Source: Ulvibacter algarum (GTDB lineage: Bacteria; Bacteroidota; Bacteroidia; Flavobacteriales; Flavobacteriaceae). From it: 64,000 nt of DNA. Shown here piece by piece: positions 1 through 64,000 of the stretch. The stretch is from assembly GCA_947488905.1 (NCBI GenBank), contig CANLBJ010000008.1, positions 1 to 64,000 of the forward strand, read 5' to 3'. The notes beneath the pieces were generated by a model. The model did not search any database and was not told where the DNA came from. It was given only the letters and a program-made list of their open reading frames with translations. The position numbers and the translations under genes were made by a program. Position 1 is the first letter of the stretch, and each line of letters starts with the position of its first letter.

Positions 1-39
1 GCTTTTTTATTACTAGCTAACCTTTTTAGAAAAATAAAT

Positions 40-134
40 CAAAATAATTTTTAATGAACTTCTCGCCTCAACTTAAACAACTTACTGTTACTTTTCTTAG
101 CGGCTGCAAATATACTACCTTTTAAATCTTACAA
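40..134 (-). promoter_or_regulatory. Leftward promoter with possible rRNA-type leader
   Basis: On the minus strand a -7 element TATATTTG (107-114) is preceded, 17 bases away, by TTG (132-134), which matches the Bacteroidota housekeeping promoter. Transcription would run left out of the window. The leader contains GTTCATTAAAAATTATTTTG (complement of 40-59), which resembles the boxA-like GTTCTTTGA/GTTCATTGA element seen before 16S rRNA genes in this phylum. An rRNA operon just outside the window is therefore plausible but not shown, because no 16S sequence is present here. Confidence 0.4.
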
Positions 135-797
135 CCTAATATTAAATAGAAGATTTTAAATGTTTTTTCAATATAACACATACACACCTATCAGTCAGAC
201 TATTCACTTTTGAGATTAACTTAATTAAATATGACAATACTTTTTAATTATCTACAAAACTCGTCTATACCCACATCTACGGGGAGGGAAACACATACCT
301 TGACTAAGCTTTTAGATATAAAAAAACTCTACTTTAACTGAATTGAGGACTTAAATTATAGCAAGAAACACAAAAGAGGCTTCCGAAAAATACATTTGAA
401 ACTTTAAAGTACATCTATATATCATCATAATAATAGATTTCAGAAATCAAACACCAGCAACTTAATAGCATTTTCTTCTTATCTACACCCTTACACATAT
501 GCCAGTATTTATTATTATCATTTTACAATTAATCATTATTACTAGTAATACATACACTTAGTTATTAGTCTTTAATATATAGGTAGTTAATCTGTAGTTT
601 TTAACTTAGATGAATACACCCATTTTGCAGACTTAGAAATCAATTCATCAAACACGAACAAAGACAGTACGGATAAAGAAACCATTAGACCTAAACATTA
701 AGACCACTCAATGAGATTACAAAAAAAAAAGCATTTACAAGACATTTGAGAAACTAAAACTTAACACTCCTATATATCACTTGAATAATCACTAAGA
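135..797. other. AT-rich gap without a recognisable gene
   Basis: About 660 bases of very AT-rich sequence lie between the leftward promoter and the thrS promoter. I see no open reading frame with coding character on either strand, no tRNA-like fold and no strong hairpin. It may be decayed sequence next to an rRNA operon. Confidence 0.5.
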
Positions 798-803
798 TTT
801 TGG

Positions 804-834
804 TTGCTTACCATTTGACAAGATAGTATCTTTG
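804..834 (+). promoter_or_regulatory. thrS promoter
   Basis: TTG at 804-806 and TATCTTTG at 827-834 are separated by 20 bases, the Bacteroidota promoter arrangement. Transcription would begin near 840, leaving only about 14 untranslated bases before the thrS ATG. No T-box or long leader fits in that space. Confidence 0.6.
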
Positions 835-853
835 CACTCACAAAAACCAAGAC

Positions 854-2797
854 ATGATTAACGTTACTTTGCCAGATGGCAGTATTAAAGAAATGGAAAA
901 CGGCAGCACCGTGATGGATGTTGCAATGAGCATTAGTGAAGGATTAGCACGTAACGTGCTTTCTGCATCTTATGATGGTAAGACCGTTGAGACCTCCACC
1001 CCACTTACGCAAGATGGAAGTCTAGTTCTTTTTACTTGGAATAATGATGAAGGCAAAAAAGCATTCTGGCACTCATCTGCACACATACTTGCACAAGCAT
1101 TAGAAGAATTATATCCAGGTGTTAAATTAACTATTGGGCCTGCCATTGAAAATGGATTTTATTATGATGTAGATTTTGGCGAGACTTCTTTTGTAGAAAA
1201 AGATCTTGTAGTAGTAGAGAAAAAGATGCTTGAGATAGCGAGAGGTAAACACCCTTTTACTTTAAGATCAACATCTAAAGCAGACGCACTTGATTTTTAC
1301 AAAAAACAAAACAACGAATACAAAGTAGAATTAATAGAGAATCTTGAAGACGGGACAATCACTTTCTGCGATCATGATTCTTTTACAGATTTATGTCGTG
1401 GTGGTCATATCCCCCATACTGGAGCTATAAAAGCTATTAAATTAATGAGCATCGCTGGTGCTTACTGGAGAGGTGATGAAAATAATAAACAACTAACTCG
1501 TATTTACGGTATCACGTTTCCGAAGCAAAAAGAGTTAAAAGAATACTTAGAGCTACTAGAAGAAGCAAAAAAGCGAGATCACAGAAAACTAGGTAAAGAG
1601 TTAGAGCTTTTTACATTCTCGCAAAAAGTAGGACAAGGTTTACCTTTATGGCTACCTAAAGGTGCCGCACTAAGAGAGCGTCTTGAGAATTTCTTGAAAA
1701 AGGCTCAAAAGAAAGCGGGCTACGAGATGGTAGTAACACCACATATAGGAAATAAAGAATTGTATGTGACTTCTGGTCACTTTGCAAAATACGGTGAAGA
1801 TAGTTTTCAGGTAATTAAAACTCCAAACGAAGGCGAAGAGTTTATGCTTAAACCTATGAATTGCCCACACCACTGTGAGATATATAACGCAAAACCTATG
1901 TCTTATAAAGACCTACCTAAGCGTCTTGCAGAATTTGGTACTGTTTACCGTTATGAGCAAAGTGGAGAGCTTCACGGTCTTACACGCGTGAGAGGTTTTA
2001 CTCAAGATGATGCGCACATTTTCTGTACGCCAGATCAGCTTGACGAAGAATTTAAGAAGGTAATTGATCTTGTTTTATATGTTTTTGGATCTTTAGGGTT
2101 TGAAGACTTTACAACGCAGGTATCTATTAGAGACATGAGTAAGCCTGAAAAATATATAGGCGATGTTTCTACTTGGGAAAAAGCTGAAAATGCAATTTTA
2201 AATGCTGTAAAAGACAAAGGCTTAGATTATATTGTAGAAGAAGGCGAAGCTGCTTTTTATGGCCCTAAGTTAGACTTTATGGTAAAAGATGCACTAGGCA
2301 GAAGCTGGCAGCTAGGTACTATACAAGTAGATTACAACTTACCAGAACGCTTTGAACTTACATATAAAGGTAGTGATAATGAACTACATAGACCTGTAAT
2401 GATACACCGTGCCCCTTTTGGTAGCATGGAACGTTTTGTTGCTATTTTATTAGAGCATACCGGCGGAAATTTTCCGTTGTGGTTAATGCCTGAGCAGGTT
2501 GCAATATTATCATTGAGTGAAAAGTATGAGGAATATGCAGAAAAAGTTTTAAATTTGTTAGAAAATCACGATATTCGCGCCCTTGTGGATAATAGAAGTG
2601 AGACAATTGGAAAGAAAATCCGCGAAGCAGAAATAAACAAGATCCCGTATATGTTGATTATAGGGGAACAAGAAGAAAATGACGGCACGATTTCTGTAAG
2701 AAAACACAGTGAAGGAGATATTGGAACAATGACGGTAGACGCCTTCGGAAAAATGATTGCTGAAGCAGTAGCTAAAGAAATCAAACCATTTAAATAA
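854..2797 (+). CDS. thrS: Threonine--tRNA ligase
   Basis: Charges tRNA-Thr with threonine in the cytoplasm. The 647 residues show the full family layout. There is an N-terminal TGS domain (about 1-60), then the editing domain with HSSAH (His73/His77) and CRGGHIP. The class II catalytic core follows, and a C-terminal anticodon-binding domain covers about the last 100 residues. The catalytic zinc ligands are visible as Cys337 (MNCPHH), His388 (DDAHIF) and His518 (IHRAPFG). Motif 2 is [19 protein letters not shown]. Length is normal. It heads the thrS-infC-rpmI-rplT group, an order shared with many bacteria. Two copies of the TTTCCGAAG motif lie inside the gene. Confidence 0.97.
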
Positions 2798-2843
2798 GAA
2801 TAATAACTTTTTGCATTACGCAGAAAATCTAAATACGTTAGCC

Positions 2844-3398
2844 ATAGCAATACGAAGAAAAAGAAGCCGAGGTCCTGCTAGGATCATTAAAGAAGATCAA
2901 CACAGAATCAACAGAAAGATTCGTGCCGAAGAGGTACGTCTTGTTGGTGAGAATGTGGAGGTTGGTGTTTACAAAACACGCCAGGCACAGGAGATGGCCG
3001 AAGAGCAAGAGTTAGATCTTGTCGAAATTTCTCCTAACGCAAGCCCACCGGTTTGTAAAATAATGGACTATAAAAAGTTTGTCTACGAGCAGAAGAAGCG
3101 CGAAAAGGTGATGAAATCTAAGGCAACTAAAGTGATTATCAAAGAGATTAGGTTTGGTCCTAACACAGATGATCACGATTATGAGTTTAAAAAGAAACAT
3201 GCAGTTAAGTTCTTGAAAGATGGAGCTAAACTTAAAGCGTATGTATTCTTTAAAGGTCGTTCTATTATATACAAAGATCAAGGAGAAATCTTGTTGCTTA
3301 AATTAGCACAGGAACTTGAAGATCTAGGTAAAGTAGAGCAAATGCCAAAACTGGAAGGTAAACGTATGATTATGTTTATCGCACCAAAGAAAAAGTAA
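2844..3398 (+). CDS. infC: Translation initiation factor IF-3
   Basis: Binds the 30S subunit, prevents premature 50S joining and monitors start-codon choice. The N-terminal domain contains [16 protein letters not shown] and [20 protein letters not shown]. The C-terminal domain contains [17 protein letters not shown] and the [13 protein letters not shown] region. No ATG lies near the expected start. The frame is open from a TTG at 2811, but the family-like N-terminus (M)AIRRKR begins at an ATA codon at 2844. I chose 2844 because IF-3 genes are known to use rare AUU/AUC/AUA starts for self-regulation. The TTG at 2811 and an ATT at 2886 are alternatives. It is probably co-transcribed with thrS, 46 bases upstream. 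Confidence 0.9.
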
Positions 3399-3490
3399 TA
3401 TCTCAACTACGCTGAGTAATAGCGTTTAGTTAGAAATATAAAAATATTCCGCTTTGCGGATAGTGTGAAATAATACAAAAAACAGGAATA

Positions 3491-3688
3491 ATGCCTAAAC
3501 AAAAAACAAAATCTAGTGCTAAGAAGCGTTTTAAGCTTACAGGTACTGGAAAAATTAAAAGAAAGCACGCGTTTAAAAGTCACATCTTAACAAAGAAGTC
3601 TAAAAAACGTAAGCTTAAATTAACTCACGATGGTTTGGTACACAAAGCAGATGAGAGTAATATTAAGCAAATGCTTAGAATGAAGTAA
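3491..3688 (+). CDS. rpmI: 50S ribosomal protein L35
   Basis: Small basic protein of the large ribosomal subunit, 65 residues. The N-terminus [20 protein letters not shown] and the [11 protein letters not shown] segment are diagnostic of bL35. It lies between infC and rplT, the usual infC-rpmI-rplT order. The 92-base gap after infC holds no obvious hairpin of the L20-binding leader type, so autoregulation by L20 cannot be read from sequence here. Confidence 0.97.
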
Positions 3689-3785
3689 TCACTTCATCGG
3701 TTATTAACAAATTATAAACCCTGGAGTAGCGCAATTAAAGTATTTTATATAATAAAATCGCCTACTACAAAACACATTTAAAAAA

Positions 3786-4130
3786 ATGCCAAGATCAGTA
3801 AACAGCGTTGCCAAAAGAGCACGTAGAAAAAAAGTAATTAAGCAAGCTAAAGGTTACTTCGGTAGACGTAAAAACGTTTGGACAGTAGCAAAAAATGCGG
3901 TAGACAAAGCAATGTCTTACTCTTACAGAGACCGTAGAGCAAAGAAAAGAACATTTAGATCATTGTGGATCACCCGTATTAATGCAGGTGCTAGACAACA
4001 CGGAATGTCTTACTCACAGTTTATGGGAGGGATGAAGAAATCAGGAATCGAATTGAACCGTAAGGTTCTTGCAGATCTTGCTATGAATCACCCAGAAGCT
4101 TTTGAAGCAATTGTAAACAAAGTAAAATAA
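3786..4130 (+). CDS. rplT: 50S ribosomal protein L20
   Basis: 23S rRNA-binding assembly protein of the large subunit, 114 residues. The sequence starts [20 protein letters not shown] and contains [19 protein letters not shown] and the [20 protein letters not shown] block typical of bL20. It is the last gene of the thrS-infC-rpmI-rplT group and is followed by a strong terminator. Its 3' third plus the terminator has been duplicated immediately downstream, and the copy is broken. Confidence 0.97.
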
Positions 4131-4163
4131 GACATTTATAAATCTTATTATTTCACACACAGA

Positions 4164-4191
4164 AAGTCCCACTTCATTTGAAGCGGGACTT
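4164..4191 (+). terminator. rplT terminator
   Basis: A 12-base stem (AAGTCCCACTTC pairing with GAAGCGGGACTT, one A-C mismatch) with an ATTT loop is followed by a run of eight T. It ends the ribosomal protein transcript. Two related hairpins occur at 4441-4482 and 8867-8900. Confidence 0.85.
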
Positions 4192-4224
4192 TTTTTTTGG
4201 AGTAGATTGAATAAATAAAAACAG

Positions 4225-4421
4225 TTAGAGCAGTATAAAAACGACATTTAGATCATTATGAATCACTCGTGTTAATACAAGTGCTAAAAAAACGGATTAC
4301 CTTACTCAAAGTTTATGAAAAGGATGAAGAAGATAGGAATCAAATTATATCATAAGATGCTTGAAGATATTGCAATGAAGTAACAGAAGCTTTTGAAGCA
4401 ATCGTAAACTAAGTACAGTAA
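4225..4421 (+). pseudogene. Decayed duplicate of the rplT 3' end
   Basis: This stretch aligns base for base with about the last 200 bases of rplT (from 3934 on). Shared stretches include ACATTTAGATCATT, ACAGAAGCTTTTGAAGCAAT (CCAGAAGCTTTTGAAGCAAT in rplT) and AAGACATTTATAAAT just after the stop. The codon for Trp in the LWITRIN block has become TGA, and several indels and substitutions follow, so no L20 can be made. No promoter or start belongs to it. It is a tandem duplication remnant that also carried the terminator along. Confidence 0.85.
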
Positions 4422-4440
4422 GACATTTATAAATTTCTTT

Positions 4441-4482
4441 ATATAGAAAATCCCACTTCAAATGAAGTGGGACTTTCTATAT
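4441..4482 (+). terminator. Duplicated rplT terminator hairpin
   Basis: The hairpin TCCCACTTC-AAAT-GAAGTGGGA is extended by flanking ATATAGAAA/TTTCTATAT pairs. It is the second copy of the rplT terminator. Its stem is better paired than the original even though the adjoining coding copy has decayed. The T-run of the original is interrupted here, so termination strength is uncertain. Confidence 0.6.
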
Positions 4483-4520
4483 GGATTAGATTATATCTAA
4501 GAAGATTTAGTATTAAAAAA

Positions 4521-4546
4521 AGCCCTGAAACTTTCACTTCAGGACT
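4521..4546 (-). terminator. Terminator of the leftward CxxC/T9SS gene
   Basis: Stem AGTCCTGAA / TTCAGGGCT (read on the minus strand) is followed by a T-run (A-run at 4514-4521 on the plus strand). It lies 21 bases past the stop codon of the gene at 4567-6441. Confidence 0.75.
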
Positions 4547-4566
4547 TAAACAAAAACTAATCAGAA

Positions 4567-6441
4567 CTATTCAATTAACAACTTCTTGATAACAGAATTA
4601 TCAAGAGAGGATACTTTTACATAATAAACACCACTTTGTAACTCAGCAGTATTAATAGCTAATGAAGTATTACTTAGACCTTCTATTAGTTTTATAAGCT
4701 GACCTAAATTATTGTACAATTCTACTTTTTGAATATCAGAAACAGATGTAACAACAGCCTGATCACTAGCTGGATTAGGGTAAAGGCTAACATTTAGACT
4801 ACTAGTTAAGTAATCATCAACTCCTAAAGTTCCACTAGATTTTGATGCATTAATAACAGTTCCGTGTTCTTCTAATAAGAGACCTACAGCTTCAATATTA
4901 GATAAATCCCAAGTTGGATCAATTTGTGTCTCGAAGGTATAACTATATGTTTCATTTGCTTGCAATGTTTCTGGCAAGCTCCCAAATACACCCTCAAAAC
5001 CACCTATGATTTGACGACCTACGTGATTATAAACCATATCTGCTGCTGGAACAGGATCTGCAAGATTTTCGTAACCTCCCATTGGGCCGTTAGCGCCCCC
5101 AGAATAATAATTTACTTGATTATAATCTGTTGTTGATCCGGTAACATTATTTTCGATAATAGCGGCACTAAAACGACAGTTTTCAGCATCGATTACAAAT
5201 GTAGATTCAACTGTAAAACTAATGATACCGTTACCCTCATCAATGTCTAAAGAAGAAATATCACAGGTAGCTATAGCGGTTTTACTCATTGATTGATTAT
5301 ATTGAAGCTCTATGTTTTCTATAGTTAGATCATCTTCAAGAGATCTCATTGTTTTTACATAAGGTATACTAAAAAAAGAAAGACCATCATTCCATTCCTG
5401 ATTAGTCATTGGATCACTATTATGAACAGCAACACCAATAAAAGTATCGGGATAAGTTTGCTGCATATAGTCCAAAGCTACTGTTCCTCTTGGACACCAT
5501 CCACACCAAGAACCAGTTCCTTCTTCACCATAAATTCTTTTTACAGGCACCGTTTCAACAATAGTAACAGGACCAGAAAAAGTATCGTTTTCAGGATTCT
5601 CATCACTAATTAATGCAGTGGCAACATTTATATTGTATACCCCTACTAAATCAGCGTTCCATCCATCAAAAGTAACTTGATAAAACTCGCCAGAAGCTAA
5701 TACAGGAGTTGAAACAGTAGAACTATATGATGTTCCGTCAATAGTACAAGTTACATCAAAACTAACATTGTTGTTACCACCATTTGAAACAATAGCTTTT
5801 GGAAAAACCTCCCCAATAGCAAAAATAGGGGGGTCAAAGTCTAATGATACGGCTAAAGCATCAAGGTCACTTGAGGCTCCAATTATTTCAACAGAATAAT
5901 CTTCCCATTCACCAAGACCAGCAGTACTACAAGGTGATTCCCACAAATTTTGATAGTCCCAAGCTTGAACTACTCTAATTCTACTTATGCCTGCTTGTGC
6001 AAAATTTGGGATTTGTACTGTATACTCTCTTAAAGTGTCGTCAACAAACGCATCTTGAAGTAACAATTCATTTGCTTCAAACAATTCATTACCGTTTAGG
6101 TCCATCCACATATGGACAACTTGAGTAACATTTCCTACATATTCATCAACTTTTACAGATAATATATACGTATTACCCAGCTCTACACTAGCCTGCATAT
6201 TAGTAAAATCACTATAACCATTAAGACCAGCACCAGAACCTAAATTTTCAATACCTGCAAAAATAAAATCTTCTAAAAAGTGCCAACCGTTTGATTCTCC
6301 CACAGGAACACAATAAGCATCAACATCTCTTAAGCTAGGAAGTTCATTTGTTAAATTATCGTTTTGTGCAATACCGGATGATACAGCAAGCATAAAAGCA
6401 AAGCTTGCAAGTTTGTGTAATTTTTGTGTAAACATTTTCAT
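4567..6441 (-). CDS. Exported GEVED/Omp28-like protein with CxxC and T9SS tail
   Basis: Predicted secreted protein of 624 residues; function unknown. A signal peptide (about 1-25, ending GIAQ) leads into a GEVED-type beta domain (about 60-190). A CARDB-like stretch with FDPPIFAIGEVFPKAIVSNG follows. Next is an Omp28-related, thioredoxin-like region with EEGTGSWCGWCPRG near residues 307-318. The C-terminus (about 550-624) has YPNPASDQ and ends GVYYVKVSSLDNSVIKKLLI, a type A T9SS sorting domain. It would therefore be exported by T9SS and anchored at or released from the cell surface. The CxxC pair suggests disulfide or redox chemistry, which is inferred. It stands alone with its own terminator. 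Confidence 0.85.
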   Translation of the reverse strand: MKMFTQKLHKLASFAFMLAVSSGIAQNDNLTNELPSLRDVDAYCVPVGESNGWHFLEDFIFAGIENLGSGAGLNGYSDFTNMQASVELGNTYILSVKVDEYVGNVTQVVHMWMDLNGNELFEANELLLQDAFVDDTLREYTVQIPNFAQAGISRIRVVQAWDYQNLWESPCSTAGLGEWEDYSVEIIGASSDLDALAVSLDFDPPIFAIGEVFPKAIVSNGGNNNVSFDVTCTIDGTSYSSTVSTPVLASGEFYQVTFDGWNADLVGVYNINVATALISDENPENDTFSGPVTIVETVPVKRIYGEEGTGSWCGWCPRGTVALDYMQQTYPDTFIGVAVHNSDPMTNQEWNDGLSFFSIPYVKTMRSLEDDLTIENIELQYNQSMSKTAIATCDISSLDIDEGNGIISFTVESTFVIDAENCRFSAAIIENNVTGSTTDYNQVNYYSGGANGPMGGYENLADPVPAADMVYNHVGRQIIGGFEGVFGSLPETLQANETYSYTFETQIDPTWDLSNIEAVGLLLEEHGTVINASKSSGTLGVDDYLTSSLNVSLYPNPASDQAVVTSVSDIQKVELYNNLGQLIKLIEGLSNTSLAINTAELQSGVYYVKVSSLDNSVIKKLLIE

Positions 6442-6916
6442 AGTTTTTATTATTTAGTGAATTATTTAATTAACATTTTTTCAGTGAATTCTTTTCCAGC
6501 ATACACTTTTACAAACATTTTAATTAGAAGTTCTTTGCGTTTTAAAATTGCTTCAATATCTTCTGTAAGGTTTTGCTATCTGTTTTAGAGTCCCTGATTT
6601 TATTATAAGTCCCATTAATTATTGCCACAAACTTCTTAAGAATTTGCAGTTTATTTTAATTAATTGTGTTTACAATACATTCACATGTATCAAAATGTAT
6701 GTTCACAAAACATTCACATTGACATTTCAGAAACATATAAAAACCTTATAATCAGGTATTTGTTTTTTTACATAGTATTTACACGTACAAAAAAGATTTT
6801 CGTCGCTGAAAGAATTACAGAAAAAAAGATATAAAGATGTAGTTATTAAAGAGCTGTATTAAAACAGGCAATTCAATATTATCTGAAAAGGATGCTTAGT
6901 CTAATTAAAAGTTTAA
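6442..6916. other. Gap between two leftward genes
   Basis: These 475 bases should hold the promoter of the T9SS gene to the left, but I find no clean TAnnTTTG on the minus strand. The only pattern seen is ACATTCACAT, present twice (near 6678 and 6712) amid CATGTATC/GATACATG-like words. This might be an operator for the adjacent HTH regulator but is unproven. No coding frame is visible. Confidence 0.4.
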
Positions 6917-8635
6917 TTAAACTTTTGAGATGAAGGTTGTCAAATTTGTTTCTTGAGATTCAATACCAAGCTTTTTTCTTAAGCGGTGACGAGCCATCAC
7001 AATAGAGCGATCAGTTTGCCCGGTCATTGATGATATCTCTTTAGTTGAAAGGTTTAACTTTAAAAATGCGCAAAGGCGTTGTTCATTGGGTGACAAATCT
7101 GGAAACCGCTCAAGAAGGTTCTTATAAAAATCTGAATGAACTTCTTTAAAACGCACAATGAAATCTTCCCAAATTTTACCCTCTGTTGCTTTTTTAATAT
7201 CTACTGCTATTTTATTAATAGCATTTTTAGTTTCAACTTTTTGAGCATCTTTAGACACTTTAATCAATTTTTGTGTAACAACGGCTAATAGTTCATTTCG
7301 TTTTGTTAGATCCATTAGTTGAATAGTCATCTCTTTACTTTTGTATGAAATATCATCTTCAAGCTTTTTTTGTTTTAAGTTTGAATAGCGAACCTTTGTT
7401 TTATAGTTATTGAATAAAACAAAAAACACAATAATTAAAGACACCAAAACGGTAAGCACTACTATGCTAATGAGTGTTCTTCTTCGTTTCTCCAATAATT
7501 TTTCTTTTTCTACTATTTCCAACTCCTTCATCATCTCAAGTTGGGCCATTTTTGTTAATGTATTCTGAGAATTAATTACTTCAGAAATATCGCGTTGTAT
7601 TTTACTGTATTTATAAGCGCTATCTATTTGTTTAGTGACATAATATTCTTCTAGTAATCTAGAAATAGTTTGCTTTTCAAGTCTAAAATTATTGTCATCA
7701 GAAATTAAATATGCTTTATTTGCACTCTTAATAAAATTTTGATCATCGTTTATTTTCTGGTAGTAATAGGCATAAGCATTGTGTGTATTCAACAAATTTC
7801 TAGAGTTGTTAATCTTAATATTAAAAGCTTTTGCTTTATTAAGATATAAAAGTGTAGAGTCTAACTCATTAATTGACAGATAATTCAAGGCTACATTCGT
7901 ATATCCTATACCAATAGCTGGTGCAGTGTTTTTATAAGAAAGTAACAAATCACACCCTTCTTTAAGTAAGTTAATGGCTTTTCGAGATTGGTGATTTATA
8001 TAGTAACTGTTAGACAAGTTAATCATAGCAACTCCAAGTGTTACGTGATTATCATGTGTTCTGGCAAGATCAATAGCCTTTAATAAATAGTCAGTACCTA
8101 GTGAGTCCTGACCTTTTACTAAATAATTGCGCCCTATCATTTCTAGACTTTCTGAAAGTCTTATTTCATCTTTAAGTTCTTCTAATTTTTTTAAAGCACT
8201 AAAAGACAAGTTTACGCTTTTATCATACTCACCTAATACAAAAAATAACTGCGCTAAAAACTGTGATATTTCTGCAGATTCTACTTCAAACTCATTTTTA
8301 TCTGCTAGTTCTTTGGCTTGATTTGCAAAAGCAAAAGAATTTTTAAAGTCATCTTGCTCAAAATAAACAGATGCCAGATCGCTCATTACTTCTATTTGCT
8401 CTTCTATAAAACCTTTATCTCGTGCTATATTTAATGCCTCTGTTAAAAGCGATTGTGATTCTTCTAGTAATTGAAGTTCAATTGCGACTCCCGAAGCATT
8501 AATTAATAGGTCTATTCTTTTAGAGGGTGTGTTTGCAATTTCAATCTCAAGTTTCAAAGAATCTAAGACTTGGTGGTTCTGGGCCAATAAATAATTAGCG
8601 AAGAGTAGTATTAAGCATAAGAATATATTTTTCAT
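6917..8635 (-). CDS. TPR-repeat membrane regulator with C-terminal HTH
   Basis: A 572-residue protein with a signal peptide (1-19), at least six TPR-like helical repeats (about 60-350), one membrane segment (about 387-409), a coiled coil (about 412-460) and a C-terminal LuxR-like helix-turn-helix (about 513-560: LSPNEQRLCAFLKLNLSTKE, then RSIVMARHRLRKKLGI). The TPR part would lie outside the cytoplasm and the HTH inside, giving a one-component sensor that could bind DNA directly. This architecture is common in Bacteroidota and mostly uncharacterised. Target genes are unknown; the neighbouring T9SS protein is a guess. The ATG start is supported by the signal peptide. Confidence 0.85.
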   Translation of the reverse strand: MKNIFLCLILLFANYLLAQNHQVLDSLKLEIEIANTPSKRIDLLINASGVAIELQLLEESQSLLTEALNIARDKGFIEEQIEVMSDLASVYFEQDDFKNSFAFANQAKELADKNEFEVESAEISQFLAQLFFVLGEYDKSVNLSFSALKKLEELKDEIRLSESLEMIGRNYLVKGQDSLGTDYLLKAIDLARTHDNHVTLGVAMINLSNSYYINHQSRKAINLLKEGCDLLLSYKNTAPAIGIGYTNVALNYLSINELDSTLLYLNKAKAFNIKINNSRNLLNTHNAYAYYYQKINDDQNFIKSANKAYLISDDNNFRLEKQTISRLLEEYYVTKQIDSAYKYSKIQRDISEVINSQNTLTKMAQLEMMKELEIVEKEKLLEKRRRTLISIVVLTVLVSLIIVFFVLFNNYKTKVRYSNLKQKKLEDDISYKSKEMTIQLMDLTKRNELLAVVTQKLIKVSKDAQKVETKNAINKIAVDIKKATEGKIWEDFIVRFKEVHSDFYKNLLERFPDLSPNEQRLCAFLKLNLSTKEISSMTGQTDRSIVMARHRLRKKLGIESQETNLTTFISKV

Positions 8636-8822
8636 TATTGTTATTGAAGCATAACGAGGTGGGCTATGATTGCGTTTATTTTTTGAGCGACTAAAATAGC
8701 AAATACAAACCGAATAGAAAATCTGAAAGGGTTTAACTATATAGTAATTTATCGATTAATTAGATTTATATTATTAGTCTGATATTCACACATAATCATT
8801 TAACTCTTGATTCATATGATAT

Positions 8823-8900
8823 AAACTATAAAATGATATACTTATACATCTAATTATTTCTTATTTAGAAAATCCCACTTCAATAGAAGTAGGACTTTCT
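8823..8900 (+). repeat. Third, highly decayed copy of the rplT tail and terminator
   Basis: AGAAAATCCCACTTC-AATA-GAAGTAGGACTTTCT (8867-8900) matches the hairpin at 4441-4482. The upstream bases (AAAC, TAAAAT, CATCTAATTATTTC) align in order with the region around the rplT stop codon (AAAC, TAAAAT, AATCTTATTATTTC). It appears to be an older copy of the same duplicated unit, now separated from the others by two genes. The rest of the gap 8636-8954 shows no gene. Confidence 0.6.
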
Positions 8901-8954
8901 GTGTGTAATAATTTTTACTTTTAATTCAATAAAAACTATTAAAAATTTTATTAC

Positions 8955-9416
8955 TTATATACCCTGTTGTAACCAGTTCTTTCTCAGGTTATTTAATTCA
9001 ACCTCATATTCAGATTTCGTAAATTCCAACGAATTGAAGTCAATAAAATCCGAAGTAATTATTTCGTTATCTCCGTTTTCCCAAGCAAATGAATTCCATT
9101 TATATGAGTTTTCGGCTTTTTCAATATCTACGGTAATTGCTCCGCAACCAATATCCCCGCACTCTCGACAGATGAATAGTAGGATCCGTTTCGATTCTAA
9201 TTCTGAATTTTTTTCCTTCAAAAACTCTTGAATCGTTGGTAATTCATATTCAGCCTTATCATAAAATCCGAAAACAGGTAATGTATCGAATTTACCGTCA
9301 ATGAGTTTATCCGTTAATGATTCACCATCAATAATAATATCAAAAATATTACGAGCTATTACTCTCCGTTTTGAATCAGAGTCGAATTTTCTAGGTACAA
9401 TCTTAATAGAGTTCAC
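8955..9416 (-). CDS. Hypothetical protein with a Cys-rich ECGDIGCG motif
   Basis: 153 residues, GTG start, no signal peptide or membrane segment. The only recognisable feature is CRECGDIGCGAI near residues 83-94 (C-x2-C-x4-C), followed by a beta-rich YKWNSFAWEN. Similar C-x-x-C-G-D-x-G-C-G-A words occur in small uncharacterised proteins of other phyla, and metal binding is possible but not shown. The gene is AT-rich, has no clear promoter, and sits beside a long palindrome and another orphan gene. This suggests an acquired module. Confidence 0.6.
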   Translation of the reverse strand: MNSIKIVPRKFDSDSKRRVIARNIFDIIIDGESLTDKLIDGKFDTLPVFGFYDKAEYELPTIQEFLKEKNSELESKRILLFICRECGDIGCGAITVDIEKAENSYKWNSFAWENGDNEIITSDFIDFNSLEFTKSEYEVELNNLRKNWLQQGI

Positions 9417-9428
9417 TGGAATTGGTTA

Positions 9429-9619
9429 TAACGTTAAGTATAAGAAATCGTAGGGCAGGTGATAAGCACTTTCGTTTCGGTTTATTACTTAGCTAAATAT
9501 AAATATTTTGCTTTTATCTTTTCTTCTATAAACGCCAAATTTTATATTTAGCGGACTTTGTTAATATGTACAGAACTTTCGGTTTAGCACAAACGCCCTA
9601 TGTTTTTTATACATTGTTA
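9429..9619. repeat. 191-bp imperfect palindrome between two orphan genes
   Basis: Outer arms at 9429-9456 and 9595-9619 pair: the left begins TAACGTTAAGTATAAG and ends TAGGGC, while the complement of the right begins TAACAATGTATAAA and ends ATAGGGC. Inner arms pair as AGCTAAATATAAA (9491-9503) with a complement at 9536-9552 ending ATATTTAGC. The whole can fold into one long hairpin with bulges. This resembles integron attC sites or the gene-flanking palindromes of flavobacterial accessory genes. Canonical core sites are not convincing, and no integrase is present in the window. Confidence 0.7.
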
Positions 9620-9629
9620 GCAAATGTAT

Positions 9630-10229
9630 TTATTTTTCAAGTATCTGTCTCAATTCTTTAGTGATATTGTACGTTCCGCTATTATCTATTTGAATTTGAT
9701 TATTTTTCAGAGATTCTAATATTAATTCCGCGGTCGGCTTTAATTTTTTGTGCTCATTTTCAATTTCCTTATTCTTTATTAATTTTTCATATTCATCTTT
9801 CCAATTGTCACCATAATTAATTCTTAAATATCCTTCTTCTAACCAGTAAAAATAATTTAATCCTAAACCTGCTAAAAATCTATATTCATACAGTCTGTTT
9901 CCATTTTCTTGATGTTGCCCTAAATATAAATCATACATTTTATCCAAATATATAGGAGCATTTTTTACATCGATGATAAATTTTGAAAGAAGTTTTATCA
10001 ATTTCCACTTTTCAAATTCTCCTTTACCAATAATTTTTTCAATGATTATTTTTCTTAAAGAACTTTCACTATTCTCACTCTTATAATTAAATTCCAATAA
10101 TTCTTGAAAGGTTTTTTCGTTTAATTGACTTTCTATTTCTGTTTGATAGTAGATACTTTTTTCAAATTCTTCAATTGACATTTCTTTATTAAGAAACTTA
10201 AAAGACGTTATTTTTATATCATTTTTCAC
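9630..10229 (-). CDS. Hypothetical helical protein
   Basis: 199 residues, GTG start (ATG alternatives lie further in), no signal peptide or membrane segment. Composition is rich in Glu, Lys, Ile and Asn, and the sequence is predicted mostly alpha-helical with an aromatic centre (LYEYRFLAGLGLNYFYWLEE). I do not recognise a family. The gene is more AT-rich than the core genes around it. It is flanked on its 3' side by the long palindrome and on its 5' side by a sequence (TTTGCTAAC) that matches the complement of the palindrome edge GTTAGCAAA. It looks like one unit of a cassette-like pair; an immunity or defence role is only a speculation. Confidence 0.6.
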   Translation of the reverse strand: MKNDIKITSFKFLNKEMSIEEFEKSIYYQTEIESQLNEKTFQELLEFNYKSENSESSLRKIIIEKIIGKGEFEKWKLIKLLSKFIIDVKNAPIYLDKMYDLYLGQHQENGNRLYEYRFLAGLGLNYFYWLEEGYLRINYGDNWKDEYEKLIKNKEIENEHKKLKPTAELILESLKNNQIQIDNSGTYNITKELRQILEK

Positions 10230-10349
10230 TTTCGTTCTTTTATGTTTGCTAACTCGTTATATAAATTACTTTGTCGTCGATATACCGTAAATATAAGGGG
10301 GATAACAACTGTTTTTTGTTGTTGATATCATGTAAAGTTATATTTAATA

Positions 10350-11618
10350 TCAAGTCTTCTGCTTCTTCTTTTTAGCTGCAGGAAACAATACATTATTTAA
10401 GATCAAACGATAGCCTGGTGATTGCGGGTGTAATGCTAATTCTGTTTTTGCATCCCCTACTCTATGCTGGTAATCTTCTGGATCGTGACCACCATAAAAT
10501 GTAAAGAATCCTTTTCCTTTTATACCGTGTATATATCGCGCTTCTCCATTGGTTTTATTTGCGCCCATAATAAGCACATTGCTTTTTATTTCTTCTGGCT
10601 CATAAGAGGTGGTTTGACCCATAAACCCTTTTACTAAAGAAGTATGGTTTTGAACTAACATACAAGGTATAGGATCCCATTTTGCAGAGTAATCCATCAA
10701 TGTAAAATAATCTGTTTCTTTTGCTATTTTACGTTTGCGCGTCATATCTATACTAGAAAACTCATATACCATTGGGCTGCGTTCTAGCGTAAAGTCTTTA
10801 AAAGCAAAGGTCTTTTTATAATCTATTTTATTTTGATAACCAGCTTCGCTAGGGTCACCGTCAAACATAGGTTCACAAATATCAACACCTTCTGCTGCAA
10901 GCGCAATATCAAAACTATCTGTGGCACTACACATTGCAAACATAAAGCCACCACCCACTACATAATCTCTCACTTTAAGGGCTACATCTCTTTTTGCTTC
11001 GGAAACTTTAGCATATCCCATTTTAGTCGCCAACTCTTCAGACTTTCGCTTTTCTTCTATGTACCAAGGAGCAGAGCGATAGGCTCTATAAAATTTACCA
11101 TATTGTCCCGTAAAATCTTCGTGATGTAAGTGCAACCAATCATACAACAATAGCTCATCACCCATTACTTGTTCATCATATATAGTTTCGTACGGGATTT
11201 CTGCATAGGTAAGTACCATAGTCACGGCGTCATCCCAGGGTTGATTTCCTAAAGGAGAATACACAGCAATCTTTGGCGCTTTTTCTAGTGAGACTGCCTC
11301 CATATTTTGAGAAGGACTAGCAATTAGTTCTAAAATTTCTTCTGTTTTAGAATCGCTTAAAATTTCAAAAGAAACCCCACGTATCTGGCATTCTCTTCTT
11401 ATCTCTTCTGTATCTGGCAATAAGAAAGAACCTCCTCTATAATTGAGTAGCCATTTTACTTTTACTTGCCTGTCTAATGTCCAGTAAGTAATACCGTAAG
11501 CTTTAAGATGTTCTGCCTGGCCTTCTGCATCCATAGGGATAAGTATATAAGAAGCGCTTGCTTGTAATCCAAAAAAGAGAAAGGTAATGAGTATTATCAA
11601 TCGTGTCATGTATCGCAT
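10350..11618 (-). CDS. Exported conserved flavobacterial protein (mislabelled family)
   Basis: 422 residues with a signal peptide (about 1-23, ending ASAS), so periplasmic or surface-located. Relatives in Flavobacteriaceae are often labelled asparagine synthetase B, but I see neither an N-terminal glutaminase Cys nor an AsnB synthetase domain. The visible motifs are YSPLGNQPWDDAVTMVLTYA, WLHLHHEDFTGQYGKF and VGGGFMFAMCSATDSFDIAL. The last has the look of a class I amidotransferase-like or ThuA-like fold with a Cys after a glycine turn. Reaction unknown. It lies downstream of dnaB on the same strand, 238 bases away. Confidence 0.75.
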   Translation of the reverse strand: MRYMTRLIILITFLFFGLQASASYILIPMDAEGQAEHLKAYGITYWTLDRQVKVKWLLNYRGGSFLLPDTEEIRRECQIRGVSFEILSDSKTEEILELIASPSQNMEAVSLEKAPKIAVYSPLGNQPWDDAVTMVLTYAEIPYETIYDEQVMGDELLLYDWLHLHHEDFTGQYGKFYRAYRSAPWYIEEKRKSEELATKMGYAKVSEAKRDVALKVRDYVVGGGFMFAMCSATDSFDIALAAEGVDICEPMFDGDPSEAGYQNKIDYKKTFAFKDFTLERSPMVYEFSSIDMTRKRKIAKETDYFTLMDYSAKWDPIPCMLVQNHTSLVKGFMGQTTSYEPEEIKSNVLIMGANKTNGEARYIHGIKGKGFFTFYGGHDPEDYQHRVGDAKTELALHPQSPGYRLILNNVLFPAAKKKKQKT

Positions 11619-11856
11619 TTTTATGATGCTTATATTATTGCATCAATAGTATGCTAAGATAGTGACAAATTTTAAGCCAAAGTGGGGAAGTCTTGGAGAT
11701 TTCCGAAGAAATATAAATCAAGAAAACGTAAAAAGAATTGAGTGTGCATTATCTGTAACTGTTGCTCACATTTACTCACCCCATTTTGCCTAGATCTTAA
11801 AAGAGAACATTATTCTTAAAGTATTTTGAGTTAGGACTCGAGTTAATTTTCAAATT

Positions 11857-13410
11857 CTAAAACGGGACCTCATCATCATCTGAGCCAAGATCGTTGTTCA
11901 TAGCACTACCAAAAGCTTCATCTGCAGATGGCAAATTTGCTGTTTTAAAGGTATCATCATTTGCCGCATCATTCATGCTTGAGTGTAGTTCTGTAGGCAT
12001 ATAATTAAATGTCTCTAGGTTTTCAAAACGACCTAAGTGACCAATAAACTTTAAGCGTATTTCGTCAAGACCACCGTTACGGTGTTTTGCTATAATAAAT
12101 TCTGCTTGTCCGTCTGTTGGGGAGTGCTCATCATCATCCCATTCTTCAATTTTATAGTATTCTGGACGGTAAATAAATGATACAATATCTGCATCTTGCT
12201 CAATCGCTCCAGATTCACGAAGGTCACTTAATAAAGGACGTTTACTACCTCCACGCGTTTCTACAGCACGAGATAACTGTGATAGTGCAATAACTGGTAT
12301 TGCAAGTTCTTTTGCTAGTGCTTTAAGGTTACGAGATATGGTAGAAATTTCTTGTTCACGATTTCCTCCGTTTTTGTTCCCTCCTGCTGTCATTAACTGC
12401 AGGTAGTCAATCATTATTAACTTAATACCGTGTTGCGACGCTAGACGTCTTGCCTTTGCACGTAAATCAAAAATGGATAGTGATGGAGTATCATCAATAA
12501 ATAATGGTGCTTTTTCTAATGCTTGCACTCTTACGTTTAACTGTTCCCACTCGTGCTTCTCAAGATTTCCAGTTCTTAACTTTTCTGAAGATAGTTTTGT
12601 TTCAGAAGAAATTAAACGTGTAATTAACTGTACAGATGACATCTCTAATGAGAAGAATGCTACAGGAATATTGTGATCTACGGCAACGTTACGAGCCATA
12701 GATAATGTTAGTGCGGTTTTACCCATACCTGGACGTGCGGCGATGATAATTAAATCACTTGGCTGCCATCCTGAGGTTAGTTTATCTACAAGTTCAAAAC
12801 CAGATGGGATTCCAGAAAGTCCCTCACGGTTAGCAATCTCTTCAATCTTCTTTTTTGCGGCGATTACTAATTGCTGTGCTGTTTCTGAAGATCGCTTAAT
12901 GTTACCTTGTGTAATCTCATAAAGTTTAGATTCTGCTGTGTCTAGCAAATCAAAAACATCTGTAGTTTCGTCGTAAGACTCTTCAATAATTTCGTTTGAA
13001 ATTTTAATTAAACTACGCTGTATAAATTTCTGAAGTATAATTCTAGAGTGAAACTCAATATGTGCAGATGAAGACACTTTTTGAGTTAATTGAATTAAGT
13101 AAAAATCACCACCTGCTGCATCTAATTTTTGCATTTGCTTTAAACGCGCCGAAACGGTTAATAAGTCTACGGGAGACCCTTCTTTAAAGAGAATGTAAAT
13201 AGCCTCAAAGATGTGCTGGTGTGCTTCTTTATAGAAAACGTCTGAACTTAAAATATCAATAACATCATCAACACCTTTTTTATCAATCATCATCGCTCCA
13301 AGCACAACCTCCTCAAGATCAATTGCTTGCGGTGGTATTTTACCCTTCTCTAGAGAGACTACAGGGGTTGGGCGCTTTTTAAAAGAGGGTGATGATTGTG
13401 TTTGTTCCAT
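11857..13410 (-). CDS. dnaB: Replicative DNA helicase
   Basis: Hexameric 5'-3' helicase of the replication fork. 517 residues: the N-terminal DnaB domain (about 28-130, AIDLEEVVLGAMMIDK) and a RecA-like motor with Walker A ARPGMGKT (225-232) and Walker B IMIDYLQLM (about 332-340). LSQLSRAVETRGGSKRPLLSDLRESGAIEQDAD follows, the conserved C-terminal motif region. No intein interrupts the motor. The C-terminal tail is acidic (DLGSDDDEVPF). It sits in a leftward block with accA and lptG/F genes; it is separated from accA by a terminator, so it probably has its own promoter. Confidence 0.97.
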   Translation of the reverse strand: MEQTQSSPSFKKRPTPVVSLEKGKIPPQAIDLEEVVLGAMMIDKKGVDDVIDILSSDVFYKEAHQHIFEAIYILFKEGSPVDLLTVSARLKQMQKLDAAGGDFYLIQLTQKVSSSAHIEFHSRIILQKFIQRSLIKISNEIIEESYDETTDVFDLLDTAESKLYEITQGNIKRSSETAQQLVIAAKKKIEEIANREGLSGIPSGFELVDKLTSGWQPSDLIIIAARPGMGKTALTLSMARNVAVDHNIPVAFFSLEMSSVQLITRLISSETKLSSEKLRTGNLEKHEWEQLNVRVQALEKAPLFIDDTPSLSIFDLRAKARRLASQHGIKLIMIDYLQLMTAGGNKNGGNREQEISTISRNLKALAKELAIPVIALSQLSRAVETRGGSKRPLLSDLRESGAIEQDADIVSFIYRPEYYKIEEWDDDEHSPTDGQAEFIIAKHRNGGLDEIRLKFIGHLGRFENLETFNYMPTELHSSMNDAANDDTFKTANLPSADEAFGSAMNNDLGSDDDEVPF

Positions 13411-13525
13411 AGGACGAAAGTAGGTATTAGGTTTTGATTTTGGGTATAAAATTACTTGACGGATATTAACCGTCTATTAACAAGTGTACTGTTAACAAGT
13501 CTAGAATATTGTTAATAAGGCACAA

Positions 13526-13555
13526 AAAAATCTGAAGAATAATCTTCAGATTTTT
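13526..13555 (-). terminator. accA terminator
   Basis: Hairpin AAATCTGAAGA / TCTTCAGATTT with a four-base loop. The A-run at 13524-13530 becomes a T-run on the minus strand. It lies 23 bases beyond the accA stop codon and before dnaB. Confidence 0.8.
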
Positions 13556-13577
13556 CAAAGTCCTGTTATGACCGATA

Positions 13578-14531
13578 CTATCCTTTAAAGACTCCCATTT
13601 GAGAATATTTATCCATTCTTTTTTCGACTAAATCTTTTGGTGATAAGTCTTTTAAAGCAGCATATTCTTTCTCAATAGCAGTTGCAACGGTTTTAAATGT
13701 TGCTTCGCGCTCGCTGTGAGCTCCACCTAATGGTTCTTTAACAATAACGTCTATTAATTTTTGCTTTTTCATGTCTGTAGCAGTAAGTTTTAAAGCTTCT
13801 GCTGCGATCTCTTTGTACTCCCAGCTCTTCCATAAAATAGAAGAACAACTTTCTGGAGAGATTACAGAGTACCAAGTGTTTTCTAACATTAAAACACGAT
13901 CTCCTACACCTATACCTAAGGCACCACCACTTGCTCCTTCACCAATAATAACAATAATTATAGGCACTTTAAGACGAGTCATTTCAAGAATATTACGAGC
14001 AATTGCTTCTCCTTGTCCTCTTTCTTCTGCTTCTACTCCTGGATATGCTCCTGGTGTGTCTATTAGACATACAACAGGAATATTAAACTTCTCTGCAGAC
14101 TTCATTAAACGTAAAGCCTTACGGTACCCCTCAGGGTTTGCCATTCCAAAATTTCTGTATTGGCGAGTTTTTGTGTTATACCCTTTTTGTTGTCCAATAA
14201 ACATATAACTCTGGTCACCTATTTTACCCAGGCCACCTACCATCGCTTTATCATCTTTAAAGTTACGGTCTCCATGTAACTCTAAAAAAGAATCACCACA
14301 CATTGCATTTATGTAATCCATTGTGTAGGGACGATTAGGGTGACGTGATAATAAAACACGCTGCCAAGGAGTTAGGTTCTTATATATGTCTTTTTTTGTG
14401 TCTTTTAGTTTCTTCTCTATTTGCTTACAAGTTGCAGTAACATCTACTTCACTGTCCTCCCCTATCTGGCAGGCCTTTTCGTACTGTTCTTGTAATTCTT
14501 TAATAGGAAGTTCAAACTCAAGATATTCCAT
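13578..14531 (-). CDS. accA: Acetyl-CoA carboxylase carboxyltransferase subunit alpha
   Basis: Forms the carboxyltransferase with AccD and makes malonyl-CoA for fatty acid synthesis. 317 residues, close to the 319 of E. coli. The family signature is clear: [63 protein letters not shown] and [20 protein letters not shown]. The N-terminus is the usual helical segment ([13 protein letters not shown]). It has its own promoter at 14564-14571 and a terminator, so it appears monocistronic within the leftward block. Confidence 0.97.
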
Positions 14532-14563
14532 ACTATCTTCTATTTTTTGGTTTGTTTAGGGTA

Positions 14564-14571
14564 CAAATATA
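14564..14571 (-). promoter_or_regulatory. accA promoter -7 element
   Basis: TATATTTG on the minus strand (CAAATATA at 14564-14571) lies 33 bases before the accA ATG. A TTG on the same strand (complement of 14595-14597) is about 23 bases further upstream, at the edge of the usual spacing. Confidence 0.55.
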
Positions 14572-14588
14572 ACTATTGTAACCTTGTA

Positions 14589-15485
14589 TTATAACAACTC
14601 ATTTGATTTTCTGCTCTTACGAGTTTTAATAATTCCGTTACATATTACTGTAGCTATTATAATCCCTGCTCCCATGTAAAATTGTGGGCTCATATATTCT
14701 TTATCACCCAAAATCCAGAGAGCTAATAAAATACCATAAACGGGCTCCATATTTATTGTGAGCATTACCGTATATGGGCTTATCCACTTCATAACATGTA
14801 CAGAGGCTATAAACGCGTATGCTGTACAAGCAGAGGCAAGTATAAACAAATATACCCAATCCATAAAAGGCAATGTAAAGAATGCTTCTGAAAAATCTTG
14901 TGCGTAAAATAAATAAGCTGTTATACATAACATGCCAAAAAACAACTCGTAAAATGATATCACCGAAGCATTATACTTTACCGCAAACTTGCCATTTATC
15001 ACAGAAAAAAGCGCCCCTAAAAAGGCTGAAGTTAACGCGAGTACTATCCCCCAAAAGTTATCTCCTTCTGCTTGAAAGATGATGTATAGACCAACTACAA
15101 CTATTAGCCCAAATAAAACCTCGTACCAAATGATCTTTCTTTTATAGAATAAGGGCTCTAAAAAGGCAGTAAAAAATGCCCCTGTAGACATAATAGCTAG
15201 TGTTATGGATACATTAGACTCTTTAATAGCACTAAAAAATGCCAACCAGTGAAGTGCAATTATTAGTCCTGCAATAAAGAAACCTGCTATTGTTTTCTTG
15301 CTAAACTTGAGTCTATAGCGTTTCAGAAGTACCCAAAAAAATATTAGAATTGTAGCAATTAACATTCTAAACCAGACAAGTGGGATTGCATCTACAGTAA
15401 TCAAAGCACCAAGTACGGCTGTAAAACCCCATATAAAAACAATAAAATGGAGGTGTAAGTAGTTGAGGAGTTTATCGTTTTGCAT
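14589..15485 (-). CDS. EamA/DMT-family transporter
   Basis: Inner-membrane permease of 298 residues with about ten hydrophobic helices arranged as two repeats of the EamA domain, typical of drug/metabolite exporters. Visible family words are FIVFIWGFTAVLGALI in helix 1 and NMEPVYGILLALWILGD in the second repeat. The substrate cannot be inferred. Its start overlaps the end of the LptF/G-type gene by 14 bases, which indicates translational coupling in a leftward operon with that gene. Confidence 0.88.
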   Translation of the reverse strand: MQNDKLLNYLHLHFIVFIWGFTAVLGALITVDAIPLVWFRMLIATILIFFWVLLKRYRLKFSKKTIAGFFIAGLIIALHWLAFFSAIKESNVSITLAIMSTGAFFTAFLEPLFYKRKIIWYEVLFGLIVVVGLYIIFQAEGDNFWGIVLALTSAFLGALFSVINGKFAVKYNASVISFYELFFGMLCITAYLFYAQDFSEAFFTLPFMDWVYLFILASACTAYAFIASVHVMKWISPYTVMLTINMEPVYGILLALWILGDKEYMSPQFYMGAGIIIATVICNGIIKTRKSRKSNELL

Positions 15486-16554
15486 TGCGCAATAAATATA
15501 TTGCTAAAATAGCAAAGATGACATTAGGAAACCAAGTAGCGACTAAAGGTGAAAAATCACTTTGTTGTGCTAGAGTACCAAAAATTTTATCAAAAAACAC
15601 AAAAATCATCCCAATACCAATACCTATTGCTAGGTTTGCTCCCATACCACCACGGCGTTTTATAGATGAAACTGCAACAGCAATTATTGTTAATATGAAC
15701 ACAGAAAAAGGAATACTAAATCTTTTGTATTTTTCTAATACATACCTATTAATATAGGACGACCCTCGAGCTTTCTCTTGTTCTATATAATTGTTTAGAT
15801 CTGAATAATTTAAAGTTTCTGCTATATACTTTACAGGTGTAAGGTCTTCTAGATTAAAAGAGAATGTAGTATCTACACTCGCACGGCTTTCTAGTATATC
15901 ATCATTAACACCTATGGTTCGTTTTTTATAAGATTGTAAAGTATAGGTACTGTCAATCTCGTTATAGCGAATACGGTTTGCAGATATCTTATAGACAAGC
16001 TTCTCCTCTTCAAAATGCTCTAAAGTAAAATGAGCCCCAGAATTATCTATAGTATTAAAGTAACTTACATAAATATAGTCGTTATCATTAATTTGCCTAA
16101 AGATATTACCTTTGTCTCTATCTTTTTTACGCACTAAATACTTATATGTAAACTCATTATACCCCGTGCTTGCTAGTGGCGCTAAATATAGTGTAAGCCC
16201 TAATCCTAAAGAGAAGACAATTGTTGCTCCTATCATATAAGGTCTTAAAAACCGATAATAAGACACTCCACTACTTAAAAAAGCAATAACCTCTGTGTTA
16301 TTTGCAAGCTTAGAAGTAAACCAAATTACAGACAAAAAAAGGAATAAAGGAAAAAGCAGGTTTGCAAAATAAACTGTAAACTCTAATAGATAAATTGCAA
16401 CCGCTTTAAATGGTACTTCGTTATCAAGAATCTTATCAATTTTTTCTGCTAAGTGTACAGTAATCCCAATAGGTATAAAAAGCAATAGTAAGAGACTAAA
16501 GGTCCCTAAATACTTTTTTAAAATATATTTATCGAGAATGGTTAACACAAACAA
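15472..16554 (-). CDS. LptF/LptG-family LPS export permease
   Basis: YjgP/YjgQ-type permease of 360 residues; in the family, two such subunits with LptB2 extract lipopolysaccharide from the inner membrane. Features seen: three N-terminal membrane helices (LGTFSLLLLLFIPIGITVHL; VYFANLLFPLFLFLSVIWF; YMIGATIVFSLGLGLTLYLA). A periplasmic beta-jellyroll-like domain follows (about 120-270), then three C-terminal helices from about 275 on. N-terminal LDKYILKKYLGTF is family-typical. LptF and LptG cannot be separated with certainty. It is the first gene of a pair with the overlapping EamA gene. Confidence 0.88.
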   Translation of the reverse strand: MFVLTILDKYILKKYLGTFSLLLLLFIPIGITVHLAEKIDKILDNEVPFKAVAIYLLEFTVYFANLLFPLFLFLSVIWFTSKLANNTEVIAFLSSGVSYYRFLRPYMIGATIVFSLGLGLTLYLAPLASTGYNEFTYKYLVRKKDRDKGNIFRQINDNDYIYVSYFNTIDNSGAHFTLEHFEEEKLVYKISANRIRYNEIDSTYTLQSYKKRTIGVNDDILESRASVDTTFSFNLEDLTPVKYIAETLNYSDLNNYIEQEKARGSSYINRYVLEKYKRFSIPFSVFILTIIAVAVSSIKRRGGMGANLAIGIGIGMIFVFFDKIFGTLAQQSDFSPLVATWFPNVIFAILAIYLLRNAKR

Positions 16555-16647
16555 TTTATGGTTTAAGGTTTAAAATTTTATGTTTTGGCAAAATATCACT
16601 AAAAGATTTTATGCGTCTATTAAAACAGCACATATACCTCATAATTT

Positions 16648-17778
16648 TTAAAGTCGGTTATCCATCTGCTTTACCATCATGTTTTTCCACTTAGTAAAAT
16701 CTCCAGCGATAATATGTTTTCTTGCTTCTCTCACTAACCAAAGGTAAAAACCTAGATTATGAATAGTTGCAATCTGACGACCTAACATTTCATTAACGGT
16801 AAAAAGATGCCTAACGTATGCTTTACTATAAGCTGTATCTACCCAAGTGATATTCATATCATCAATAACAGAGAAATCTGCTTCCCATTTTTTGTTCTTT
16901 ATGTTAATGGTACCGTATGCTGTAAAAAGCATTCCGTTACGCCCATTACGGGTAGGCATCACACAATCAAACATGTCAATACCTAAAGCAATATTCTCTA
17001 ATAAATTAATAGGAGTACCTACTCCCATTAAGTAACGAGGCTTATCTTTAGGTAAAATAGCTGTCACAATTTCAGTCATTGCATACATCTCTTCTGCAGG
17101 CTCACCCACAGAAAGGCCACCTATAGCATTACCTTCTGCACCTACTCCTGCTATATACTCTGCAGATTGCATTCTTAAATCTTTATACGTGCTCCCCTGC
17201 ACAATAGGAAAAAACGTCTGACTATAATCATACTTAAAAGGTACTTTATCTAGATGCGTTAAACAACGCTCTAACCATCTATGCGTCATGTGCATAGATC
17301 GCTTCGCATAATTATAATCGCATGGATAAGGCGTACACTCATCAAAAGCCATAATAATATCTGCCCCAATGCTACGCTGTATCTCCATCACATTTTCTGG
17401 CGTAAACATATGGTAACTACCATCTATATGAGACTTAAACTTTACCCCTTCTTCTTTTATTTTGTTGTTGCCAGAAAGAGAATATACTTGATAACCACCG
17501 CTATCTGTTAAGATATTCCTATCCCAATTCATAAACTTATGAAGACCACCTGCCTTTTCTATAATTTCAATTCCAGGACGTAAGTATAAATGATACGTAT
17601 TTCCTAAAATAATATCAGGATTAATCTCATCTGCCAGTTCTTTTTGGTGCACTCCTTTTACGGTACCCACAGTACCTACAGGCATAAAAATAGGCGTCTC
17701 TACAGTACCGTGATCTAGTGTGACCGTCCCTGCTCGTGCTTGACTATTAATATCTGTACCTTCTATTTTAAAATCCAT
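16648..17778 (-). CDS. tgt: tRNA-guanine(34) transglycosylase lacking the Zn cysteines
   Basis: Exchanges guanine 34 of GUN-anticodon tRNAs for the queuosine precursor preQ1. 376 residues with TDSGGYQVYSLS (Asp92), FDECTPYP, GGLSVGEP and the nucleophile region DMFDCVMPTRNGRNG (about 268-282). The usual zinc site C-x-C-x2-C plus His is altered: positions aligned to the three cysteines are Asn309, Thr311 and Asp314, while His340 (IHNLGFYLWLV) is kept. I recall similar loss in other Bacteroidota, so it is probably a lineage trait rather than damage. It has its own promoter and lies upstream of lptF/G. Confidence 0.95.
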   Translation of the reverse strand: MDFKIEGTDINSQARAGTVTLDHGTVETPIFMPVGTVGTVKGVHQKELADEINPDIILGNTYHLYLRPGIEIIEKAGGLHKFMNWDRNILTDSGGYQVYSLSGNNKIKEEGVKFKSHIDGSYHMFTPENVMEIQRSIGADIIMAFDECTPYPCDYNYAKRSMHMTHRWLERCLTHLDKVPFKYDYSQTFFPIVQGSTYKDLRMQSAEYIAGVGAEGNAIGGLSVGEPAEEMYAMTEIVTAILPKDKPRYLMGVGTPINLLENIALGIDMFDCVMPTRNGRNGMLFTAYGTINIKNKKWEADFSVIDDMNITWVDTAYSKAYVRHLFTVNEMLGRQIATIHNLGFYLWLVREARKHIIAGDFTKWKNMMVKQMDNRL

Positions 17779-17795
17779 ATAAAATCTTGAATTTG

Positions 17796-17803
17796 CAAAG
17801 ATA
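17796..17803 (-). promoter_or_regulatory. tgt promoter -7 element
   Basis: TATCTTTG on the minus strand (CAAAGATA, 17796-17803), 18 bases before the tgt ATG, matches TAnnTTTG. The leader would be very short. Confidence 0.55.
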
Positions 17804-17926
17804 CCCTTTTATAGTATTTCTGAAATATCATTGACATTCTTAATGCTATTTTATTGAAGAATTTTAGCTTCTATCCATATTGTTAACTAATACAGTTAAA
17901 TCGTTAATAACTGAACTAAACTCACC

Positions 17927-17957
17927 TTGAGTACAGCCTCAGATTCTAGTACTTTTG
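17927..17957 (+). promoter_or_regulatory. Transketolase promoter
   Basis: TTG (17927-17929) and TACTTTTG (17950-17957) are 20 bases apart, matching the phylum promoter. The first transketolase ATG follows at 17980. Confidence 0.6.
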
Positions 17958-17979
17958 AAGTTCATATTTTAAAAATATT

Positions 17980-18825
17980 ATGGCAAATATTGCACAATTA
18001 GAAGACATGGTCACTCAAGTACGTCGTGACATTATAAGGCAAGTACATAAAGTAAATTCTGGTCACCCAGGAGGATCTTTAGGATGCGCAGAATTTTTCG
18101 TGGCACTTTATCAAGAAGTGATGGATCGCAAAGAAGGTTTTGATATGAACGGTGAGGGAGAAGATCTTTTCTTCTTATCTAACGGTCATATTTCTCCTGT
18201 TTTTTATAGCGTTCTAGCACGATCTGGGTACTTTCCGGTAGAAGAGCTTAACACCTTTAGACTTTTAAACTCAAGACTACAAGGACACCCTACTACACAT
18301 GAAGGCTTACCTGGTATTCGTATGGCATCTGGTTCTTTAGGTCAAGGTATCTCTGTATCTATAGGAGCAGCAGCAACAAAAAAACTAAACAATGACAATC
18401 ACCTAGTTTACACACTTTGTGGTGATGGTGAGTTGCAAGAAGGTCAAAACTGGGAAGCAATCATGTATGCAGCTGCAAACAATGTGGATAACCTTATCGT
18501 ATCTATTGACCTTAACGGGCAACAGATAGACGGGTCTACAGATGCCGTTCTTGGTATGGGTAGCATTCGCGCTAAGTTTGAAGCTTTTGGTTGGGATGTA
18601 CTTGATGTAAAAGAAGGTAATAATATGACAGCGGTTATTGACGGTCTTAATGCTGCAAAAGCTAAAACTGGAAACGGAAAACCTATCTGCGTTTTATTAC
18701 ATACAGTAATGGGTAATGGTATTGATTTTATGATGCATACACACGCTTGGCACGGGAAAGCCCCTAATGATGAGCAACTAGCAGAAGGTTTATCTCAAAA
18801 TCCAGAAACACTGGGAGATTATTAA
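17980..18825 (+). CDS. Transketolase, N-terminal subunit
   Basis: Thiamine-diphosphate-binding half of a split transketolase that moves two-carbon units in the pentose phosphate pathway. 281 residues, the usual size of the separate N subunit. Motifs: VNSGHPGGSLGCAEF near the start, SNGHISPVFY, GSLGQGISVSIGAA, and the ThDP motif GDGELQEGQNWEA with the later SIDLNGQQIDG. The ATG is preceded by a good promoter. The C-terminal half is the next gene, 84 bases on, so the two are surely expressed together and assemble into one enzyme. Confidence 0.95.
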   Translation: MANIAQLEDMVTQVRRDIIRQVHKVNSGHPGGSLGCAEFFVALYQEVMDRKEGFDMNGEGEDLFFLSNGHISPVFYSVLARSGYFPVEELNTFRLLNSRLQGHPTTHEGLPGIRMASGSLGQGISVSIGAAATKKLNNDNHLVYTLCGDGELQEGQNWEAIMYAAANNVDNLIVSIDLNGQQIDGSTDAVLGMGSIRAKFEAFGWDVLDVKEGNNMTAVIDGLNAAKAKTGNGKPICVLLHTVMGNGIDFMMHTHAWHGKAPNDEQLAEGLSQNPETLGDY

Positions 18826-18909
18826 TTTGCAAGCCATTATTTAACAAACATCATATTGGTTTTTGCTTTCGCGAAAACATTATAAATATTGCCACTCAGG
18901 CCTTACATT

Positions 18910-19863
18910 ATGAAAACATATACAAATACAGGAAATAAAGATACACGATCAGGTTTTGGAGCAGGTCTTGAAGAACTTGGTAAGAAAAACGAAAACGTGG
19001 TAGCACTTTGTGCAGACTTAACTGGCTCTCTTAAAATGGATGCCTTTAAAGCTAACCACCCAGAGCGTTTTTTTCAAGTTGGAATCGCAGAAGCTAACAT
19101 GATAGGGATGGCAGCCGGTATGACCATTGGCGGTAAAATTCCATTTACAGGTACTTTTGCAAACTTCTCTACAGGTCGCGTTTATGACCAGATAAGACAA
19201 AGTGTTGCATACAGCGGTAAAAACGTGAAAATTTGTGCATCTCACGCAGGGATCACACTTGGAGAAGATGGAGCAACGCACCAAATTCTTGAAGATATAG
19301 GATTAATGAAAATGCTTCCTGGAATGACAGTAATCAACACTTGTGATTACAATCAAACCAAAGCAGCGACATTAGCAATAGCAGATCACGATGGTCCTGT
19401 TTATTTACGTTTTGGACGTCCTAAAGTTGCCAATTTCACTCCAGAAAACGGCGAGTTTAAAATAGGAAAAGCAGTAGAACTTACAGAAGGTAACGACGTT
19501 ACAATTATAGCAACAGGTCACTTAGTTTGGGAAGCACTAGAAGCTGCAAAGACACTAAACGAAGCAGGCATCTCTGCAGAAGTAATAAATATACACACCA
19601 TTAAACCTCTTGACGCAAATGCAATTATTGCAAGTGCAAAAAAGACAAGGAGTGTAGTTACTGCAGAAGAGCACAATTATATGGGTGGTCTTGGTGAGAG
19701 TGTAGCAAGAGTACTTTCAGAAAACGCACCAACTCCAATAGAGATGGTAGCGACTCAAGATACTTTTGGTGAATCTGGAACACCAGCACAACTAATGGAA
19801 AAGTACGGTTTAAATGCAGAAGCTATTGTAAAAGCCGCAAAAAAGGTAGTTGCCAGAAAGTAA
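18910..19863 (+). CDS. Transketolase, C-terminal subunit
   Basis: Pyrimidine-binding and C-terminal domains of the split transketolase, 317 residues from the ATG at 18910 (the frame stays open to a TTG at 18889, less likely). Motifs: [52 protein letters not shown], and a C-terminal domain with [20 protein letters not shown]. It partners with the product of the preceding gene. The gap between them holds GCTTTCGCGAAAAC, a palindromic TTTCGCGAAA word, which does not look like a terminator. Confidence 0.95.
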
Positions 19864-19883
19864 CTAATTCTTTTTAATACTAA

Positions 19884-19920
19884 AAAAGGGTGAAGCTTAA
19901 ATGATAAGTTTCACCCTTTT
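19884..19920 (+). terminator. Transketolase terminator
   Basis: AAAAGGGTGAA pairs with TTCACCCTTTT, with further inner pairs (CTTA/TAAG), followed by T-rich sequence. It lies 20 bases after the transketolase stop. The symmetrical A and T runs mean it could also act leftward. Confidence 0.85.
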
Positions 19921-20039
19921 ATTTTTGGCTATTTTAACTTTATATAATTTAGATAAAAGCATCAACGCTATAATAGCTTCTTTAAAATTTTTATAACCAC
20001 TGTGCACCATTACTATTTCCGAAGTACTTAAAGCAAAAA

Positions 20040-20070
20040 AAAGACCGCTCATCAATGATGAGCGGTCTTT
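20040..20070 (-). terminator. Terminator of the FKBP-like lipoprotein gene
   Basis: Perfect 15-base stem (AAAGACCGCTCATCA with TGATGAGCGGTCTTT) flanked by A8 on the left, which is a T-run on the minus strand. It lies 22 bases past the stop of the gene at 20093-20998. Confidence 0.85.
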
Positions 20071-20092
20071 TATATTTTATGATATCTATATA

Positions 20093-20998
20093 TTAACTAT
20101 CTGCATCTAGATAATCTGGTATCCCATCATTATCAACATCTGGATACAATGCAGGATCTGTTATTGTATTTCCGTCTGCATCAAGTATCTCTTCGCTAGT
20201 TGGCACCCCATCATTATCATCATCTGCATCATTATAATTAGCTATAAAGTCTTCATCTGTATCATCATTCTCTTCTTGCCCATTACCGTCTAAGTCTTCA
20301 TAAATAGAAGGTACTCCATCACCATCTTGATCACCTTGTACTGTCTCTAACAACTCAAAAGTAAAAATTAACTGCTCGTATAACGCTAAATCTGAACTAG
20401 AAGGAGGGCTATTAAAGTATGCTAATCCAGAAGGTAAAAACATAGCACCAGAGCCAAAGTCTTCAAAAGAAGTAGTTCCATCTGGGTTTGAAACAAAAGA
20501 TCCTGCAGAGTTAAACTCCGTCATCACATCTTGAAAACCATTTACAACAGCTGTTAAATCAAAAGGAACAGGCTGCACAGAGGCATCAAAAGTTTCAAGA
20601 TCAAAATCTAATCCTTCATATTTTAAGATAGCAATGTCTGGAAAATCTGGAGAATCACCCAAACCTTGTTTAGCTATTAAGTAATACAACTTGTAAGTCA
20701 CATCTTCATCTTCACGGTCTTTCACCATTTTAGAAGATACTTGACCAAGTAATGGTAACTTATCTGAGTTATCTCCTGCTATAGAATCTATTTTTACTTT
20801 AAAATCAAACCCCGCTGGTGGGTTTTGAAATTCTTCATAATTATAGAAATGAGTAGATAAGAACTCTTCAATTTCTGCTTGAGCAGTTACTGCTTCTTCT
20901 CCTCTATCAAGAGCAGGCACAAAATCTCCATCATCGTCAGTACCACATGATAAAATTGAGATAAAAAGAAATACAAAAATAAATTTTGCTTTAAACAT
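20093..20998 (-). CDS. FKBP-like lipoprotein with DxDxDG repeat tail
   Basis: From the ATG at 20998, 301 residues beginning MFKAKFIFVFLFISILSCG, a lipoprotein signal with the lipobox Cys at 18. Upstream in-frame starts would bury this signal and were rejected. The middle (about 80-225) has the outline of an FKBP-type peptidyl-prolyl isomerase (TYKLYYLIAKQGLG; FGSGAMFLPSGLAYF; YEQLIFTFELLETVQG). The last 75 residues are acidic and contain several D-x-D-x-D-G type loops (GDQDGDGVPSIYEDLDG; DDNDGVPTSEEI; DVDNDGIPDYLDADS) resembling thrombospondin type 3 calcium sites. Likely an envelope folding factor; whether the isomerase site is active is unclear. Confidence 0.85.
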   Translation of the reverse strand: MFKAKFIFVFLFISILSCGTDDDGDFVPALDRGEEAVTAQAEIEEFLSTHFYNYEEFQNPPAGFDFKVKIDSIAGDNSDKLPLLGQVSSKMVKDREDEDVTYKLYYLIAKQGLGDSPDFPDIAILKYEGLDFDLETFDASVQPVPFDLTAVVNGFQDVMTEFNSAGSFVSNPDGTTSFEDFGSGAMFLPSGLAYFNSPPSSSDLALYEQLIFTFELLETVQGDQDGDGVPSIYEDLDGNGQEENDDTDEDFIANYNDADDDNDGVPTSEEILDADGNTITDPALYPDVDNDGIPDYLDADS

Positions 20999-21006
20999 AG
21001 TTTTAA

Positions 21007-21042
21007 TTTTGGGCTGCAAGATACAATTTTCGGTTATTTTTG
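21007..21042 (+). promoter_or_regulatory. Promoter of the S4-domain gene
   Basis: TATTTTTG at 21035-21042 with TTTTG at 21007-21011, 23 bases upstream. The ATG at 21077 follows after about 34 bases. Confidence 0.5.
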
Positions 21043-21076
21043 TTAGCATAATAAACGGAGATTTAGTAGAACTATT

Positions 21077-21454
21077 ATGAGGATTGATAAATATTTATGG
21101 TGTATTAGATATTGCAAAACTAGAAGCGTCGCTACAGCAGAATGTAAAAAAGGCGCAGTTAGAGTGGGAGACGCTATTGTAAAACCATCTCGTGACGTCT
21201 ATCCTGGCGATACGATCACATACAGAAAGAAGCAAGTAAGCTACGTTATAGAGGTCATAAATCTTCCAGAAAGTAGACTAGGCGCAAAACTTGTTGCATT
21301 ATACGCTAAAGACGTCACTCCTAAAGAGGCGTTTCAACAACAAGAACTTTTAAAATATAGTAAAGACTATTACCGTAAAAAAGGCGTGGGTCGTCCTACT
21401 AAAAAAGATAGAAGAGAGATTGATGATTTTTATTTAGACACAGAAGAAGAATAG
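21077..21454 (+). CDS. S4-domain RNA-binding protein (Hsp15 family)
   Basis: 125 residues with an N-terminal S4 RNA-binding domain (MRIDKYLWCIRYCKTRSVAT, then KKGAVRVGDAIVKPSRDVYPGD). A basic C-terminal part follows (YYRKKGVGRPTKKDRREIDD). In E. coli, Hsp15 rescues stalled 50S subunits carrying nascent chains; that role is inferred from family membership only. It is divergent from the FKBP-like lipoprotein gene and has a clear promoter. Confidence 0.9.
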   Translation: MRIDKYLWCIRYCKTRSVATAECKKGAVRVGDAIVKPSRDVYPGDTITYRKKQVSYVIEVINLPESRLGAKLVALYAKDVTPKEAFQQQELLKYSKDYYRKKGVGRPTKKDRREIDDFYLDTEEE

Positions 21455-21627
21455 TGTTTCTATAATTACAGATTTCTAAAACACTTTTAGACTAAATAAA
21501 ATATTAAAGCTATTCTTATAAGTACTCCGGAAACGTTAAAAAAAGAAAATACCCCCTCCTTTCTATTATACACTCTCATCAAAGTGGTCTTAGCACTTTT
21601 ATTGTTAGACTATTAAAATAATATGCC

Positions 21628-21635
21628 TACTTTTG
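21628..21635 (+). promoter_or_regulatory. Phosphoribosyltransferase promoter -7 element
   Basis: TACTTTTG at 21628-21635 overlaps an upstream TTG codon of the same frame. This is the reason for placing the start of the next gene at the ATG 21657. Confidence 0.5.
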
Positions 21636-21656
21636 AGGTTCAGAAAATTTCAGCAA

Positions 21657-22157
21657 ATGACTACAAATACTGTTATTCTAGATAAGACACAATTAGCACA
21701 TAAACTACGCCGTATAGGTTACCAGATTTATGAAGCAAACGTGAACGAAGAAGAGATTGTTATTGCTGGAATAAAAGAGAACGGCTATACGTTTGCTAAA
21801 AAACTAAAACGAATGGTTGAAAAGATCTCTCCCATTAAGGTGACGTTATGTGCGGTGACCATAGATAAAAAATCGCCATCTTCACCAATAACGACCTCTA
21901 TAAAACCAGATGAATACAGTAATAAATCTCTTGTACTTGTAGATGACGTATTACACTCTGGTACTACATTAATATATGCTGTAAGACATTTTCTAGACGT
22001 ACCATTAAAGCAGTTTAAAACTGCGGTATTAGTAGACAGAAATCACAAGAAATATCCTATTAAAGCAGATTATAAAGGGATTTCTTTATCTACTTCTATT
22101 AATGAAAATGTTGCTGTTATTTTTGAAACAGGTAACGATCGTGCGATCTTAGAATAA
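21657..22157 (+). CDS. PyrR-like phosphoribosyltransferase
   Basis: 166 residues from ATG 21657. The PRPP-binding loop is LVLVDDVLHSGTTLIYAV (about residues 96-113), and the fold (ILDKTQLAHKLRRIGYQIYE at the N-terminus, TAVLVDRNHKKYPIKADYKG later) resembles PyrR, the uracil phosphoribosyltransferase and pyr-operon attenuator. No pyr genes are nearby, so its substrate (uracil or another base) is uncertain. The last 9 bases overlap the 3' end of the convergent aroK. Confidence 0.88.
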   Translation: MTTNTVILDKTQLAHKLRRIGYQIYEANVNEEEIVIAGIKENGYTFAKKLKRMVEKISPIKVTLCAVTIDKKSPSSPITTSIKPDEYSNKSLVLVDDVLHSGTTLIYAVRHFLDVPLKQFKTAVLVDRNHKKYPIKADYKGISLSTSINENVAVIFETGNDRAILE

Positions 22158-22670
22158 GTCTGCCACTATCTCAGCTACAATAGCCTCTACTGTTTTATTA
22201 TCTACAACAACAGATTTTTCTGCTTGAAAATAATAAAAGTTACGTTCAAAAAGATGTTTCCTTATAAAATCATTAAGCAACTCCTCTGTTTCTAGATGTG
22301 AGATGAGTGGGCGATTTGCTTTTTCTTGCATTAAGCGCTCTGTAAGTGTTTCTAGAGAAGCTTTTAGATAAATAACTGTCACTTCTTTATTATCAGCTAG
22401 TACTTGCATAAGATCTCCATAACAAGGTGTCCCCCCTCCAGTAGCAATTATCGCTTTTTCATCTTGGGCTATTAGTTTCAATAAAATCTCCCTTTCTTTC
22501 TTTCTAAAATAGATTTCTCCCTTTTTATTAAAGAGGTGTGAGATGGACATACCCTCCACTTTTTCGATTTCTGTGTCCAAATCTAGAAATTTGGCGTCCA
22601 AAATTTCAGAAAGTTTACTTCCTACGACACTCTTACCCGACCCCATGTAACCTACTAAGACAATTTTCAT
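22149..22670 (-). CDS. aroK: Shikimate kinase
   Basis: Phosphorylates shikimate to shikimate 3-phosphate in the aromatic amino acid pathway. 173 residues, normal length. Walker A is GYMGSGKSVVG (7-17). DLDTEIEKVEG supplies the shikimate-binding Asp, and FRKKE followed by IATGGGTPC supplies substrate-binding Arg and Gly residues. RANRPLI-like ANRPLI marks the lid region. It is separate from the trp operon that lies 4 kb away. It overlaps the convergent phosphoribosyltransferase by 9 bases. Confidence 0.95.
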   Translation of the reverse strand: MKIVLVGYMGSGKSVVGSKLSEILDAKFLDLDTEIEKVEGMSISHLFNKKGEIYFRKKEREILLKLIAQDEKAIIATGGGTPCYGDLMQVLADNKEVTVIYLKASLETLTERLMQEKANRPLISHLETEELLNDFIRKHLFERNFYYFQAEKSVVVDNKTVEAIVAEIVADLF

Positions 22671-22741
22671 ATTACTAAATACTTGATTATTAAGACCAAA
22701 GAAAAACCTTTGATTTTTTTTTCAAATTTATTGAAATTCCC

Positions 22742-22773
22742 TTTGATATTAATATTAAATGGTAGTATATTTG
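22742..22773 (+). promoter_or_regulatory. tRNA promoter
   Basis: TTTG at 22742-22745 and TATATTTG at 22766-22773 are separated by 20 bases, an excellent match to the phylum consensus. It drives tRNA-Lys and probably tRNA-Leu. Confidence 0.75.
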
Positions 22774-22812
22774 CACCCGCCTAGAGAATGTTAATAACAA
22801 GATATAGGTAAT

Positions 22813-22885
22813 GACCAGTTAGCTCAGTTGGTAGAGCACCTCCCTTTTAAGGAGGTGGTCCTGGGTTCGAGCCCCAGACTGGTCA
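22813..22885 (+). tRNA. tRNA-Lys (anticodon TTT)
   Basis: A complete 73-base cloverleaf: acceptor GACCAGT/ACTGGTC, D-arm GCTC/GAGC, anticodon stem CCTCC/GGAGG with loop CTTTTAA (anticodon TTT), T-arm CTGGG/CCCAG with loop TTCGAGC, discriminator A. The CCA end is not encoded. It is followed by tRNA-Leu 75 bases on. Confidence 0.97.
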
Positions 22886-22960
22886 CAAAGAAAGTTAGAC
22901 CTTACGGTTTAACTTTTTTTTGTTTACAATAGATTCTAATATAAGAATCAAATCCTTTCT

Positions 22961-23043
22961 ACCCGGGTGCTGGAATTGGTAGACAGGCACGGTTGAGGGC
23001 CGTGTGCACTAGTTGCGTGTGGGTTCAAGTCCCATTCCGGGTA
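22961..23043 (+). tRNA. tRNA-Leu (anticodon GAG)
   Basis: An 83-base class II tRNA: acceptor ACCCGGG/TCCGGGT (last pair G-T), D-region TGGAATTGGTAGACA, anticodon stem CACGG/CCGTG with loop TTGAGGG (anticodon GAG), variable arm, T-loop TTCAAGT, discriminator A. CCA is not encoded. A terminator hairpin follows within the first unit of a tandem repeat. Confidence 0.96.
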
Positions 23044-23350
23044 CAACAATAGCCATCTTAATCGATGGCTTTTTCTATTTTAAAAACCAGCAACTAGTAT
23101 TAGTTTAGTAAGTAGTGAGAGCGATAGCTCAAACTACTTACTGGTCAACAACAATGAAAGACACATTCTAACCACAACAATAGCCATCTTAATCGATGGC
23201 TTTTTCTATTTTAAAAACCAGCAACTAGTACTGGTTTAATAAGCTGACTGAGCAATAGTTTAATCAAATTTGGTCACAAACTATAAAAACACATAATAAA
23301 CACATTTTAAATCATCCTAACAGATGGCTACTTCTATTTCTAATATATCT
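23043..23350 (+). repeat. Three-unit tandem repeat (131-bp period) after tRNA-Leu
   Basis: A 57-base block at 23043-23099 recurs without change at 23174-23230, and a degenerate third version lies near 23302-23350 (CAGATGGCTACTTCTATTT). The spacer parts also align between units. Each block contains the hairpin AGCCATC/GATGGCT followed by T5, the tRNA terminator. In unit 1 the spacer forms a further strong hairpin (23108-23141): GTAAGTAGT and GAGC, then loop GATA, then GCTC and ACTACTTAC. The array starts at the last base of tRNA-Leu, so it may be a scar of tRNA-associated integration or replication slippage. No coding frame lies in it. Confidence 0.75.
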
Positions 23351-23398
23351 CAAGAAATAATTGATAAAGTTGATTAGACGCAATTACAAGGCATAAAA

Positions 23399-23421
23399 AA
23401 ACCGCTCACATATGAACGGTT
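23399..23421 (-). terminator. Terminator after the rhodanese lipoprotein gene
   Basis: AACCG-C-TCA pairs with TGA-A-CGGTT around loop CATA, preceded by A7 on the plus strand (T-run on the minus strand). It lies 40 bases beyond the stop of the gene at 23461. Confidence 0.65.
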
Positions 23422-23460
23422 CCTATTTCCGAAGAAAAAATATAACTTAATAGTGTAATA

Positions 23461-23889
23461 CTATCCTTTAACCATCTCTAATTCTTGAGACTCCCAGTTA
23501 GTAATACCTCCCTGTAGATCATAAATTTGTGTAAAACCCATATCTGCAAGAATCTCACTAGCTCTCGCACTACGACCTCCTTTTTTACAGTACACATAAA
23601 CCGGCAACGACTTGTCAAGCTTTGCTGCTGCCTCTTTAAAACCAGGTGTCGTTACACAAATATTTTGTGATGTCTTTAAACGTGTTACCCCATATTCTTG
23701 AGGAGTACGCACATCTATTAACTGCAATGCCGTGTCTTCTTGTAAAGCATCATAAACCTCTCTAGGACTTACTACTTTAATACTAGAAGTAACTCCTTCA
23801 ACTTGTGTTTCTATAGTTTTTGACTGTTCCTTACAACTTGTGTAAGCTACAGAAAATAGAACCGTAATAATTAATAAGACCTTTTTCAT
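23461..23889 (-). CDS. Rhodanese-domain lipoprotein
   Basis: 142 residues. A lipoprotein signal (MKKVLLIITVLFSVAYTSC, Cys19) places it in the envelope. A single rhodanese domain covers about 38-138 with the active-site loop CKKGGRSA (YVYCKKGGRSARASEIL) and the preceding LIDVRTPQEYG. Rhodaneses transfer sulfane sulfur via that Cys; the in vivo acceptor is unknown. Its start codon directly follows the stop of the cytoplasmic rhodanese gene upstream (0-base gap), so the two form an operon of paralogues in different compartments. Confidence 0.9.
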   Translation of the reverse strand: MKKVLLIITVLFSVAYTSCKEQSKTIETQVEGVTSSIKVVSPREVYDALQEDTALQLIDVRTPQEYGVTRLKTSQNICVTTPGFKEAAAKLDKSLPVYVYCKKGGRSARASEILADMGFTQIYDLQGGITNWESQELEMVKG

Positions 23890-24201
23890 TTAGATTGTTG
23901 TTTCGCCATCCCATTGAGAAAAACCTCCCAAAAGGTTAGCAGTATTTTTAAAACCAATAGATTCCATTATCATACATGCCTGAGCACTCCTACCACCTGA
24001 CTTACAATATACAAAGTAATTTTTATCTTTATCTAGTTCATTAGAACCCTCCATAAAAGCACCAGCATTCATTATATCAAGGTGCTTTGCATTTGGTATA
24101 TAGCCTTCAGCAACTTCTGCTGCTGTACGCACATCAAGAATGATTGCTTCACTATCTTTAGCAAGCTCTTCTCGCCACTTTTCCTGATTTAAATCTCTCA
24201 T
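23890..24201 (-). CDS. Cytoplasmic single-domain rhodanese
   Basis: 103 residues, no signal peptide. The domain is complete: AIILDVRTAAEVAEGYIPNA, YFVYCKSGGRSAQACMIME with the active-site Cys near 67, and LLGGFSQWDG at the end. It is the first gene of a two-gene operon with the rhodanese lipoprotein. A weak minus-strand promoter (TAATTTTG, complement of 24232-24239) lies 30 bases upstream. The sulfur donor and acceptor are unknown. Confidence 0.9.
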   Translation of the reverse strand: MRDLNQEKWREELAKDSEAIILDVRTAAEVAEGYIPNAKHLDIMNAGAFMEGSNELDKDKNYFVYCKSGGRSAQACMIMESIGFKNTANLLGGFSQWDGETTI

Positions 24202-24262
24202 TATATATTTAAATTGTATTATTAATTAGGGCAAAATTAACAAAACCCTAACAGATAGACGT

Positions 24263-24297
24263 AAAAAAACTGAGAACGTTACGGTTTTCAGTTTTTT
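24263..24297 (-). terminator. Terminator of the peroxiredoxin-like gene
   Basis: AAAAAACTGA-G-AAC pairs with GGTTTTCAGTTTTTT around a short loop. The A-run becomes a T-run on the minus strand. It lies just past the stop of the gene at 24320-25003 and before the rhodanese pair. Confidence 0.75.
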
Positions 24298-24319
24298 AAT
24301 TTTAAAAAGTAAAATATGA

Positions 24320-25003
24320 TTACACTTTAATAGAACATCCTATAGCTTTTGTTTCTTTAACACTCACCTCTTTCCCCGCTAGCAGCTCATCAATTGCATT
24401 TGCTAAGAAAACATCCTTTACAGCATTTGCATTACGCACGTTATCATCAATTGCTCCTATATATTTAACTATGTTTTTCCCATTCTCTTTATTTAGTAAA
24501 TAAACGTGAGGTGTTTTTGTTGCACCATATGTTGCATATATTTTATCATTTGCATCATATAAATAAGGAAATGTAAATGCAGCACTTTTAGCCTTTGCTT
24601 GCATTAACTCATAGGTATCATCTGGTTGCACTTTTGGGTCATTAGGGTTTACTGCAATCACAGGATAACCCAATTTCTTATATTTTTTATCTAGCGCTAC
24701 AATGCGTTCTTCACTTGCCACTGCAAATGGGCACGTATTGCACGTAAAAATCACTATATAACCTTTAGCGTCTTTATAATCTGCCATAGAAACCATGTTG
24801 CCATCTACATCTTTTAATTTAAAATCTGTTGCCGCGTCACCTATCGTATACCCCTTAGTCATCTCACTTTTTACTTCTGAAACTTTCTCGCTTGAAACAA
24901 CAGCTGCAGTTGCCACATTCTTATCACTCGTCTTCTCGTCACAGCTAACAAAACCTATACTCATTAACCCTACTAATGCTAACATTTTTATACTCGTCTT
25001 CAT
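24320..25003 (-). CDS. Thioredoxin-fold (AhpC/TSA-like) lipoprotein
   Basis: 227 residues with a lipoprotein signal (MKTSIKMLALVGLMSIGFVS then Cys21) and a thioredoxin-fold domain from about 50 to 205. The redox motif is FTCNTCPFA (C-x2-C), followed by VIAVNPNDPK and the cis-Pro region ATKTPHVYLLN. The arrangement fits the peroxiredoxin-like family that carries CNTCPxA rather than the TlpA WCxPC. It is probably an envelope thiol reductant or peroxidase. It lies 25 bases downstream of the TlpA-like gene and is likely co-transcribed with it. Confidence 0.88.
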   Translation of the reverse strand: MKTSIKMLALVGLMSIGFVSCDEKTSDKNVATAAVVSSEKVSEVKSEMTKGYTIGDAATDFKLKDVDGNMVSMADYKDAKGYIVIFTCNTCPFAVASEERIVALDKKYKKLGYPVIAVNPNDPKVQPDDTYELMQAKAKSAAFTFPYLYDANDKIYATYGATKTPHVYLLNKENGKNIVKYIGAIDDNVRNANAVKDVFLANAIDELLAGKEVSVKETKAIGCSIKV

Positions 25004-25028
25004 AATTTAACACCGCTCTTAACGGTCT

Positions 25029-25577
25029 TTATAAAATAGATTTAACTTCTTTTTCTAATTCTTCATACGTAAATGAACCCTCATAGAACGTCCGCTTATT
25101 TTTATTATATATAACAGTCGCAGGAATTGCACCACTCCAATTTTCGTCAATTTTAGGAATCCACCCATTAGCATCTGCATCATCTAGTAATATAACCTCA
25201 CTTTTAAGATTTTCTTTTACATATGGTATTACTTGTTTCTCCAGTTTATCTGGAAAATCTAGACTCACCAACACCACTTTTACATTTTTATCTACATATT
25301 CTTTATTCAGTTTTTCAAAATATGGAAGCTCTTTTACACAAGGTGCACACCAAGTAGCCCAAAAGTTAACCACATAAGTAGTGTCATTCCTTTTGGCCAG
25401 CAAAGGAGCCAAGCCTTGATAATCTACAACCTTAATTAAATTTTCATTGCTTACTATTTCCGAAGAAACAACCGCAGCCACCTTCTCACCATCTTCAACC
25501 TTTAACAACAAGTCTTCTGTCTGTTTTTCTTTACAGCTAGCAAAAACAATTAATACAATGATTACCAAATACTTCAT
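25029..25577 (-). CDS. TlpA-family thiol-disulfide lipoprotein
   Basis: 182 residues from the ATG at 25577, chosen because the protein then begins with the lipoprotein signal MKYLVIIVLIVFASC (Cys15). The frame extends upstream to 25619 without a sensible signal. The thioredoxin motif is FWATWCAPCVKELPYF, with the cis-Pro near GAIPATVIYNKNK. It would keep envelope cysteines reduced or serve cytochrome c maturation; which one cannot be told. It heads a leftward pair with the CNTCPFA protein and is divergent from marR, sharing the short palindromic control region. Confidence 0.9.
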   Translation of the reverse strand: MKYLVIIVLIVFASCKEKQTEDLLLKVEDGEKVAAVVSSEIVSNENLIKVVDYQGLAPLLAKRNDTTYVVNFWATWCAPCVKELPYFEKLNKEYVDKNVKVVLVSLDFPDKLEKQVIPYVKENLKSEVILLDDADANGWIPKIDENWSGAIPATVIYNKNKRTFYEGSFTYEELEKEVKSIL

Positions 25578-25666
25578 GGCATAAAAATACTTCCATAATT
25601 GTTTAGAACACACATCCACTTATTAAATATTTGTTAAAGAGTATGGCTCTAATTAATAAAAGAACG

Positions 25667-25700
25667 TACATTTGTACCAACAACTGTTGTACGTACAAAT
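25667..25700 (+). promoter_or_regulatory. marR promoter overlapped by a 31-bp palindromic operator
   Basis: TACATTTG (25667-25674) is a phylum -7 element. Overlapping it, 25670-25700 forms a dyad: ATTTGTAC, then CA, ACAAC, T, GTTGT, AC, GTACAAAT. The right arm ends at the base before the marR ATG. MarR proteins typically bind such palindromes and repress their own promoters, so this is the likely autoregulatory operator; it may also affect the divergent tlpA-like gene. Confidence 0.65.
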
Positions 25701-26153
25701 ATGAAAATATCTGAAGTAATAAAATCTAAAAACATGTCACTATCATCACAGATAGTGATAAACTTATCTTACACAAGTCGTGTTGTAGAGGAGTCATTCA
25801 TTTCTATTTTAAAGGCATATGATCTTACCATTCAACAATACAATGTACTTAGAATATTAAGAGGTCAAAAAGGCAATCCTGCAAACCTGTCTACCATTCA
25901 AGAAAGGATGGTTGATAGAAATAGTAATACAACCAGACTAATAGACAAGCTAATAAAAAAGCATTTAGTAAAGCGACAAGTTTGCAAAGACAACAGACGT
26001 AAAATAGAAGTATTTATTACAGAAGAAGGCTTATCTCTATTAACAGAACTAGACCCTATTACAGATAATCACAACAAGAAATGTGTAGAAGGACTTTCTA
26101 CAAAAGAACTAGAAACATTAAACTCACTTTTAGATAAACTAAGAAGTAACTAA
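25701..26153 (+). CDS. MarR-family transcriptional regulator
   Basis: 150 residues with a winged helix. Helices LTIQQYNVLRILRGQKGNPA and NLSTIQERMVDRNSNTTRLIDKLIKK are followed by the wing KRQVCKDNRRKIEVFITEEG. The single Cys in the wing (VCKDNRRK) might sense oxidants or thiol reagents, but this is only a possibility. The ATG is immediately preceded by the palindrome. The YceI gene follows 24 bases later in the same transcript, and the thiol-related genes run divergently. Confidence 0.9.
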   Translation: MKISEVIKSKNMSLSSQIVINLSYTSRVVEESFISILKAYDLTIQQYNVLRILRGQKGNPANLSTIQERMVDRNSNTTRLIDKLIKKHLVKRQVCKDNRRKIEVFITEEGLSLLTELDPITDNHNKKCVEGLSTKELETLNSLLDKLRSN

Positions 26154-26177
26154 TAATTAAATAAAAAAGTAAAACAA

Positions 26178-26753
26178 ATGAAAACAGTAAAATCTCTTTT
26201 AATCGCAGCAGTTGTCTTTGGGGCAACTACAGTAGCAACTAATGCACAAACTACTAAAAAATCAATAGACGTAAATGAAAGCACTATCACATGGACCGGT
26301 AAAAAAGTATTAGGATCTCATACAGGAACTATCTCTTTTAAAGATGCCGTTCTAGAGATGGATGGAGAAACGCTAACAGGAGGTATGTTTACCGTAGACA
26401 TGACTTCTATAAATGTAACAGACCTTAAAGCAGGAGAAGGAAAAGAAAAACTAGAAGGACATTTACAGAGTGATGACTTCTTTGGTGTCGCAAATCACCC
26501 TACCGCTACTCTTACATTTACTAAAGTTCAAAAAATGTCTGATGGCTATGAAGTAATGTCAGACCTTACTATTAAAGGTAAGACAGAGGCTATCTCTTTT
26601 GAGCTAGCAACTACAAAAGACTCAGCGACAACTACTCTTACAATAGACAGAACAAAGCATGATATTCGTTATGGTTCTGGTAGTTTCTTTGACAATTTAG
26701 GAGATAAAACAATCTCTGACAATTTTACACTTGACGTTGTTTTAAAATTTTAA
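26178..26753 (+). CDS. YceI-family periplasmic protein
   Basis: 191 residues with a signal peptide (about 1-23, ending TNA) and a complete YceI lipocalin-like beta barrel: STITWTGKKVLGSHTGTISF, the GMFTVDMTSINV strand, LEGHLQSDDFFGVANHPTAT and IDRTKHDIRYGSGSFFDNLG. Family members bind polyisoprenoid-type lipids in the periplasm. It is co-transcribed with the MarR regulator, probably its main target. Confidence 0.93.
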   Translation: MKTVKSLLIAAVVFGATTVATNAQTTKKSIDVNESTITWTGKKVLGSHTGTISFKDAVLEMDGETLTGGMFTVDMTSINVTDLKAGEGKEKLEGHLQSDDFFGVANHPTATLTFTKVQKMSDGYEVMSDLTIKGKTEAISFELATTKDSATTTLTIDRTKHDIRYGSGSFFDNLGDKTISDNFTLDVVLKF

Positions 26754-26786
26754 GGAAATTTTAAGTTGTGAGTTTTAATCATTTAC

Positions 26787-26794
26787 TATCTTTG
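26787..26794 (+). promoter_or_regulatory. trp operon promoter -7 element
   Basis: TATCTTTG at 26787-26794, with TTG-like bases about 20 upstream (GTTGTGAG at 26765-26772). Transcription would start near 26800, a few bases before the leader peptide ATG at 26807. Confidence 0.6.
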
Positions 26795-26806
26795 GCACTT
26801 ACAATT

Positions 26807-26857
26807 ATGAAAACAACAAACAATCTTACTTGGTGGTGGAATAACTCTCGACAATAA
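26807..26857 (+). CDS. trpL: trp operon leader peptide
   Basis: A 16-residue open frame, MKTTNNLTWWWNNSRQ, encodes three consecutive tryptophans and ends just before a hairpin. In classical attenuation, ribosomes stall at Trp codons when charged tRNA-Trp is scarce, which lets the transcript avoid the downstream terminator. Position (first frame after the promoter, before trpE) and composition make this assignment strong although the gene is too short for homology-based calling. Confidence 0.88.
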   Translation: MKTTNNLTWWWNNSRQ

Positions 26858-26926
26858 TCGTGAGCTAAGCACTATTTAGTATATATCATACAAAAGGCTT
26901 GTCATTCACGACAAGCCTTTTTTTTT
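26858..26926 (+). promoter_or_regulatory. trp attenuator (antiterminator and terminator)
   Basis: The terminator is AAAGGCTTGTC (26893-26903), loop ATTCAC, GACAAGCCTTT (26910-26920), then a T-run. A first hairpin spans the leader stop (CTC-T-CGA with TCG-T-GAG). The segment TCGTGA (26858-26863) can instead pair with TCACGA (26906-26911) in the terminator loop and stem, a possible antiterminator. The terminator is seen directly; the switch is inferred. Confidence 0.8.
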
Positions 26927-26934
26927 ATTTAAAA

Positions 26935-28335
26935 ATGAAATACAATCTTAAAACATACAGTAAAAATCTACTAGCAGATACACTTACACCTGTGTCCGTA
27001 TATCTGCGTCTACGCGATAAATTTCCTAATAGTTTATTGCTAGAGAGTAGTGATTATCACGCTAATGACAATAGCTTTAGTTACATCTGTTGCAACCCTA
27101 TTGCTTCTATAAAAATAGCAAATGGGCAAATTACACAGCAGTATCCTGATGGTTCTTCAGAAATTTTAAGCATCGAAAAATCTACAGATGTCCCAAAAGT
27201 AATTCAGCAATTTTCAGAGTCTTTTGAGGCAGATGACACACAGGCATTCAAGTTTATTAATAATGGCTTGTTTGGGTATATGTCTTATGACATGGTGCGC
27301 TATTTTGAAAACATAGACCTTAACAAAAAGAAAGGTGACCTTGAGATACCAGATGCATATTATGCAGTGTATCAAAACGTGATTGCTATTAATCACTTTA
27401 ATAATGAGGCTTATATTTTTGCGCATTGTTATGAGAGCGATAACAACATTGAACAAATGGAGCGTCTCTTAAAGTCTAAGAATTTTGCAGAATACCCATT
27501 TGCAAAAGACGGCCAACCCACTACAAATTTAAAAGACGAGGAGTTTAAAGAGCTAGTTATTAAATGTAAGGAGCACTGTGCCCGCGGAGATGTTTTTCAG
27601 ATAGTACCAAGCAAACGCTTTTCTCAAAAATTTACAGGAGATGAATTTAACGTTTATAGAGCTTTACGCAGTATAAACCCATCCCCTTACCTCTTCTATT
27701 TTGACTACGGAAATTTTAAAATATTTGGAAGTTCGCCAGAAGCACAACTAGTAGTAAAAGGCGATCAAGCAGAAATTCATCCCATTGCCGGAACCTTTAA
27801 AAGAACAGGTGATGATGAAAAAGATGCGATTGCAGCCAAGGAACTTTCCGCAGATGAAAAAGAAAATAGCGAGCATGTAATGTTAGTAGACCTTGCCAGA
27901 AATGACTTAAGCAGACACGGTAGTAATGTAAAAGTAGAGACCTATCGCGAAGTACAGTTTTTCTCGCACGTAATACACTTGGTAAGTAAAGTAACGGCAA
28001 CAAAAAATAAAGAGACTGCCACTATGCAAGTAGTAGCAGATACATTTCCGGCAGGGACATTGAGTGGTGCACCCAAGCACAACGCAATGACGCTGTTAGA
28101 AAAGTACGAAAACGTAAACAGAGATTTCTACGGCGGTGCCATTGGTTTTATGGATTTTAAAGGCAACTTTAATCACGCCATTATCATTAGAAGCTTTGTG
28201 AGTAAAAATCACACATTACATTTTCAAGCAGGTGCAGGAGTAGTAAATGATAGTGATCCAGAAAAGGAGCTACAAGAAGTATATCACAAATTAGGAGCTT
28301 TACAAAAAGCATTAAAGTTAGCAGAAGAAATATGA
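26935..28335 (+). CDS. trpE: Anthranilate synthase component I
   Basis: Converts chorismate to anthranilate with ammonia from TrpG. 466 residues from the ATG at 26935. An in-frame TTG at 26899 lies inside the attenuator and was rejected. The N-terminal domain carries the LLESSD motif used for tryptophan feedback binding. The chorismate-binding core has FQIVPSKRF, NPSPYLFYFDYG, SSPEAQLVV, HPIAGTFKR, ADEKENSEHVMLVDLARNDL and GTLSGAPKHNAM. First structural gene of trpEGDCFBA. Its stop overlaps the trpG start (ATGA). Confidence 0.96.
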   Translation: MKYNLKTYSKNLLADTLTPVSVYLRLRDKFPNSLLLESSDYHANDNSFSYICCNPIASIKIANGQITQQYPDGSSEILSIEKSTDVPKVIQQFSESFEADDTQAFKFINNGLFGYMSYDMVRYFENIDLNKKKGDLEIPDAYYAVYQNVIAINHFNNEAYIFAHCYESDNNIEQMERLLKSKNFAEYPFAKDGQPTTNLKDEEFKELVIKCKEHCARGDVFQIVPSKRFSQKFTGDEFNVYRALRSINPSPYLFYFDYGNFKIFGSSPEAQLVVKGDQAEIHPIAGTFKRTGDDEKDAIAAKELSADEKENSEHVMLVDLARNDLSRHGSNVKVETYREVQFFSHVIHLVSKVTATKNKETATMQVVADTFPAGTLSGAPKHNAMTLLEKYENVNRDFYGGAIGFMDFKGNFNHAIIIRSFVSKNHTLHFQAGAGVVNDSDPEKELQEVYHKLGALQKALKLAEEI

Positions 28336-28898
28336 AAATAATAGTAATAGATAACTACGACAGTTTTGTATACAACCTAGTTCACTACTTAGAAGAACTA
28401 GACTGTGATGTACACGTTTTACGTAATGACCAGTTTCATATAGAAGATCTGGAACAATACGATAAGATATTATTATCTCCAGGACCGGGAATACCTGAAG
28501 AAGCTGGATTATTAAAACAAGTAATTAAAACCTATGCGGGCAAAAAACCAATTCTAGGTGTTTGTTTAGGGCAACAAGCCATAGGCGAAGTTTTTGGGGG
28601 ATCATTAACTAATCTTTCTAAAGTTTTTCACGGTGTTGCTACAAAGGCAGAAGTACTAGTTGATGATGAGCCCTTATTTAAAGGTTTAGGCAACGAGATA
28701 GAAATAGGAAGATATCACAGTTGGGTTGTTAATAAAGAAGATTTTCCGGCAAGTCTTGAGATCACTTCTTTAGACAGTAATGGACAGATAATGTCTTTAC
28801 GCCATAGAGAATTAGATATTAGAGGCGTTCAGTTTCACCCAGAAAGTGTATTGACGCCAAGAGGCAAAGAGATGATTAAGAATTGGATTGAAATGTAG
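28332..28898 (+). CDS. trpG: Anthranilate synthase component II (glutaminase)
   Basis: Class I glutamine amidotransferase that feeds ammonia to TrpE. 188 residues: IDNYDSFVYNLVHYLEELD at the start, oxyanion region LLSPGPGIPEEAG, nucleophile Cys in GVCLGQQAIGEVFGG (about 79), and the catalytic His-x-Glu in VQFHPESVLTP. It overlaps trpE by four bases, so translation is coupled, and trpD begins five bases after its stop. The protein is a stand-alone subunit, not fused to TrpD. Confidence 0.96.
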   Translation: MKIIVIDNYDSFVYNLVHYLEELDCDVHVLRNDQFHIEDLEQYDKILLSPGPGIPEEAGLLKQVIKTYAGKKPILGVCLGQQAIGEVFGGSLTNLSKVFHGVATKAEVLVDDEPLFKGLGNEIEIGRYHSWVVNKEDFPASLEITSLDSNGQIMSLRHRELDIRGVQFHPESVLTPRGKEMIKNWIEM

Positions 28899-28902
28899 TA
28901 AG

Positions 28903-29901
28903 ATGAAACAAATACTTAACAAATTAATTAACCACGAGCGTTTATCAAAAGTACAAGCGAGAGAAGTTTTGGTTAATATTTCCGAAGGGAAATATAATCA
29001 AAGTCAGATTGCCGCTTTTATGACGGTGTACATGATGCGTAGTATAGACATTGAAGAACTGGAAGGTTTTCGTGATGCCTTGCTTGAACTTTGCATACCA
29101 GTTAATGTGAGTGATTACAACACTATAGATTTATGCGGTACTGGCGGCGACGGCAAAAACACCTTTAACATAAGTACACTCGCATCTTTTGTCACAGCTG
29201 GCGCAGGCGTGCACGTTACTAAACACGGTAATTATGGAGTCTCTTCTATTAGCGGGAGTAGTAATGTAATGGAACAATTAGGCATTAAGTTTAGCAACAA
29301 CAATGACCATCATAAAAGATGCCTTGATGAAGCAGGAATCTGTGTATTACACGCACCATTATTTCACCCTGCAATGAAAAACGTAGCGCCTATTCGTAGA
29401 GAACTGGGCGTAAAAACGTTCTTTAATATGCTGGGGCCAATGGTAAATCCTGCATTTCCTAAAAACCAGTTAGTGGGAGTTTTTAACCTAGAACTAGCAA
29501 GAATGTATGGTTATCTCTATCAAAAAGGAAATAAAAATTTTGCCGTACTCCACGCTATGGATGGTTATGATGAAGTGAGTTTAACAGGTCCTGTAAAGAT
29601 GATTAGTAATGCATCAGAAATGGTATTGACTCCAGAGAGTTTTGGAGTTCAAAAAATAGCTCAAAGTGATATTTACGGAGGAGAAACTGTAGAAGAATCT
29701 GCTCGTATTTTTTCTGAAATATTAAATGGAAATGGAACTGCCCCACAAAATAATGTAGTATGCGCAAATGCAGGATTGGCTATCGCTACAGTTACGGGCT
29801 GCACTATTCAAGAAGGGTTTGACAAAGCAAAAGAAAGTTTGATGAGTGGTAATGGTTTAATTGCTTTAAACAAATTAAGAGCATTGAGCACAAATTTATA
29901 A
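28903..29901 (+). CDS. trpD: Anthranilate phosphoribosyltransferase
   Basis: Joins anthranilate to PRPP. 332 residues from the ATG at 28903; an upstream TTG at 28888 would overlap trpG and is less likely. Motifs: DLCGTGGDGKNTFNIS (PRPP and Mg binding), GVHVTKHGNYGVSSISGSSN, FHPAMKNVAPIRRELGVKTF and NMLGPMVNP. A TTTCCGAAG motif encodes part of NISEGKYNQ near the start. It is followed by a palindromic spacer before trpC. Confidence 0.96.
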   Translation: MKQILNKLINHERLSKVQAREVLVNISEGKYNQSQIAAFMTVYMMRSIDIEELEGFRDALLELCIPVNVSDYNTIDLCGTGGDGKNTFNISTLASFVTAGAGVHVTKHGNYGVSSISGSSNVMEQLGIKFSNNNDHHKRCLDEAGICVLHAPLFHPAMKNVAPIRRELGVKTFFNMLGPMVNPAFPKNQLVGVFNLELARMYGYLYQKGNKNFAVLHAMDGYDEVSLTGPVKMISNASEMVLTPESFGVQKIAQSDIYGGETVEESARIFSEILNGNGTAPQNNVVCANAGLAIATVTGCTIQEGFDKAKESLMSGNGLIALNKLRALSTNL

Positions 29902-29911
29902 ACAAACAGAT

Positions 29912-29993
29912 AGACTACTCTCCCTCTGGGAGAGTCAAACTTTTCAATCAGCCTTTTCGGCTGAGCAGATAAAGTTTGGTGAGGGAATAGTCT
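29912..29993 (+). repeat. 82-bp palindromic intergenic element in the trp operon
   Basis: The ends AGACTACTCTCCCTC and GTGAGGGAATAGTCT are near-perfect complements. Inside lie CTCCCTCTGGGAG, AAACTTT/AAAGTTT and the central hairpin CAGCCttttcGGCTG. It fills the trpD-trpC gap. It looks like a dispersed flavobacterial intergenic repeat rather than a terminator, because no T-run follows and trpC continues the operon. Confidence 0.7.
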
Positions 29994-30016
29994 CCCAAGA
30001 ACAATCAAAAAAGATA

Positions 30017-30043
30017 CTCACTTTCGTGAGAACAAGCATGACA
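30017..30043 (+). repeat. REP-like hairpin whose ATGACA tail starts trpC
   Basis: CTCAC-TTTC-GTGAG (30017-30030) is followed, seven bases later, by ATGACA (30038-30043), the first two codons of trpC. The same hairpin-plus-ATGACA arrangement recurs at 30866-30890, 33866-33889 and 51647-51670. Confidence 0.55.
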
Positions 30044-30817
30044 ATACTAGATAAAATAACAAGCTATAAAAAGCTAGAAGTTGCAGCAAGAAAACAGGCG
30101 TTTCCAGTTTCACTATTAAAGCAATCCACGTTGTTTAATAGAGACTGTTACGCTATGGCAAAAAGCGTAGCAACAGGCTCTGGGATTATCGCAGAACATA
30201 AAAGAAGATCACCAAGCAAGTCTGTTATCAACGAGAGCATCTTACTACCAGAAGTAGTAAAAGGATATGAAAACGCTGGCGTGAGTGCTATCTCTGTATT
30301 AACAGACACGAAGTTTTTTGGTGGCTCGTTAGATGATTTACTGTTGGCAAGGGCTTACGTTAACATTCCAATATTAAGAAAAGACTTCATTATTGATCCC
30401 TATCAAATTTATGAAGCAAAAGCCTACGGTGCAGATGCTATTTTATTAATTGCAGCTTGTCTTGAAGAAAGTCAATTGCAAGAGTATTCTGCTTTAGCAA
30501 AAGAGTTAGGGATGGATGTATTATTAGAAATACATAATGAAGAAGAGCTTAAAAAATCTTTACACCCAACGGTAGACTTATTAGGGGTTAATAACAGAAA
30601 TCTAAAAACCTTTGAAGTTTCACTTGATGCAAGTAAGGCTTTATCAAAATTGATTCCTGATAGTTATGTAAAAGTTTCAGAAAGTGGGATTAGTAGTATT
30701 GAAGCTATTAAAGAATTAAAGCCTTTTGGGTATAAAGGGTTTTTAATAGGAGAGCGATTTATGAAAACTGAGAATCCTGGAGAGAGCGCTGGTGAGTTTA
30801 TTAAGGCACTAAAGTAG
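30038..30817 (+). CDS. trpC: Indole-3-glycerol phosphate synthase
   Basis: Closes the indole ring in tryptophan synthesis. 259 residues from ATG 30038. TIM-barrel motifs: IIAEHKRRSPSKSVI (catalytic Lys and phosphate contacts), GVSAISVLTDTKFFGG, PILRKDFIIDPYQIYEAKA, LEIHNEEEL, LLGVNNRNLKTFEVSL and SESGISS. It is not fused to TrpF. The stop codon lies within a tandem 7-mer repeat. Confidence 0.96.
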   Translation: MTILDKITSYKKLEVAARKQAFPVSLLKQSTLFNRDCYAMAKSVATGSGIIAEHKRRSPSKSVINESILLPEVVKGYENAGVSAISVLTDTKFFGGSLDDLLLARAYVNIPILRKDFIIDPYQIYEAKAYGADAILLIAACLEESQLQEYSALAKELGMDVLLEIHNEEELKKSLHPTVDLLGVNNRNLKTFEVSLDASKALSKLIPDSYVKVSESGISSIEAIKELKPFGYKGFLIGERFMKTENPGESAGEFIKALK

Positions 30818-30847
30818 TGAGTAGTGAGTAGTGAGTAGTGAGTAGTG
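30813..30847 (+). repeat. Five tandem 7-mers across the trpC stop
   Basis: AGTAGTG is repeated five times without change from 30813 to 30847. The trpC stop (TAG at 30815-30817) is in the first unit, and the repeat places stop codons (TAG, TGA) in all frames. Copy number is likely to vary by slippage without affecting the protein. Confidence 0.85.
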
Positions 30848-30865
30848 AAAAATATAAAATCAGAG

Positions 30866-30890
30866 ATTTCCGCCTTCGCGGAAATGACAG
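30866..30890 (+). repeat. REP-like hairpin before trpF
   Basis: Perfect hairpin ATTTCCGC-CTTC-GCGGAAAT (30866-30885) followed by GACAG, ending three bases before the trpF ATG. It is the best-formed member of the hairpin family seen in this window and may influence trpF translation. Confidence 0.7.
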
Positions 30891-30893
30891 AAT

Positions 30894-31529
30894 ATGGATA
30901 TTAAACTAAAAATATGCGGAATGAAGCACAACGTAGCTCAAGTAGCAGCGTTGCTGCCAGACTATTTAGGCTTTATATTTTATGAGAAGAGTGCGCGTAA
31001 TTACGAATTGAATGAAATATCCGCCTCCGCGGGTATGAAAAAAGTGGGTGTTTTTGTTGATGCCTCTATCTCATTTGTAATGAAGAAAATCAAAGCATTT
31101 AAACTGGATGTTATTCAACTACACGGAGATGAGTCTGTATTTTATATCAATGAACTAAATCAAAATATATTTAATTCAAATTTAAGACACGGGGTAGAAA
31201 TATGGAAGGTGTTTTCTGTAGACAATGATTTTAACTTCGGAAATATTACAAAATATGAAAACACGGTAGATAAATTTCTATTTGATACCAAAGGAAAAGA
31301 CAAAGGCGGTAACGGTTTCGCGTTTGATTGGACCGTTTTAAAAGAGTACCCAAGCACCAAGCCTTTCATTTTAAGTGGTGGTATTTCAATGGAGAATATT
31401 TCCGAAGTAAAAGAACTACTTAAAACAGATTTGCCTATTTACGCTATTGATGTAAATAGCAAGTTTGAGGATAGTCCGGGGATGAAGAATATTGAAGAAT
31501 TAAAAAAATTAATACAAGAATTTGCTTAA
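30894..31529 (+). CDS. trpF: Phosphoribosylanthranilate isomerase
   Basis: Isomerises N-phosphoribosylanthranilate. 211 residues with KLKICGMK (catalytic Cys), YLGFIFYEKSAR, KKVGVFVDAS, VIQLHGDES, DKFLFDTKGKDKGGNGFAFDW (catalytic Asp) and FILSGGISMENISEV. A copy of the REP-like hairpin lies inside the gene at 31017-31036 and encodes residues in the segment NEISASAGMKK. Two TTTCCGAAG motifs (31235, complement; 31399) also lie within it. Stand-alone rather than fused to TrpC. Confidence 0.95.
   Translation: MDIKLKICGMKHNVAQVAALLPDYLGFIFYEKSARNYELNEISASAGMKKVGVFVDASISFVMKKIKAFKLDVIQLHGDESVFYINELNQNIFNSNLRHGVEIWKVFSVDNDFNFGNITKYENTVDKFLFDTKGKDKGGNGFAFDWTVLKEYPSTKPFILSGGISMENISEVKELLKTDLPIYAIDVNSKFEDSPGMKNIEELKKLIQEFA
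31017..31036 (+). repeat. REP-like hairpin inside trpF
   Basis: ATATCCGC-CTCC-GCGGGTAT can form an eight-base stem with one T-G pair, the same shape and nearly the same loop as the hairpin at 30866-30885, about 150 bases upstream. It is read in frame through the loop preceding the conserved KKVGVFV strand. Confidence 0.6.
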
Positions 31530-31561
31530 AGCATATGGCTTAAAGCATAAAGCAATTCAGA

Positions 31562-32743
31562 ATGAATTATAACGTAAACGAAAAAGGGTATTATGGCGAG
31601 TTTGGTGGTGCTTACATCCCAGAAATGCTGTATCCAAATGTAGAAGAATTACGCCAGCAATATTTAAAGGTGATGGCTTCAGATGAATTTCAGGCGGAGT
31701 TTCAAGACCTGCTTAAGGAATATGTGGGACGCCCTACGCCATTGTATTTTGCTAAACGTATGTCTGAGAAATACAACACAAAAATCTACTTAAAACGAGA
31801 AGATCTTTGTCATACGGGAGCGCATAAAGTAAACAATACTATTGGTCAAATTTTAATGGCGCAGCGTTTAGGTAAAAAACGAATTATCGCAGAAACAGGC
31901 GCAGGACAACACGGTGTTGCAACTGCAACGGTTTGCGCATTAATGGGATTAGAATGTATTGTCTATATGGGCGAAATTGACATTGCCAGACAGGCGCCAA
32001 ACGTAGCAAGAATGAAAATGCTAGGCGCAACAGTTGTCCCAGCATTAAGTGGCAGTAGGACATTAAAAGATGCCACAAACGAAGCTATTAGAGACTGGAT
32101 TAATAACCCAACAGATACACATTATATTATAGGGAGCGTCGTAGGACCTCATCCCTATCCAGATATGGTGGCACGTTTTCAGAGTGTTATTTCTGAAGAA
32201 ATTAAAACACAGTTACAAGAAAAAGAAGGAAGAGAAAACCCAGATTTTGTAGTTGCTTGTGTGGGAGGTGGTAGTAATGCTGCCGGTGCTTATTATCATT
32301 ATCTAGATCAACCAGATGTAGGTATCATCGCTGTTGAAGCTGCAGGAAAAGGAATACATACAGGTGAGAGTGCAGCCACCTCAGCTTTAGGAAAAACAGG
32401 GATTATCCACGGTAGCAAAACCCTTTTAATGCAAACTGATGATGGGCAGATTACAGAGCCATACTCCATTAGCGCAGGATTAGACTACCCTGGCGTTGGG
32501 CCTATGCACGCACATCTTTTTACTAGTGGGCGCGGTGAGTTTATAAGCATCACAGATGATGATGCGATGAATGCCGGCTTAGCACTTTGTAAACTAGAAG
32601 GTATCATCCCAGCGATAGAATCAAGTCACGCACTTGCCATATTTGAGACACGTACATTTAAACCAGATGATGTGGTGGTGGTAAATTTGAGTGGTCGTGG
32701 GGATAAAGACCTTAACAATTATATAGAATATTTTAATTTATAA
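31562..32743 (+). CDS. trpB: Tryptophan synthase beta subunit
   Basis: PLP enzyme that condenses indole with serine. 393 residues, a typical TrpB1 of the operon-borne type. Motifs: [49 protein letters not shown] with the PLP Lys in [42 protein letters not shown] and LSGRGDKDL. It partners with TrpA, encoded 55 bases downstream; the gap is purine-rich with no hairpin. Confidence 0.97.
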
Positions 32744-32798
32744 TTAGAGAAAAGAAGAAAGACCGTTTCACTGAAAGAAGAAAGAAAAAAGAAAACAA

Positions 32799-33560
32799 AT
32801 GAATCGCATAAACGACAAACTCAACACAAAATCAAAATTACTCTCCATCTACTTCACAGCAGGTTACCCAAACCTTGAAGACACTGTTCCGGTTTTAGAA
32901 AGCTTACAAGCTAACGGAGTTGACATGGTAGAGATAGGCTTACCCTTTAGTGATCCCTTAGCAGATGGCCCAACCATACAAGCAAGTGGCACGCAGGCGT
33001 TAAAAAACGGAATGACCACTACCCTACTTTTTGAGCAATTAAAAGACATTAGAAAAACGGTCTCTATTCCATTAATTATTATGGGATATTTTAATCCTGT
33101 ATTGCAATATGGGGTGGAGAATTTCTGTAAAAAATGTCAAGAAATTGGGATTGACGGTTTCATTTTACCAGATTTACCGCTGGCAGAATATCAAGAACAT
33201 TATCAAGAAATGTTTGAGAAATACGGTTTAGTCAATGTGTTTTTAATCACACCGCAGACAAGTGACGAGCGCATTAAACAAATAGATGATGCCAGCAACG
33301 GCTTTATTTATATGGTGAGTAGCGCGAGTGTAACGGGTAGTCAATCTGGCTTCGGAAATGCGCAAACGGACTACTTTGCTCGTATCAAAAACATGAATCT
33401 TAACAACCCACAGATTGTAGGATTTGGGATTAATAATTCTGAAACTTTTGACGCTGCAACCAAGTATACTAATGGAGCAATTATAGGAAGTGCATTTATT
33501 AAAATGCTCACAACAAAAGGTATTGACGGTATTAGTGATTTTGTAAAGTCTATTAGATAA
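32799..33560 (+). CDS. trpA: Tryptophan synthase alpha subunit
   Basis: Cleaves indole-3-glycerol phosphate and channels indole to TrpB. 253 residues: LLSIYFTAGYPNLEDTVPVL, VDMVEIGLPFSDPLADGP (catalytic Glu), DGFILPDLPLAEY (catalytic Asp), YMVSSASVTGSQSGFG and VGFGINNSETF. Last gene of the trp operon. A T-rich stretch follows (TAATTTTTTTTAATT) but no convincing hairpin, so read-through into the small genes downstream is possible. Confidence 0.96.
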   Translation: MNRINDKLNTKSKLLSIYFTAGYPNLEDTVPVLESLQANGVDMVEIGLPFSDPLADGPTIQASGTQALKNGMTTTLLFEQLKDIRKTVSIPLIIMGYFNPVLQYGVENFCKKCQEIGIDGFILPDLPLAEYQEHYQEMFEKYGLVNVFLITPQTSDERIKQIDDASNGFIYMVSSASVTGSQSGFGNAQTDYFARIKNMNLNNPQIVGFGINNSETFDAATKYTNGAIIGSAFIKMLTTKGIDGISDFVKSIR

Positions 33561-33661
33561 TTTTTTTTAATTTCAATTTCAAGGTTTAACAAAGCTTTAC
33601 TACTAGACCATTCTCAGTTAAGACAAATGTTTTGTATCTTAGAGATGAACATAAAAAGACA

Positions 33662-33799
33662 ATGACGATGGAACGTAAATTTGAAACAAAAGTAGAGCAA
33701 ACAAATCCAACTAACCCAACTGGTAATGTGCATCAGAAGAGAAAAAACAAATTCAATCCTAGAACAAAAACTATTAAAGAGCAGCAGGAAAAACAATAA
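33662..33799 (+). CDS. Small basic protein upstream of bTHX
   Basis: An open frame of 45 residues (MTMERKFETKVEQTNPTNPT at the start, ending RTKTIKEQQEKQ) with coding-like codon use and high Lys/Asn/Gln content. I do not recognise it. It lies 103 bases before the bTHX ribosomal protein gene on the same strand. A TATCTTAG (one mismatch to the promoter motif) lies just upstream. It could be a small ribosome-associated or stress protein, but this is only suggested by charge and neighbour. Confidence 0.45.
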   Translation: MTMERKFETKVEQTNPTNPTGNVHQKRKNKFNPRTKTIKEQQEKQ

Positions 33800-33865
33800 A
33801 CATTACTAAAATTTCTGCAGGAGTATATCCTGAACGATAGTCGAAGGACGGAATTAACAATAGAG

Positions 33866-33889
33866 ATACACGCCTTAGCGAGTATGACA
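33866..33889 (+). repeat. REP-like hairpin before bTHX
   Basis: ATAC-A-CGC-CTTA-GCG-A-GTAT (33866-33885) followed by GACA, 13 bases before the bTHX ATG. One A-A mismatch interrupts the stem. It is preceded by CTGAACGATAGTCGAAGGAC, another word of the sort found in dispersed intergenic repeats. Confidence 0.6.
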
Positions 33890-33902
33890 ATAAAATATAA
33901 TT

Positions 33903-34031
33903 ATGGGAAGAGGAGATAAAAAAACAAGAAGAGGAAAAATAAGTATTGGTACTTTTGGGAAGCTAAGACCTAAACGTAAAAAGTTTACTGTGCGCCCAAA
34001 AAAGGTCAAGGGTAATGCACCACAAAATTAA
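33903..34031 (+). CDS. 30S ribosomal protein bTHX
   Basis: 42 residues: MGRGDKKTRRGKISIGTFGK followed by LRPKRKKFTVRPKKVKG. This matches bTHX (Thx), the tiny basic peptide in the head of the 30S subunit first known from Thermus (MGKGDRRTRRGK-type start) and present in Bacteroidota. Too short for most gene finders. Its stop codon directly abuts the stop of the convergent UDG-like gene (0-base gap), so no separate terminator fits between them. Confidence 0.9.
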   Translation: MGRGDKKTRRGKISIGTFGKLRPKRKKFTVRPKKVKGNAPQN

Positions 34032-34727
34032 CTAAGAGCGATTGGGTAACCAATCGCTTTTTTGTTGGGTGAAATAAGGACGGTACTGCTCAATCCTAAA
34101 ATCAATAGTATTCTTGTTAGGAAAAGAAGCCTTCATCTCTTTATAAGCTATCAAACTACCTACCGCTCTATTGGCCGCACCACTTGGCGCAGTTAGAGAA
34201 ACAGTGTGTACTATTCTTTTTGAAATAGGCAATTGAAACCTGTGTATTCTAGGCACACTACCACTAATAACATCGAGCTTTATCTTTTGCTCTTTTAATA
34301 GTTTTCTAAAAAAATACTCAGGTCCGTTTTTACTGTTCCCGCCTGTAAATAATAAAGTATCTGTTTTTGGATAATTTTCTAATACTGCAATCAAATCTCT
34401 AAAGGTTACCTCTTGCATCCCGAGATCACTTGCGTCTATTTTTTCTCTTTTTGCAGATGCTACTATATCACAAATGCCAATGCTGTTTTTTATTAATAGC
34501 GTTTGCCTTTGCTCTATGGCTTGTTGTGTAGTTTCAAAAACTAGATTTTTATCAAATATCGAATTTAATATTGGCCATAATTGTCCGTCAATACTTCCGT
34601 AGCTGAAGTTGACATCGCCTGGCTTAAGTTCGCCATTGGTAAATCTGGGCGGTGGTAATGTGCCTACTATAAGTTTTGTGGCGTTCTCAATGTTGAATGG
34701 TTTATATGGGTGGGTGTGGTGAAACAA
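34032..34727 (-). CDS. Uracil-DNA glycosylase superfamily protein
   Basis: 231 residues. The N-terminal IVGTLPPPRFTNGELKPGDV, NFSYGSIDGQLWPIL and the later LLFTGGNSKNG (beta-strand plus active-site-like loop) fit the UDG-like superfamily (family related to Mug/UDG). The usual catalytic Asp/Asn and HPSP motif are not clearly present; TAPSGAANRAVG replaces the latter. DNA repair activity is therefore uncertain, and a nucleotide-related role is possible. Confidence 0.75.
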   Translation of the reverse strand: MFHHTHPYKPFNIENATKLIVGTLPPPRFTNGELKPGDVNFSYGSIDGQLWPILNSIFDKNLVFETTQQAIEQRQTLLIKNSIGICDIVASAKREKIDASDLGMQEVTFRDLIAVLENYPKTDTLLFTGGNSKNGPEYFFRKLLKEQKIKLDVISGSVPRIHRFQLPISKRIVHTVSLTAPSGAANRAVGSLIAYKEMKASFPNKNTIDFRIEQYRPYFTQQKSDWLPNRS

Positions 34728-34766
34728 ACGCTGTTGTTAATTTTATTTATACTTTGTTCTATGTTG

Positions 34767-34836
34767 CCCTTCGACAAGCTCAAGGTGATAGAGATTATTA
34801 TTAAAATACAGCCAAGTCATGCTGAGCTTGTCAAAG
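34767..34836. repeat. Inverted pair of CTTCGACAAGCTCA-type repeats
   Basis: TTCGACAAGCTCA (34770-34782) is inverted as TGAGCTTGTCAAA (34823-34835). Each arm also has short internal symmetry (CCTT/AAGG, TGCT/AGCA). This word is common in intergenic repeats of Bacteroidota. It fills the gap between the UDG-like and yaaA genes. Confidence 0.6.
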
Positions 34837-34848
34837 CACAAATACCAA

Positions 34849-35610
34849 CTACCTAATAAAAACAGGCTCGTTTTCCTTCTCAGTGTGTTCTTCACTATAA
34901 CGATACTCATCACGATCAAAACCTAATACATCTTGAAGATTTTTAGCCTCTGTATCTATAAGATAACGCGCCATACTACCTCTTGCTTTTTTAGCAAAGA
35001 AAGATATGATTTTCAATTTTCCGTTTTTAAAGTCTTTAAACACTGGGCTAATAATTGGCACTTTTAGCAATTTTTTATTAATGACTTTAAAATATTCTTG
35101 ACTGGCTAAATTTACAAAAGTTTCATCATCTTGCAGCTCTTTGTTTAGAGCTTCTGTAACGGTGTCATCCCAAAATTGATATAGGTTTTCTGTTTTACCA
35201 ACTTTAAGTTTAGTGCCCATCTCGAGTCTGTAGGGTTGCATTAAATCTAAAGGCCTTAAAACTCCATACAGTCCAGAAAGTATACGCAAGGTATCTTGTA
35301 AAGTATCTACTTTTTCTTCTGAAATAGTATAAGCATCTAACCCTGTATAGACATCACCAGAAAAGGCATAAACTGCTGGTCTTGCATTACTCTTTGTAAA
35401 AGGAACGGTAAAATCTTTATAACGCTGGTAATTAAGTTCAGCTAGTTTATCACTAATATGCATTAACTCACCAATAGCCTTTTTAGATTTTTTTTCAAGC
35501 TTCGCGTTTAAGTTTTCTGCTTGTTCTAAAAACTGAGGTTGTGTACCTCGAGTAGTTGGTAATTTAGTTTCGTAATCAAGAGATTTTGCTGGAGATACTA
35601 CAATTTTCAT
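34849..35610 (-). CDS. yaaA: Peroxide stress protein YaaA
   Basis: 253 residues, a normal length for the YaaA/DUF328 family. In E. coli it lowers free iron during peroxide stress and binds DNA; activity here is inferred from family. Signature segments: [18 protein letters not shown] at the start, [44 protein letters not shown] and [18 protein letters not shown] minus-strand promoter lies 18 bases upstream. Monocistronic. Confidence 0.95.
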
Positions 35611-35627
35611 AAAAAATACATTTGTTT

Positions 35628-35635
35628 CAAATTTA
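35628..35635 (-). promoter_or_regulatory. yaaA promoter -7 element
   Basis: TAAATTTG on the minus strand (CAAATTTA at 35628-35635) matches TAnnTTTG and lies 18 bases before the yaaA ATG. Confidence 0.5.
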
Positions 35636-35799
35636 CTAAGATTTAAACATTCTCATAGTTTTTAGTCATCAGTTTTAAACCTGATTTAATAAATAATATT
35701 TATTCTTTTAACGTCTTGAATTAAAACATTAAGTTTTCATTAACATTTGAATTTCATTATAAAAGTAACTTTAAATGATAATTTTAAAACTAGCCAAAT

Positions 35800-37551
35800 A
35801 TGAAAACTAAAAAACTACTCGTTTTATGCCTTTCGGCATTATTTACCACAACTCTAATAGCACAAAAAAGCCTAGGTAAACAAGCAACCTTAAATGAAGA
35901 CGGAACCATTAGCGTTTCCGAAGTTGAAATACCGCAATCAAGAGTTTCTGGGCAAGGCGGTAATGTACTCTTCACCTTTGAAAGACCTGCAAATCCAGCT
36001 ATTAAAAACTCTAGAGGAGTAACCCTAGCAGATTTAAATGATGATGGGGTTGAAGAAATTATTTTTGGTATCAATACCACACTTTTTGCTTTAAATGGAG
36101 ATGGGACAATCTTTTTTGAAAAAGCAGTAGAAGGTCCTATTTTATTACCACCGTCTATAGCAGATTTAGATGACGATGGTTCACCAGAAATTATAATAAA
36201 TACCGGTTACCCAACTACTGTGGGTAGAGTTTATGTGAAAGACAGTAATGGTGACGACTTACCAGGATGGCCACTTAGCTTTAATGATAAATGGATGATT
36301 AATGCCCCGGCTATTGCAGATGTAGATGGTGATGGTACCCTAGATATTGTTACAGGTGAGCGTTTTGGGAGTACCCAAGGTTTTGTACACGCATTAAATA
36401 TAGACGGAACAGAGATTAACGAAAACTGGCCGGTAGAAGTTCCTGCGACACCTGCATTTACTCCATCCATAGGAGACATTGACAATGACGGTAGTAATGA
36501 TGTTGTGATTGCCGCATCTTCTGCAGGTATGTATGCTTTTAATAGTGACGGAACGATACTAGATGGTTTCCCTTTAGTAGAAACAGGCGTTAACTATTCT
36601 TATCAATCTCCTATGTTAGTTGACCTAGATGGTGACGAAACCCTAGAGATTGTAGGTGCAAATCACGGTGACAATGCTGCTTTTTATGTATTAAATCACG
36701 ATGCTACTTATGCCCCAGGATGGCCTATTGCATTAGGCGGATGGACCTATGCTCCTTCTACTGTTGCAGACCTTGATGATGATGGTACTTATGAGATATT
36801 TATGGGGGATAGAAACACAAGTAATGACACTACAGACTTACCTACCATATATGGCCTTACACCAGAAGGGACAAATATTGCTAACTTCCCTATTGAGAAA
36901 TATGGAGGTAATGAAGGAGTAATAACTATAGGAGATGTAAATGATGATGGTGTTTGGGATATTATTTTTTCTAGCATATTAACAGATGCAGATGGTTTTG
37001 GATACATTCATGCCTACTCTTCAGATGGTAGTGGTGAGATTGATGGTTTTCCACTAAGACCAGAAGGTTTTACTTTTTTAAATGGTGCAGTTTTAGGAGA
37101 TGTGGATAATGATGGCTTGATGGATCTTACTGCAAATTCTCACACGCTTACTTTTGGTGCTGGTGTAGATATGGGTATTGTAAACACATACAATCTAAAC
37201 ACTCCCTATGATGAGAGTAAGGTACTAAGCAATGGCTATAAAGGTAGCAACACACGTGATGGATTAATCTCTGAAGAGGTATTAAGTGTTACTCAATACT
37301 CAAACGCTAAAAAACTAACCATCTCTCCTAATCCTTCTAACGGAGTAATGAGCATCGTAGTTCCGGCAAATATTAAAAACGCTCAATTAAACGTGTATTC
37401 AATTGATGGTCGAATAATCTTAAATAAAACCATAGACACAGCTTCAAACCAGACGTTAAATTACAATTTAAAACAACTTACTAATGGCGTATATTTTGTT
37501 ACTGTAAAAGATGGAAAATCAAACTATTTAGGAAAATGGATTAAAGAATAA
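35800..37551 (+). CDS. FG-GAP/VCBS beta-propeller protein with T9SS tail
   Basis: 583 residues, exported. Signal peptide 1-22 (ending LIAQ). The body contains eight D-x-[DN]-x-D-G loops in evenly spaced repeats (LADLNDDGVEEIIFG; IADLDDDGSPEIIIN; IADVDGDGTLDIVTG; IGDIDNDGSNDVVIA; LVDLDGDETLEIVGA; VADLDDDGTYEIFMG; IGDVNDDGVWDIIFS; LGDVDNDGLMDLTAN), typical of integrin-like propellers that bind calcium. The C-terminus (about 510-583, SPNPSNGVMSIVV, NGVYFVTVKDGKS) is a type A T9SS sorting domain. Probably a surface adhesin or scaffold; the ligand is unknown. The start is supported by the signal peptide. Confidence 0.9.
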   Translation: MKTKKLLVLCLSALFTTTLIAQKSLGKQATLNEDGTISVSEVEIPQSRVSGQGGNVLFTFERPANPAIKNSRGVTLADLNDDGVEEIIFGINTTLFALNGDGTIFFEKAVEGPILLPPSIADLDDDGSPEIIINTGYPTTVGRVYVKDSNGDDLPGWPLSFNDKWMINAPAIADVDGDGTLDIVTGERFGSTQGFVHALNIDGTEINENWPVEVPATPAFTPSIGDIDNDGSNDVVIAASSAGMYAFNSDGTILDGFPLVETGVNYSYQSPMLVDLDGDETLEIVGANHGDNAAFYVLNHDATYAPGWPIALGGWTYAPSTVADLDDDGTYEIFMGDRNTSNDTTDLPTIYGLTPEGTNIANFPIEKYGGNEGVITIGDVNDDGVWDIIFSSILTDADGFGYIHAYSSDGSGEIDGFPLRPEGFTFLNGAVLGDVDNDGLMDLTANSHTLTFGAGVDMGIVNTYNLNTPYDESKVLSNGYKGSNTRDGLISEEVLSVTQYSNAKKLTISPNPSNGVMSIVVPANIKNAQLNVYSIDGRIILNKTIDTASNQTLNYNLKQLTNGVYFVTVKDGKSNYLGKWIKE

Positions 37552-37575
37552 TAATCCATTTTAAATCAATAAAAA

Positions 37576-37613
37576 AAAATCCCAAATCTGTCTAATAGCA
37601 GATTTGGGATTTT
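37576..37613. terminator. Bidirectional terminator between FG-GAP gene and rluD
   Basis: Perfect 15-base stem AAAATCCCAAATCTG / CAGATTTGGGATTTT with an eight-base loop, A-run on the left and T-run on the right. It serves both convergent genes. Confidence 0.85.
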
Positions 37614-37633
37614 CACTTATGTATTATTCTATT

Positions 37634-38683
37634 TTACTCAATCACATTCTTAGAGTAGCTACGCCATTTGTCAAGACAATCTTCAATGTCTTGCGGCACT
37701 TTGCTCTCAAAACGCATCATTTCTCCTGTTCTTGGATGCACAAAACCTAAAGTTCTGGCGTGTAGCGCTTGCCTAGGCAGTACTTTAAAACAATTATCTA
37801 CAAACTGCTTATACTTTGTAAAAGTGGTTCCTTTTAAGATTTTTTCACCACCATAACGTTCATCATTAAATAAGGTGTGACCTATAAATTTCATGTGTAC
37901 ACGTATCTGGTGTGTACGTCCTGTTTCTAGTCTACAACTTACTAAGGTTACATAGCCAAAACGCTCTAACACTTTAAAATGTGTCACCGCTGCCTTTCCT
38001 TTCTCTTCTGCATCTTCATCTAGAAACACAGTGTTTTGCAATCTGTTTTTAGGGTGACGCCCTATGTGACCTTCTATAGTACCTTCATCTTCTTCAACAT
38101 TTCCCCAAACTAAAGCAACATACTCACGTTCTGTGGTTTTGTCAAAAAACTGCTTAGCCAGATGCGTCATCGCCTCTTCTGTTTTTGCGACTACAAGTAA
38201 ACCACTAGTATCTTTATCTATACGGTGCACTAATCCTGGGCGATTACTTGTATTATTAGGAAGATTATCTATATGATAAATTAACGCATTAATTAACGTA
38301 CCGCTATAATTACCATGCCCTGGGTGAACGACCATACCAGGTTGCTTGTTCACAACTAGTAAATCATCATCTTCATAGACAACATCTATATCAATGTCTT
38401 CTGGAGTAAGAAGCATCTCGTATGGTGGATGCTCAAAAAGCACCGTCACAACATCATTTGCCTTTACCTTATAGTTAGACTTTACAATAACATCATTCAC
38501 AAAAATATTACCCTCTTTTGCAGCTTTCTGTATTTTGTTACGTGTAGCATTTTCTACACGATTCATTAAATACTTATCCACCCTTAAAGGCTGTTGCCCT
38601 TTATCTGCTACAAACCTAAAATGCTCATGAAGATCATCTTTCACTGCTGGTTCTGGACCTTCAAACTCTTTATTCTCCATCAT
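37634..38683 (-). CDS. rluD: RluA-family 23S rRNA pseudouridine synthase (RluD type)
   Basis: About 349 residues from the ATG at 38683 (a second ATG at 38680 and upstream in-frame codons to 38734 exist; this start keeps the overlap with the preceding gene small). N-terminal S4 domain (QPLRVDKYLMNRVENATRNK, then GNIFVNDVIVKSNYKVKAND) and catalytic domain with VVNKQPGMVVHPGHGN and the catalytic Asp in LVHRIDKDTSGLLVVAKT. TGRTHQIRVHM follows. RluD makes pseudouridines in helix 69 of 23S rRNA; the exact target here is inferred. It overlaps the PASTA gene by 14 bases and is in one operon with it. Confidence 0.93.
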   Translation of the reverse strand: MMENKEFEGPEPAVKDDLHEHFRFVADKGQQPLRVDKYLMNRVENATRNKIQKAAKEGNIFVNDVIVKSNYKVKANDVVTVLFEHPPYEMLLTPEDIDIDVVYEDDDLLVVNKQPGMVVHPGHGNYSGTLINALIYHIDNLPNNTSNRPGLVHRIDKDTSGLLVVAKTEEAMTHLAKQFFDKTTEREYVALVWGNVEEDEGTIEGHIGRHPKNRLQNTVFLDEDAEEKGKAAVTHFKVLERFGYVTLVSCRLETGRTHQIRVHMKFIGHTLFNDERYGGEKILKGTTFTKYKQFVDNCFKVLPRQALHARTLGFVHPRTGEMMRFESKVPQDIEDCLDKWRSYSKNVIE

Positions 38684-39266
38684 TGTTTCCTTCTGTATCG
38701 TTGTTTCCTGGTCTATAACTACCTGTCTTATCACCTACAATTAAATCTATCACTGCAGTTTTCTCAAGTTTAGTCCCTGGCTTTAATTTTTCTCCTTTAT
38801 AACGTAGCTCTAAGATGTTATCACTTATATCTTTTCTAGAAGTTACTTTTCCTATCTTAAAACCTGTAGCTAATAATGTAGGTTCTCCTTGTCTTTTAGT
38901 TATACCTACTACATTTGGCACCGCTATTTTTGAATAGCCAGATGGGTTAAGAGCTAAGTAAATCTTGCGATTTTCTTTTACAAACTTACCTGCCTTAGGC
39001 ACTTGTTCTATTACAGAGTAGCGCGGGTAATCTGGGTTGTAGTTAGCAGAGTCCATTACTTCATAACGCAAATCTGCATCATCAAGCATCTCTTCTACTT
39101 TGTCTAACTGCATTTTTGCAAGGTTAGGCACTTCTATAGTATCTCCATGATTTGTGGTGCTTTTAAGCCACAACATTAATAGAAATACTAAAATAACCAA
39201 CCCCACAATAGCAAACAATAACTGCTTGACAAAGGTCTTTGTAAAAAGGAATTTAAAAAAGTTCAT
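38670..39266 (-). CDS. Membrane-anchored PASTA-domain protein
   Basis: 198 residues: one membrane helix near the N-terminus (about 16-33, LLFAIVGLVILVFLLMLWL), then two to three PASTA-like repeats outside (IEVPNLAKMQLDKVEEMLDD; IAVPNVVGITKRQGEPTLLA). No kinase or penicillin-binding domain is attached. PASTA domains bind peptidoglycan fragments or beta-lactam-like ligands in other proteins. It is divergent from ddl (cell-wall precursor synthesis) and overlaps rluD; this pairing next to ddl fits a cell-wall role, which is inferred. Confidence 0.88.
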   Translation of the reverse strand: MNFFKFLFTKTFVKQLLFAIVGLVILVFLLMLWLKSTTNHGDTIEVPNLAKMQLDKVEEMLDDADLRYEVMDSANYNPDYPRYSVIEQVPKAGKFVKENRKIYLALNPSGYSKIAVPNVVGITKRQGEPTLLATGFKIGKVTSRKDISDNILELRYKGEKLKPGTKLEKTAVIDLIVGDKTGSYRPGNNDTEGNNDGE

Positions 39267-39285
39267 ACGTCACTGTATTAATGTG

Positions 39286-39293
39286 CAAATATA
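39286..39293 (-). promoter_or_regulatory. PASTA-rluD operon promoter
   Basis: TATATTTG on the minus strand (CAAATATA at 39286-39293), 19 bases before the PASTA gene ATG. Confidence 0.6.
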
Positions 39294-39327
39294 ACGGGCA
39301 ATTTACTATCTTTTTAAAGATAACGAC

Positions 39328-39335
39328 TATTTTTG
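39328..39335 (+). promoter_or_regulatory. ddl promoter -7 element
   Basis: TATTTTTG at 39328-39335. Its presence inside the upstream part of the open frame supports the later ATG (39383) as the ddl start. Confidence 0.5.
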
Positions 39336-39382
39336 TTAGCCTGCGTTTGCCTTTATCTATTAAACGTAGCAATTTTAAAAGT

Positions 39383-40366
39383 ATGCGAAATAATAAGAAA
39401 AATATTGCCGTGCTTATGGGCGGCTATTCTAGCGAAGTAAACATCTCTATTAACAGTGGTATGGTAGTCTGCGAAGCTTTAGATAAAAGCAAATACAATG
39501 TCTATCCTGTTCATATTTTAAAAGAAGGCTGGTTTTTTGTTTCTGAAACAGCTACTAAAACACCCATTGATAAAGGTGATTTTAGCATTAAAACAACAGA
39601 TGGCACCCTTATTCCAGATGCAGTTTTTAATACCGTACACGGTACACCCGGCGAAGATGGATATTTAGCAGCTTATTTTGAGCTTCTTGGCATCCCACAA
39701 ACGAGCACCGGTTTTTATGCAGCAGCACTTAGTTTTAACAAACGAGATTGTCTGTCTGTATTAAAAAACTTTGGTGTAAAATGCGCCAACTCTTATTTGC
39801 ACAATCAAGGCGAACCTATAGATGTGACGGCCGTGATAACAAAAGTGGGGCTCCCTTGCTTTGTAAAACCCAACCGTGCTGGTAGTAGCTACGGTGTTAG
39901 CAAAGTGAACACGATGGAAGATTTTGCCCCTGCCCTAGCGCACGCCTTTAAAGAAGACAAAGAGATCATTATAGAGACGGCACTCGTAGGCACAGAAGTA
40001 TCTGTAGGTACATATGCTCACCTCGGAAACGTGAAAGCCTTTAATCCTACAGAGATTGTAAGCGAAAATGACTTCTTTGACTATGAGGCTAAATATGAAG
40101 GAAAATCACAAGAAATAACACCTGCGCGCATTTCCGAAGAAGAAACATTACTCGTGCAAGACGAAGCAAAACGTATCTACACATTATTAAATATGAGAGG
40201 TATTTGCCGCTCAGATTTTATTATTCAAGATGGCGTACCGCACTTTATTGAAATAAACACTACTCCAGGATTAAGCACCGAAAGTATTATACCTAAACAA
40301 GTTAAAGATGCTGGGATGAATCTTACAGACTTTTTTGGGGAGTTGATAGAAGTGGTTTTAAAATAA
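39383..40366 (+). CDS. ddl: D-alanine--D-alanine ligase
   Basis: ATP-grasp enzyme that makes the D-Ala-D-Ala dipeptide for peptidoglycan. 327 residues from ATG 39383; the frame is open to 39281 but that region is promoter. Motifs: NIAVLMGGYSSEVNISINSG, NTVHGTPGEDGYLAAYFELL, PQTSTGFYAAALSFNKRD, CFVKPNRAGSSYGVSKV, RGICRSDFIIQDGVPHFIEI and NTTPGLSTESIIPKQ. Followed eight bases later by a helical protein of unknown function. Divergent from the PASTA-rluD operon. Confidence 0.96.
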   Translation: MRNNKKNIAVLMGGYSSEVNISINSGMVVCEALDKSKYNVYPVHILKEGWFFVSETATKTPIDKGDFSIKTTDGTLIPDAVFNTVHGTPGEDGYLAAYFELLGIPQTSTGFYAAALSFNKRDCLSVLKNFGVKCANSYLHNQGEPIDVTAVITKVGLPCFVKPNRAGSSYGVSKVNTMEDFAPALAHAFKEDKEIIIETALVGTEVSVGTYAHLGNVKAFNPTEIVSENDFFDYEAKYEGKSQEITPARISEEETLLVQDEAKRIYTLLNMRGICRSDFIIQDGVPHFIEINTTPGLSTESIIPKQVKDAGMNLTDFFGELIEVVLK

Positions 40367-40374
40367 AATCTAAA

Positions 40375-41103
40375 ATGCCCAAAGAAAAAATCTTAGAAGA
40401 AATAATTGAAGGATACAGAAATGCGATTTCTCATAGATATCAATATGATAAGATTGTTGCAGATTTTGACATCCCTGATTCTATTGATGAAGAGACTGTA
40501 AATAAATTGCGCTCTTTTTTTCTTAGTCACGTGTACCCAGAGTATAACAAACGGCAAGAACTTAATGAAGCGTTTGACAGTCTAGATGACTATATCAAGA
40601 ATCCACATAAATTAATTAGAATTGTACTCGATACCACTAGACTTGTTTTTAAATATGGTAGACATTTACCTAGAATTGCAAAAACAGGTCTCAACGCATT
40701 AAAAACTTTTAAAGTAGCCTCAAATTTTGAAGACAACCTAGTTACTGCAGCTTTAGATAATAACATTAAACCTCCTTATACTATAGAAAAGATAAATACA
40801 TTAATCACTCTTATACCACGCGAAGAGATTGATGGCTTTATGGAGAGCTCACAAACTTTATTTCAAATTTTACACGATCGCCCGCTCATAAAAAAAATTA
40901 CAGAAATTATTCAATATGTAATTAAAGTTATGAAAGAGAATCCAGATTCATATGAGGCGAGTCAAGTGAAAGGTCTTGAAATAGGATATAACATGATTTA
41001 TGAAGGAGATAAATTATTTAACGAACTCAACAAAGAAGACCAACAAAACCTAGTAGATTTTGTTTTAGAGATTGAAAAAGATAATTTGAATCAAATATTT
41101 TAA
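40375..41103 (+). CDS. Hypothetical all-helical protein after ddl
   Basis: 242 residues, no signal peptide, no membrane helix, rich in Ile, Asn, Glu and Lys, predicted all alpha-helical. I recognise no domain. Its ATG lies eight bases after the ddl stop, so the two are co-transcribed, and a terminator follows it. Conserved linkage to ddl in related genomes would be the best clue to function. Confidence 0.75.
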   Translation: MPKEKILEEIIEGYRNAISHRYQYDKIVADFDIPDSIDEETVNKLRSFFLSHVYPEYNKRQELNEAFDSLDDYIKNPHKLIRIVLDTTRLVFKYGRHLPRIAKTGLNALKTFKVASNFEDNLVTAALDNNIKPPYTIEKINTLITLIPREEIDGFMESSQTLFQILHDRPLIKKITEIIQYVIKVMKENPDSYEASQVKGLEIGYNMIYEGDKLFNELNKEDQQNLVDFVLEIEKDNLNQIF

Positions 41104-41125
41104 TCTGAAGTAAATTAAAAAAACA

Positions 41126-41160
41126 AAAAAGCCCTTGCTATAGTATAGCAAGGGATTTTT
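41126..41160. terminator. Bidirectional terminator after the ddl operon
   Basis: CCCTTGCTATA/GTATAGCAAGGG stem flanked by A6 on the left and T5 on the right. It serves the ddl operon and the convergent FKBP gene. Confidence 0.85.
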
Positions 41161-41179
41161 AAATTATATAAGAGATGTC

Positions 41180-41620
41180 TTATTTAATCTCTAAAACTTC
41201 TAGATCAAAAATAAGGTCTTTTCCTGCTAAAGGATGATTTGCATCTATCACAACAGTTTCTTCTTTAACCTCAACAATACGTAAATTCATTTCTTGACCG
41301 TCTGGTGTTTTAGAAACTAATCCCATACCAACTTCTGGCTCCATGTTTTGAGGAAGCTCTGCTTTTTGAACTTCTTGCTTTAAGTCTTCTCTCACTTCTC
41401 CATAAGCCTCTGCTTTAGGAATTGTAATAGTTTTTTTTTCATTTAACTTCATATCAATTAAACCCTTTTCAAAACCAGGTATTAATTGTCCTTGTCCTAA
41501 AGTAAACTCTACCGGCTCTCTTCCTTCTCCTTCAGAAGAATCAAAAATTTGTCCGTCAGATAATTTACCTGTGTAATTTACTTTAACTGTATTGTTTTCT
41601 TTTACTTGCATTCTACTCAC
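41180..41620 (-). CDS. SlyD-like FKBP peptidyl-prolyl isomerase
   Basis: 146 residues, cytoplasmic (no signal). FKBP part: VKVNYTGKLSDGQIFDSSEG and FTLGQGQLIPGFEKGLIDMK; the inserted flap (IPKAEAYGEVREDLKQEVQK through NMEPEVGMGL) and VIDANHPLAGKDLIFDLEVL are typical of SlyD. The metal-binding His/Cys-rich tail of E. coli SlyD is absent, as in many short homologues. It assists protein folding; specific clients are unknown. ATG at 41620; a second ATG three codons in is possible. Confidence 0.93.
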   Translation of the reverse strand: MSRMQVKENNTVKVNYTGKLSDGQIFDSSEGEGREPVEFTLGQGQLIPGFEKGLIDMKLNEKKTITIPKAEAYGEVREDLKQEVQKAELPQNMEPEVGMGLVSKTPDGQEMNLRIVEVKEETVVIDANHPLAGKDLIFDLEVLEIK

Positions 41621-41917
41621 TTTTTAATGTTAAAAATGTTCTTCGCATAATTTTTACGCAGCAAACATTTTATTTTAAACTTATGTTCTTGCTTTGTGCC
41701 AAAACCACGCCAAAATAATATAATACAAATTCCCTAAATTAAAATCCATTAAACAATCTCCTCAAGTTTGTAAACACCTACTTCTAGTAGCTTTTTAAAA
41801 CAATTTCATTATAATATATAATCGGTAATTATGTCAGTTACTCTAAAAGAGGTAAATTGATCATAGCTATTATAAAAGAGTATTCTTATACTTTTCTTAG
41901 AGTTAACATTTATAAAA

Positions 41918-42955
41918 ATGAAAAACAGACTTCTTTTAATTGTACTCCTTTGCTTTTCTCATTTTATAATGAGTGCACAAAAGAAAGCAGATAATCCCGT
42001 GCTTACATTTGAGAAATTATGGAGCGAATTTAATGATCGCTATGCTAATTTTGAGTTGAAGCAAGTAGACTGGAATGACACCTATAAGAAGTACAGACCA
42101 CAAATAACAGAGCACACCACTCAAAAAGAACTTTTTACTATAAGCTGCTCTATGCTAAGAGAATTACAGGATGGTCACGTGAGACTAGATGGTGAGATTG
42201 ATAGCAAAGAATTTTTTTGTGGTGTAGGCAATCCCTTTCATATAATTGAAGAATTTGGTTCTTTTGATAATTTACGCAGCGTAGTTGATACTGCTTTAAA
42301 TGATACCGGATTTACAGATTTACAGCATACAAAAGAAGATGCTTTAATCCAGTACTCCACCTCTACAGATTACGGTTATTTGCGTATTGATGACATGGAA
42401 TGGTATGCCATTGGTGAGGTTAAAAAATCTATGACAACAGCTATTGAAGCTTTTAAAAATAAGAAAGGTGTTATTATTGATGTTCGGTTTAATGGAGGTG
42501 GATCTGATAAAGTTTCTTATAAAATTGCTGGACGTTTTACAGATAAAGAACGATTAGGGCATTACAAAAAGACAAGAATTAAAGGCACCCAAGACTTCAC
42601 AGACTTAGACGCTTGGCATCTAAAACCGAAAGGCTGTACACAATTTACAAAACCTATAATCATTTTAACAAGCGATTGGTCTGCAAGTGCTACGGAAATA
42701 TTCTTGCTTGCCATGAAAGAGTTACCGTACGTTACCCAGATAGGAAACACCACAGAAGGTATCTTTTCAGATATGTATCCGTTTAGACTACCTAATGGAT
42801 GGATAGCCACACTCTCTAACCAACAGTACTTTTCCGCAGCAATGAAAAATTATGAAGGAATAGGTATTAAACCTGATATTGAAATCTTAAATTATAAGAA
42901 GGATGAGACAGATCTTGTGTTGTTAAAAGCGCTTGAGATGCTGGGCGAGAAATGA
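41918..42955 (+). CDS. S41-family periplasmic peptidase
   Basis: 345 residues with a signal peptide (about 1-21, ending SAQ). The C-terminal tail-specific protease domain has YLRIDDMEW, GVIIDVRFNGGGSD, and the Ser nucleophile in ILTSDWSASATEIFLLAM (SASATE). There is no PDZ domain between the N-terminal helical part (RELQDGHVRL) and the core. Such short S41 proteins are common in Bacteroidota, and the substrate is unknown. The 297-base gap upstream shows no clear promoter. Confidence 0.88.
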   Translation: MKNRLLLIVLLCFSHFIMSAQKKADNPVLTFEKLWSEFNDRYANFELKQVDWNDTYKKYRPQITEHTTQKELFTISCSMLRELQDGHVRLDGEIDSKEFFCGVGNPFHIIEEFGSFDNLRSVVDTALNDTGFTDLQHTKEDALIQYSTSTDYGYLRIDDMEWYAIGEVKKSMTTAIEAFKNKKGVIIDVRFNGGGSDKVSYKIAGRFTDKERLGHYKKTRIKGTQDFTDLDAWHLKPKGCTQFTKPIIILTSDWSASATEIFLLAMKELPYVTQIGNTTEGIFSDMYPFRLPNGWIATLSNQQYFSAAMKNYEGIGIKPDIEILNYKKDETDLVLLKALEMLGEK

Positions 42956-43043
42956 GTTTACTCCAGTGTATTTGCAATTACTCAATTCAAATTTCTTTTT
43001 CTTACATTAGTAATCATAGAACAGAAACGTATATATTAATAAA

Positions 43044-43337
43044 ATGGCGCACGGTAGTCTATCACAATTTAAAGCAGATCTAGCTCGTAAAAAAGCGCGT
43101 GAATATCAACGCAATAATAAGTTTAACAATTATGGTAAAACAGATACCCGTGTAAGAGAAAAAACAGAGTATAATTTTCCTAAATTATCTGAATCAGTAT
43201 TAGAAGAAGTTCAGCATGAAATTCGTGAAAAATTAAAAACTCAAAGAAGAAAACAACTTCTAATCATTGCATCGCTATTCACATTATTTATCATATTAAT
43301 AGCACTATTTTTCTGGTATTTAGCTACATCTAGATAA
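43044..43337 (+). CDS. Small basic single-pass membrane protein
   Basis: 97 residues: a strongly basic N-terminal two thirds (SLSQFKADLARKKAREYQRN) and one C-terminal membrane helix (about 72-94, LLIIASLFTLFIILIALFFW), so a tail-anchored topology with the basic part in the cytoplasm. Family not recognised. It lies seven bases before the DUF998 gene, forming an operon with it and probably with the acetyltransferase. Confidence 0.7.
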   Translation: MAHGSLSQFKADLARKKAREYQRNNKFNNYGKTDTRVREKTEYNFPKLSESVLEEVQHEIREKLKTQRRKQLLIIASLFTLFIILIALFFWYLATSR

Positions 43338-43344
43338 ACTAACA

Positions 43345-43983
43345 ATGAGCAACAAATTACTTTTTACAATAGGAATACTTGGTGTTACGCTATTTGCGGT
43401 AGCATCTATCTTAGGTGGTTTTCAGTCTGAGAGCTATAACCATGTAACACAATACATTAGTGAATCTATGGCTATAGATACCCCTTACGGTAAATTGTTA
43501 CGGTATGTAGGTTATCTTCCTGCAGGTGTTTTACTAACTGTTTTTAGTTTTTTAGGATACAAGAAACTCCCTAAATCTAGCCTGGTAAAAATAGGATTTT
43601 GGGGAGTGGGTATTTTTTACGGTTTTTCAACAATAATTGTTGGATTATTCCCCTGTGATGCTGGCTGTAATAAAGCGTTAATAGACCCAAGTATCTCGCA
43701 AATTATTCATAATTTTTCTGGAATGCTAACCTATTTATTTATGCCTACTTGTATGATACTTATAGGTGTGGGGTTACTCAAATTTAAAAAATACAGAACA
43801 CTCTCGCTACTAGGAATTATAAGCGGTTTACTCAGTTTTATTTTTATAGGTTTACTCTCTGACCCTTCAACAAACTATGCAGGATTATTTCAGCGAGTAA
43901 TTGAGGTGACATTTATTATCTGGATTATCGCTTGTGCTATATACATAAAACGCGGTATTGAAACTGAAGACAAAATAAATTAA
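43345..43983 (+). CDS. DUF998 membrane protein
   Basis: 212 residues with about six membrane helices. The DUF998 pattern is visible: FGGFQSESYNHVTQYISE-like GGFQSESYNHVTQYISESM between helices 1 and 2, then FPCDAGC after helix 3 and HNFSGMLTYLF. Function of the family is unknown. It is two bases upstream of the GNAT acetyltransferase start and seven bases downstream of a small membrane protein. Confidence 0.85.
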   Translation: MSNKLLFTIGILGVTLFAVASILGGFQSESYNHVTQYISESMAIDTPYGKLLRYVGYLPAGVLLTVFSFLGYKKLPKSSLVKIGFWGVGIFYGFSTIIVGLFPCDAGCNKALIDPSISQIIHNFSGMLTYLFMPTCMILIGVGLLKFKKYRTLSLLGIISGLLSFIFIGLLSDPSTNYAGLFQRVIEVTFIIWIIACAIYIKRGIETEDKIN

Positions 43984-43985
43984 AA

Positions 43986-44516
43986 ATGAACTCAAACCCT
44001 TTCCCAATACTAAAAACAGAACGACTCACTCTCCGCAAATTAGCCGAGACAGATAGCGATATCGTTTTATACTTACGCTCTGACGCAGAAATAAATAAAT
44101 ATATAGAGCGGCCAGAACATAGAAAAACTAAAACTGTAGAACAGGCAAAAGCGCACATAAACAAAATGAATGGTTTATTTAACACCAATCAAGCTATTGC
44201 TTGGGCTATCACTCTTAACGACACTTCAAATCTAGTAGGCAATATATGTCTCTGGAACTTTTCCGAAGACAAAAAAACAGCAGAGGTGGGGTATGACTTA
44301 AGCCCTGCGTTTCAGAAAAAAGGAATTATGAGTGAGGCTATAAAAGCAATACTACAGTTTGGTTTTGAAATGAAAGGGTTAGAAAAAATAGAAGCGTTTA
44401 CGCATTTTAAAAACGAAGCTTCAAAAAAACTTTTAGAGACTAATGGCTTCATATTTGCTGAGGATAGAAAAGACAATGGTAACCCTACAAATATTATCTT
44501 TGAGATTAAGAAATAA
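43986..44516 (+). CDS. GNAT-family N-acetyltransferase (RimJ/RimL-like)
   Basis: 176 residues with the N-terminal FPILKTERLTLRKLAETDSD, strand LVGNICLWNFSEDKKTAEVG, YDLSPAFQKKGIMSEAIKAI (acetyl-CoA binding Q-x-x-G-x-[GM] region) and FTHFKNEASKKLLETNGF. This is the RimJ/RimL type that acetylates N-termini of ribosomal proteins or small amines; the substrate is unknown. Co-transcribed with the DUF998 gene. The next gene starts eight bases after its stop. Confidence 0.9.
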   Translation: MNSNPFPILKTERLTLRKLAETDSDIVLYLRSDAEINKYIERPEHRKTKTVEQAKAHINKMNGLFNTNQAIAWAITLNDTSNLVGNICLWNFSEDKKTAEVGYDLSPAFQKKGIMSEAIKAILQFGFEMKGLEKIEAFTHFKNEASKKLLETNGFIFAEDRKDNGNPTNIIFEIKK

Positions 44517-44523
44517 AGAAACA

Positions 44524-45618
44524 ATGATTAAAAATATACTCACCCTTTCGCTTACAATACTCGTTTGCATTACAGCAAACTCACAAACACCATCACTCAC
44601 AAAATTTTACGACTATAACCCAGCCGTAGAGCATCGTGTAGATGAGATTTTTAATTCTTTAAATGATAATGCCCGTGTAGCGCAAATGATTGTTACCTCT
44701 GCTGGCGAACTTGGCAAACCAGATAAGACGGTTTTAAAGCTTGCCAGAGAAAACAAAATAGGCGGTATCGTTTTTCTTAAAGGAAGCAAGGAGAATCACA
44801 AGGTACTTATTGATAGTCTTGACGGTATAAGCCAGACGCAAAGGCAATTACCGCTGCTCTACTCTATTGATGCTGAGCCTAGCCTGTATAATGGGAGATT
44901 AAATGGTAGTGCGCCTATGATGAACACTATTGACATTAAAACCAACCAACAAGCAGATTCTATCGCGACCATCATTAATAAAACACTATTAGAGATAGGT
45001 TTCCGCCAGAACTTTGCGCCCGTAGTAGATGTGAGCCCTAATAATGAAGCGATAAAAAATAGAAGCTTCGGAAATGATAAGAATCAAGTGATCTCGTTAA
45101 GCAAACAGTTTATTAAGACCACCCAAGAGCAAGGGATTGTAGCAACTGCAAAACACTTTCCGGGTCACGGTTTGGTTAGCGGAGACACACATAAAAAATC
45201 TGTTTATATAGATGGAGACTTGAAAGAACTAGAAGTATATCCGCCATTAATTGACGCTGGTGTTCTTTCTATAATGATGGCGCACATCACGATAGAAAAC
45301 AACCCAAAATACAGTACAGATGGTTTACCTGCCAGTTGTTCTAGAAAGATTGTAACAGGTCTTTTAAAAGAAGAATTAGGTTTTAAAGGTCTAGTCATTA
45401 CAGACGCATTAAACATAATGAAAGCTGTAACAATTATTGACAATGCTCCCTTACTAGCTTCAAAAGCAGGTAATGATATGTTATTAATGCCTATAGACGA
45501 GACAGAAACCATAAACAGTATTCTTGCCGAAATGTCAATAGATTCAATCTATAGACAACAGGTATATCAATCTGTAAAGAAAATTATTAGGCTAAAGGTG
45601 TATCTTGGATTGATGTAG
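44524..45618 (+). CDS. Exported glycoside hydrolase family 3 protein
   Basis: 364 residues from the ATG at 44524, which gives a clear signal peptide (MIKNILTLSLTILVCITANS); the frame is open upstream inside the acetyltransferase gene and that part was rejected. GH3 N-terminal domain: FAPVVDVSPNN, the KHFPGHG signature (TAKHFPGHGLVSGDTHKKS) and the predicted nucleophile Asp in GLVITDALNIMKAV. Length and motifs resemble NagZ-like beta-N-acetylglucosaminidases, so it may cut muropeptides in the periplasm. No C-terminal GH3 domain. Confidence 0.9.
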   Translation: MIKNILTLSLTILVCITANSQTPSLTKFYDYNPAVEHRVDEIFNSLNDNARVAQMIVTSAGELGKPDKTVLKLARENKIGGIVFLKGSKENHKVLIDSLDGISQTQRQLPLLYSIDAEPSLYNGRLNGSAPMMNTIDIKTNQQADSIATIINKTLLEIGFRQNFAPVVDVSPNNEAIKNRSFGNDKNQVISLSKQFIKTTQEQGIVATAKHFPGHGLVSGDTHKKSVYIDGDLKELEVYPPLIDAGVLSIMMAHITIENNPKYSTDGLPASCSRKIVTGLLKEELGFKGLVITDALNIMKAVTIIDNAPLLASKAGNDMLLMPIDETETINSILAEMSIDSIYRQQVYQSVKKIIRLKVYLGLM

Positions 45619-45655
45619 TTACCGCGTATTAATAATTGTACTTAAGACTTAAAAT

Positions 45656-46543
45656 ATGACACAAAGCCTAACCTATTATATTACCTTATTTGCAATCAAA
45701 CTTAAAGGTATTAAAAAGGAATTTAGCAAAGACCCAGTTGATTATTTAAAAATACGTAAAGCAGATATACATCACCCTAAAGGAGCTTTTTATAAAAAGA
45801 ATATAACTCGTGAGTTTAAGGTTTTAAAAAGTAGCATTACAGAAGTTAGCCAGAGTAGAAACTCTGGTAAATTAATACTATTTATTCACGGTGGTGCTTT
45901 TATCTCTGGGCCTGTAAAACATCATTGGGACTCTATAAAAGAGATTGTTAAACAAACAGATCAAACCGTCTGGATGTGTGATTACCCAAAAGCTCCCGAA
46001 CATACTATTTCTGAAATCTCAAAAAACATAGACGCCATTTACAAAACGGCTTTGTCAGAATATCAAGCAGATCAAATTATATGTTTAGGAGACTCTGTAG
46101 GCGCAACTTTAATAACAGCGTTAATACAAAGGGCCATAAAAAACAACTTAGCACTACCCCATAAAATTGTTCTTGTCTCTCCTGTTATGGACGCAACATT
46201 AACGAACCCAAAAATTGATAACATTGACCTCATTGACCCAATGCTTTCTAAAGCCGGTGTACTTAGTGCCAAGAAAATGTGTGCAGAGAATGATGACCTA
46301 AAAAATGAAATGATCTCACCATTACATGGCAGTTTTATAAAATTTCCGAAGACAGTGTTATTTTTAGCAGAACACGATATTACTTATCCTGACCAACAAT
46401 TAACTATTAAAAAAATGAACGAGAGTAGTGTTTCTTCTGAAATAATTATTGGAAAAAACATGCCTCATATTTGGCCATTTTTACCTGTAATGAAAGAAGC
46501 CAAAATTGCTCTTCAAGAAATTATAAATAAGCTAAATAATTAG
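45656..46543 (+). CDS. Alpha/beta hydrolase (HSL-like esterase)
   Basis: 295 residues. The oxyanion motif is LFIHGGAFISGPVKHHW (HGGAF) and the nucleophile elbow is CLGDSVGATLITAL (G-D-S-V-G). The acid is likely in FLAEHDITYPD and the His in NMPHIWPFLP. These place it in the hormone-sensitive lipase / acetyl esterase group. Substrate unknown. No signal peptide. Follows the GH3 gene by 37 bases on the same strand. Confidence 0.88.
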   Translation: MTQSLTYYITLFAIKLKGIKKEFSKDPVDYLKIRKADIHHPKGAFYKKNITREFKVLKSSITEVSQSRNSGKLILFIHGGAFISGPVKHHWDSIKEIVKQTDQTVWMCDYPKAPEHTISEISKNIDAIYKTALSEYQADQIICLGDSVGATLITALIQRAIKNNLALPHKIVLVSPVMDATLTNPKIDNIDLIDPMLSKAGVLSAKKMCAENDDLKNEMISPLHGSFIKFPKTVLFLAEHDITYPDQQLTIKKMNESSVSSEIIIGKNMPHIWPFLPVMKEAKIALQEIINKLNN

Positions 46544-46900
46544 TGTAAAAAAAAACGCTGTAATCATTTCATCTTTGATTTTAAATTTAGATTCTAAAAT
46601 CTCTAATTCTTCTTTTTCTTGCTTTTTCATTAAAAACAACAGCCCTTTTTAGACTTAAACAACAATAAAACGACTTATTCTCTAAATTTATTTTGAGAAT
46701 AATACATTTAAAGAAGTGTCTACGACTTCAAATTATCATATTCATTATTTGAATATGCAGTAATTTAAAATATCATAAATGTAAACAGTTAGTTACTTTT
46801 TCCTTTTAAAATTCCACTATAAATAGTGATTTTTACCGACTTAAATTCTGCTCTAAATAAGCATTATTTAATCTTAATTAAGAACTTTTAAAATAAGGTA
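46544..46900. other. Gap before amt
   Basis: 357 AT-rich bases. The first part opens a 32-codon minus-strand frame (46532-46630) that I regard as chance. No clean TAnnTTTG is seen before amt, so its promoter may be of another type. TTTTTCC and inverted TAAGCATTATTTAATCTTAA-like words occur, but no known nitrogen-control site can be named. Confidence 0.4.
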
Positions 46901-48178
46901 ATGGGAAAAAAAGTAAACTTTATAGTATTAGCCGTTTTAGTAATGTTAAGCGCGTTTACCGCTACAAGCTATCAAGAGCTCTCATCAGAAATAGATAAAG
47001 GTGACACCGCTTGGATGTTAGTCGCCAGTGCTTTTGTATTACTTATGACCCCCGGACTTTCTTTCTTTTACGGTGGGATGATTAACAAAAAAAATGTAAT
47101 CTCTACCATGTTACAAAGTTTTGTAGCCCTTGGTGTTGTTAGTGTATTATGGGTGCTGGTAGGTTTTAGCTTAGCTTTTGGTGATAGTATAGGCGGTATT
47201 ATAGGAAACCCTTTTACCTATTTAAATTTTAAAAATGTAGGGCTTGAGCCCAACCCAGATTTTTCTACCACGATACCGTTTTTACTCTTTGCATTGTTTC
47301 AATTAAAATTTGCCATCATAACGCCCGCATTAATTACCGGAAGTTTTGCAGGTCGTGTAAGATTTAGAAGTTACATTTTATTTATGGTTTTATTTAGCCT
47401 GTTTATTTACAGTCCTCTTGCACACATGACTTGGCATCCAGATGGTTTATTTAGAAACTGGGGAGTACTAGATTTTGCCGGTGGTACAGTAGTACACATG
47501 TCTGCAGGTTTTGCAGCACTAGCTGGAGCCATTTATTTAGGAAAAAGAAAAGTAGCAGTAGAAAGCCATGCAAATGTGCCTTATGTAATTCTAGGAACAG
47601 GTTTACTGTGGTTTGGCTGGTTTGGTTTTAACGCTGGTTCTGCACTTGGAGCAAACGGAGATGCAGTGATAGCTTTTGCAAATACTAATATTGCATCTGC
47701 TACTGCAATGATCACTTGGATTTTTTATGAGCGAATGTTAGGCAGAAAAATGTCTGCAATAGGAGCTTGTATAGGCGCCGTTGTAGGGTTAGTAGCCATC
47801 ACACCAGCGGCTGGTTTTGTTAATATTGGGCAATCTGTATTTATTGGGTTTGCTGCAGCAATCATATCAAACTGGATGATTAGTCTTAAAAACAAATCTG
47901 GAATTGATGACACTCTAGATGTTTTTCCTAGCCACGGTGTGGGTGGGATAGTAGGTATGATCTTAACAGGAGTTTTAGCCAAAGAAGTTGGACTTATTTA
48001 TGGAGAGACTACTACATTTTACTACCACTTACTTGCTCTTGCAATAACGGCCGTATTTACCTTTGGTGGTAGTTATTTATTATTTAAAATAGTAGATGTA
48101 TTATTAAAAATGAGAGTTAGAGAAGACCAAGAAGACAGAGGCCTAGACCTTAGTCAGCACGGTGAGAAAGTAATCTAG
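46901..48178 (+). CDS. amt: Ammonium transporter
   Basis: Inner-membrane channel for ammonium, 425 residues with about eleven membrane helices after a cleavable-like N-terminal segment. Family signatures: DTAWMLVASAFVLLMTPGLSFFYGG, PLAHMTWHPDGLF, DFAGGTVVHMSAGFAALAGA (first pore His in VVHMSAG), LGTGLLWFGWFGFNAGSALG and DVFPSHGVGGIVGMILTGV (second pore His in FPSHGVGG). No glnK/PII gene is adjacent, unlike many bacteria, so regulation by PII would act from elsewhere. Followed by a strong terminator. Confidence 0.95.
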   Translation: MGKKVNFIVLAVLVMLSAFTATSYQELSSEIDKGDTAWMLVASAFVLLMTPGLSFFYGGMINKKNVISTMLQSFVALGVVSVLWVLVGFSLAFGDSIGGIIGNPFTYLNFKNVGLEPNPDFSTTIPFLLFALFQLKFAIITPALITGSFAGRVRFRSYILFMVLFSLFIYSPLAHMTWHPDGLFRNWGVLDFAGGTVVHMSAGFAALAGAIYLGKRKVAVESHANVPYVILGTGLLWFGWFGFNAGSALGANGDAVIAFANTNIASATAMITWIFYERMLGRKMSAIGACIGAVVGLVAITPAAGFVNIGQSVFIGFAAAIISNWMISLKNKSGIDDTLDVFPSHGVGGIVGMILTGVLAKEVGLIYGETTTFYYHLLALAITAVFTFGGSYLLFKIVDVLLKMRVREDQEDRGLDLSQHGEKVI

Positions 48179-48219
48179 AACAGAATTTCAGGTACTTATT
48201 AATTAATTTACAAACACTA

Positions 48220-48245
48220 AAGCTAGTAGGCCACCCTACTAGCTT
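48220..48245 (+). terminator. amt terminator
   Basis: Perfect 11-base stem AAGCTAGTAGG / CCTACTAGCTT with loop CCAC, followed by a T-run. Confidence 0.9.
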
Positions 48246-48268
48246 TTTTTGTTCTGAAACTTTCTTAC

Positions 48269-48297
48269 TTGAAAGGAATGAAAATTATGTAATTTTG
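48269..48297 (+). promoter_or_regulatory. Methyltransferase promoter
   Basis: TTG at 48269-48271 and TAATTTTG at 48290-48297, 18 bases apart; the ATG follows at 48312. Confidence 0.55.
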
Positions 48298-48311
48298 GCA
48301 TAACTAATAAT

Positions 48312-49088
48312 ATGCTTCAACCAGCTTTATCATATTTAAAATTTATTAAAAACTCCAGCAATCAGCACGGTGTCCACTCCCCTTTTGTGTATAATTTATT
48401 GACCAAATGTTTATATACTTCAGAAACTCCAGAGGCATTTAATATAGTCAAAGAGCACAGAAAATGGTTATTACAGAATAACACAGAAATAGAAGTTACA
48501 GACTTTGGTGCAGGATCAAGGGTTTTTAAAAGCAATCTTCGGAAAGTTTCTGCAATTGCTAAAAATGCCGGTATGACAAAAAAAAGGCAACGATTGCTAA
48601 GCAAACTTGTAGCCTATTTAAAGCCATCTGAAATTTTAGAGATTGGGACTTCTGTAGGTTTAGCAACAGTAGCAATGAGATCTGGTAATGATGCAGTAAC
48701 AATTACTACCGTTGAGGGATGTCCTGCAACTTCAGGCATCGCGCAGGAAGCTTTTGAGCATTTTGGTTTCAGCGATATAGAGCAAATAAAAAATAAATTT
48801 GACGTCTTTTTTGATTCAGAAAATTTCCGAAGTGAGTTAGATTTTGTTTTTGTGGATGGCAATCACAGCAAAGAAGCCACCTTAGATTATTTTAATAAAC
48901 TACTCCCTAAAATGACTAATGAAGGTGTTATCATTTTTGACGACATTTACTGGAGCTCAGCAATGACAGAAGCTTGGCAAACCATTTGTAATCACCCAAA
49001 AGTGACCGTCAGTATTGATACCTACCAATGGGGCTTGGCATTTTTTAGAAAAGAACAACAGAAAGAACATTTTACTTTAAGAGTGTAA
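48312..49088 (+). CDS. Class I SAM-dependent (O-)methyltransferase
   Basis: 258 residues. SAM-binding motif I is EILEIGTSVGLATVAMRSG, with the acidic post-I region TTVEGCP and LDFVFVDGNHSKEATLDYFN (motif II), then GVIIFDDIYWSSAMTEAW. The N-terminal sequence (SNQHGVHSPFVYNLLTKCLY) is shared by a Bacteroidota subgroup. Small-molecule O-methylation is the likely chemistry; substrate unknown. Has its own promoter. Two TTTCCGAAG motifs (48537 complement, 48824) lie inside. Confidence 0.88.
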   Translation: MLQPALSYLKFIKNSSNQHGVHSPFVYNLLTKCLYTSETPEAFNIVKEHRKWLLQNNTEIEVTDFGAGSRVFKSNLRKVSAIAKNAGMTKKRQRLLSKLVAYLKPSEILEIGTSVGLATVAMRSGNDAVTITTVEGCPATSGIAQEAFEHFGFSDIEQIKNKFDVFFDSENFRSELDFVFVDGNHSKEATLDYFNKLLPKMTNEGVIIFDDIYWSSAMTEAWQTICNHPKVTVSIDTYQWGLAFFRKEQQKEHFTLRV

Positions 49089-49185
49089 CAAGAAGATGCT
49101 TTTTGCGTCTTATGCTACAATATATTGCGTCTAAGTTTTTAAGTTTTATAAACCTAGACAAAACCACCAAAAGACTACATCTATT

Positions 49186-49884
49186 ATGAGCGTACTTATT
49201 GATATTAAACAAATCACAAGAGATTTTCCACTTGGCCAAGAAGTTGTAAAAGTGCTTAAAGGAATTGACCTTCTTATAAACAAAGGAGAATATGTTGCGC
49301 TTATGGGACCTTCTGGTTCTGGTAAATCTACCCTGATGAATCTTTTAGGCTGTTTAGACACACCTACTTCTGGCTCTTATTTGCTTAATGGTAAAGATGT
49401 GAGTAATATGACAGATGATGAGCTTGCAGAAATTAGAAACAAAGAGATAGGTTTTGTTTTTCAGACCTTTAATTTATTACCTCGTACTACGGCATTAGAC
49501 AACGTTGCTTTACCTATGGTATATGCTGGGGCCTCAAAAGCTGCAAGGACAGAACGAGCAGAAGAGGTACTTACAGATGTGGGTCTTGCAGACCGTATGG
49601 ACCACAGACCTAACCAACTTTCTGGTGGTCAACGCCAGCGTGTTGCAGTGGGGAGAGCTTTAGTTAACAAACCATCTATTATATTAGCAGATGAGCCTAC
49701 AGGTAACTTAGACTCTAAAACCTCTGTAGAAATAATGAATTTGTTTGATGAGATTCACAGACAAGGAAACACTGTTATTCTAGTAACTCACGAAGAAGAT
49801 ATTGCAGAACACGCACACCGTATTATTAGGCTACGTGATGGTATGATTGAAACAGATGTAAGACGTGAAGGTGATACTTGGTAA
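49186..49884 (+). CDS. ABC transporter ATP-binding protein (MacB/LolD type)
   Basis: 232 residues, a complete ATPase. Walker [12 protein letters not shown]-loop [18 protein letters not shown], signature [15 protein letters not shown], Walker [16 protein letters not shown], and the H-loop [14 protein letters not shown]. The sequence belongs to the MacB/LolD group that powers FtsX-like permeases. No permease is adjacent, so its partner must be encoded elsewhere or the gene acts with several permeases. Confidence 0.93.
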
Positions 49885-49951
49885 TCAGTGAATGATAAGC
49901 TGAAAAATTAAAATTGTATCCTATATTTTACACTACAATTACTAATAATAT

Positions 49952-49992
49952 AATAAAACCATAATTTGACATTTTCAAATTATGGTTTTATT
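49952..49992. terminator. Strong hairpin after the ABC ATPase gene
   Basis: An 18-base perfect stem (AATAAAACCATAATTTGA with TCAAATTATGGTTTTATT) with a five-base loop. T-richness after it is modest, but it lies in the right place to end the transcript. Confidence 0.75.
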
Positions 49993-50074
49993 GTTTTCGT
50001 TGTAGTGACCAATTATGTTCCCTTAAAATTTCAGAAGCAAAGAGACAATCACTATTTTTATAAAAATTTTTAAA

Positions 50075-51607
50075 ATGGCAGATAAGCAGGTATTTTTTGA
50101 CTACATCAATGAAGGATATAAGACTAAAGGAGATGCGATTGACCTAGGAGCAGCGATGCTTGACGGGGAGACAATCACTAATGCACTTGTGCGTATCCCT
50201 CTAAAAACCATGAACCGTCACGGGCTTATAGCTGGTGCAACAGGAACAGGTAAAACCAAAACATTACAAATACTTGCAGAAAACCTCTCTGAAAAAGGGG
50301 TACCGGTCTTGTTGATGGACATGAAAGGTGATTTATCTGGTATTGCAAAGCCAAGTCCTGGACACGCAAAGATTGATGAACGTCATGAAAAAATAGGATT
50401 TCCATTTAACCCAAAACAGTTTCCTGTAGAGATTTTAACAATCTCAGAACAAGAAGGTGTGCGTATGAGAGCCACTGTTAGTGAGTTTGGTCCAGTTTTA
50501 CTATCTAGAATACTTGACTTAAGTCCTGCACAAAGTGGGGTTACATCTGTAATATTTAAGTATTGTGATGATAATAAATTGCCATTATTAGATTTAAAAG
50601 ATTTTAAGAAGATGCTTCAGTATGCCACTGAAGAAGGTAAAAAAGAAATGGAACGTGAATACGGGCGTATGTCGCCTGCATCTACGGGTTCTATTCTGCG
50701 TAAAATAATAGAAGTAGAACAACAAGGTGGAGATTTATTCTTTGGAGAAAAATCTTTTGAGACAGATGATTTATTACGTGTTGATAAAAACGGAATGGGT
50801 TACATCAACATATTACGTTTAACAGATATACAAGATAGACCTAAGTTATTTTCAACATTTATGTTGAGTTTACTAGCAGAGATATATGCAACATTTCCTG
50901 AACAGGGAGATAGCGATAGACCAGAATTAGTGATTTTTATTGATGAAGCTCACTTAATATTTAAACAAGCAAGTGATGCCCTGTTAGATCAAATAGAAGG
51001 GATTGTAAAGCTAATACGCTCTAAAGGTGTTGGTCTTTATTTTGTAACACAAAACCCAACAGATGTGCCAGATGCTGTACTAAGCCAGTTAGGTTTAAAA
51101 GTACAACACGCATTAAGAGCATTTACAGCAAAAGATAGAAAAGCCATAAAGCTTACAGCAGAGAATTATCCTATATCAGATTATTATAATACAGACGAGG
51201 TCTTAACTTCTCTTGGTATTGGTGAAGCCTTAGTTTCTGCATTAAATGAAAAAGGTATTCCTACACCACTAGCCGCAACTATGCTACGTGCACCTATGAG
51301 TAGAATGGATGTTCTTGAAGACAAAGAACTAGCAGACCTTATTAAAGAATCTAAACTCGTTAAAAAATATGATGAGACCATAGATCGCGAGAGTGCTTAT
51401 GAGCTTCTTAATAAAAAAATAGAAACAGCAGAACAAGAAGATGCTAAAGAGAAAGCTAAAAAAGAACGTGACGCAGCTACAAAAAGTTCGTCTTCTAGAA
51501 GTAGAAAAAGCGCTAGCTCATCAACCTCATCTACAATATTTAAAACACTAATGAGTCCTACTGTGATAAGAAGTGTATTAGGTATTCTTGGAAAGATGAT
51601 GAAATAA
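50075..51607 (+). CDS. HerA-like ATPase (DUF853)
   Basis: 510 residues. RecA/FtsK-like motor with Walker A ATGTGKTKTLQ (GLIAGATGTGKTKTLQILAE) and Walker B ELVIFIDEAHLIFKQASDALL. Conserved DUF853 segments PVLLMDMKGDLSGIAKP, SVIFKYCDDN and GVGLYFVTQNPTDVPDAVL also appear. The last 90 residues are charged, then Ser-rich, ending in a hydrophobic VIRSVLGILGKMMK. The family is thought to move nucleic acid or another polymer; no direct evidence of substrate. Not next to nurA or other repair genes. Confidence 0.92.
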   Translation: MADKQVFFDYINEGYKTKGDAIDLGAAMLDGETITNALVRIPLKTMNRHGLIAGATGTGKTKTLQILAENLSEKGVPVLLMDMKGDLSGIAKPSPGHAKIDERHEKIGFPFNPKQFPVEILTISEQEGVRMRATVSEFGPVLLSRILDLSPAQSGVTSVIFKYCDDNKLPLLDLKDFKKMLQYATEEGKKEMEREYGRMSPASTGSILRKIIEVEQQGGDLFFGEKSFETDDLLRVDKNGMGYINILRLTDIQDRPKLFSTFMLSLLAEIYATFPEQGDSDRPELVIFIDEAHLIFKQASDALLDQIEGIVKLIRSKGVGLYFVTQNPTDVPDAVLSQLGLKVQHALRAFTAKDRKAIKLTAENYPISDYYNTDEVLTSLGIGEALVSALNEKGIPTPLAATMLRAPMSRMDVLEDKELADLIKESKLVKKYDETIDRESAYELLNKKIETAEQEDAKEKAKKERDAATKSSSSRSRKSASSSTSSTIFKTLMSPTVIRSVLGILGKMMK

Positions 51608-51646
51608 TAATTCTTGAATTAAAATTTAAATAATAATTAATAAAAG

Positions 51647-51670
51647 GTTTCCGATTTTCTCGGAAATGAC
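51647..51670 (+). repeat. REP-like hairpin before a lipoprotein gene
   Basis: TTTCCGA-TTTTC-TCGGAAA (51647-51665) followed by TGACA, 16 bases before the ATG of the next gene. Same layout as the copies at 30866-30890 and 33866-33889. Confidence 0.6.
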
Positions 51671-51686
51671 AAATAAAATATATTAA

Positions 51687-52265
51687 ATGAGAAAGATTGC
51701 AATGATTGCTGGGGCAGCTTTAAGCGTGCTCGTATTTGTACAATGTGAAACAAAACAAGATCCATTTTCTGTAACAGAAAACAACGTAGGTTTACTTACT
51801 AAAGAGGTACAGATAAAACAAATGGATTCTATTTTTAAGATGGACTCTATTGTAAAATTAAGTTCTATTAAAAATGCATTAGGTACACAAGGAGAAGTAG
51901 AAGTTTATGAGAAAGGTGGCAAAAAATTATTTTTAGCTTCACCACATAATGAGACAGACCCTAACTCAACAATTGGTACAATTCAGCTTTTTGACGCTCG
52001 CTATAAAACAGCAAAAGGACTTTCTATAAACAGTACTTTTAAAGATATTAAAGACAATTATACTATAGAAAATATACAGACTACTTTTAATTCTGTAGTA
52101 ATTTTTTTAAAAGATAGTAATGTATTTATCACTATTGATAAAAAACAATTATCAGAAAATGCACGCTACGATCCTAGCTTAAAAATAGAAGCAAGTCAAA
52201 TACCAGACTCTGCAACATTTAAGTATGTAATGATAGGTTGGGATAAAACAGAAGACACAGAATAG
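51687..52265 (+). CDS. Putative lipoprotein of unknown function
   Basis: 192 residues. The N-terminus MRKIAMIAGAALSVLVFVQC has a lipobox-like VFVQC with Cys20, so it should be lipid-anchored in the envelope. The mature part (ENNVGLLTKEVQIKQMDSIF; IDKKQLSENARYDPSL) has no domain I recognise. It follows the HerA-like gene and a REP-like hairpin and is ended by a very strong terminator. Confidence 0.75.
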   Translation: MRKIAMIAGAALSVLVFVQCETKQDPFSVTENNVGLLTKEVQIKQMDSIFKMDSIVKLSSIKNALGTQGEVEVYEKGGKKLFLASPHNETDPNSTIGTIQLFDARYKTAKGLSINSTFKDIKDNYTIENIQTTFNSVVIFLKDSNVFITIDKKQLSENARYDPSLKIEASQIPDSATFKYVMIGWDKTEDTE

Positions 52266-52292
52266 ATTAATCTTTTGTTAAGAACAAGCTTT

Positions 52293-52338
52293 AAATCAGG
52301 CTAATTGGTTAGTTTTATCTAACTAATTAGCCTGATTT
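52293..52338 (+). terminator. Strong terminator
   Basis: A 20-base stem (AAATCAGGCTAATTGGTTAG with CTAACTAATTAGCCTGATTT, one G-T pair) and a six-base loop, followed by eight T. Confidence 0.9.
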
Positions 52339-52386
52339 TTTTTATATCTTTAATAAAACAAATCTATTAATCTTCCTTTCTGAAAT

Positions 52387-52809
52387 ATGAACAACATTAG
52401 ACCTTTTCATTTAGCAATACCCGTTTCTAATCTTGAAACTAATCGCATTTTTTATAGAGACACTTTAGGTTTTAAAGAAGGAAGAAGCAGCGATCATTGG
52501 GTAGATTTTGATTTTTTTGGGCATCAATTAGTAATACATTTAAATGAGCGCGCAAAAGAAAACAACGACAGTAACCCTGTAGATGGGCATAATGTGCCTG
52601 TACCTCATTTTGGTGTAGTATTAACACTAGAAGATTTTAAGGCGTTCGCCGAAAAGTTAAAAACTTCAAAAATAGACTTTCTAATTGCGCCTTACACTAG
52701 ATTTGAAGGCTTACCAGGAGAACAATCTACCATGTTTTTTAAAGACCCTAGTGGTAATGCATTAGAGTTTAAAGCTTTTAAGAATCTAGATCAATTATTT
52801 GCAAAATAA
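52387..52809 (+). CDS. VOC-family (glyoxalase-like) protein
   Basis: 140 residues with two beta-alpha-beta-beta-beta modules: FHLAIPVSNLETNRIFYRDT with LGFKEGR, and VPHFGVVLTLEDFKAFAEKL through MFFKDPSGNALEFKAF. The His of FHLAI, His in VPHFG and Glu of ALEFK are candidate metal ligands. Enzymatic role (dioxygenase, isomerase or resistance) cannot be fixed. Start of the AI-2E-type permease gene follows two bases after its stop, so the two are coupled. Confidence 0.9.
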   Translation: MNNIRPFHLAIPVSNLETNRIFYRDTLGFKEGRSSDHWVDFDFFGHQLVIHLNERAKENNDSNPVDGHNVPVPHFGVVLTLEDFKAFAEKLKTSKIDFLIAPYTRFEGLPGEQSTMFFKDPSGNALEFKAFKNLDQLFAK

Positions 52810-52811
52810 CT

Positions 52812-53855
52812 ATGAGTCAAGAAAACACAATCCCTGCAACAAAAATTAGACAAGTTTTCATCTTGTTAGTAATCCTTTTAATAGGTATTCTAATTTTTAG
52901 AGAAATGCTTCCTTATTTATCAGGAGTATTAGGTGCAATAACTATATATGTACTTATGCGCCCGTGGATGGCAAAACTTGTAAAAAAAGGATGGAACCCA
53001 AATCTGACCGCCATTCTTATGATGCTCTTTTCATTTATTGGAATTTTACTCCCCGTCACCGGTATACTACTTATGTTAGGGAACAAGATAGGAGATGCCG
53101 TTAATAATTCTGAAAAAGTAACTATGGCCTTTAAAGATCAAATAGGCAAATGGGAAGACAAACTAGGTATGGATTTACAATCTCAAATTGATGTAGAGTC
53201 TATAACCAAAACAGTTGCAGAAAACCTTGAAGGCTTTGCGGGAGGCACTTTTAATATTTTTATCGCTGTAGGTATTATGTACTTTATTCTCTATTACATG
53301 CTTACTGGAAGGGGCGCAATGAAAGAATCTCTTTATGAGTATATACCCATTAATAGAAATAATTTAAAAACGATAGGGACAGAAGTACAACATATGGTAC
53401 GATCTAATGCCATAGGAATACCACTTGTAGCAATCGCTCAAGGAATCATTGCACTTATAGGATTTTTAATCTTTGGTATAGAAGATCCTTTTTTCTGGTT
53501 TGTTATTGTGACCGTGGGATCTATGATACCTTTTGTGGGTACTCTTATTGGAATTCTACCCGTATTTGTATTGACACTCTCTACAGGGAGTACATTTCAG
53601 GCCTGGGGTATTCTCATCTACGGTCTTGTTGTAGTAGGCTCTACAGATAATATTATAAGGCTTTATGTACTTAAAAAACTAGATGATGTGCATCCACTTA
53701 TAACTTTAATTGGAGTTATAGTTGGTGTCCCACTCTTTGGGTTTATTGGCCTTATCTTTGGACCATTACTTATTAGTTTATTTATAGTTATTGTCCGTAT
53801 CTATCGCAAAGAGTATGGTAAAGCGCCAGAGATAAAAGAGACTAAAGAGATTTAA
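52812..53855 (+). CDS. AI-2E-family transporter (PerM/YdiK-like)
   Basis: 347 residues with about eight membrane helices: two at the N-terminus (VFILLVILLIGILIFREMLP; LSGVLGAITIYVLMRPWMAK) and a soluble helical region (about 95-145). The helices around GSMIPFVGTLIGILPVF, the conserved P-F-x-G motif of the family, follow. Despite the name, members include sodium/proton antiporters and AI-2 exporters; the substrate is unknown. Co-transcribed with the VOC gene. Confidence 0.9.
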   Translation: MSQENTIPATKIRQVFILLVILLIGILIFREMLPYLSGVLGAITIYVLMRPWMAKLVKKGWNPNLTAILMMLFSFIGILLPVTGILLMLGNKIGDAVNNSEKVTMAFKDQIGKWEDKLGMDLQSQIDVESITKTVAENLEGFAGGTFNIFIAVGIMYFILYYMLTGRGAMKESLYEYIPINRNNLKTIGTEVQHMVRSNAIGIPLVAIAQGIIALIGFLIFGIEDPFFWFVIVTVGSMIPFVGTLIGILPVFVLTLSTGSTFQAWGILIYGLVVVGSTDNIIRLYVLKKLDDVHPLITLIGVIVGVPLFGFIGLIFGPLLISLFIVIVRIYRKEYGKAPEIKETKEI

Positions 53856-53944
53856 ATAATCTTTAAGGTATTTATAACATTTCATTATTATAAATCTGTC
53901 TCCATAATTTTTATATTTTGGGTTCACCAATTAAACTATTAATT

Positions 53945-54385
53945 ATGTCTAATAAAGGTATTTTAAAAAAACTTTTTTTTAACCCAGGTAACCGAGACAC
54001 ACCAGTCCCAGAAAATTTTGTTGAAGGCGAAATAACTAAGGTAGAAGAGAGTGATGTAGAAATTGTTTTAGAAAACGAAGATCAAATAAATAGAAAATTT
54101 AGTGGCTCTAATAGCTTAAAAAAATATCTTGAGTTAAGTCAAATAATGACTGCTATGCTTAAAGATTTAAAAAGTGGTACTTACACCCAAATTCCGTGGT
54201 TTACCATTGCTACAATTGTAGTGGTGTTATTGTATGCTTTAAACCCAATGGATCTTATTCCAGATTTTATACCTGGACTAGGTTATATAGATGACATTGC
54301 TGTTTTTAGTTTGGGTATAGGTTGGATTGAGAGTGACCTTCATAGATATCTAGATTGGAAAATTAACCAGGGAGAAGGTATATAA
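53945..54385 (+). CDS. YkvA-family (DUF1232) membrane protein
   Basis: 146 residues from ATG 53945. The DUF1232 core is clear: IVVVLLYALNPMDLIPDFIP then GLGYIDDIAVFSLGIGWI, with the D-x-I-P-D-x-[IL]-P-x-x-G-x-[IL]-D-D pattern. One or two membrane helices surround it. Function of the family is unknown. The N-terminal part (about 1-85) is charged and specific to this group. Confidence 0.85.
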   Translation: MSNKGILKKLFFNPGNRDTPVPENFVEGEITKVEESDVEIVLENEDQINRKFSGSNSLKKYLELSQIMTAMLKDLKSGTYTQIPWFTIATIVVVLLYALNPMDLIPDFIPGLGYIDDIAVFSLGIGWIESDLHRYLDWKINQGEGI

Positions 54386-54423
54386 GACTCTTATTTTACA
54401 AACGTTTTATTAATTACTTTTTG

Positions 54424-55113
54424 TTAAGTAATGGTTTCAAGTTTATGCAGTACGTTTTCTCTATATGAACGACTTATAGGTATTGTTTTTCCCTTCAAAT
54501 TAATATGCTCATTTGTGTAGCTTTCAATTTTTGAGAGAGAAACCAAATAAGACCTATGACTTCTCATAAAGATATTTTTTGGCAACTTTTCTATTACGTT
54601 AGTCATAGTCTCTCTAGTGACTAATGTATTATTAGAAAGGTAAATTTTCAAATAATCACCACAGCCCTCAATACATAAAATATCATCAAAATTCACCTTC
54701 ACCATTTTCCGTTCACACCTAAAAAAAGTAAACGACATGGAGGCTGTATCAATCTCACCTTCTCTTGAGTTTATAAACTTATTAACAGACTGCATAAAAC
54801 GATCTAATGGTATAGGCTTTAATAAGTAATCTAAAGCATCTACCTCAAAACCCTCTACTGCATACTCTCTGTAAGCAGTCGTGAAGATGATATTTGCTTT
54901 TCCTTTAATTGCCTTTGCAAACATTAACCCAGTAACCTCGGGCATATTTATATCTAGAAAGATTAAATCTATATTTTCTTTATTTAACACAGAAAATCCT
55001 TGAGCAGCACTACCACAAGAAGCAACAAGCTCTAAGGTATCTATCTTTGATAGATAGTTTTCTAATATACCCCTTGCCATAGGTTCATCATCTATTATCA
55101 ACACCTTATACAT
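54424..55113 (-). CDS. LytTR-type response regulator
   Basis: 229 residues. Receiver domain (about 1-120) with acidic pocket IIDDEPMARG, phospho-acceptor Asp in DLIFLDINMPEVTG, Thr in IIFTTAYREYAVEGF and Lys in LDYLLKPIPL. A LytTR DNA-binding domain follows (about 135-229: FFRCERKMVKVNFDDILCIE, GDYLKIYLSN, FMRSHRSYLVSLSKIE). Partner of the LytS-like kinase gene immediately upstream, which overlaps its start by eight bases. Target genes unknown. Confidence 0.94.
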   Translation of the reverse strand: MYKVLIIDDEPMARGILENYLSKIDTLELVASCGSAAQGFSVLNKENIDLIFLDINMPEVTGLMFAKAIKGKANIIFTTAYREYAVEGFEVDALDYLLKPIPLDRFMQSVNKFINSREGEIDTASMSFTFFRCERKMVKVNFDDILCIEGCGDYLKIYLSNNTLVTRETMTNVIEKLPKNIFMRSHRSYLVSLSKIESYTNEHINLKGKTIPISRSYRENVLHKLETIT

Positions 55114-56167
55114 TCTGTTTGTTTTTTAGATTAATAGTAAGATTTAACTCATATAAATTTGCTCTCTTTTCTGATGTTAAAACATAGGCGCCAGGAAATG
55201 TTGCATCTAATCTCTTACTGGTGTTGTCAAGACCAAGCCCATAACCTTTTACCTTCTCTTGATTTTCTTTAACCGTATTTGTAACAGTAAAGTCAATTGT
55301 AGATTCTGTACTTTTTAAAGATATATCAATAGTAAGAAACCCATTTATTGCTTTCCCGTGTTTAAAAGCATTTTCTACAAAAGCCATAAAAAGCATAGGC
55401 GGAACCATTACATCCTTCTCCATTTGCTTCTCTAATGTAACTCTCAATGTATCTTTAAATCGCACTTGTTCTAGTCCAATATAAGATTCAATATATTTTA
55501 ACTCTTCAGAGATAGGCACCTCTTTTTTGTCTATTTGATGCAACATGTAATCTAACATATTTGATAATTTTAATATCAAAGCTGGTGTATCTTTAGATTC
55601 TTTTAACGCAGCACCATACACAGTATTTAATGTATTAAAAAGAAAGTGTGGATGTATCTGTTGTTTTAAGTAGTACAATTCCATTTCTTTTAATTGCAGT
55701 TCTGTTTCAAGCATTTTATTCTCCAACTCTTTATTCTTATTATCTGAGCGATAACTATGCGTTAGCAGCCTAGTAAAGCAAACTATGCCTACTACTAAAT
55801 AAACAAGGATCAAAACAAACACAATATTTCTACTAAGCATAGGAACATTGTCTATCTGATAATTTGCAAGATAAACAAGGATAATAAAGTTCACTAAGAG
55901 TATAATGTATAATGAAGTAATGAAGGTCGCTAGCCCATAAAGCGTAAAAGCAACATACTTTTTTAACAACAAATATTGCGGTATTAATAGGTATGCAAAA
56001 ACATAAGTTGTTACAATAGTAACAGGCAATAAGGTAATAGAAAACCAAAAAACAAACTCAGTGTTTGAACTTGCGTAACTAAAAAAATACACAAAAAACA
56101 ACCACACACAAACCCACAACACTAAGTGAAGGGGGACATATTTAAAATAAGAGAGTAGTGCTTTCAT
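55106..56167 (-). CDS. LytS/YehU-type sensor histidine kinase
   Basis: 353 residues from the ATG at 56167. A longer TTG start at 56266 would add another hydrophobic segment and is less likely. Four membrane helices (about 8-150), a coiled linker and the His_kinase domain with the phospho-acceptor His in YYLKQQIHPHFLFNTLNTVY. An ATPase domain follows (PMLFMAFVENAFKHGKAING; GYGLGLDNTSKRL). No periplasmic sensor domain, so signals may be read in the membrane. Stop overlaps the LytTR regulator start by eight bases, giving a coupled two-component pair. Confidence 0.93.
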   Translation of the reverse strand: MKALLSYFKYVPLHLVLWVCVWLFFVYFFSYASSNTEFVFWFSITLLPVTIVTTYVFAYLLIPQYLLLKKYVAFTLYGLATFITSLYIILLVNFIILVYLANYQIDNVPMLSRNIVFVLILVYLVVGIVCFTRLLTHSYRSDNKNKELENKMLETELQLKEMELYYLKQQIHPHFLFNTLNTVYGAALKESKDTPALILKLSNMLDYMLHQIDKKEVPISEELKYIESYIGLEQVRFKDTLRVTLEKQMEKDVMVPPMLFMAFVENAFKHGKAINGFLTIDISLKSTESTIDFTVTNTVKENQEKVKGYGLGLDNTSKRLDATFPGAYVLTSEKRANLYELNLTINLKNKQNV

Positions 56168-56344
56168 ATTTAACAAAATTGCATAAATTACAGCAATAGT
56201 GGAGAAAAACAAGACGGATAACCAATTAAAGTGGCTTATTAACAAGACAACCAAGCTAAAACCCAAACTACCTGTCTATCTTGTTAATCTAAGCATTAAT
56301 TATGTGACTCGACGTTTTAAAATAAAACTACCACTTTGATACAA

Positions 56345-56352
56345 TATATTTG
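56345..56352 (+). promoter_or_regulatory. Promoter of the MotA/TolQ-like gene
   Basis: TATATTTG at 56345-56352, 26 bases before the ATG at 56378. The -33 box is weak. Confidence 0.5.
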
Positions 56353-56377
56353 AACCATAATCTAAAACCATATAATT

Positions 56378-56734
56378 ATGAATATTCCATTAAGTATTAT
56401 TGCAGACGGAGGCCCAACATTTATGATTCCATTAGTCTTATTAATGATTGTTATTATCACGCTTTTTATTGTTGGTCTCACCGGTAAATTAACTTTAACA
56501 AAAAGCTCAAAACTCATAGGGCACGTTAGTCTTTTTGCGCTTGTTTGGGGTTTTTTAGGATCTACCATTGGTCTTATCACAGCTTTTGATGCAATTGATG
56601 CCAAAGGGGCAATCGCACAACCTATGATGGCGGGTGGATTAAAAATAGCGTTACTCACAACACTCTTTGGTTTGGTTGCTTTTTTAATAGGGCGTTTTGC
56701 AATGATTGTACTTGCTTTAAAAAGTAAAGCATAA
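56378..56734 (+). CDS. Small MotA/TolQ/ExbB-like membrane protein
   Basis: 118 residues with three membrane helices (about 15-37, 46-70, 88-115). HVSLFALVWGFLGSTIGLIT, then AFDAIDAKGAIAQPMMAGGL, and KIALLTTLFGLVAFLIGRF match the last two helices of MotA/TolQ/ExbB proton channels (GL-x-x-A...T-x-x-G). It is shorter than true ExbB and has no ExbD partner beside it. Divergent from the LytS/LytTR operon. Confidence 0.8.
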   Translation: MNIPLSIIADGGPTFMIPLVLLMIVIITLFIVGLTGKLTLTKSSKLIGHVSLFALVWGFLGSTIGLITAFDAIDAKGAIAQPMMAGGLKIALLTTLFGLVAFLIGRFAMIVLALKSKA

Positions 56735-56794
56735 AATAAGCGCACCGCTCATATTAAAAGACTTTCATCTTACTTCGGAAACGCGCTAAAAAAC

Positions 56795-56830
56795 AAAAAT
56801 CCCGCTGTTCAATTGAACAGCGGGATTTTT
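56795..56830. terminator. Perfect 36-bp bidirectional terminator
   Basis: An 18-base arm, AAAAATCCCGCTGTTCAA, and its exact complement are directly adjacent (56795-56830), with A5 and T5 at the ends. It terminates both the MotA/TolQ-like gene and the convergent folD. Confidence 0.9.
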
Positions 56831-56854
56831 AACATCTTAAAATTTCCGAAGCAA

Positions 56855-57742
56855 TTATTTTCTTGCCGCAGCTCTTTGTTCTCTAGCTAAAAGTGTGTTT
56901 TTTAATAACATTGCAATAGTCATAGGTCCTACTCCACCAGGAACTGGTGTAATAAAACTTGCTTTTTTACTTACGTTTTCAAAATCTACATCACCTACAA
57001 TTCTATATCCTCTAGGCATGCTTTCATCTTCTACACGAGTAATACCTACATCTATAATTACAGCATCATCTTTTACCATTTCTGCTTTTACAAAATTAGG
57101 AACCCCTAATGCAGAGATCACAATATCTGCTTGACTGATAATCTGTGTAATGTTTTTTGTGCTACTGTGTGTTAATGTAACCGTACTGTTTCCTGGCCAA
57201 CCTTTACGACTCATCAAGATACTCATAGGACGTCCTACAATATGGCTACGACCTATTACAACAGTATGTTTTCCTTTAGTATTCACATCATAACGCTCAA
57301 GCAATTCTAGAATTCCAAAAGGCGTTGCTGGGATAAAGGTAGACATATCTAATGCCATACGCCCAAAGTTCTCAGGGTGAAAACCATCTACATCTTTGCT
57401 AGGATCTACTGCCATCAATACACGTTGCGTATTAATCTGCGGAGGCAATGGTAACTGAATGATAAAACCATCTATGTCATCATTCTGGTTTAACTCTTCT
57501 ATTTTATCAAGTAGTTCGATCTCGCTAGTAGTATGTGATAAACGCACCATTGTAGACTCAAAGCCCACACGCTCACAAGAACGTACTTTACTCCCCACAT
57601 ATGTCAAACTTGCACCATCATCACCTACAATAACAGCTGCAAGATGTGGCACTTTCTCACCAGCATCTTTCATCTTTTTTACTTCTGCAGCGATTTCGTT
57701 TTTAATGTCGTTTGAGACTTTTTTTCCGTCGAGAATTGTCAT
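56855..57742 (-). CDS. folD: Bifunctional methylenetetrahydrofolate dehydrogenase/cyclohydrolase
   Basis: Interconverts 5,10-methylene-, methenyl- and 10-formyl-tetrahydrofolate. 295 residues: LAAVIVGDDGASLTYVGSKV (catalytic Lys in YVGSK), DGFIIQLPLPPQI, PSKDVDGFHPENFGRM, FIPATPFGILELLERY, the NADP-binding VVIGRSHIVGRPMSILMSRK and TPVPGGVGPMTIAMLLKN. Normal length and complete. Monocistronic, shares a terminator with the convergent gene. Confidence 0.97.
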   Translation of the reverse strand: MTILDGKKVSNDIKNEIAAEVKKMKDAGEKVPHLAAVIVGDDGASLTYVGSKVRSCERVGFESTMVRLSHTTSEIELLDKIEELNQNDDIDGFIIQLPLPPQINTQRVLMAVDPSKDVDGFHPENFGRMALDMSTFIPATPFGILELLERYDVNTKGKHTVVIGRSHIVGRPMSILMSRKGWPGNSTVTLTHSSTKNITQIISQADIVISALGVPNFVKAEMVKDDAVIIDVGITRVEDESMPRGYRIVGDVDFENVSKKASFITPVPGGVGPMTIAMLLKNTLLAREQRAAARK

Positions 57743-57779
57743 ATTAAAATAGTATTCAGTGGCAGTTGCAGTAGCAGTT

Positions 57780-58148
57780 TTAGCTAGTTACTCCAAATTT
57801 ACCCGGGTTATTAATCATATAATTTATCAGTTTTCCAACCTCTAAACTTTTGTTATTTAAATCACTATGTAGTTCCTCTGAAATATAATTACAGCCAAGC
57901 GCAAACTCCAGCCAAACTTGTGTTTCAGAGTTCTCACCATCAGAATCTGTTAGCTTACTAATAAAATGTTTCTCATATCAACGTTTACGATATGATTCTG
58001 CAATATTAGCATTTGTAGACCTAGAAGATCTTCTAATTTGATCTGTCAAAGAATACGTCTCTTCCTTCGGAAAAGTTTTAGAAACTTCAAAAATCTCCAT
58101 AGCTAACGAAAAACCTTTCTGATAAGCCAAGAGACTTTTAAAACTCAT
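57780..58148 (-). pseudogene. Four-helix-bundle (23S IVP-like) protein broken by one stop codon
   Basis: From the ATG at 58148 the frame reads MSFKSLLAYQKGFSLAMEIF, DQIRRSSRSTNANIAESYRK and then R, followed by TGA (57978-57980). Beyond the stop the same frame continues to 57780 as YEKHFISKLTDSDGENSETQ, VWLEFALGCNYI and ends GKLINYMINNPGKFGVTS. Together these make the 122-residue four-helix-bundle family found in rRNA intervening sequences and as free genes. Homologues have Arg at the stop position (RKRRY), so a single CGA to TGA change explains the break. No other damage is seen, which suggests a recent event or a sequencing error. Confidence 0.85.
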
Positions 58149-58277
58149 TATATTTTTATTTAAATCCACTTACGAAAGTGGGTTTATTATTTCCAACTTT
58201 TCAGCTTTACTACGACAGCATCTGCAACTTTCTCTAAAACTGCTACAGCCACTGAATACTATACTCGCAAACAGAAT

Positions 58278-59606
58278 CTACTTCATTTTCCCCATCATCT
58301 GTGCCATCTTGCGGCCACCACCACCTTGCATCATCTTCATCATTTTACTCATTTGGTCAAATTGCTTTAAAAGCTGGTTTACTTGTGTTACAGAAGTACC
58401 ACTACCCTTTGCTATTCTCTTTTTACGAGAACCATTAATTAATGCAGGCGATGTTCTTTCTACAGGAGTCATAGACTGGATAATTGCTTCAATACCTTTA
58501 AAGGCATCATCATCAATATCTACATCTTTTAATGCTTTACCAGCTCCAGGAATCATACCAACAAGATCTTTCATAGATCCCATTTTTTTGATTTGCTGTA
58601 TTTGCTTCATAAAGTCATCAAAACCAAACTGATTCTTCGCAATCTTCTTTTGTAATTTTCTTGCTTCTTCTTCATCAAACTGCTCTTGAGCACGCTCAAC
58701 AAGAGAAACAACATCTCCCATCCCTAAGATACGATCTGCCATACGTGATGGATAGAAAATATCTATCGCATCCATCTTCTCACCAGTACCTATAAATTTA
58801 ATTGGCTTGTTTACTACACTCTTAATTGAGATAGCAGCACCACCACGAGTATCACCATCAAGTTTAGTTAGTACAACACCATCAAAATTAAGGCGGTCGT
58901 TAAATGTTTTTGCAGTATTAACCGCATCCTGCCCTGTCATAGAATCTACAACAAATAACGTTTCTTGCGGGTTTATAGCTTTATGAACATTCTCTATCTC
59001 TACCATCATCGCTTCATCTACAGCAAGACGTCCTGCCGTATCCACGATTACTACATTATGCCCATTTTGTTTTGCAAAAGCGATGGCATTTGTTGCAATA
59101 ACAACAGGATCCATATTACCTTCTTCGGTATATACATCAACTCCTATTTGCTCTCCTACAATTTGCAACTGGTTAATTGCCGCAGGACGATATACATCAC
59201 AGGCAACTAATAAAGGTTTCTTTGTTTTTTTAGATTTTAAGAAATTTGCAAGTTTACCAGAAAAAGTTGTTTTACCACTCCCCTGTAAACCAGACATTAA
59301 AATCACGCTTGGCGATCCTTGCAAGTTAATACCGGCAGCATCACCACCCATTAAGTCTGTAAGCTCATCTTTTACAATCTTAACCATTAACTGGCTAGGC
59401 TGTAAGGCAGTCAATACATCTTGACCTAAAGCTTTTGCTTTTACAGTATTTGTAAACTCTTTTGCTATCTTAAAGTTAACATCGGCATCAAGTAATGCAC
59501 GGCGCACTTCTTTTAATGTTTCTGCAACATTTACTTCTGTAATGCTTCCGTGTCCCTTGAGGACGTGCATTGCTTTATCTAACTTATCACTTAAATTGTC
59601 GAACAT
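58278..59606 (-). CDS. ffh: Signal recognition particle protein Ffh
   Basis: Binds signal peptides of nascent membrane proteins and 4.5S RNA, and docks with FtsY. 442 residues. N domain (1-95); GTPase G1 GLQGSGKTTFSGKLA, DVYRPAAINQL, G3 VDTAGRLAVD, G4 TKLDGDTRGG; then the methionine-rich M domain (from about 300: DDFMKQIQQIKKMGSMKDLV, RIAKGSGTSVTQVNQLLKQF, MSKMMKMMQGGGGRKMAQMM). Normal length. Good promoter upstream at 59692-59722. Confidence 0.97.
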   Translation of the reverse strand: MFDNLSDKLDKAMHVLKGHGSITEVNVAETLKEVRRALLDADVNFKIAKEFTNTVKAKALGQDVLTALQPSQLMVKIVKDELTDLMGGDAAGINLQGSPSVILMSGLQGSGKTTFSGKLANFLKSKKTKKPLLVACDVYRPAAINQLQIVGEQIGVDVYTEEGNMDPVVIATNAIAFAKQNGHNVVIVDTAGRLAVDEAMMVEIENVHKAINPQETLFVVDSMTGQDAVNTAKTFNDRLNFDGVVLTKLDGDTRGGAAISIKSVVNKPIKFIGTGEKMDAIDIFYPSRMADRILGMGDVVSLVERAQEQFDEEEARKLQKKIAKNQFGFDDFMKQIQQIKKMGSMKDLVGMIPGAGKALKDVDIDDDAFKGIEAIIQSMTPVERTSPALINGSRKKRIAKGSGTSVTQVNQLLKQFDQMSKMMKMMQGGGGRKMAQMMGKMK

Positions 59607-59691
59607 AGTTTCTAAAAAATATAAAATTCTGGAGGTTTATGGCATTTCAGAAATACTTATTACTGAAATTTAAGCACAGAATAACAAGCTG

Positions 59692-59722
59692 CAAAGATAC
59701 TAATTGGGCTTGGGTTCTCAAA
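59692..59722 (-). promoter_or_regulatory. ffh promoter
   Basis: On the minus strand TTTG (complement of 59719-59722) and TATCTTTG (complement of 59692-59699) are separated by 19 bases, an excellent phylum promoter. It leaves a leader of about 80 bases before ffh. Confidence 0.65.
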
Positions 59723-59942
59723 GTGAGTTTACAACTAAAAGTATAATGACTAAAGGGATCGTTGTTTAGATGAATTATTTCAGAAAACCTGTCCCCTTTT
59801 TTAAGATGTTGAATTTTATTTGAAGTTGTAATTCTATTAATTATTTAGTTTTAAAAACTGAAGTGATTACTAATAAAACATTTAACAAAACTATATCATA
59901 CCTAGTATCATATCCCTAATGCATAAGCGTTATTTTTAATCA

Positions 59943-62354
59943 ATGAACGCGATGAAATCTGCAAAAAACATACTTACCGCAAAAGTAATAGCTAGCTATA
60001 TCGTACTAAGTGCTATAGCTATATTTGTCTGCTTTTTTTTATACCAACAGATTAATAAAGATACTCCTAGTAGCATTATTGAGGAGAATAATATTATTAA
60101 TACGAGCAGCATGATCTCTGACTTGTATGAAGCAGATAGCTACGCAGCACTCTCTTTACAGTCTTTAAAACAAAAAGACTTTGACATTTATACCAAAAAA
60201 AATGATACCCTAATTAAAAGCATTACCAAGTTAAAATTAGAAAACAACATAGGTATAGATAATAATCAGTTAGATACGATTGCAAATTTATTAAGCCAAA
60301 AAAGAAAGAACATTGAGCAATTAAGATTGATTAAAATCTCTAATTATAGAGACAACTCATTAGATGACATTTTAAGTGAATTTGAAATTCTAGAGTTAAA
60401 TATGGGTAGAGTGGCACCTAACAATATAGTAGAAGATATATCTACATTAACAGACTCACAAAGAGAAACCGTCATTGATTTTACTAACTATATAAATAGC
60501 AAAAAAACCACCGTCCCTAGTAAAGTAATTGACTCTATGTTAACTGCAACAAGAGAGATTGTAAGAAGCGCACAGAGTAGTAGTATAAGATTAAGAAAAG
60601 CACTACTTGAAAAAGAAAATACCCTCGCCTATAATGATATAGCCATTTCTACAGAATTAAGACAAATTATCTCTGATCTCTCTGAGGCTATTAATAAAAA
60701 ACAACAACAAGAGTCTGATTTAAAAAATGAAGCTATTTACTCATCAAACAGAGTAGTAAAAATTGCTGGATGGTCTAGCGCATTTTTAGTTTTAGTGTTT
60801 TCATATTTTATTATTTCAGATTTTTTTAAATCACAACGCTTAAAAAATGCTTTACAAGAAGAACAGGATAAAACAAACTCCTTGCTTCAAAGCAGAGAAC
60901 GATTAATCGCTACTGTGAGTCACGACCTTAAAACGCCATTGACCACTATTACAGGCTACACTCAATTGTTACACAAAACAAATCTTGATACTAAACAAAA
61001 GACGTTTAATACTGCGATACAAGAAAACACACAATACATAGCCCACCTAGCTCAAGACCTATTAGATTTTTCTGAGCTTGAAGCAGAAAATATAAATATT
61101 GCTAAATCTTCATTTAACCTCTATAAGCTCTTACAAAAAATAATGAACGATGCTATTATGCGTCATTCAAACCCAAAGATTAGTGCAAGTGTTATAATGG
61201 ACGAGACACTAAAAACTTGTTATTTTGAAAGTGATGCGATGCGTATTGAACAAGTAATTACAAACCTAGTTTCTAATGCATTTAAGTTTACAGGGGCAGG
61301 CTCAATCACCTTAAAAGCTATCATACAAAAAGGAGAAAATAATCAAACAACTGCTATAATAACAGCAAGTGATACCGGTATAGGAATAGCGCCTGAAAAA
61401 ACAGAGGCCATATTTGACCCTTTTACACAAGCAAATAAAAACATTGTTAAGCAATATGGCGGGAGTGGTCTAGGCTTGGCTATATCAAAGAGACTGGCAA
61501 CTTTATTAGACGGTTCTTTAATTGTAAAAAGCACACTTAATAAAGGAAGTTCTTTTATCTTTTCTATTCCTTTAAAGCAAATTGAAAAACCTGAAAAACT
61601 AAAAGTAGCTACCCAAAGCTACAAAAAAGGGGTTGTAATAGATGATGACTTAGGGCTCTTGACATTGCTTAAAGTACTATTCAATCAATTAAAAATAGAG
61701 GTGTATTGTTTTTCTAGTTTTAACGATTTTATTGAGAGCACGCCAAAACAATTTGATTTTATCTTAACAGATTTGCAGATGCCAACAGATTCTGGTTTTG
61801 AGATACTTGAAAAATTAAAAAATGGAGTATCATCTTTCTATTCAACACAACCCATTTTTTTAATGTCTGGAAATCTTGAAAATGAAAAAAAATATTATTT
61901 AAACAAGGGGTTTACTGACGTTATAGCCAAGCCTTTTACACTAGAGAAATTAGGAGAATTACTTAATATTTCAGCAGTAAATAGCGTTATATCTGATAAC
62001 AATCTTAGTGTTATATCTTTAAAAAATTACACTAGTTTTAATAGTAGTGCTTTTGAGTCTTTTCTATCAGACCCAGAAACAATAAAGGAGGTTATCATAT
62101 TATTTATAGCAGAAACCAAGACCAACAAAAAAAAGCTAGCACAAGCGATAGACTTAAAAAACAACTCTCTTATACAGGCGACTGCTCATAAAATGACAAC
62201 TATGTCTAGGCAGCTAGAAGCAAACGCTATTACGCCACTTTTAAACAAACTGGAGAAAAACACTAGTATCACAGAAGCACAAATGCTTTATGAGCAACTA
62301 GATAAACAGATCATATTATTAATAGAAGAGCTTACAGATTTTCTTGATCAATAG
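59943..62354 (+). CDS. Hybrid sensor histidine kinase with REC and HPt domains
   Basis: 803 residues. Membrane helix 1 (about 11-32), a helical extracytoplasmic sensor region (33-270) without a recognised domain, membrane helix 2 (about 272-292), HisKA with phospho-acceptor His327 (ATVSHDLKTPLTTITGY). HATPase follows (TNLVSNAFKFTG; DTGIGIAPEK; GGSGLGLAISKRL), then a receiver with Asp610 (FILTDLQMPTDSGFEIL) and a C-terminal HPt domain with His749 (ATAHKMTTMSRQLEA). The protein thus holds a whole His-Asp-His relay and needs an external response regulator. The convergent NtrC-type regulator overlapping its 3' end by 23 bases is the obvious candidate. Confidence 0.94.
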   Translation: MNAMKSAKNILTAKVIASYIVLSAIAIFVCFFLYQQINKDTPSSIIEENNIINTSSMISDLYEADSYAALSLQSLKQKDFDIYTKKNDTLIKSITKLKLENNIGIDNNQLDTIANLLSQKRKNIEQLRLIKISNYRDNSLDDILSEFEILELNMGRVAPNNIVEDISTLTDSQRETVIDFTNYINSKKTTVPSKVIDSMLTATREIVRSAQSSSIRLRKALLEKENTLAYNDIAISTELRQIISDLSEAINKKQQQESDLKNEAIYSSNRVVKIAGWSSAFLVLVFSYFIISDFFKSQRLKNALQEEQDKTNSLLQSRERLIATVSHDLKTPLTTITGYTQLLHKTNLDTKQKTFNTAIQENTQYIAHLAQDLLDFSELEAENINIAKSSFNLYKLLQKIMNDAIMRHSNPKISASVIMDETLKTCYFESDAMRIEQVITNLVSNAFKFTGAGSITLKAIIQKGENNQTTAIITASDTGIGIAPEKTEAIFDPFTQANKNIVKQYGGSGLGLAISKRLATLLDGSLIVKSTLNKGSSFIFSIPLKQIEKPEKLKVATQSYKKGVVIDDDLGLLTLLKVLFNQLKIEVYCFSSFNDFIESTPKQFDFILTDLQMPTDSGFEILEKLKNGVSSFYSTQPIFLMSGNLENEKKYYLNKGFTDVIAKPFTLEKLGELLNISAVNSVISDNNLSVISLKNYTSFNSSAFESFLSDPETIKEVIILFIAETKTNKKKLAQAIDLKNNSLIQATAHKMTTMSRQLEANAITPLLNKLEKNTSITEAQMLYEQLDKQIILLIEELTDFLDQ

Positions 62355-63678
62355 CATATTGTGCTATTTTATTATAGAGTGTTTTACGGGTTATCTGTAG
62401 CAACTCTGCAGCTTTACTTTTATTATTTCTAGTCTCTTTTAATGCATTAATGATTAATTGCTTTTCATTATTCTTTGTAGAAAAATCTAAAGGTTCTTGT
62501 TTTTCTTTAGAGATTAGTACTTCATGAGGTAAGACCTCTATAGGTATGTGTGTGCCTGTAGTAAGCAAAACACATCTTTTTAATACGTTTTTGAGTTCGC
62601 GCAAGTTACCGGGCCAGTTATAATTTTGAAAAGCGATAGATACTTCTTTAGATATACCTTGCACATTTTTGTTTAGTGACTCGTTAGCTTGATTTATAAA
62701 AAACGTTATAAAATTATTTATATCTTCTCCACGTTCACGCAAAGGAGGAGTGTGTATTGTAAACTCTTGTAAACGATGAAACAAGTCTTCTCTAAAAGTT
62801 CCTTTTGCAACTGCTTCTCTCAAGTCTTCGTTAGTAGCAGAAAGCACTCTAACATCTATTGGTATTTCATGTGAGCTACCTACTCTCTTTACTTTTTTCT
62901 CTTGTAGTGCTCGTAATAATTGAATCTGATTTTCATAAGATAAGTTACCTACCTCATCAAGAAATATGGTTCCTTTATCTGCATTTTCAAAATATCCTTT
63001 TTTATCTGCAATGGCTCCTGTAAAACTACCTTTTACGTGTCCAAAAAACTCACTACTTGCTATCTCTTTAGGTATAGCACCACAATCTACCGCAATAAAT
63101 GGATGCTCACTACGATCACTATATTTATGTATTGCTTGTGCAGCTACCTCTTTACCCGTACCACTTTCTCCTTGTATTAAGACCGCCATCGTTGTAGGCC
63201 CCACTAGTTGTATATGTTGCTGACATTTAATAGCGACATCACTAGTACCTTGCAATATGTTATTACTTGAAGTTTTTGTTACTATGGGTTTGTCTGGAGG
63301 AGAAACTGAGATTTCTTTAGTAGGTTTTGTCGCTATATTAGTAAGTATCATCAATAGCTCTTCTGGTCTAAAGGGTTTTGATATATACTCAAGCGCACCT
63401 TTTTTCATAGCATTTACGGCTGTAGAAACATCTGCATATCCCGTCATTAAAACAACCTGGGTACTGGGTGATTTTTGTTTTACTATCTCAAGTATATCTA
63501 GCCCAGAAGTATCTGGCAACTGTAAATCTACTATAATTAAATCGTAGCTGTTTTCAGAAAAAAGGAGTACTCCCTCGCCTCCAGTGGTCACAAGACTAAC
63601 ATCAAACTCTTTATTAGTAAGATAAATTTGAAGCATCTTACCAAAAGCTATATCATCTTCTATAATCAGTATTTTCAC
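62332..63678 (-). CDS. NtrC-type sigma-54-dependent response regulator
   Basis: 448 residues, GTG start. Receiver domain (1-118) with Asp51 (LIIVDLQLPDTSG), AAA+ motor (about 143-380) with Walker A GESGTGKE (170-177), the sigma-54 contact loop GSFTGA (a Ser variant of GAFTGA) and GTIFLDEVGNL. The C-terminal Fis-type HTH is LIINALKETRNNKSKAAELL with QITRKTLYNKI. It should activate sigma-54 promoters when phosphorylated, probably by the hybrid kinase encoded convergently. No TGGCAC-N5-TTGCA promoter was found nearby by eye, so targets are likely elsewhere. Confidence 0.94.
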   Translation of the reverse strand: MKILIIEDDIAFGKMLQIYLTNKEFDVSLVTTGGEGVLLFSENSYDLIIVDLQLPDTSGLDILEIVKQKSPSTQVVLMTGYADVSTAVNAMKKGALEYISKPFRPEELLMILTNIATKPTKEISVSPPDKPIVTKTSSNNILQGTSDVAIKCQQHIQLVGPTTMAVLIQGESGTGKEVAAQAIHKYSDRSEHPFIAVDCGAIPKEIASSEFFGHVKGSFTGAIADKKGYFENADKGTIFLDEVGNLSYENQIQLLRALQEKKVKRVGSSHEIPIDVRVLSATNEDLREAVAKGTFREDLFHRLQEFTIHTPPLRERGEDINNFITFFINQANESLNKNVQGISKEVSIAFQNYNWPGNLRELKNVLKRCVLLTTGTHIPIEVLPHEVLISKEKQEPLDFSTKNNEKQLIINALKETRNNKSKAAELLQITRKTLYNKIAQYAIDQENL

Positions 63679-63750
63679 GAAGTGTTGTTTTGGTTAGAAC
63701 GTAAATTTCCAATTATTATGAATTGAACCCTATTAAAATTATCACAAAAA

Positions 63751-63775
63751 AAGCGCTTCCCTCACAGAAGCGCTT
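63751..63775 (-). terminator. Terminator of the PepSY-like gene
   Basis: Perfect nine-base stem AAGCGCTTC / GAAGCGCTT with a seven-base loop; the A-run before it is a T-run on the minus strand. It follows the stop of the partial gene at the window edge. Confidence 0.85.
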
Positions 63776-63807
63776 AAACTATATACATTTTTTTCTAGGC
63801 TAAATAA

Positions 63808-64000
63808 TTACCCTTTTTTAATCCACTCACCTTTACTGTTTGCATGAACAGTCATAGACTCTTTGTCTGCAGTTAAAAGCTCTAACTTATATTCTCCTTT
63901 TGCGTTTTTCCATGCTTTTGCAACCTGTGCATCTTTAAAATCTTTTGCTAGTGCATCAACCACTGGCTTAGGCACTTCTTTAATATCAACCGCAACATAA
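63808..64000 (-). CDS. PepSY-like periplasmic protein (3' part only)
   Basis: The last 63 codons of a gene that begins beyond the window. The visible residues include VDIKEVPKPVVDALAKDFKD, AQVAKAWKNAKGEYKLELLT and end NSKGEWIKKG. The pattern of a KxxP-x-x-V-x-x-A-helix followed by W-x-K-x-x-x-Y-x-L-x-L strands is that of the PepSY-like (DUF2874) domain common in small periplasmic Bacteroidota proteins. The signal peptide would lie outside the window. Runs toward the sigma-54 regulator and has its own terminator. Confidence 0.75.
   Translation of the reverse strand, partial: YVAVDIKEVPKPVVDALAKDFKDAQVAKAWKNAKGEYKLELLTADKESMTVHANSKGEWIKKG

Follow-up and report, generated by a model that had tools for sequence, protein, structure and literature searches.

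The USS core of the Pasteurellaceae has a longer AT-rich extension, and ComP of the Neisseriaceae is a type IV pilin. In the excerpts available from the respective papers, these two families are the groups named as having uptake words (PMC7811141, PMC1939737), the Pasteurellaceae USS is given as AAAGTGCGGT (PMC2346458), and the Neisseriaceae DUS is described as read by ComP (PMC3868556). Among Riemerella species, R. columbina favours its own DNA, and its k-mer table (Table 3) holds A/T-rich words by raw count, with no uptake word identified (PMC7965970). In R. anatipestifer, the outer-membrane/DUF5689 pair RA0C_RS04915/RS04920 is essential for transformation (PMC8459023).

The window analysed here is a 64,000-nucleotide stretch of DNA from Ulvibacter algarum, whose genome is labelled G000 in all counts, and the word under study is the 9-mer TTTCCGAAG, with the extended form TAAnATTTCCGAAGnAAAAA. 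The sequence-only reading had placed 21 copies in the window, and each coordinate and strand proved exact. Dinucleotide shuffles (n = 100) gave a mean of 0.41 copies and a largest value of 2, and base composition predicted 0.43, in agreement with the earlier estimate of fewer than one; the ratio of observed to expected copies was the highest of all 9-mers in the window. By raw count, two A/T-only complementary words (23 copies) stood above it. The copies of TTTCCGAAG in the window are as follows:

1517..1525, plus strand: sense, phase 0, in ORF 854-2797, reads FPK
2743..2751, minus strand: antisense in ORF 854-2797, AFGK
10997..11005, minus strand: sense in ORF 10350-11618, VSEA
11700..11708, plus strand: in no ORF
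20016..20024, plus strand: in no ORF, in a convergent gap
23426..23434, plus strand: in no ORF
25457..25465, plus strand: antisense in ORF 25029-25619, SSEI
28979..28987, plus strand: sense in ORF 28888-29901 (which we take to be trpD), ISEG; identical in L003 and L012
31235..31243, minus strand: antisense in ORF 30894-31529, NFGN; identical in L003; forms the left side of an outward pair
31399..31407, plus strand: sense in ORF 30894-31529, ISEV; right member of the pair with 31235; identical in L003
33350..33358, minus strand: antisense in ORF 32799-33560, GFGN; identical in L010 Cochleicola
35915..35923, plus strand: sense in ORF 35800-37551, VSEV
40131..40139, plus strand: sense in ORF 39281-40366, ISEE; identical in L010 Cochleicola
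44260..44268, plus strand: sense in ORF 43986-44516, FSED
45066..45074, minus strand: antisense in ORF 44443-45618, SFGN
46343..46351, plus strand: sense in ORF 45656-46543, FPK
48537..48545, minus strand: antisense in ORF 48312-49088, LRK; forms the left side of an outward pair
48824..48832, plus strand: sense in ORF 48312-49088, NFRS; right member of the pair with 48537
56773..56781, minus strand: in no ORF; forms the left side of an outward pair that encloses a hairpin
56843..56851, plus strand: in no ORF; right member of the pair with 56773
58065..58073, minus strand: in no ORF

The whole genome contained 817 copies (409 forward and 408 reverse), or one per 4.3 kb, and the control word with its letters backwards had 58 (32 + 26). 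For Markov tests, we used a 464-kb sample of G000 composed of the window and 20 stretches of 20 kb. The results showed 121 copies against 0.94 expected at order 3, and TTTCCGAAG ranked first among 9-mers at orders 2 and 3; at order 5, a model that already contains most of the word, 46 were expected and it ranked third. A frequency close to expectation, which the sequence-only reading had named as refuting its claim, did not appear. A literature search for the word itself returned only unrelated subjects among the matches listed. The Pasteurellaceae USS, as described in the available part of PMC2346458, is likewise a short asymmetric word with hundreds of copies, in genes and gaps and with no general orientation bias, whereas TTTCCGAAG is an unrelated word from another phylum, in a bearer that gave no match above the cut-off for the type IV pilus assembly ATPase.

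Most copies had been described as genic and in mixed codon phases, and indeed 15 of the 21 in the window lie in ORFs and 6 outside, with 2, 6 and 1 sense copies and 1, 1 and 4 antisense copies in phases 0, 1 and 2; in the G000 sample all six phase/strand combinations were occupied. A preference for certain codons or dipeptides, or a dispersed repeat element bearing the word, would be in keeping with the favoured readings (xSE for sense copies, xFGN or xSEI for antisense copies). However, 82 coding copies were observed against 1.72 ± 1.33 (maximum 6) in 100 synonymous-codon shuffles, which rules out a codon or protein explanation. Outside ORFs lay 35 of the 121 copies in the sample, where ORF-free DNA makes up about 16-17%, and the AT-rich flanks of the copies were the only sequence common to their contexts, which rules out a dispersed repeat or MITE. 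We therefore give this alternative almost no credence, and the earlier argument that protein sequence does not explain the copies withstood the codon-preference objection that its author had raised.

When sites were compared across relatives, as the earlier reading had suggested, they were identical in 15 of 49 comparisons, about 3.4 times as often as control 9-mers of shuffled letters (240 of 2680). The synonymous shuffles and this conservation support the view that DNA-level selection, or drive, acts on TTTCCGAAG. In the genes of six pooled genomes, antisense copies outnumbered sense copies (152 vs 112, p 0.016), and the complement is also commoner in genes of Pasteurellaceae and Neisseria according to the available part of PMC2346458. 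The intragenic end bias reported for Pasteurellaceae was not seen in the genus of the window (p 0.55); only three other genera, taken together, showed it (p 0.004).

We also examined strand bias and spacing, both raised by the sequence-only reading. The two strands were symmetric genome-wide, and orientation by GC skew, which is weak in this draft assembly, showed no correlation (55 vs 66). Spacing in G000 was Poisson-like, with a CV of 0.97 over 100 intervals and a variance/mean of counts of 1.07 over 116 bins, and no clusters or gaps beyond chance were detected in the sampled stretches (13% of the genome). Copies in G000 had no significant relation to atypical tetranucleotide composition, used as a sign of foreign DNA (Spearman -0.05, p 0.57). 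Among pairs less than 300 bp apart, 28 of 41 pointed outward, compared with a mean of 10.2 and a maximum of 21 in 5000 strand randomisations; pairs with TTTCWGAAG variants showed no clear outward preference. This outward preference, which holds inside genes too, and the co-enrichment of a palindromic variant distinguish TTTCCGAAG from the Pasteurellaceae USS.

Among 299 Flavobacteriaceae genomes, the word reached at least 3x control in 26, of which 14 reached at least 5x (ratios by hand), and it was not enriched in most of those counted, nor in six same-genus sisters. In one supported trpD clade every one of the 12 rows stood at 1.9x control or above, and 5 further rows lay elsewhere. The distribution of TTTCCGAAG is patchy yet clade-inherited. 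In G000, T before the core TTCCGAAG was nearly required (121 with T vs 6 with any of A, C or G), as in G008 (40:0) and G006 (12:1), and in G022, G082, G267 and G231 A and C were over-represented as well. The strongest word is asymmetric, since the G000 sample contained 121 copies of TTTCCGAAG and 6 of TTTCCGAAA. The palindromic variants TTTCAGAAA and TTTCTGAAA were also enriched (105 sites vs 11 for TTTCWGAAA), and because TTTCWGAAA is two changes from TTTCCGAAG, it is no one-step decay product. In 100-kb samples, we counted 10 copies of TTTCCGAAG vs 1.7 in G231 and 8 vs 2.8 in G243, and other 9-mers outscored it in G006 and G082. No comparable dispersed word was detected in 80-100 kb from each of the non-bearers G048, G099, G130, G213 and G007; the word seen in G213 resembles a tandem repeat. 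Counts of the 8-mer had hinted at another family of bearers (f5, genus g232), which the Markov test did not uphold in the two genomes sampled (G562, 17 vs 12.4 expected in 120 kb; G595, 4 vs 4.8 in 55 kb).

A word that is short, asymmetric, abundant and dispersed genome-wide, and that is maintained at the DNA level, resembles the Chi sites of RecBCD/AddAB, and an intracellular helicase-nuclease of this type could read it while protecting or recombining linear DNA. If the word were read from the 3' side, outward pairs would protect a fragment attacked at both ends. However, no strand bias was seen by either measure, the same-genus sisters and most family genomes counted were not enriched, and the co-enriched palindromic variant would fit a protein that reads double-stranded DNA better than one that reads a single strand. 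We consider a Chi-like hotspot unlikely; a literature search for Chi words in Bacteroidetes gave nothing relevant among the matches listed. It is also rather improbable that a dimeric nucleoid protein recognises TTTCNGAAR chromosome-wide and so organises the chromosome. The near-palindromic core, the enriched palindromes and the single relative orientation preferred by paired sites fit such a protein, but the sampled stretches showed only chance spacing, the word-free sisters still need chromosome biology, and the strongest word is not symmetric.

The mobile-DNA test covered 160 kb around four TIGR03783 conjugative-element genes of three bearers, with element limits unmapped; no TIGR03783 gene was found in G000 itself. 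These loci held 2 words against 26.9 expected, and the central 24 kb of each of the four held 0 against 16.2 expected. Part of the deficit may stem from the GC content of the elements, which at about 0.35 is lower than the 0.41 of the G267 sample. This scarcity and the patchy distribution would also be compatible with a self-mark of defence or DNA modification, in which the word shields the cell's own DNA from an immune nuclease. We regard this as very unlikely, as the word is sparse at one per 4.3 kb and modification-based protection would need no enrichment.

Symmetric strands, clade dialects and scarcity around conjugative-element genes argue for an uptake-like word over a Chi-like or chromosome-organising one, and this is our choice among the options that the sequence-only reading had offered. 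We suggest that TTTCCGAAG probably serves, in the manner of an uptake sequence, as a word by which self-DNA is recognised. A DNA receptor at the cell surface, belonging to the machinery for natural transformation, would bind double-stranded DNA carrying the word, and kin DNA would then be imported and recombined more often. Repeated import would restore and spread the word at tolerant chromosomal positions, a form of molecular drive, and mobile DNA entering by other routes would stay without it. Self-DNA words with dialects between related species are likewise described for the Neisseriaceae DUS in the available part of PMC3630211. Unlike the DUS/ComP system, in which a pilin is the reader, here we infer the uptake preference, and strong PF00437 matches (E below 1e-100) were found in only 5 of 28 bearers (9 of 40 other genomes). 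Two more bearers, G233 and G307, were marginal at the cut-off, and 23 of the 28 had no strong match. In G000 nothing exceeded the cut-off for this type IV pilus assembly ATPase, which leaves a type IV pilus reader unsupported there and makes a ComP-type pilin unlikely.

By domains and gene order, G000 has the Riemerella-type ComEC and outer-membrane/DUF5689 pair. The outer-membrane carboxypeptidase-regulatory-like gene (L139:3248-6109) adjoins the DUF5689 gene (L139:6144-8330), recA lies within 5 kb, and ComEC is at G000:C1:955559, about 777 kb away. Adjacency of the pair and presence of ComEC are as in transformation of R. anatipestifer and R. columbina, but the word is dispersed here, while no uptake word was identified in R. 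columbina (PMC7965970). The match to RA0C_RS04915/RS04920 was made on domain content and gene order. The 953-aa candidate outer-membrane protein has no TonB plug or barrel domain by Pfam; the role proposed for it derives from the Riemerella study (PMC8459023). Searched against solved structures, the DUF5689 alignment gave one weak match (E 0.12), and its outer-membrane neighbour gave none. We consider this outer-membrane protein with its DUF5689 partner the most plausible candidate reader.

Several observations count against the uptake reading: the candidate genes do not follow the word, a palindromic variant is enriched beside it, other 9-mers outscore it in two bearers, and neither atypical composition nor, in the window's genus, an intragenic end bias relates to it. 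Presence of DUF5689 was rejected as a discriminating gene: it matched in 65 of 68 genomes (ComEC in 66 of 68) and in 5 of the six small word-free sisters (ComEC in all six), and the bearer G280 had no match. The C-terminal subtype of DUF5689 was likewise rejected as a specificity switch, as A and B do not follow the word: of 24 bearers, 14 had A and 10 had B, and of 26 non-bearers, 8 had A, 10 had B and 8 had other types (locus L129 left out). A tree of the neighbouring outer-membrane protein (21 full-length rows) did not separate bearers from non-bearers.

Tentatively, and with slightly less than even confidence, we propose a third self-recognition code for transformation, evolved in Flavobacteriaceae independently of Pasteurellaceae and Neisseriaceae. 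It would have genus dialects on TTCCGAAG and be read by an outer-membrane transporter and DUF5689 surface partner, not a pilin, possibly as a dimer favouring two outward words. If true, self-DNA choice arose again in Bacteroidota without the usual pilus, via a different receptor, and the word would offer a handle on the outer-membrane step of flavobacterial transformation and a practical tag to render marine Flavobacteriaceae transformable. One genus contains both bearers and word-free sisters, so that the identity of the reader could be tested genetically. As a weak lead, the DUF5689 type that is neither A nor B was seen in non-bearers only (7 of 26, plus one ambiguous, vs 0 of 24 bearers).

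A sequence-only reading had noticed 21 copies of the 9-mer TTTCCGAAG (hereafter the word) in the window and proposed that it is selected at the DNA level. All 21 positions proved exact, and dinucleotide shuffles gave 0.41 copies. Across the 33 contigs of the assembly (3.55 Mb) there were 409 forward and 408 reverse copies, compared with 32 and 26 for the same word read backwards, which served as control. We used a 464-kb sample of the window's genome (the window plus twenty 20-kb stretches) for Markov analysis, and found that TTTCCGAAG was the top-scoring 9-mer at orders 2 and 3, with 121 copies observed and 0.94 expected at order 3; at order 5 it ranked third (121 versus 46 expected). The claim that protein sequence does not account for the copies was borne out by 100 synonymous-codon shuffles of 271 ORFs (344 kb in all, none shorter than 600 bases), which gave a mean of 1.72 copies and a maximum of 6, compared with 82 coding copies observed. 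All six reading phases were occupied, as the use of different codon phases had suggested, with some favoured (sense 8/24/3 and antisense 6/22/23 for phases 0/1/2). TTTCCGAAG is a DNA-level word.

The spacing of the word was Poisson-like (CV 0.97 over 100 intervals), and its counts in 116 bins of 4 kb had a variance/mean of 1.07. Word orientation showed no correspondence with GC skew, which was weak (55 versus 66). The main rival roles for such a word are a Chi-like one, which seems to us unlikely, and a chromosome-organising (nucleoid) one, which seems slightly less likely still. Copies outside ORFs were in excess in the window's genome (35 of 121, in about 16-17% of the DNA) and in G008 of the same genus (37 of 101, in 15%); no such excess was found for the word in G006, also of that genus (6 of 45, in 14%), or for its shorter core, the 8-mer, in the compared genomes G022, G082 and G267 pooled (9 of 171, in 10%).

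Alignment of the 121 sites of the window's genome showed that the word extends to TAAnATTTCCGAAGnAAAAA. Single-letter variants were mostly rare in the sample; those enriched were the centre variants TTTCTGAAG and TTTCAGAAG (42 and 38 copies, about 5-fold) and the position-7 variants (8 to 13 copies, 5- to 9-fold). TTTCWGAAG sites had the same flanks as the word. The palindromic TTTCAGAAA/TTTCTGAAA were enriched 9-fold in the window's genome, 3.2-fold in the compared genome G007 (8 versus 2.5), 0- to 2.3-fold in four genomes not enriched for the word and 1.7-fold in the pooled non-enriched named loci. Whole-genome counts of TTTCWGAAR divided by the reversed control ranged from 4.1 to 6.0 in the window's genus among its five word-enriched genomes (bearers), and from 2.2 to 2.6 among its six non-bearers. 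The palindromic variants may form another site class or may reflect a signal of their own.

The distribution survey covered the order. Within the window's genus, the word was present in 5 of 11 genomes (the window's own, G005, G006, G008 and G009), and the word-free members were six small genomes of 1.7-2.1 Mb that are 77-90% complete. Among 299 Flavobacteriaceae genomes that were at least 90% complete, 14 had no less than 5 times the control count and 12 more had 3 to 5 times. In a trpD tree of 51 rows (50 named genomes, representing 50 of 80 loci, and the window), all 12 rows of the clade comprising the window, Aureisphaera, Ulvibacter, Altibacter, Aequorivita and Cochleicola reached at least 1.9 times the control, Aureisphaera galaxeae only 1.9 times. 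Five enriched rows lay outside this clade (Subsaximicrobium, UBA4166, Luteirhabdus, Zunongwangia and Mesonia), and the rows of Winogradskyella, Tenacibaculum, Polaribacter, Flavobacterium, Dokdonia and Leeuwenhoekiella did not exceed 1.2; trpD itself may have been exchanged between lineages. TTTCCGAAG is a real, genome-wide and clade-restricted DNA word. A weaker 8-mer signal in another family of the same order (296 genomes) did not hold up when two of its genomes were sampled and compared with Markov expectation.

The base before TTCCGAAG was nearly always T in the window's genome (T 121 versus A+C+G 6), and the ratio of T to other bases was 40:0 in G008 and 12:1 in G006. In the compared genomes G022, G082, G267 and G231, A and C were over-represented there as well; G022 had A 16, C 18, G 7 and T 35, with 2.5, 2.9, 1.5 and 3.8 expected. 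Two results from 100-kb samples count against a simple dialect story: other 9-mers outscored TTTCCGAAG in G006 and G082, and TTTCCGAAG was weak in G243 (8 versus 2.8) and G231 (10 versus 1.7). The stretches L194-L198 of G006 had AAAGCCGAA above TTTCCGAAG (13 versus 0.62 expected in 100 kb), and other words were over-represented in stretches L214-L218 of G231, namely CATTTTTGAC (13 versus 0.48) and AAATGTCATT (10 versus 0.44 in 100 kb). The k-mer table of G213 (L155-L158) was dominated by overlapping words around CTAGGTTCTAG, which look like a tandem repeat.

When the window's genome was aligned to G008, G006, G005 and G009, word sites were identical in 15 of 49 comparisons, compared with 240 of 2680 for same-letter shuffled 9-mers and 10 of 97 for shuffles keeping CCG, all being sums over six groups in which one site may count in more than one relative. 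All three aligned window sites were identical in a locus from the window's genus at about 80% identity, and most word sites had turned over in named loci at about 70%.

TraG genes of conjugative transposons (TIGR03783) were found at four loci in 3 of 19 genome entries, two of the 19 being probable duplicates with the same counts as others; none was found in the window's genome. The fixed 40-kb stretches around these loci, which are not mapped element limits, contained 2 words versus 26.9 expected from genome-wide densities, both near the ends of one region, and their central 24 kb contained 0 versus 16.2 expected. The 8-mer had 9 copies in the same 160 kb. Some of this shortage of words could be due to lower GC in the elements. 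Within the window's genome, tetranucleotide atypicality had no significant relation to the word.

Uptake sequences are marked by symmetric build-up over the whole genome, by dialects, by being absent from sister lineages and by being scarce in mobile DNA. The reading we find most likely, with moderate confidence, is that the word, much like an uptake sequence, serves for self-recognition in bacteria lacking the usual pilus reader. Among the matches listed from the open-licence literature, no title or abstract concerned an uptake-type word in Bacteroidota. According to a report on Pasteurellaceae, the complement of the uptake words is commoner in genes there, with a bias towards gene ends (PMC2346458). 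Here, antisense copies likewise exceeded sense copies (152 versus 112; p = 0.016 for six genomes taken together, p = 0.11 for the window's genus by itself). A gene-end bias was seen only when the three other genera were combined (p = 0.004), and was absent in the window's genus (p = 0.55).

Close pairs of the word (<300 bp) were analyzed in 349 sites from 1.364 Mb of six bearers. The results showed 41 pairs, compared with 27.5 +/- 5.1 under uniform placement (maximum 47 in 1000 trials). The outward order, complement then forward (CTTCGGAAA...TTTCCGAAG), was found in 28 of the 41 and the opposite order in 4; random strands gave a mean of 10.2 outward pairs and a maximum of 21 (5000 trials). Of the 30 8-mer pairs in four bearers from other genera, 14 were outward and 0 opposite, and pairs involving TTTCWGAAG had no clear orientation preference. 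The window's three close pairs (31235/31399, 48537/48824 and 56773/56843) were all outward, and since two of them lie wholly within genes, terminators do not explain the arrangement. Outward pairing would be compatible with a reader that acts as a dimer, with directional uptake or with protection of fragment ends. A perfect 36-bp palindrome resembling a two-way terminator (TTGAACAGCGGGATTTTT and its complement, 56795-56830) lies between the words at 56773 and 56843, and the locus L084 has a comparable hairpin near 1434-1507, again flanked by two words.

The known uptake-sequence reader ComP works with type IV pili. Of 68 genomes, 14 had strong matches to the pilus assembly ATPase family PF00437 (E below 1e-100), 5 among the 28 bearers and 9 among the 40 others; two further bearers had marginal matches over the cut-off, and the window's genome had no match over the cut-off. 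As the report on a Riemerella transposon screen for transformation describes, ComEC, DprA, ComF and RecA were recovered with four proteins lacking counterparts in known machineries. These include an outer-membrane protein that carries a carboxypeptidase-regulatory-like domain and, adjacent to it, a DUF5689 protein, which are proposed as channel and DNA binder (PMC8459023). Mutation of tonBA or tonBB reduces Riemerella transformation, for tonBB perhaps via iron, as stated in another report (PMC8383284). For R. columbina, a preference for own DNA is reported with no uptake word found, the published table giving raw k-mer counts (PMC7965970).

By domains and gene order, we assigned a Riemerella-like pair in the window's genome, side by side near recA. 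One member has 953 aa and a carboxypeptidase-regulatory-like domain, with no TonB plug or barrel domain by Pfam; the other (L139:6144-8330, in the locus carrying the pair) has 728 aa and two DUF5689 domains in one protein. ComEC is elsewhere on the same contig. Apart from recA and the Pfam-derived ones, the gene names are tentative. Both pair genes were present in 49 of the 50 loci examined, the first often cut by the locus end. DUF5689 occurred in 65 of 68 genomes and ComEC in 66 of 68, and word-free sisters keep both, so these near family-wide genes do not explain which genomes bear the word; the specificity of a reader would have to reside in sequence differences. The C-terminal domain of the DUF5689 protein (L139:6144-8330; L251-L270) comes in two very different types, A and B. 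The two are alike at about 33% and alternate among species of one genus as if by recombinational exchange. This subtype was rejected as a tracker of the word, which it does not follow.

The window also contains other repeats. Tandem AGTAGTG copies occupy 30813-30848, in the gap before the ORF at 30894, and the unit is found on many contigs of G005 as well. Three copies (75-100%) of a 57-nt repeat whose arms are complementary lie at 4155-4211, 4439-4495 and 8861-8917 and may represent a repeated terminator. A 113-nt repeat (81%) at 23027-23139 and 23158-23270 begins at the tail of tRNA-Leu (22961-23044) and is possibly a tRNA-adjacent insertion or a duplicated fragment.
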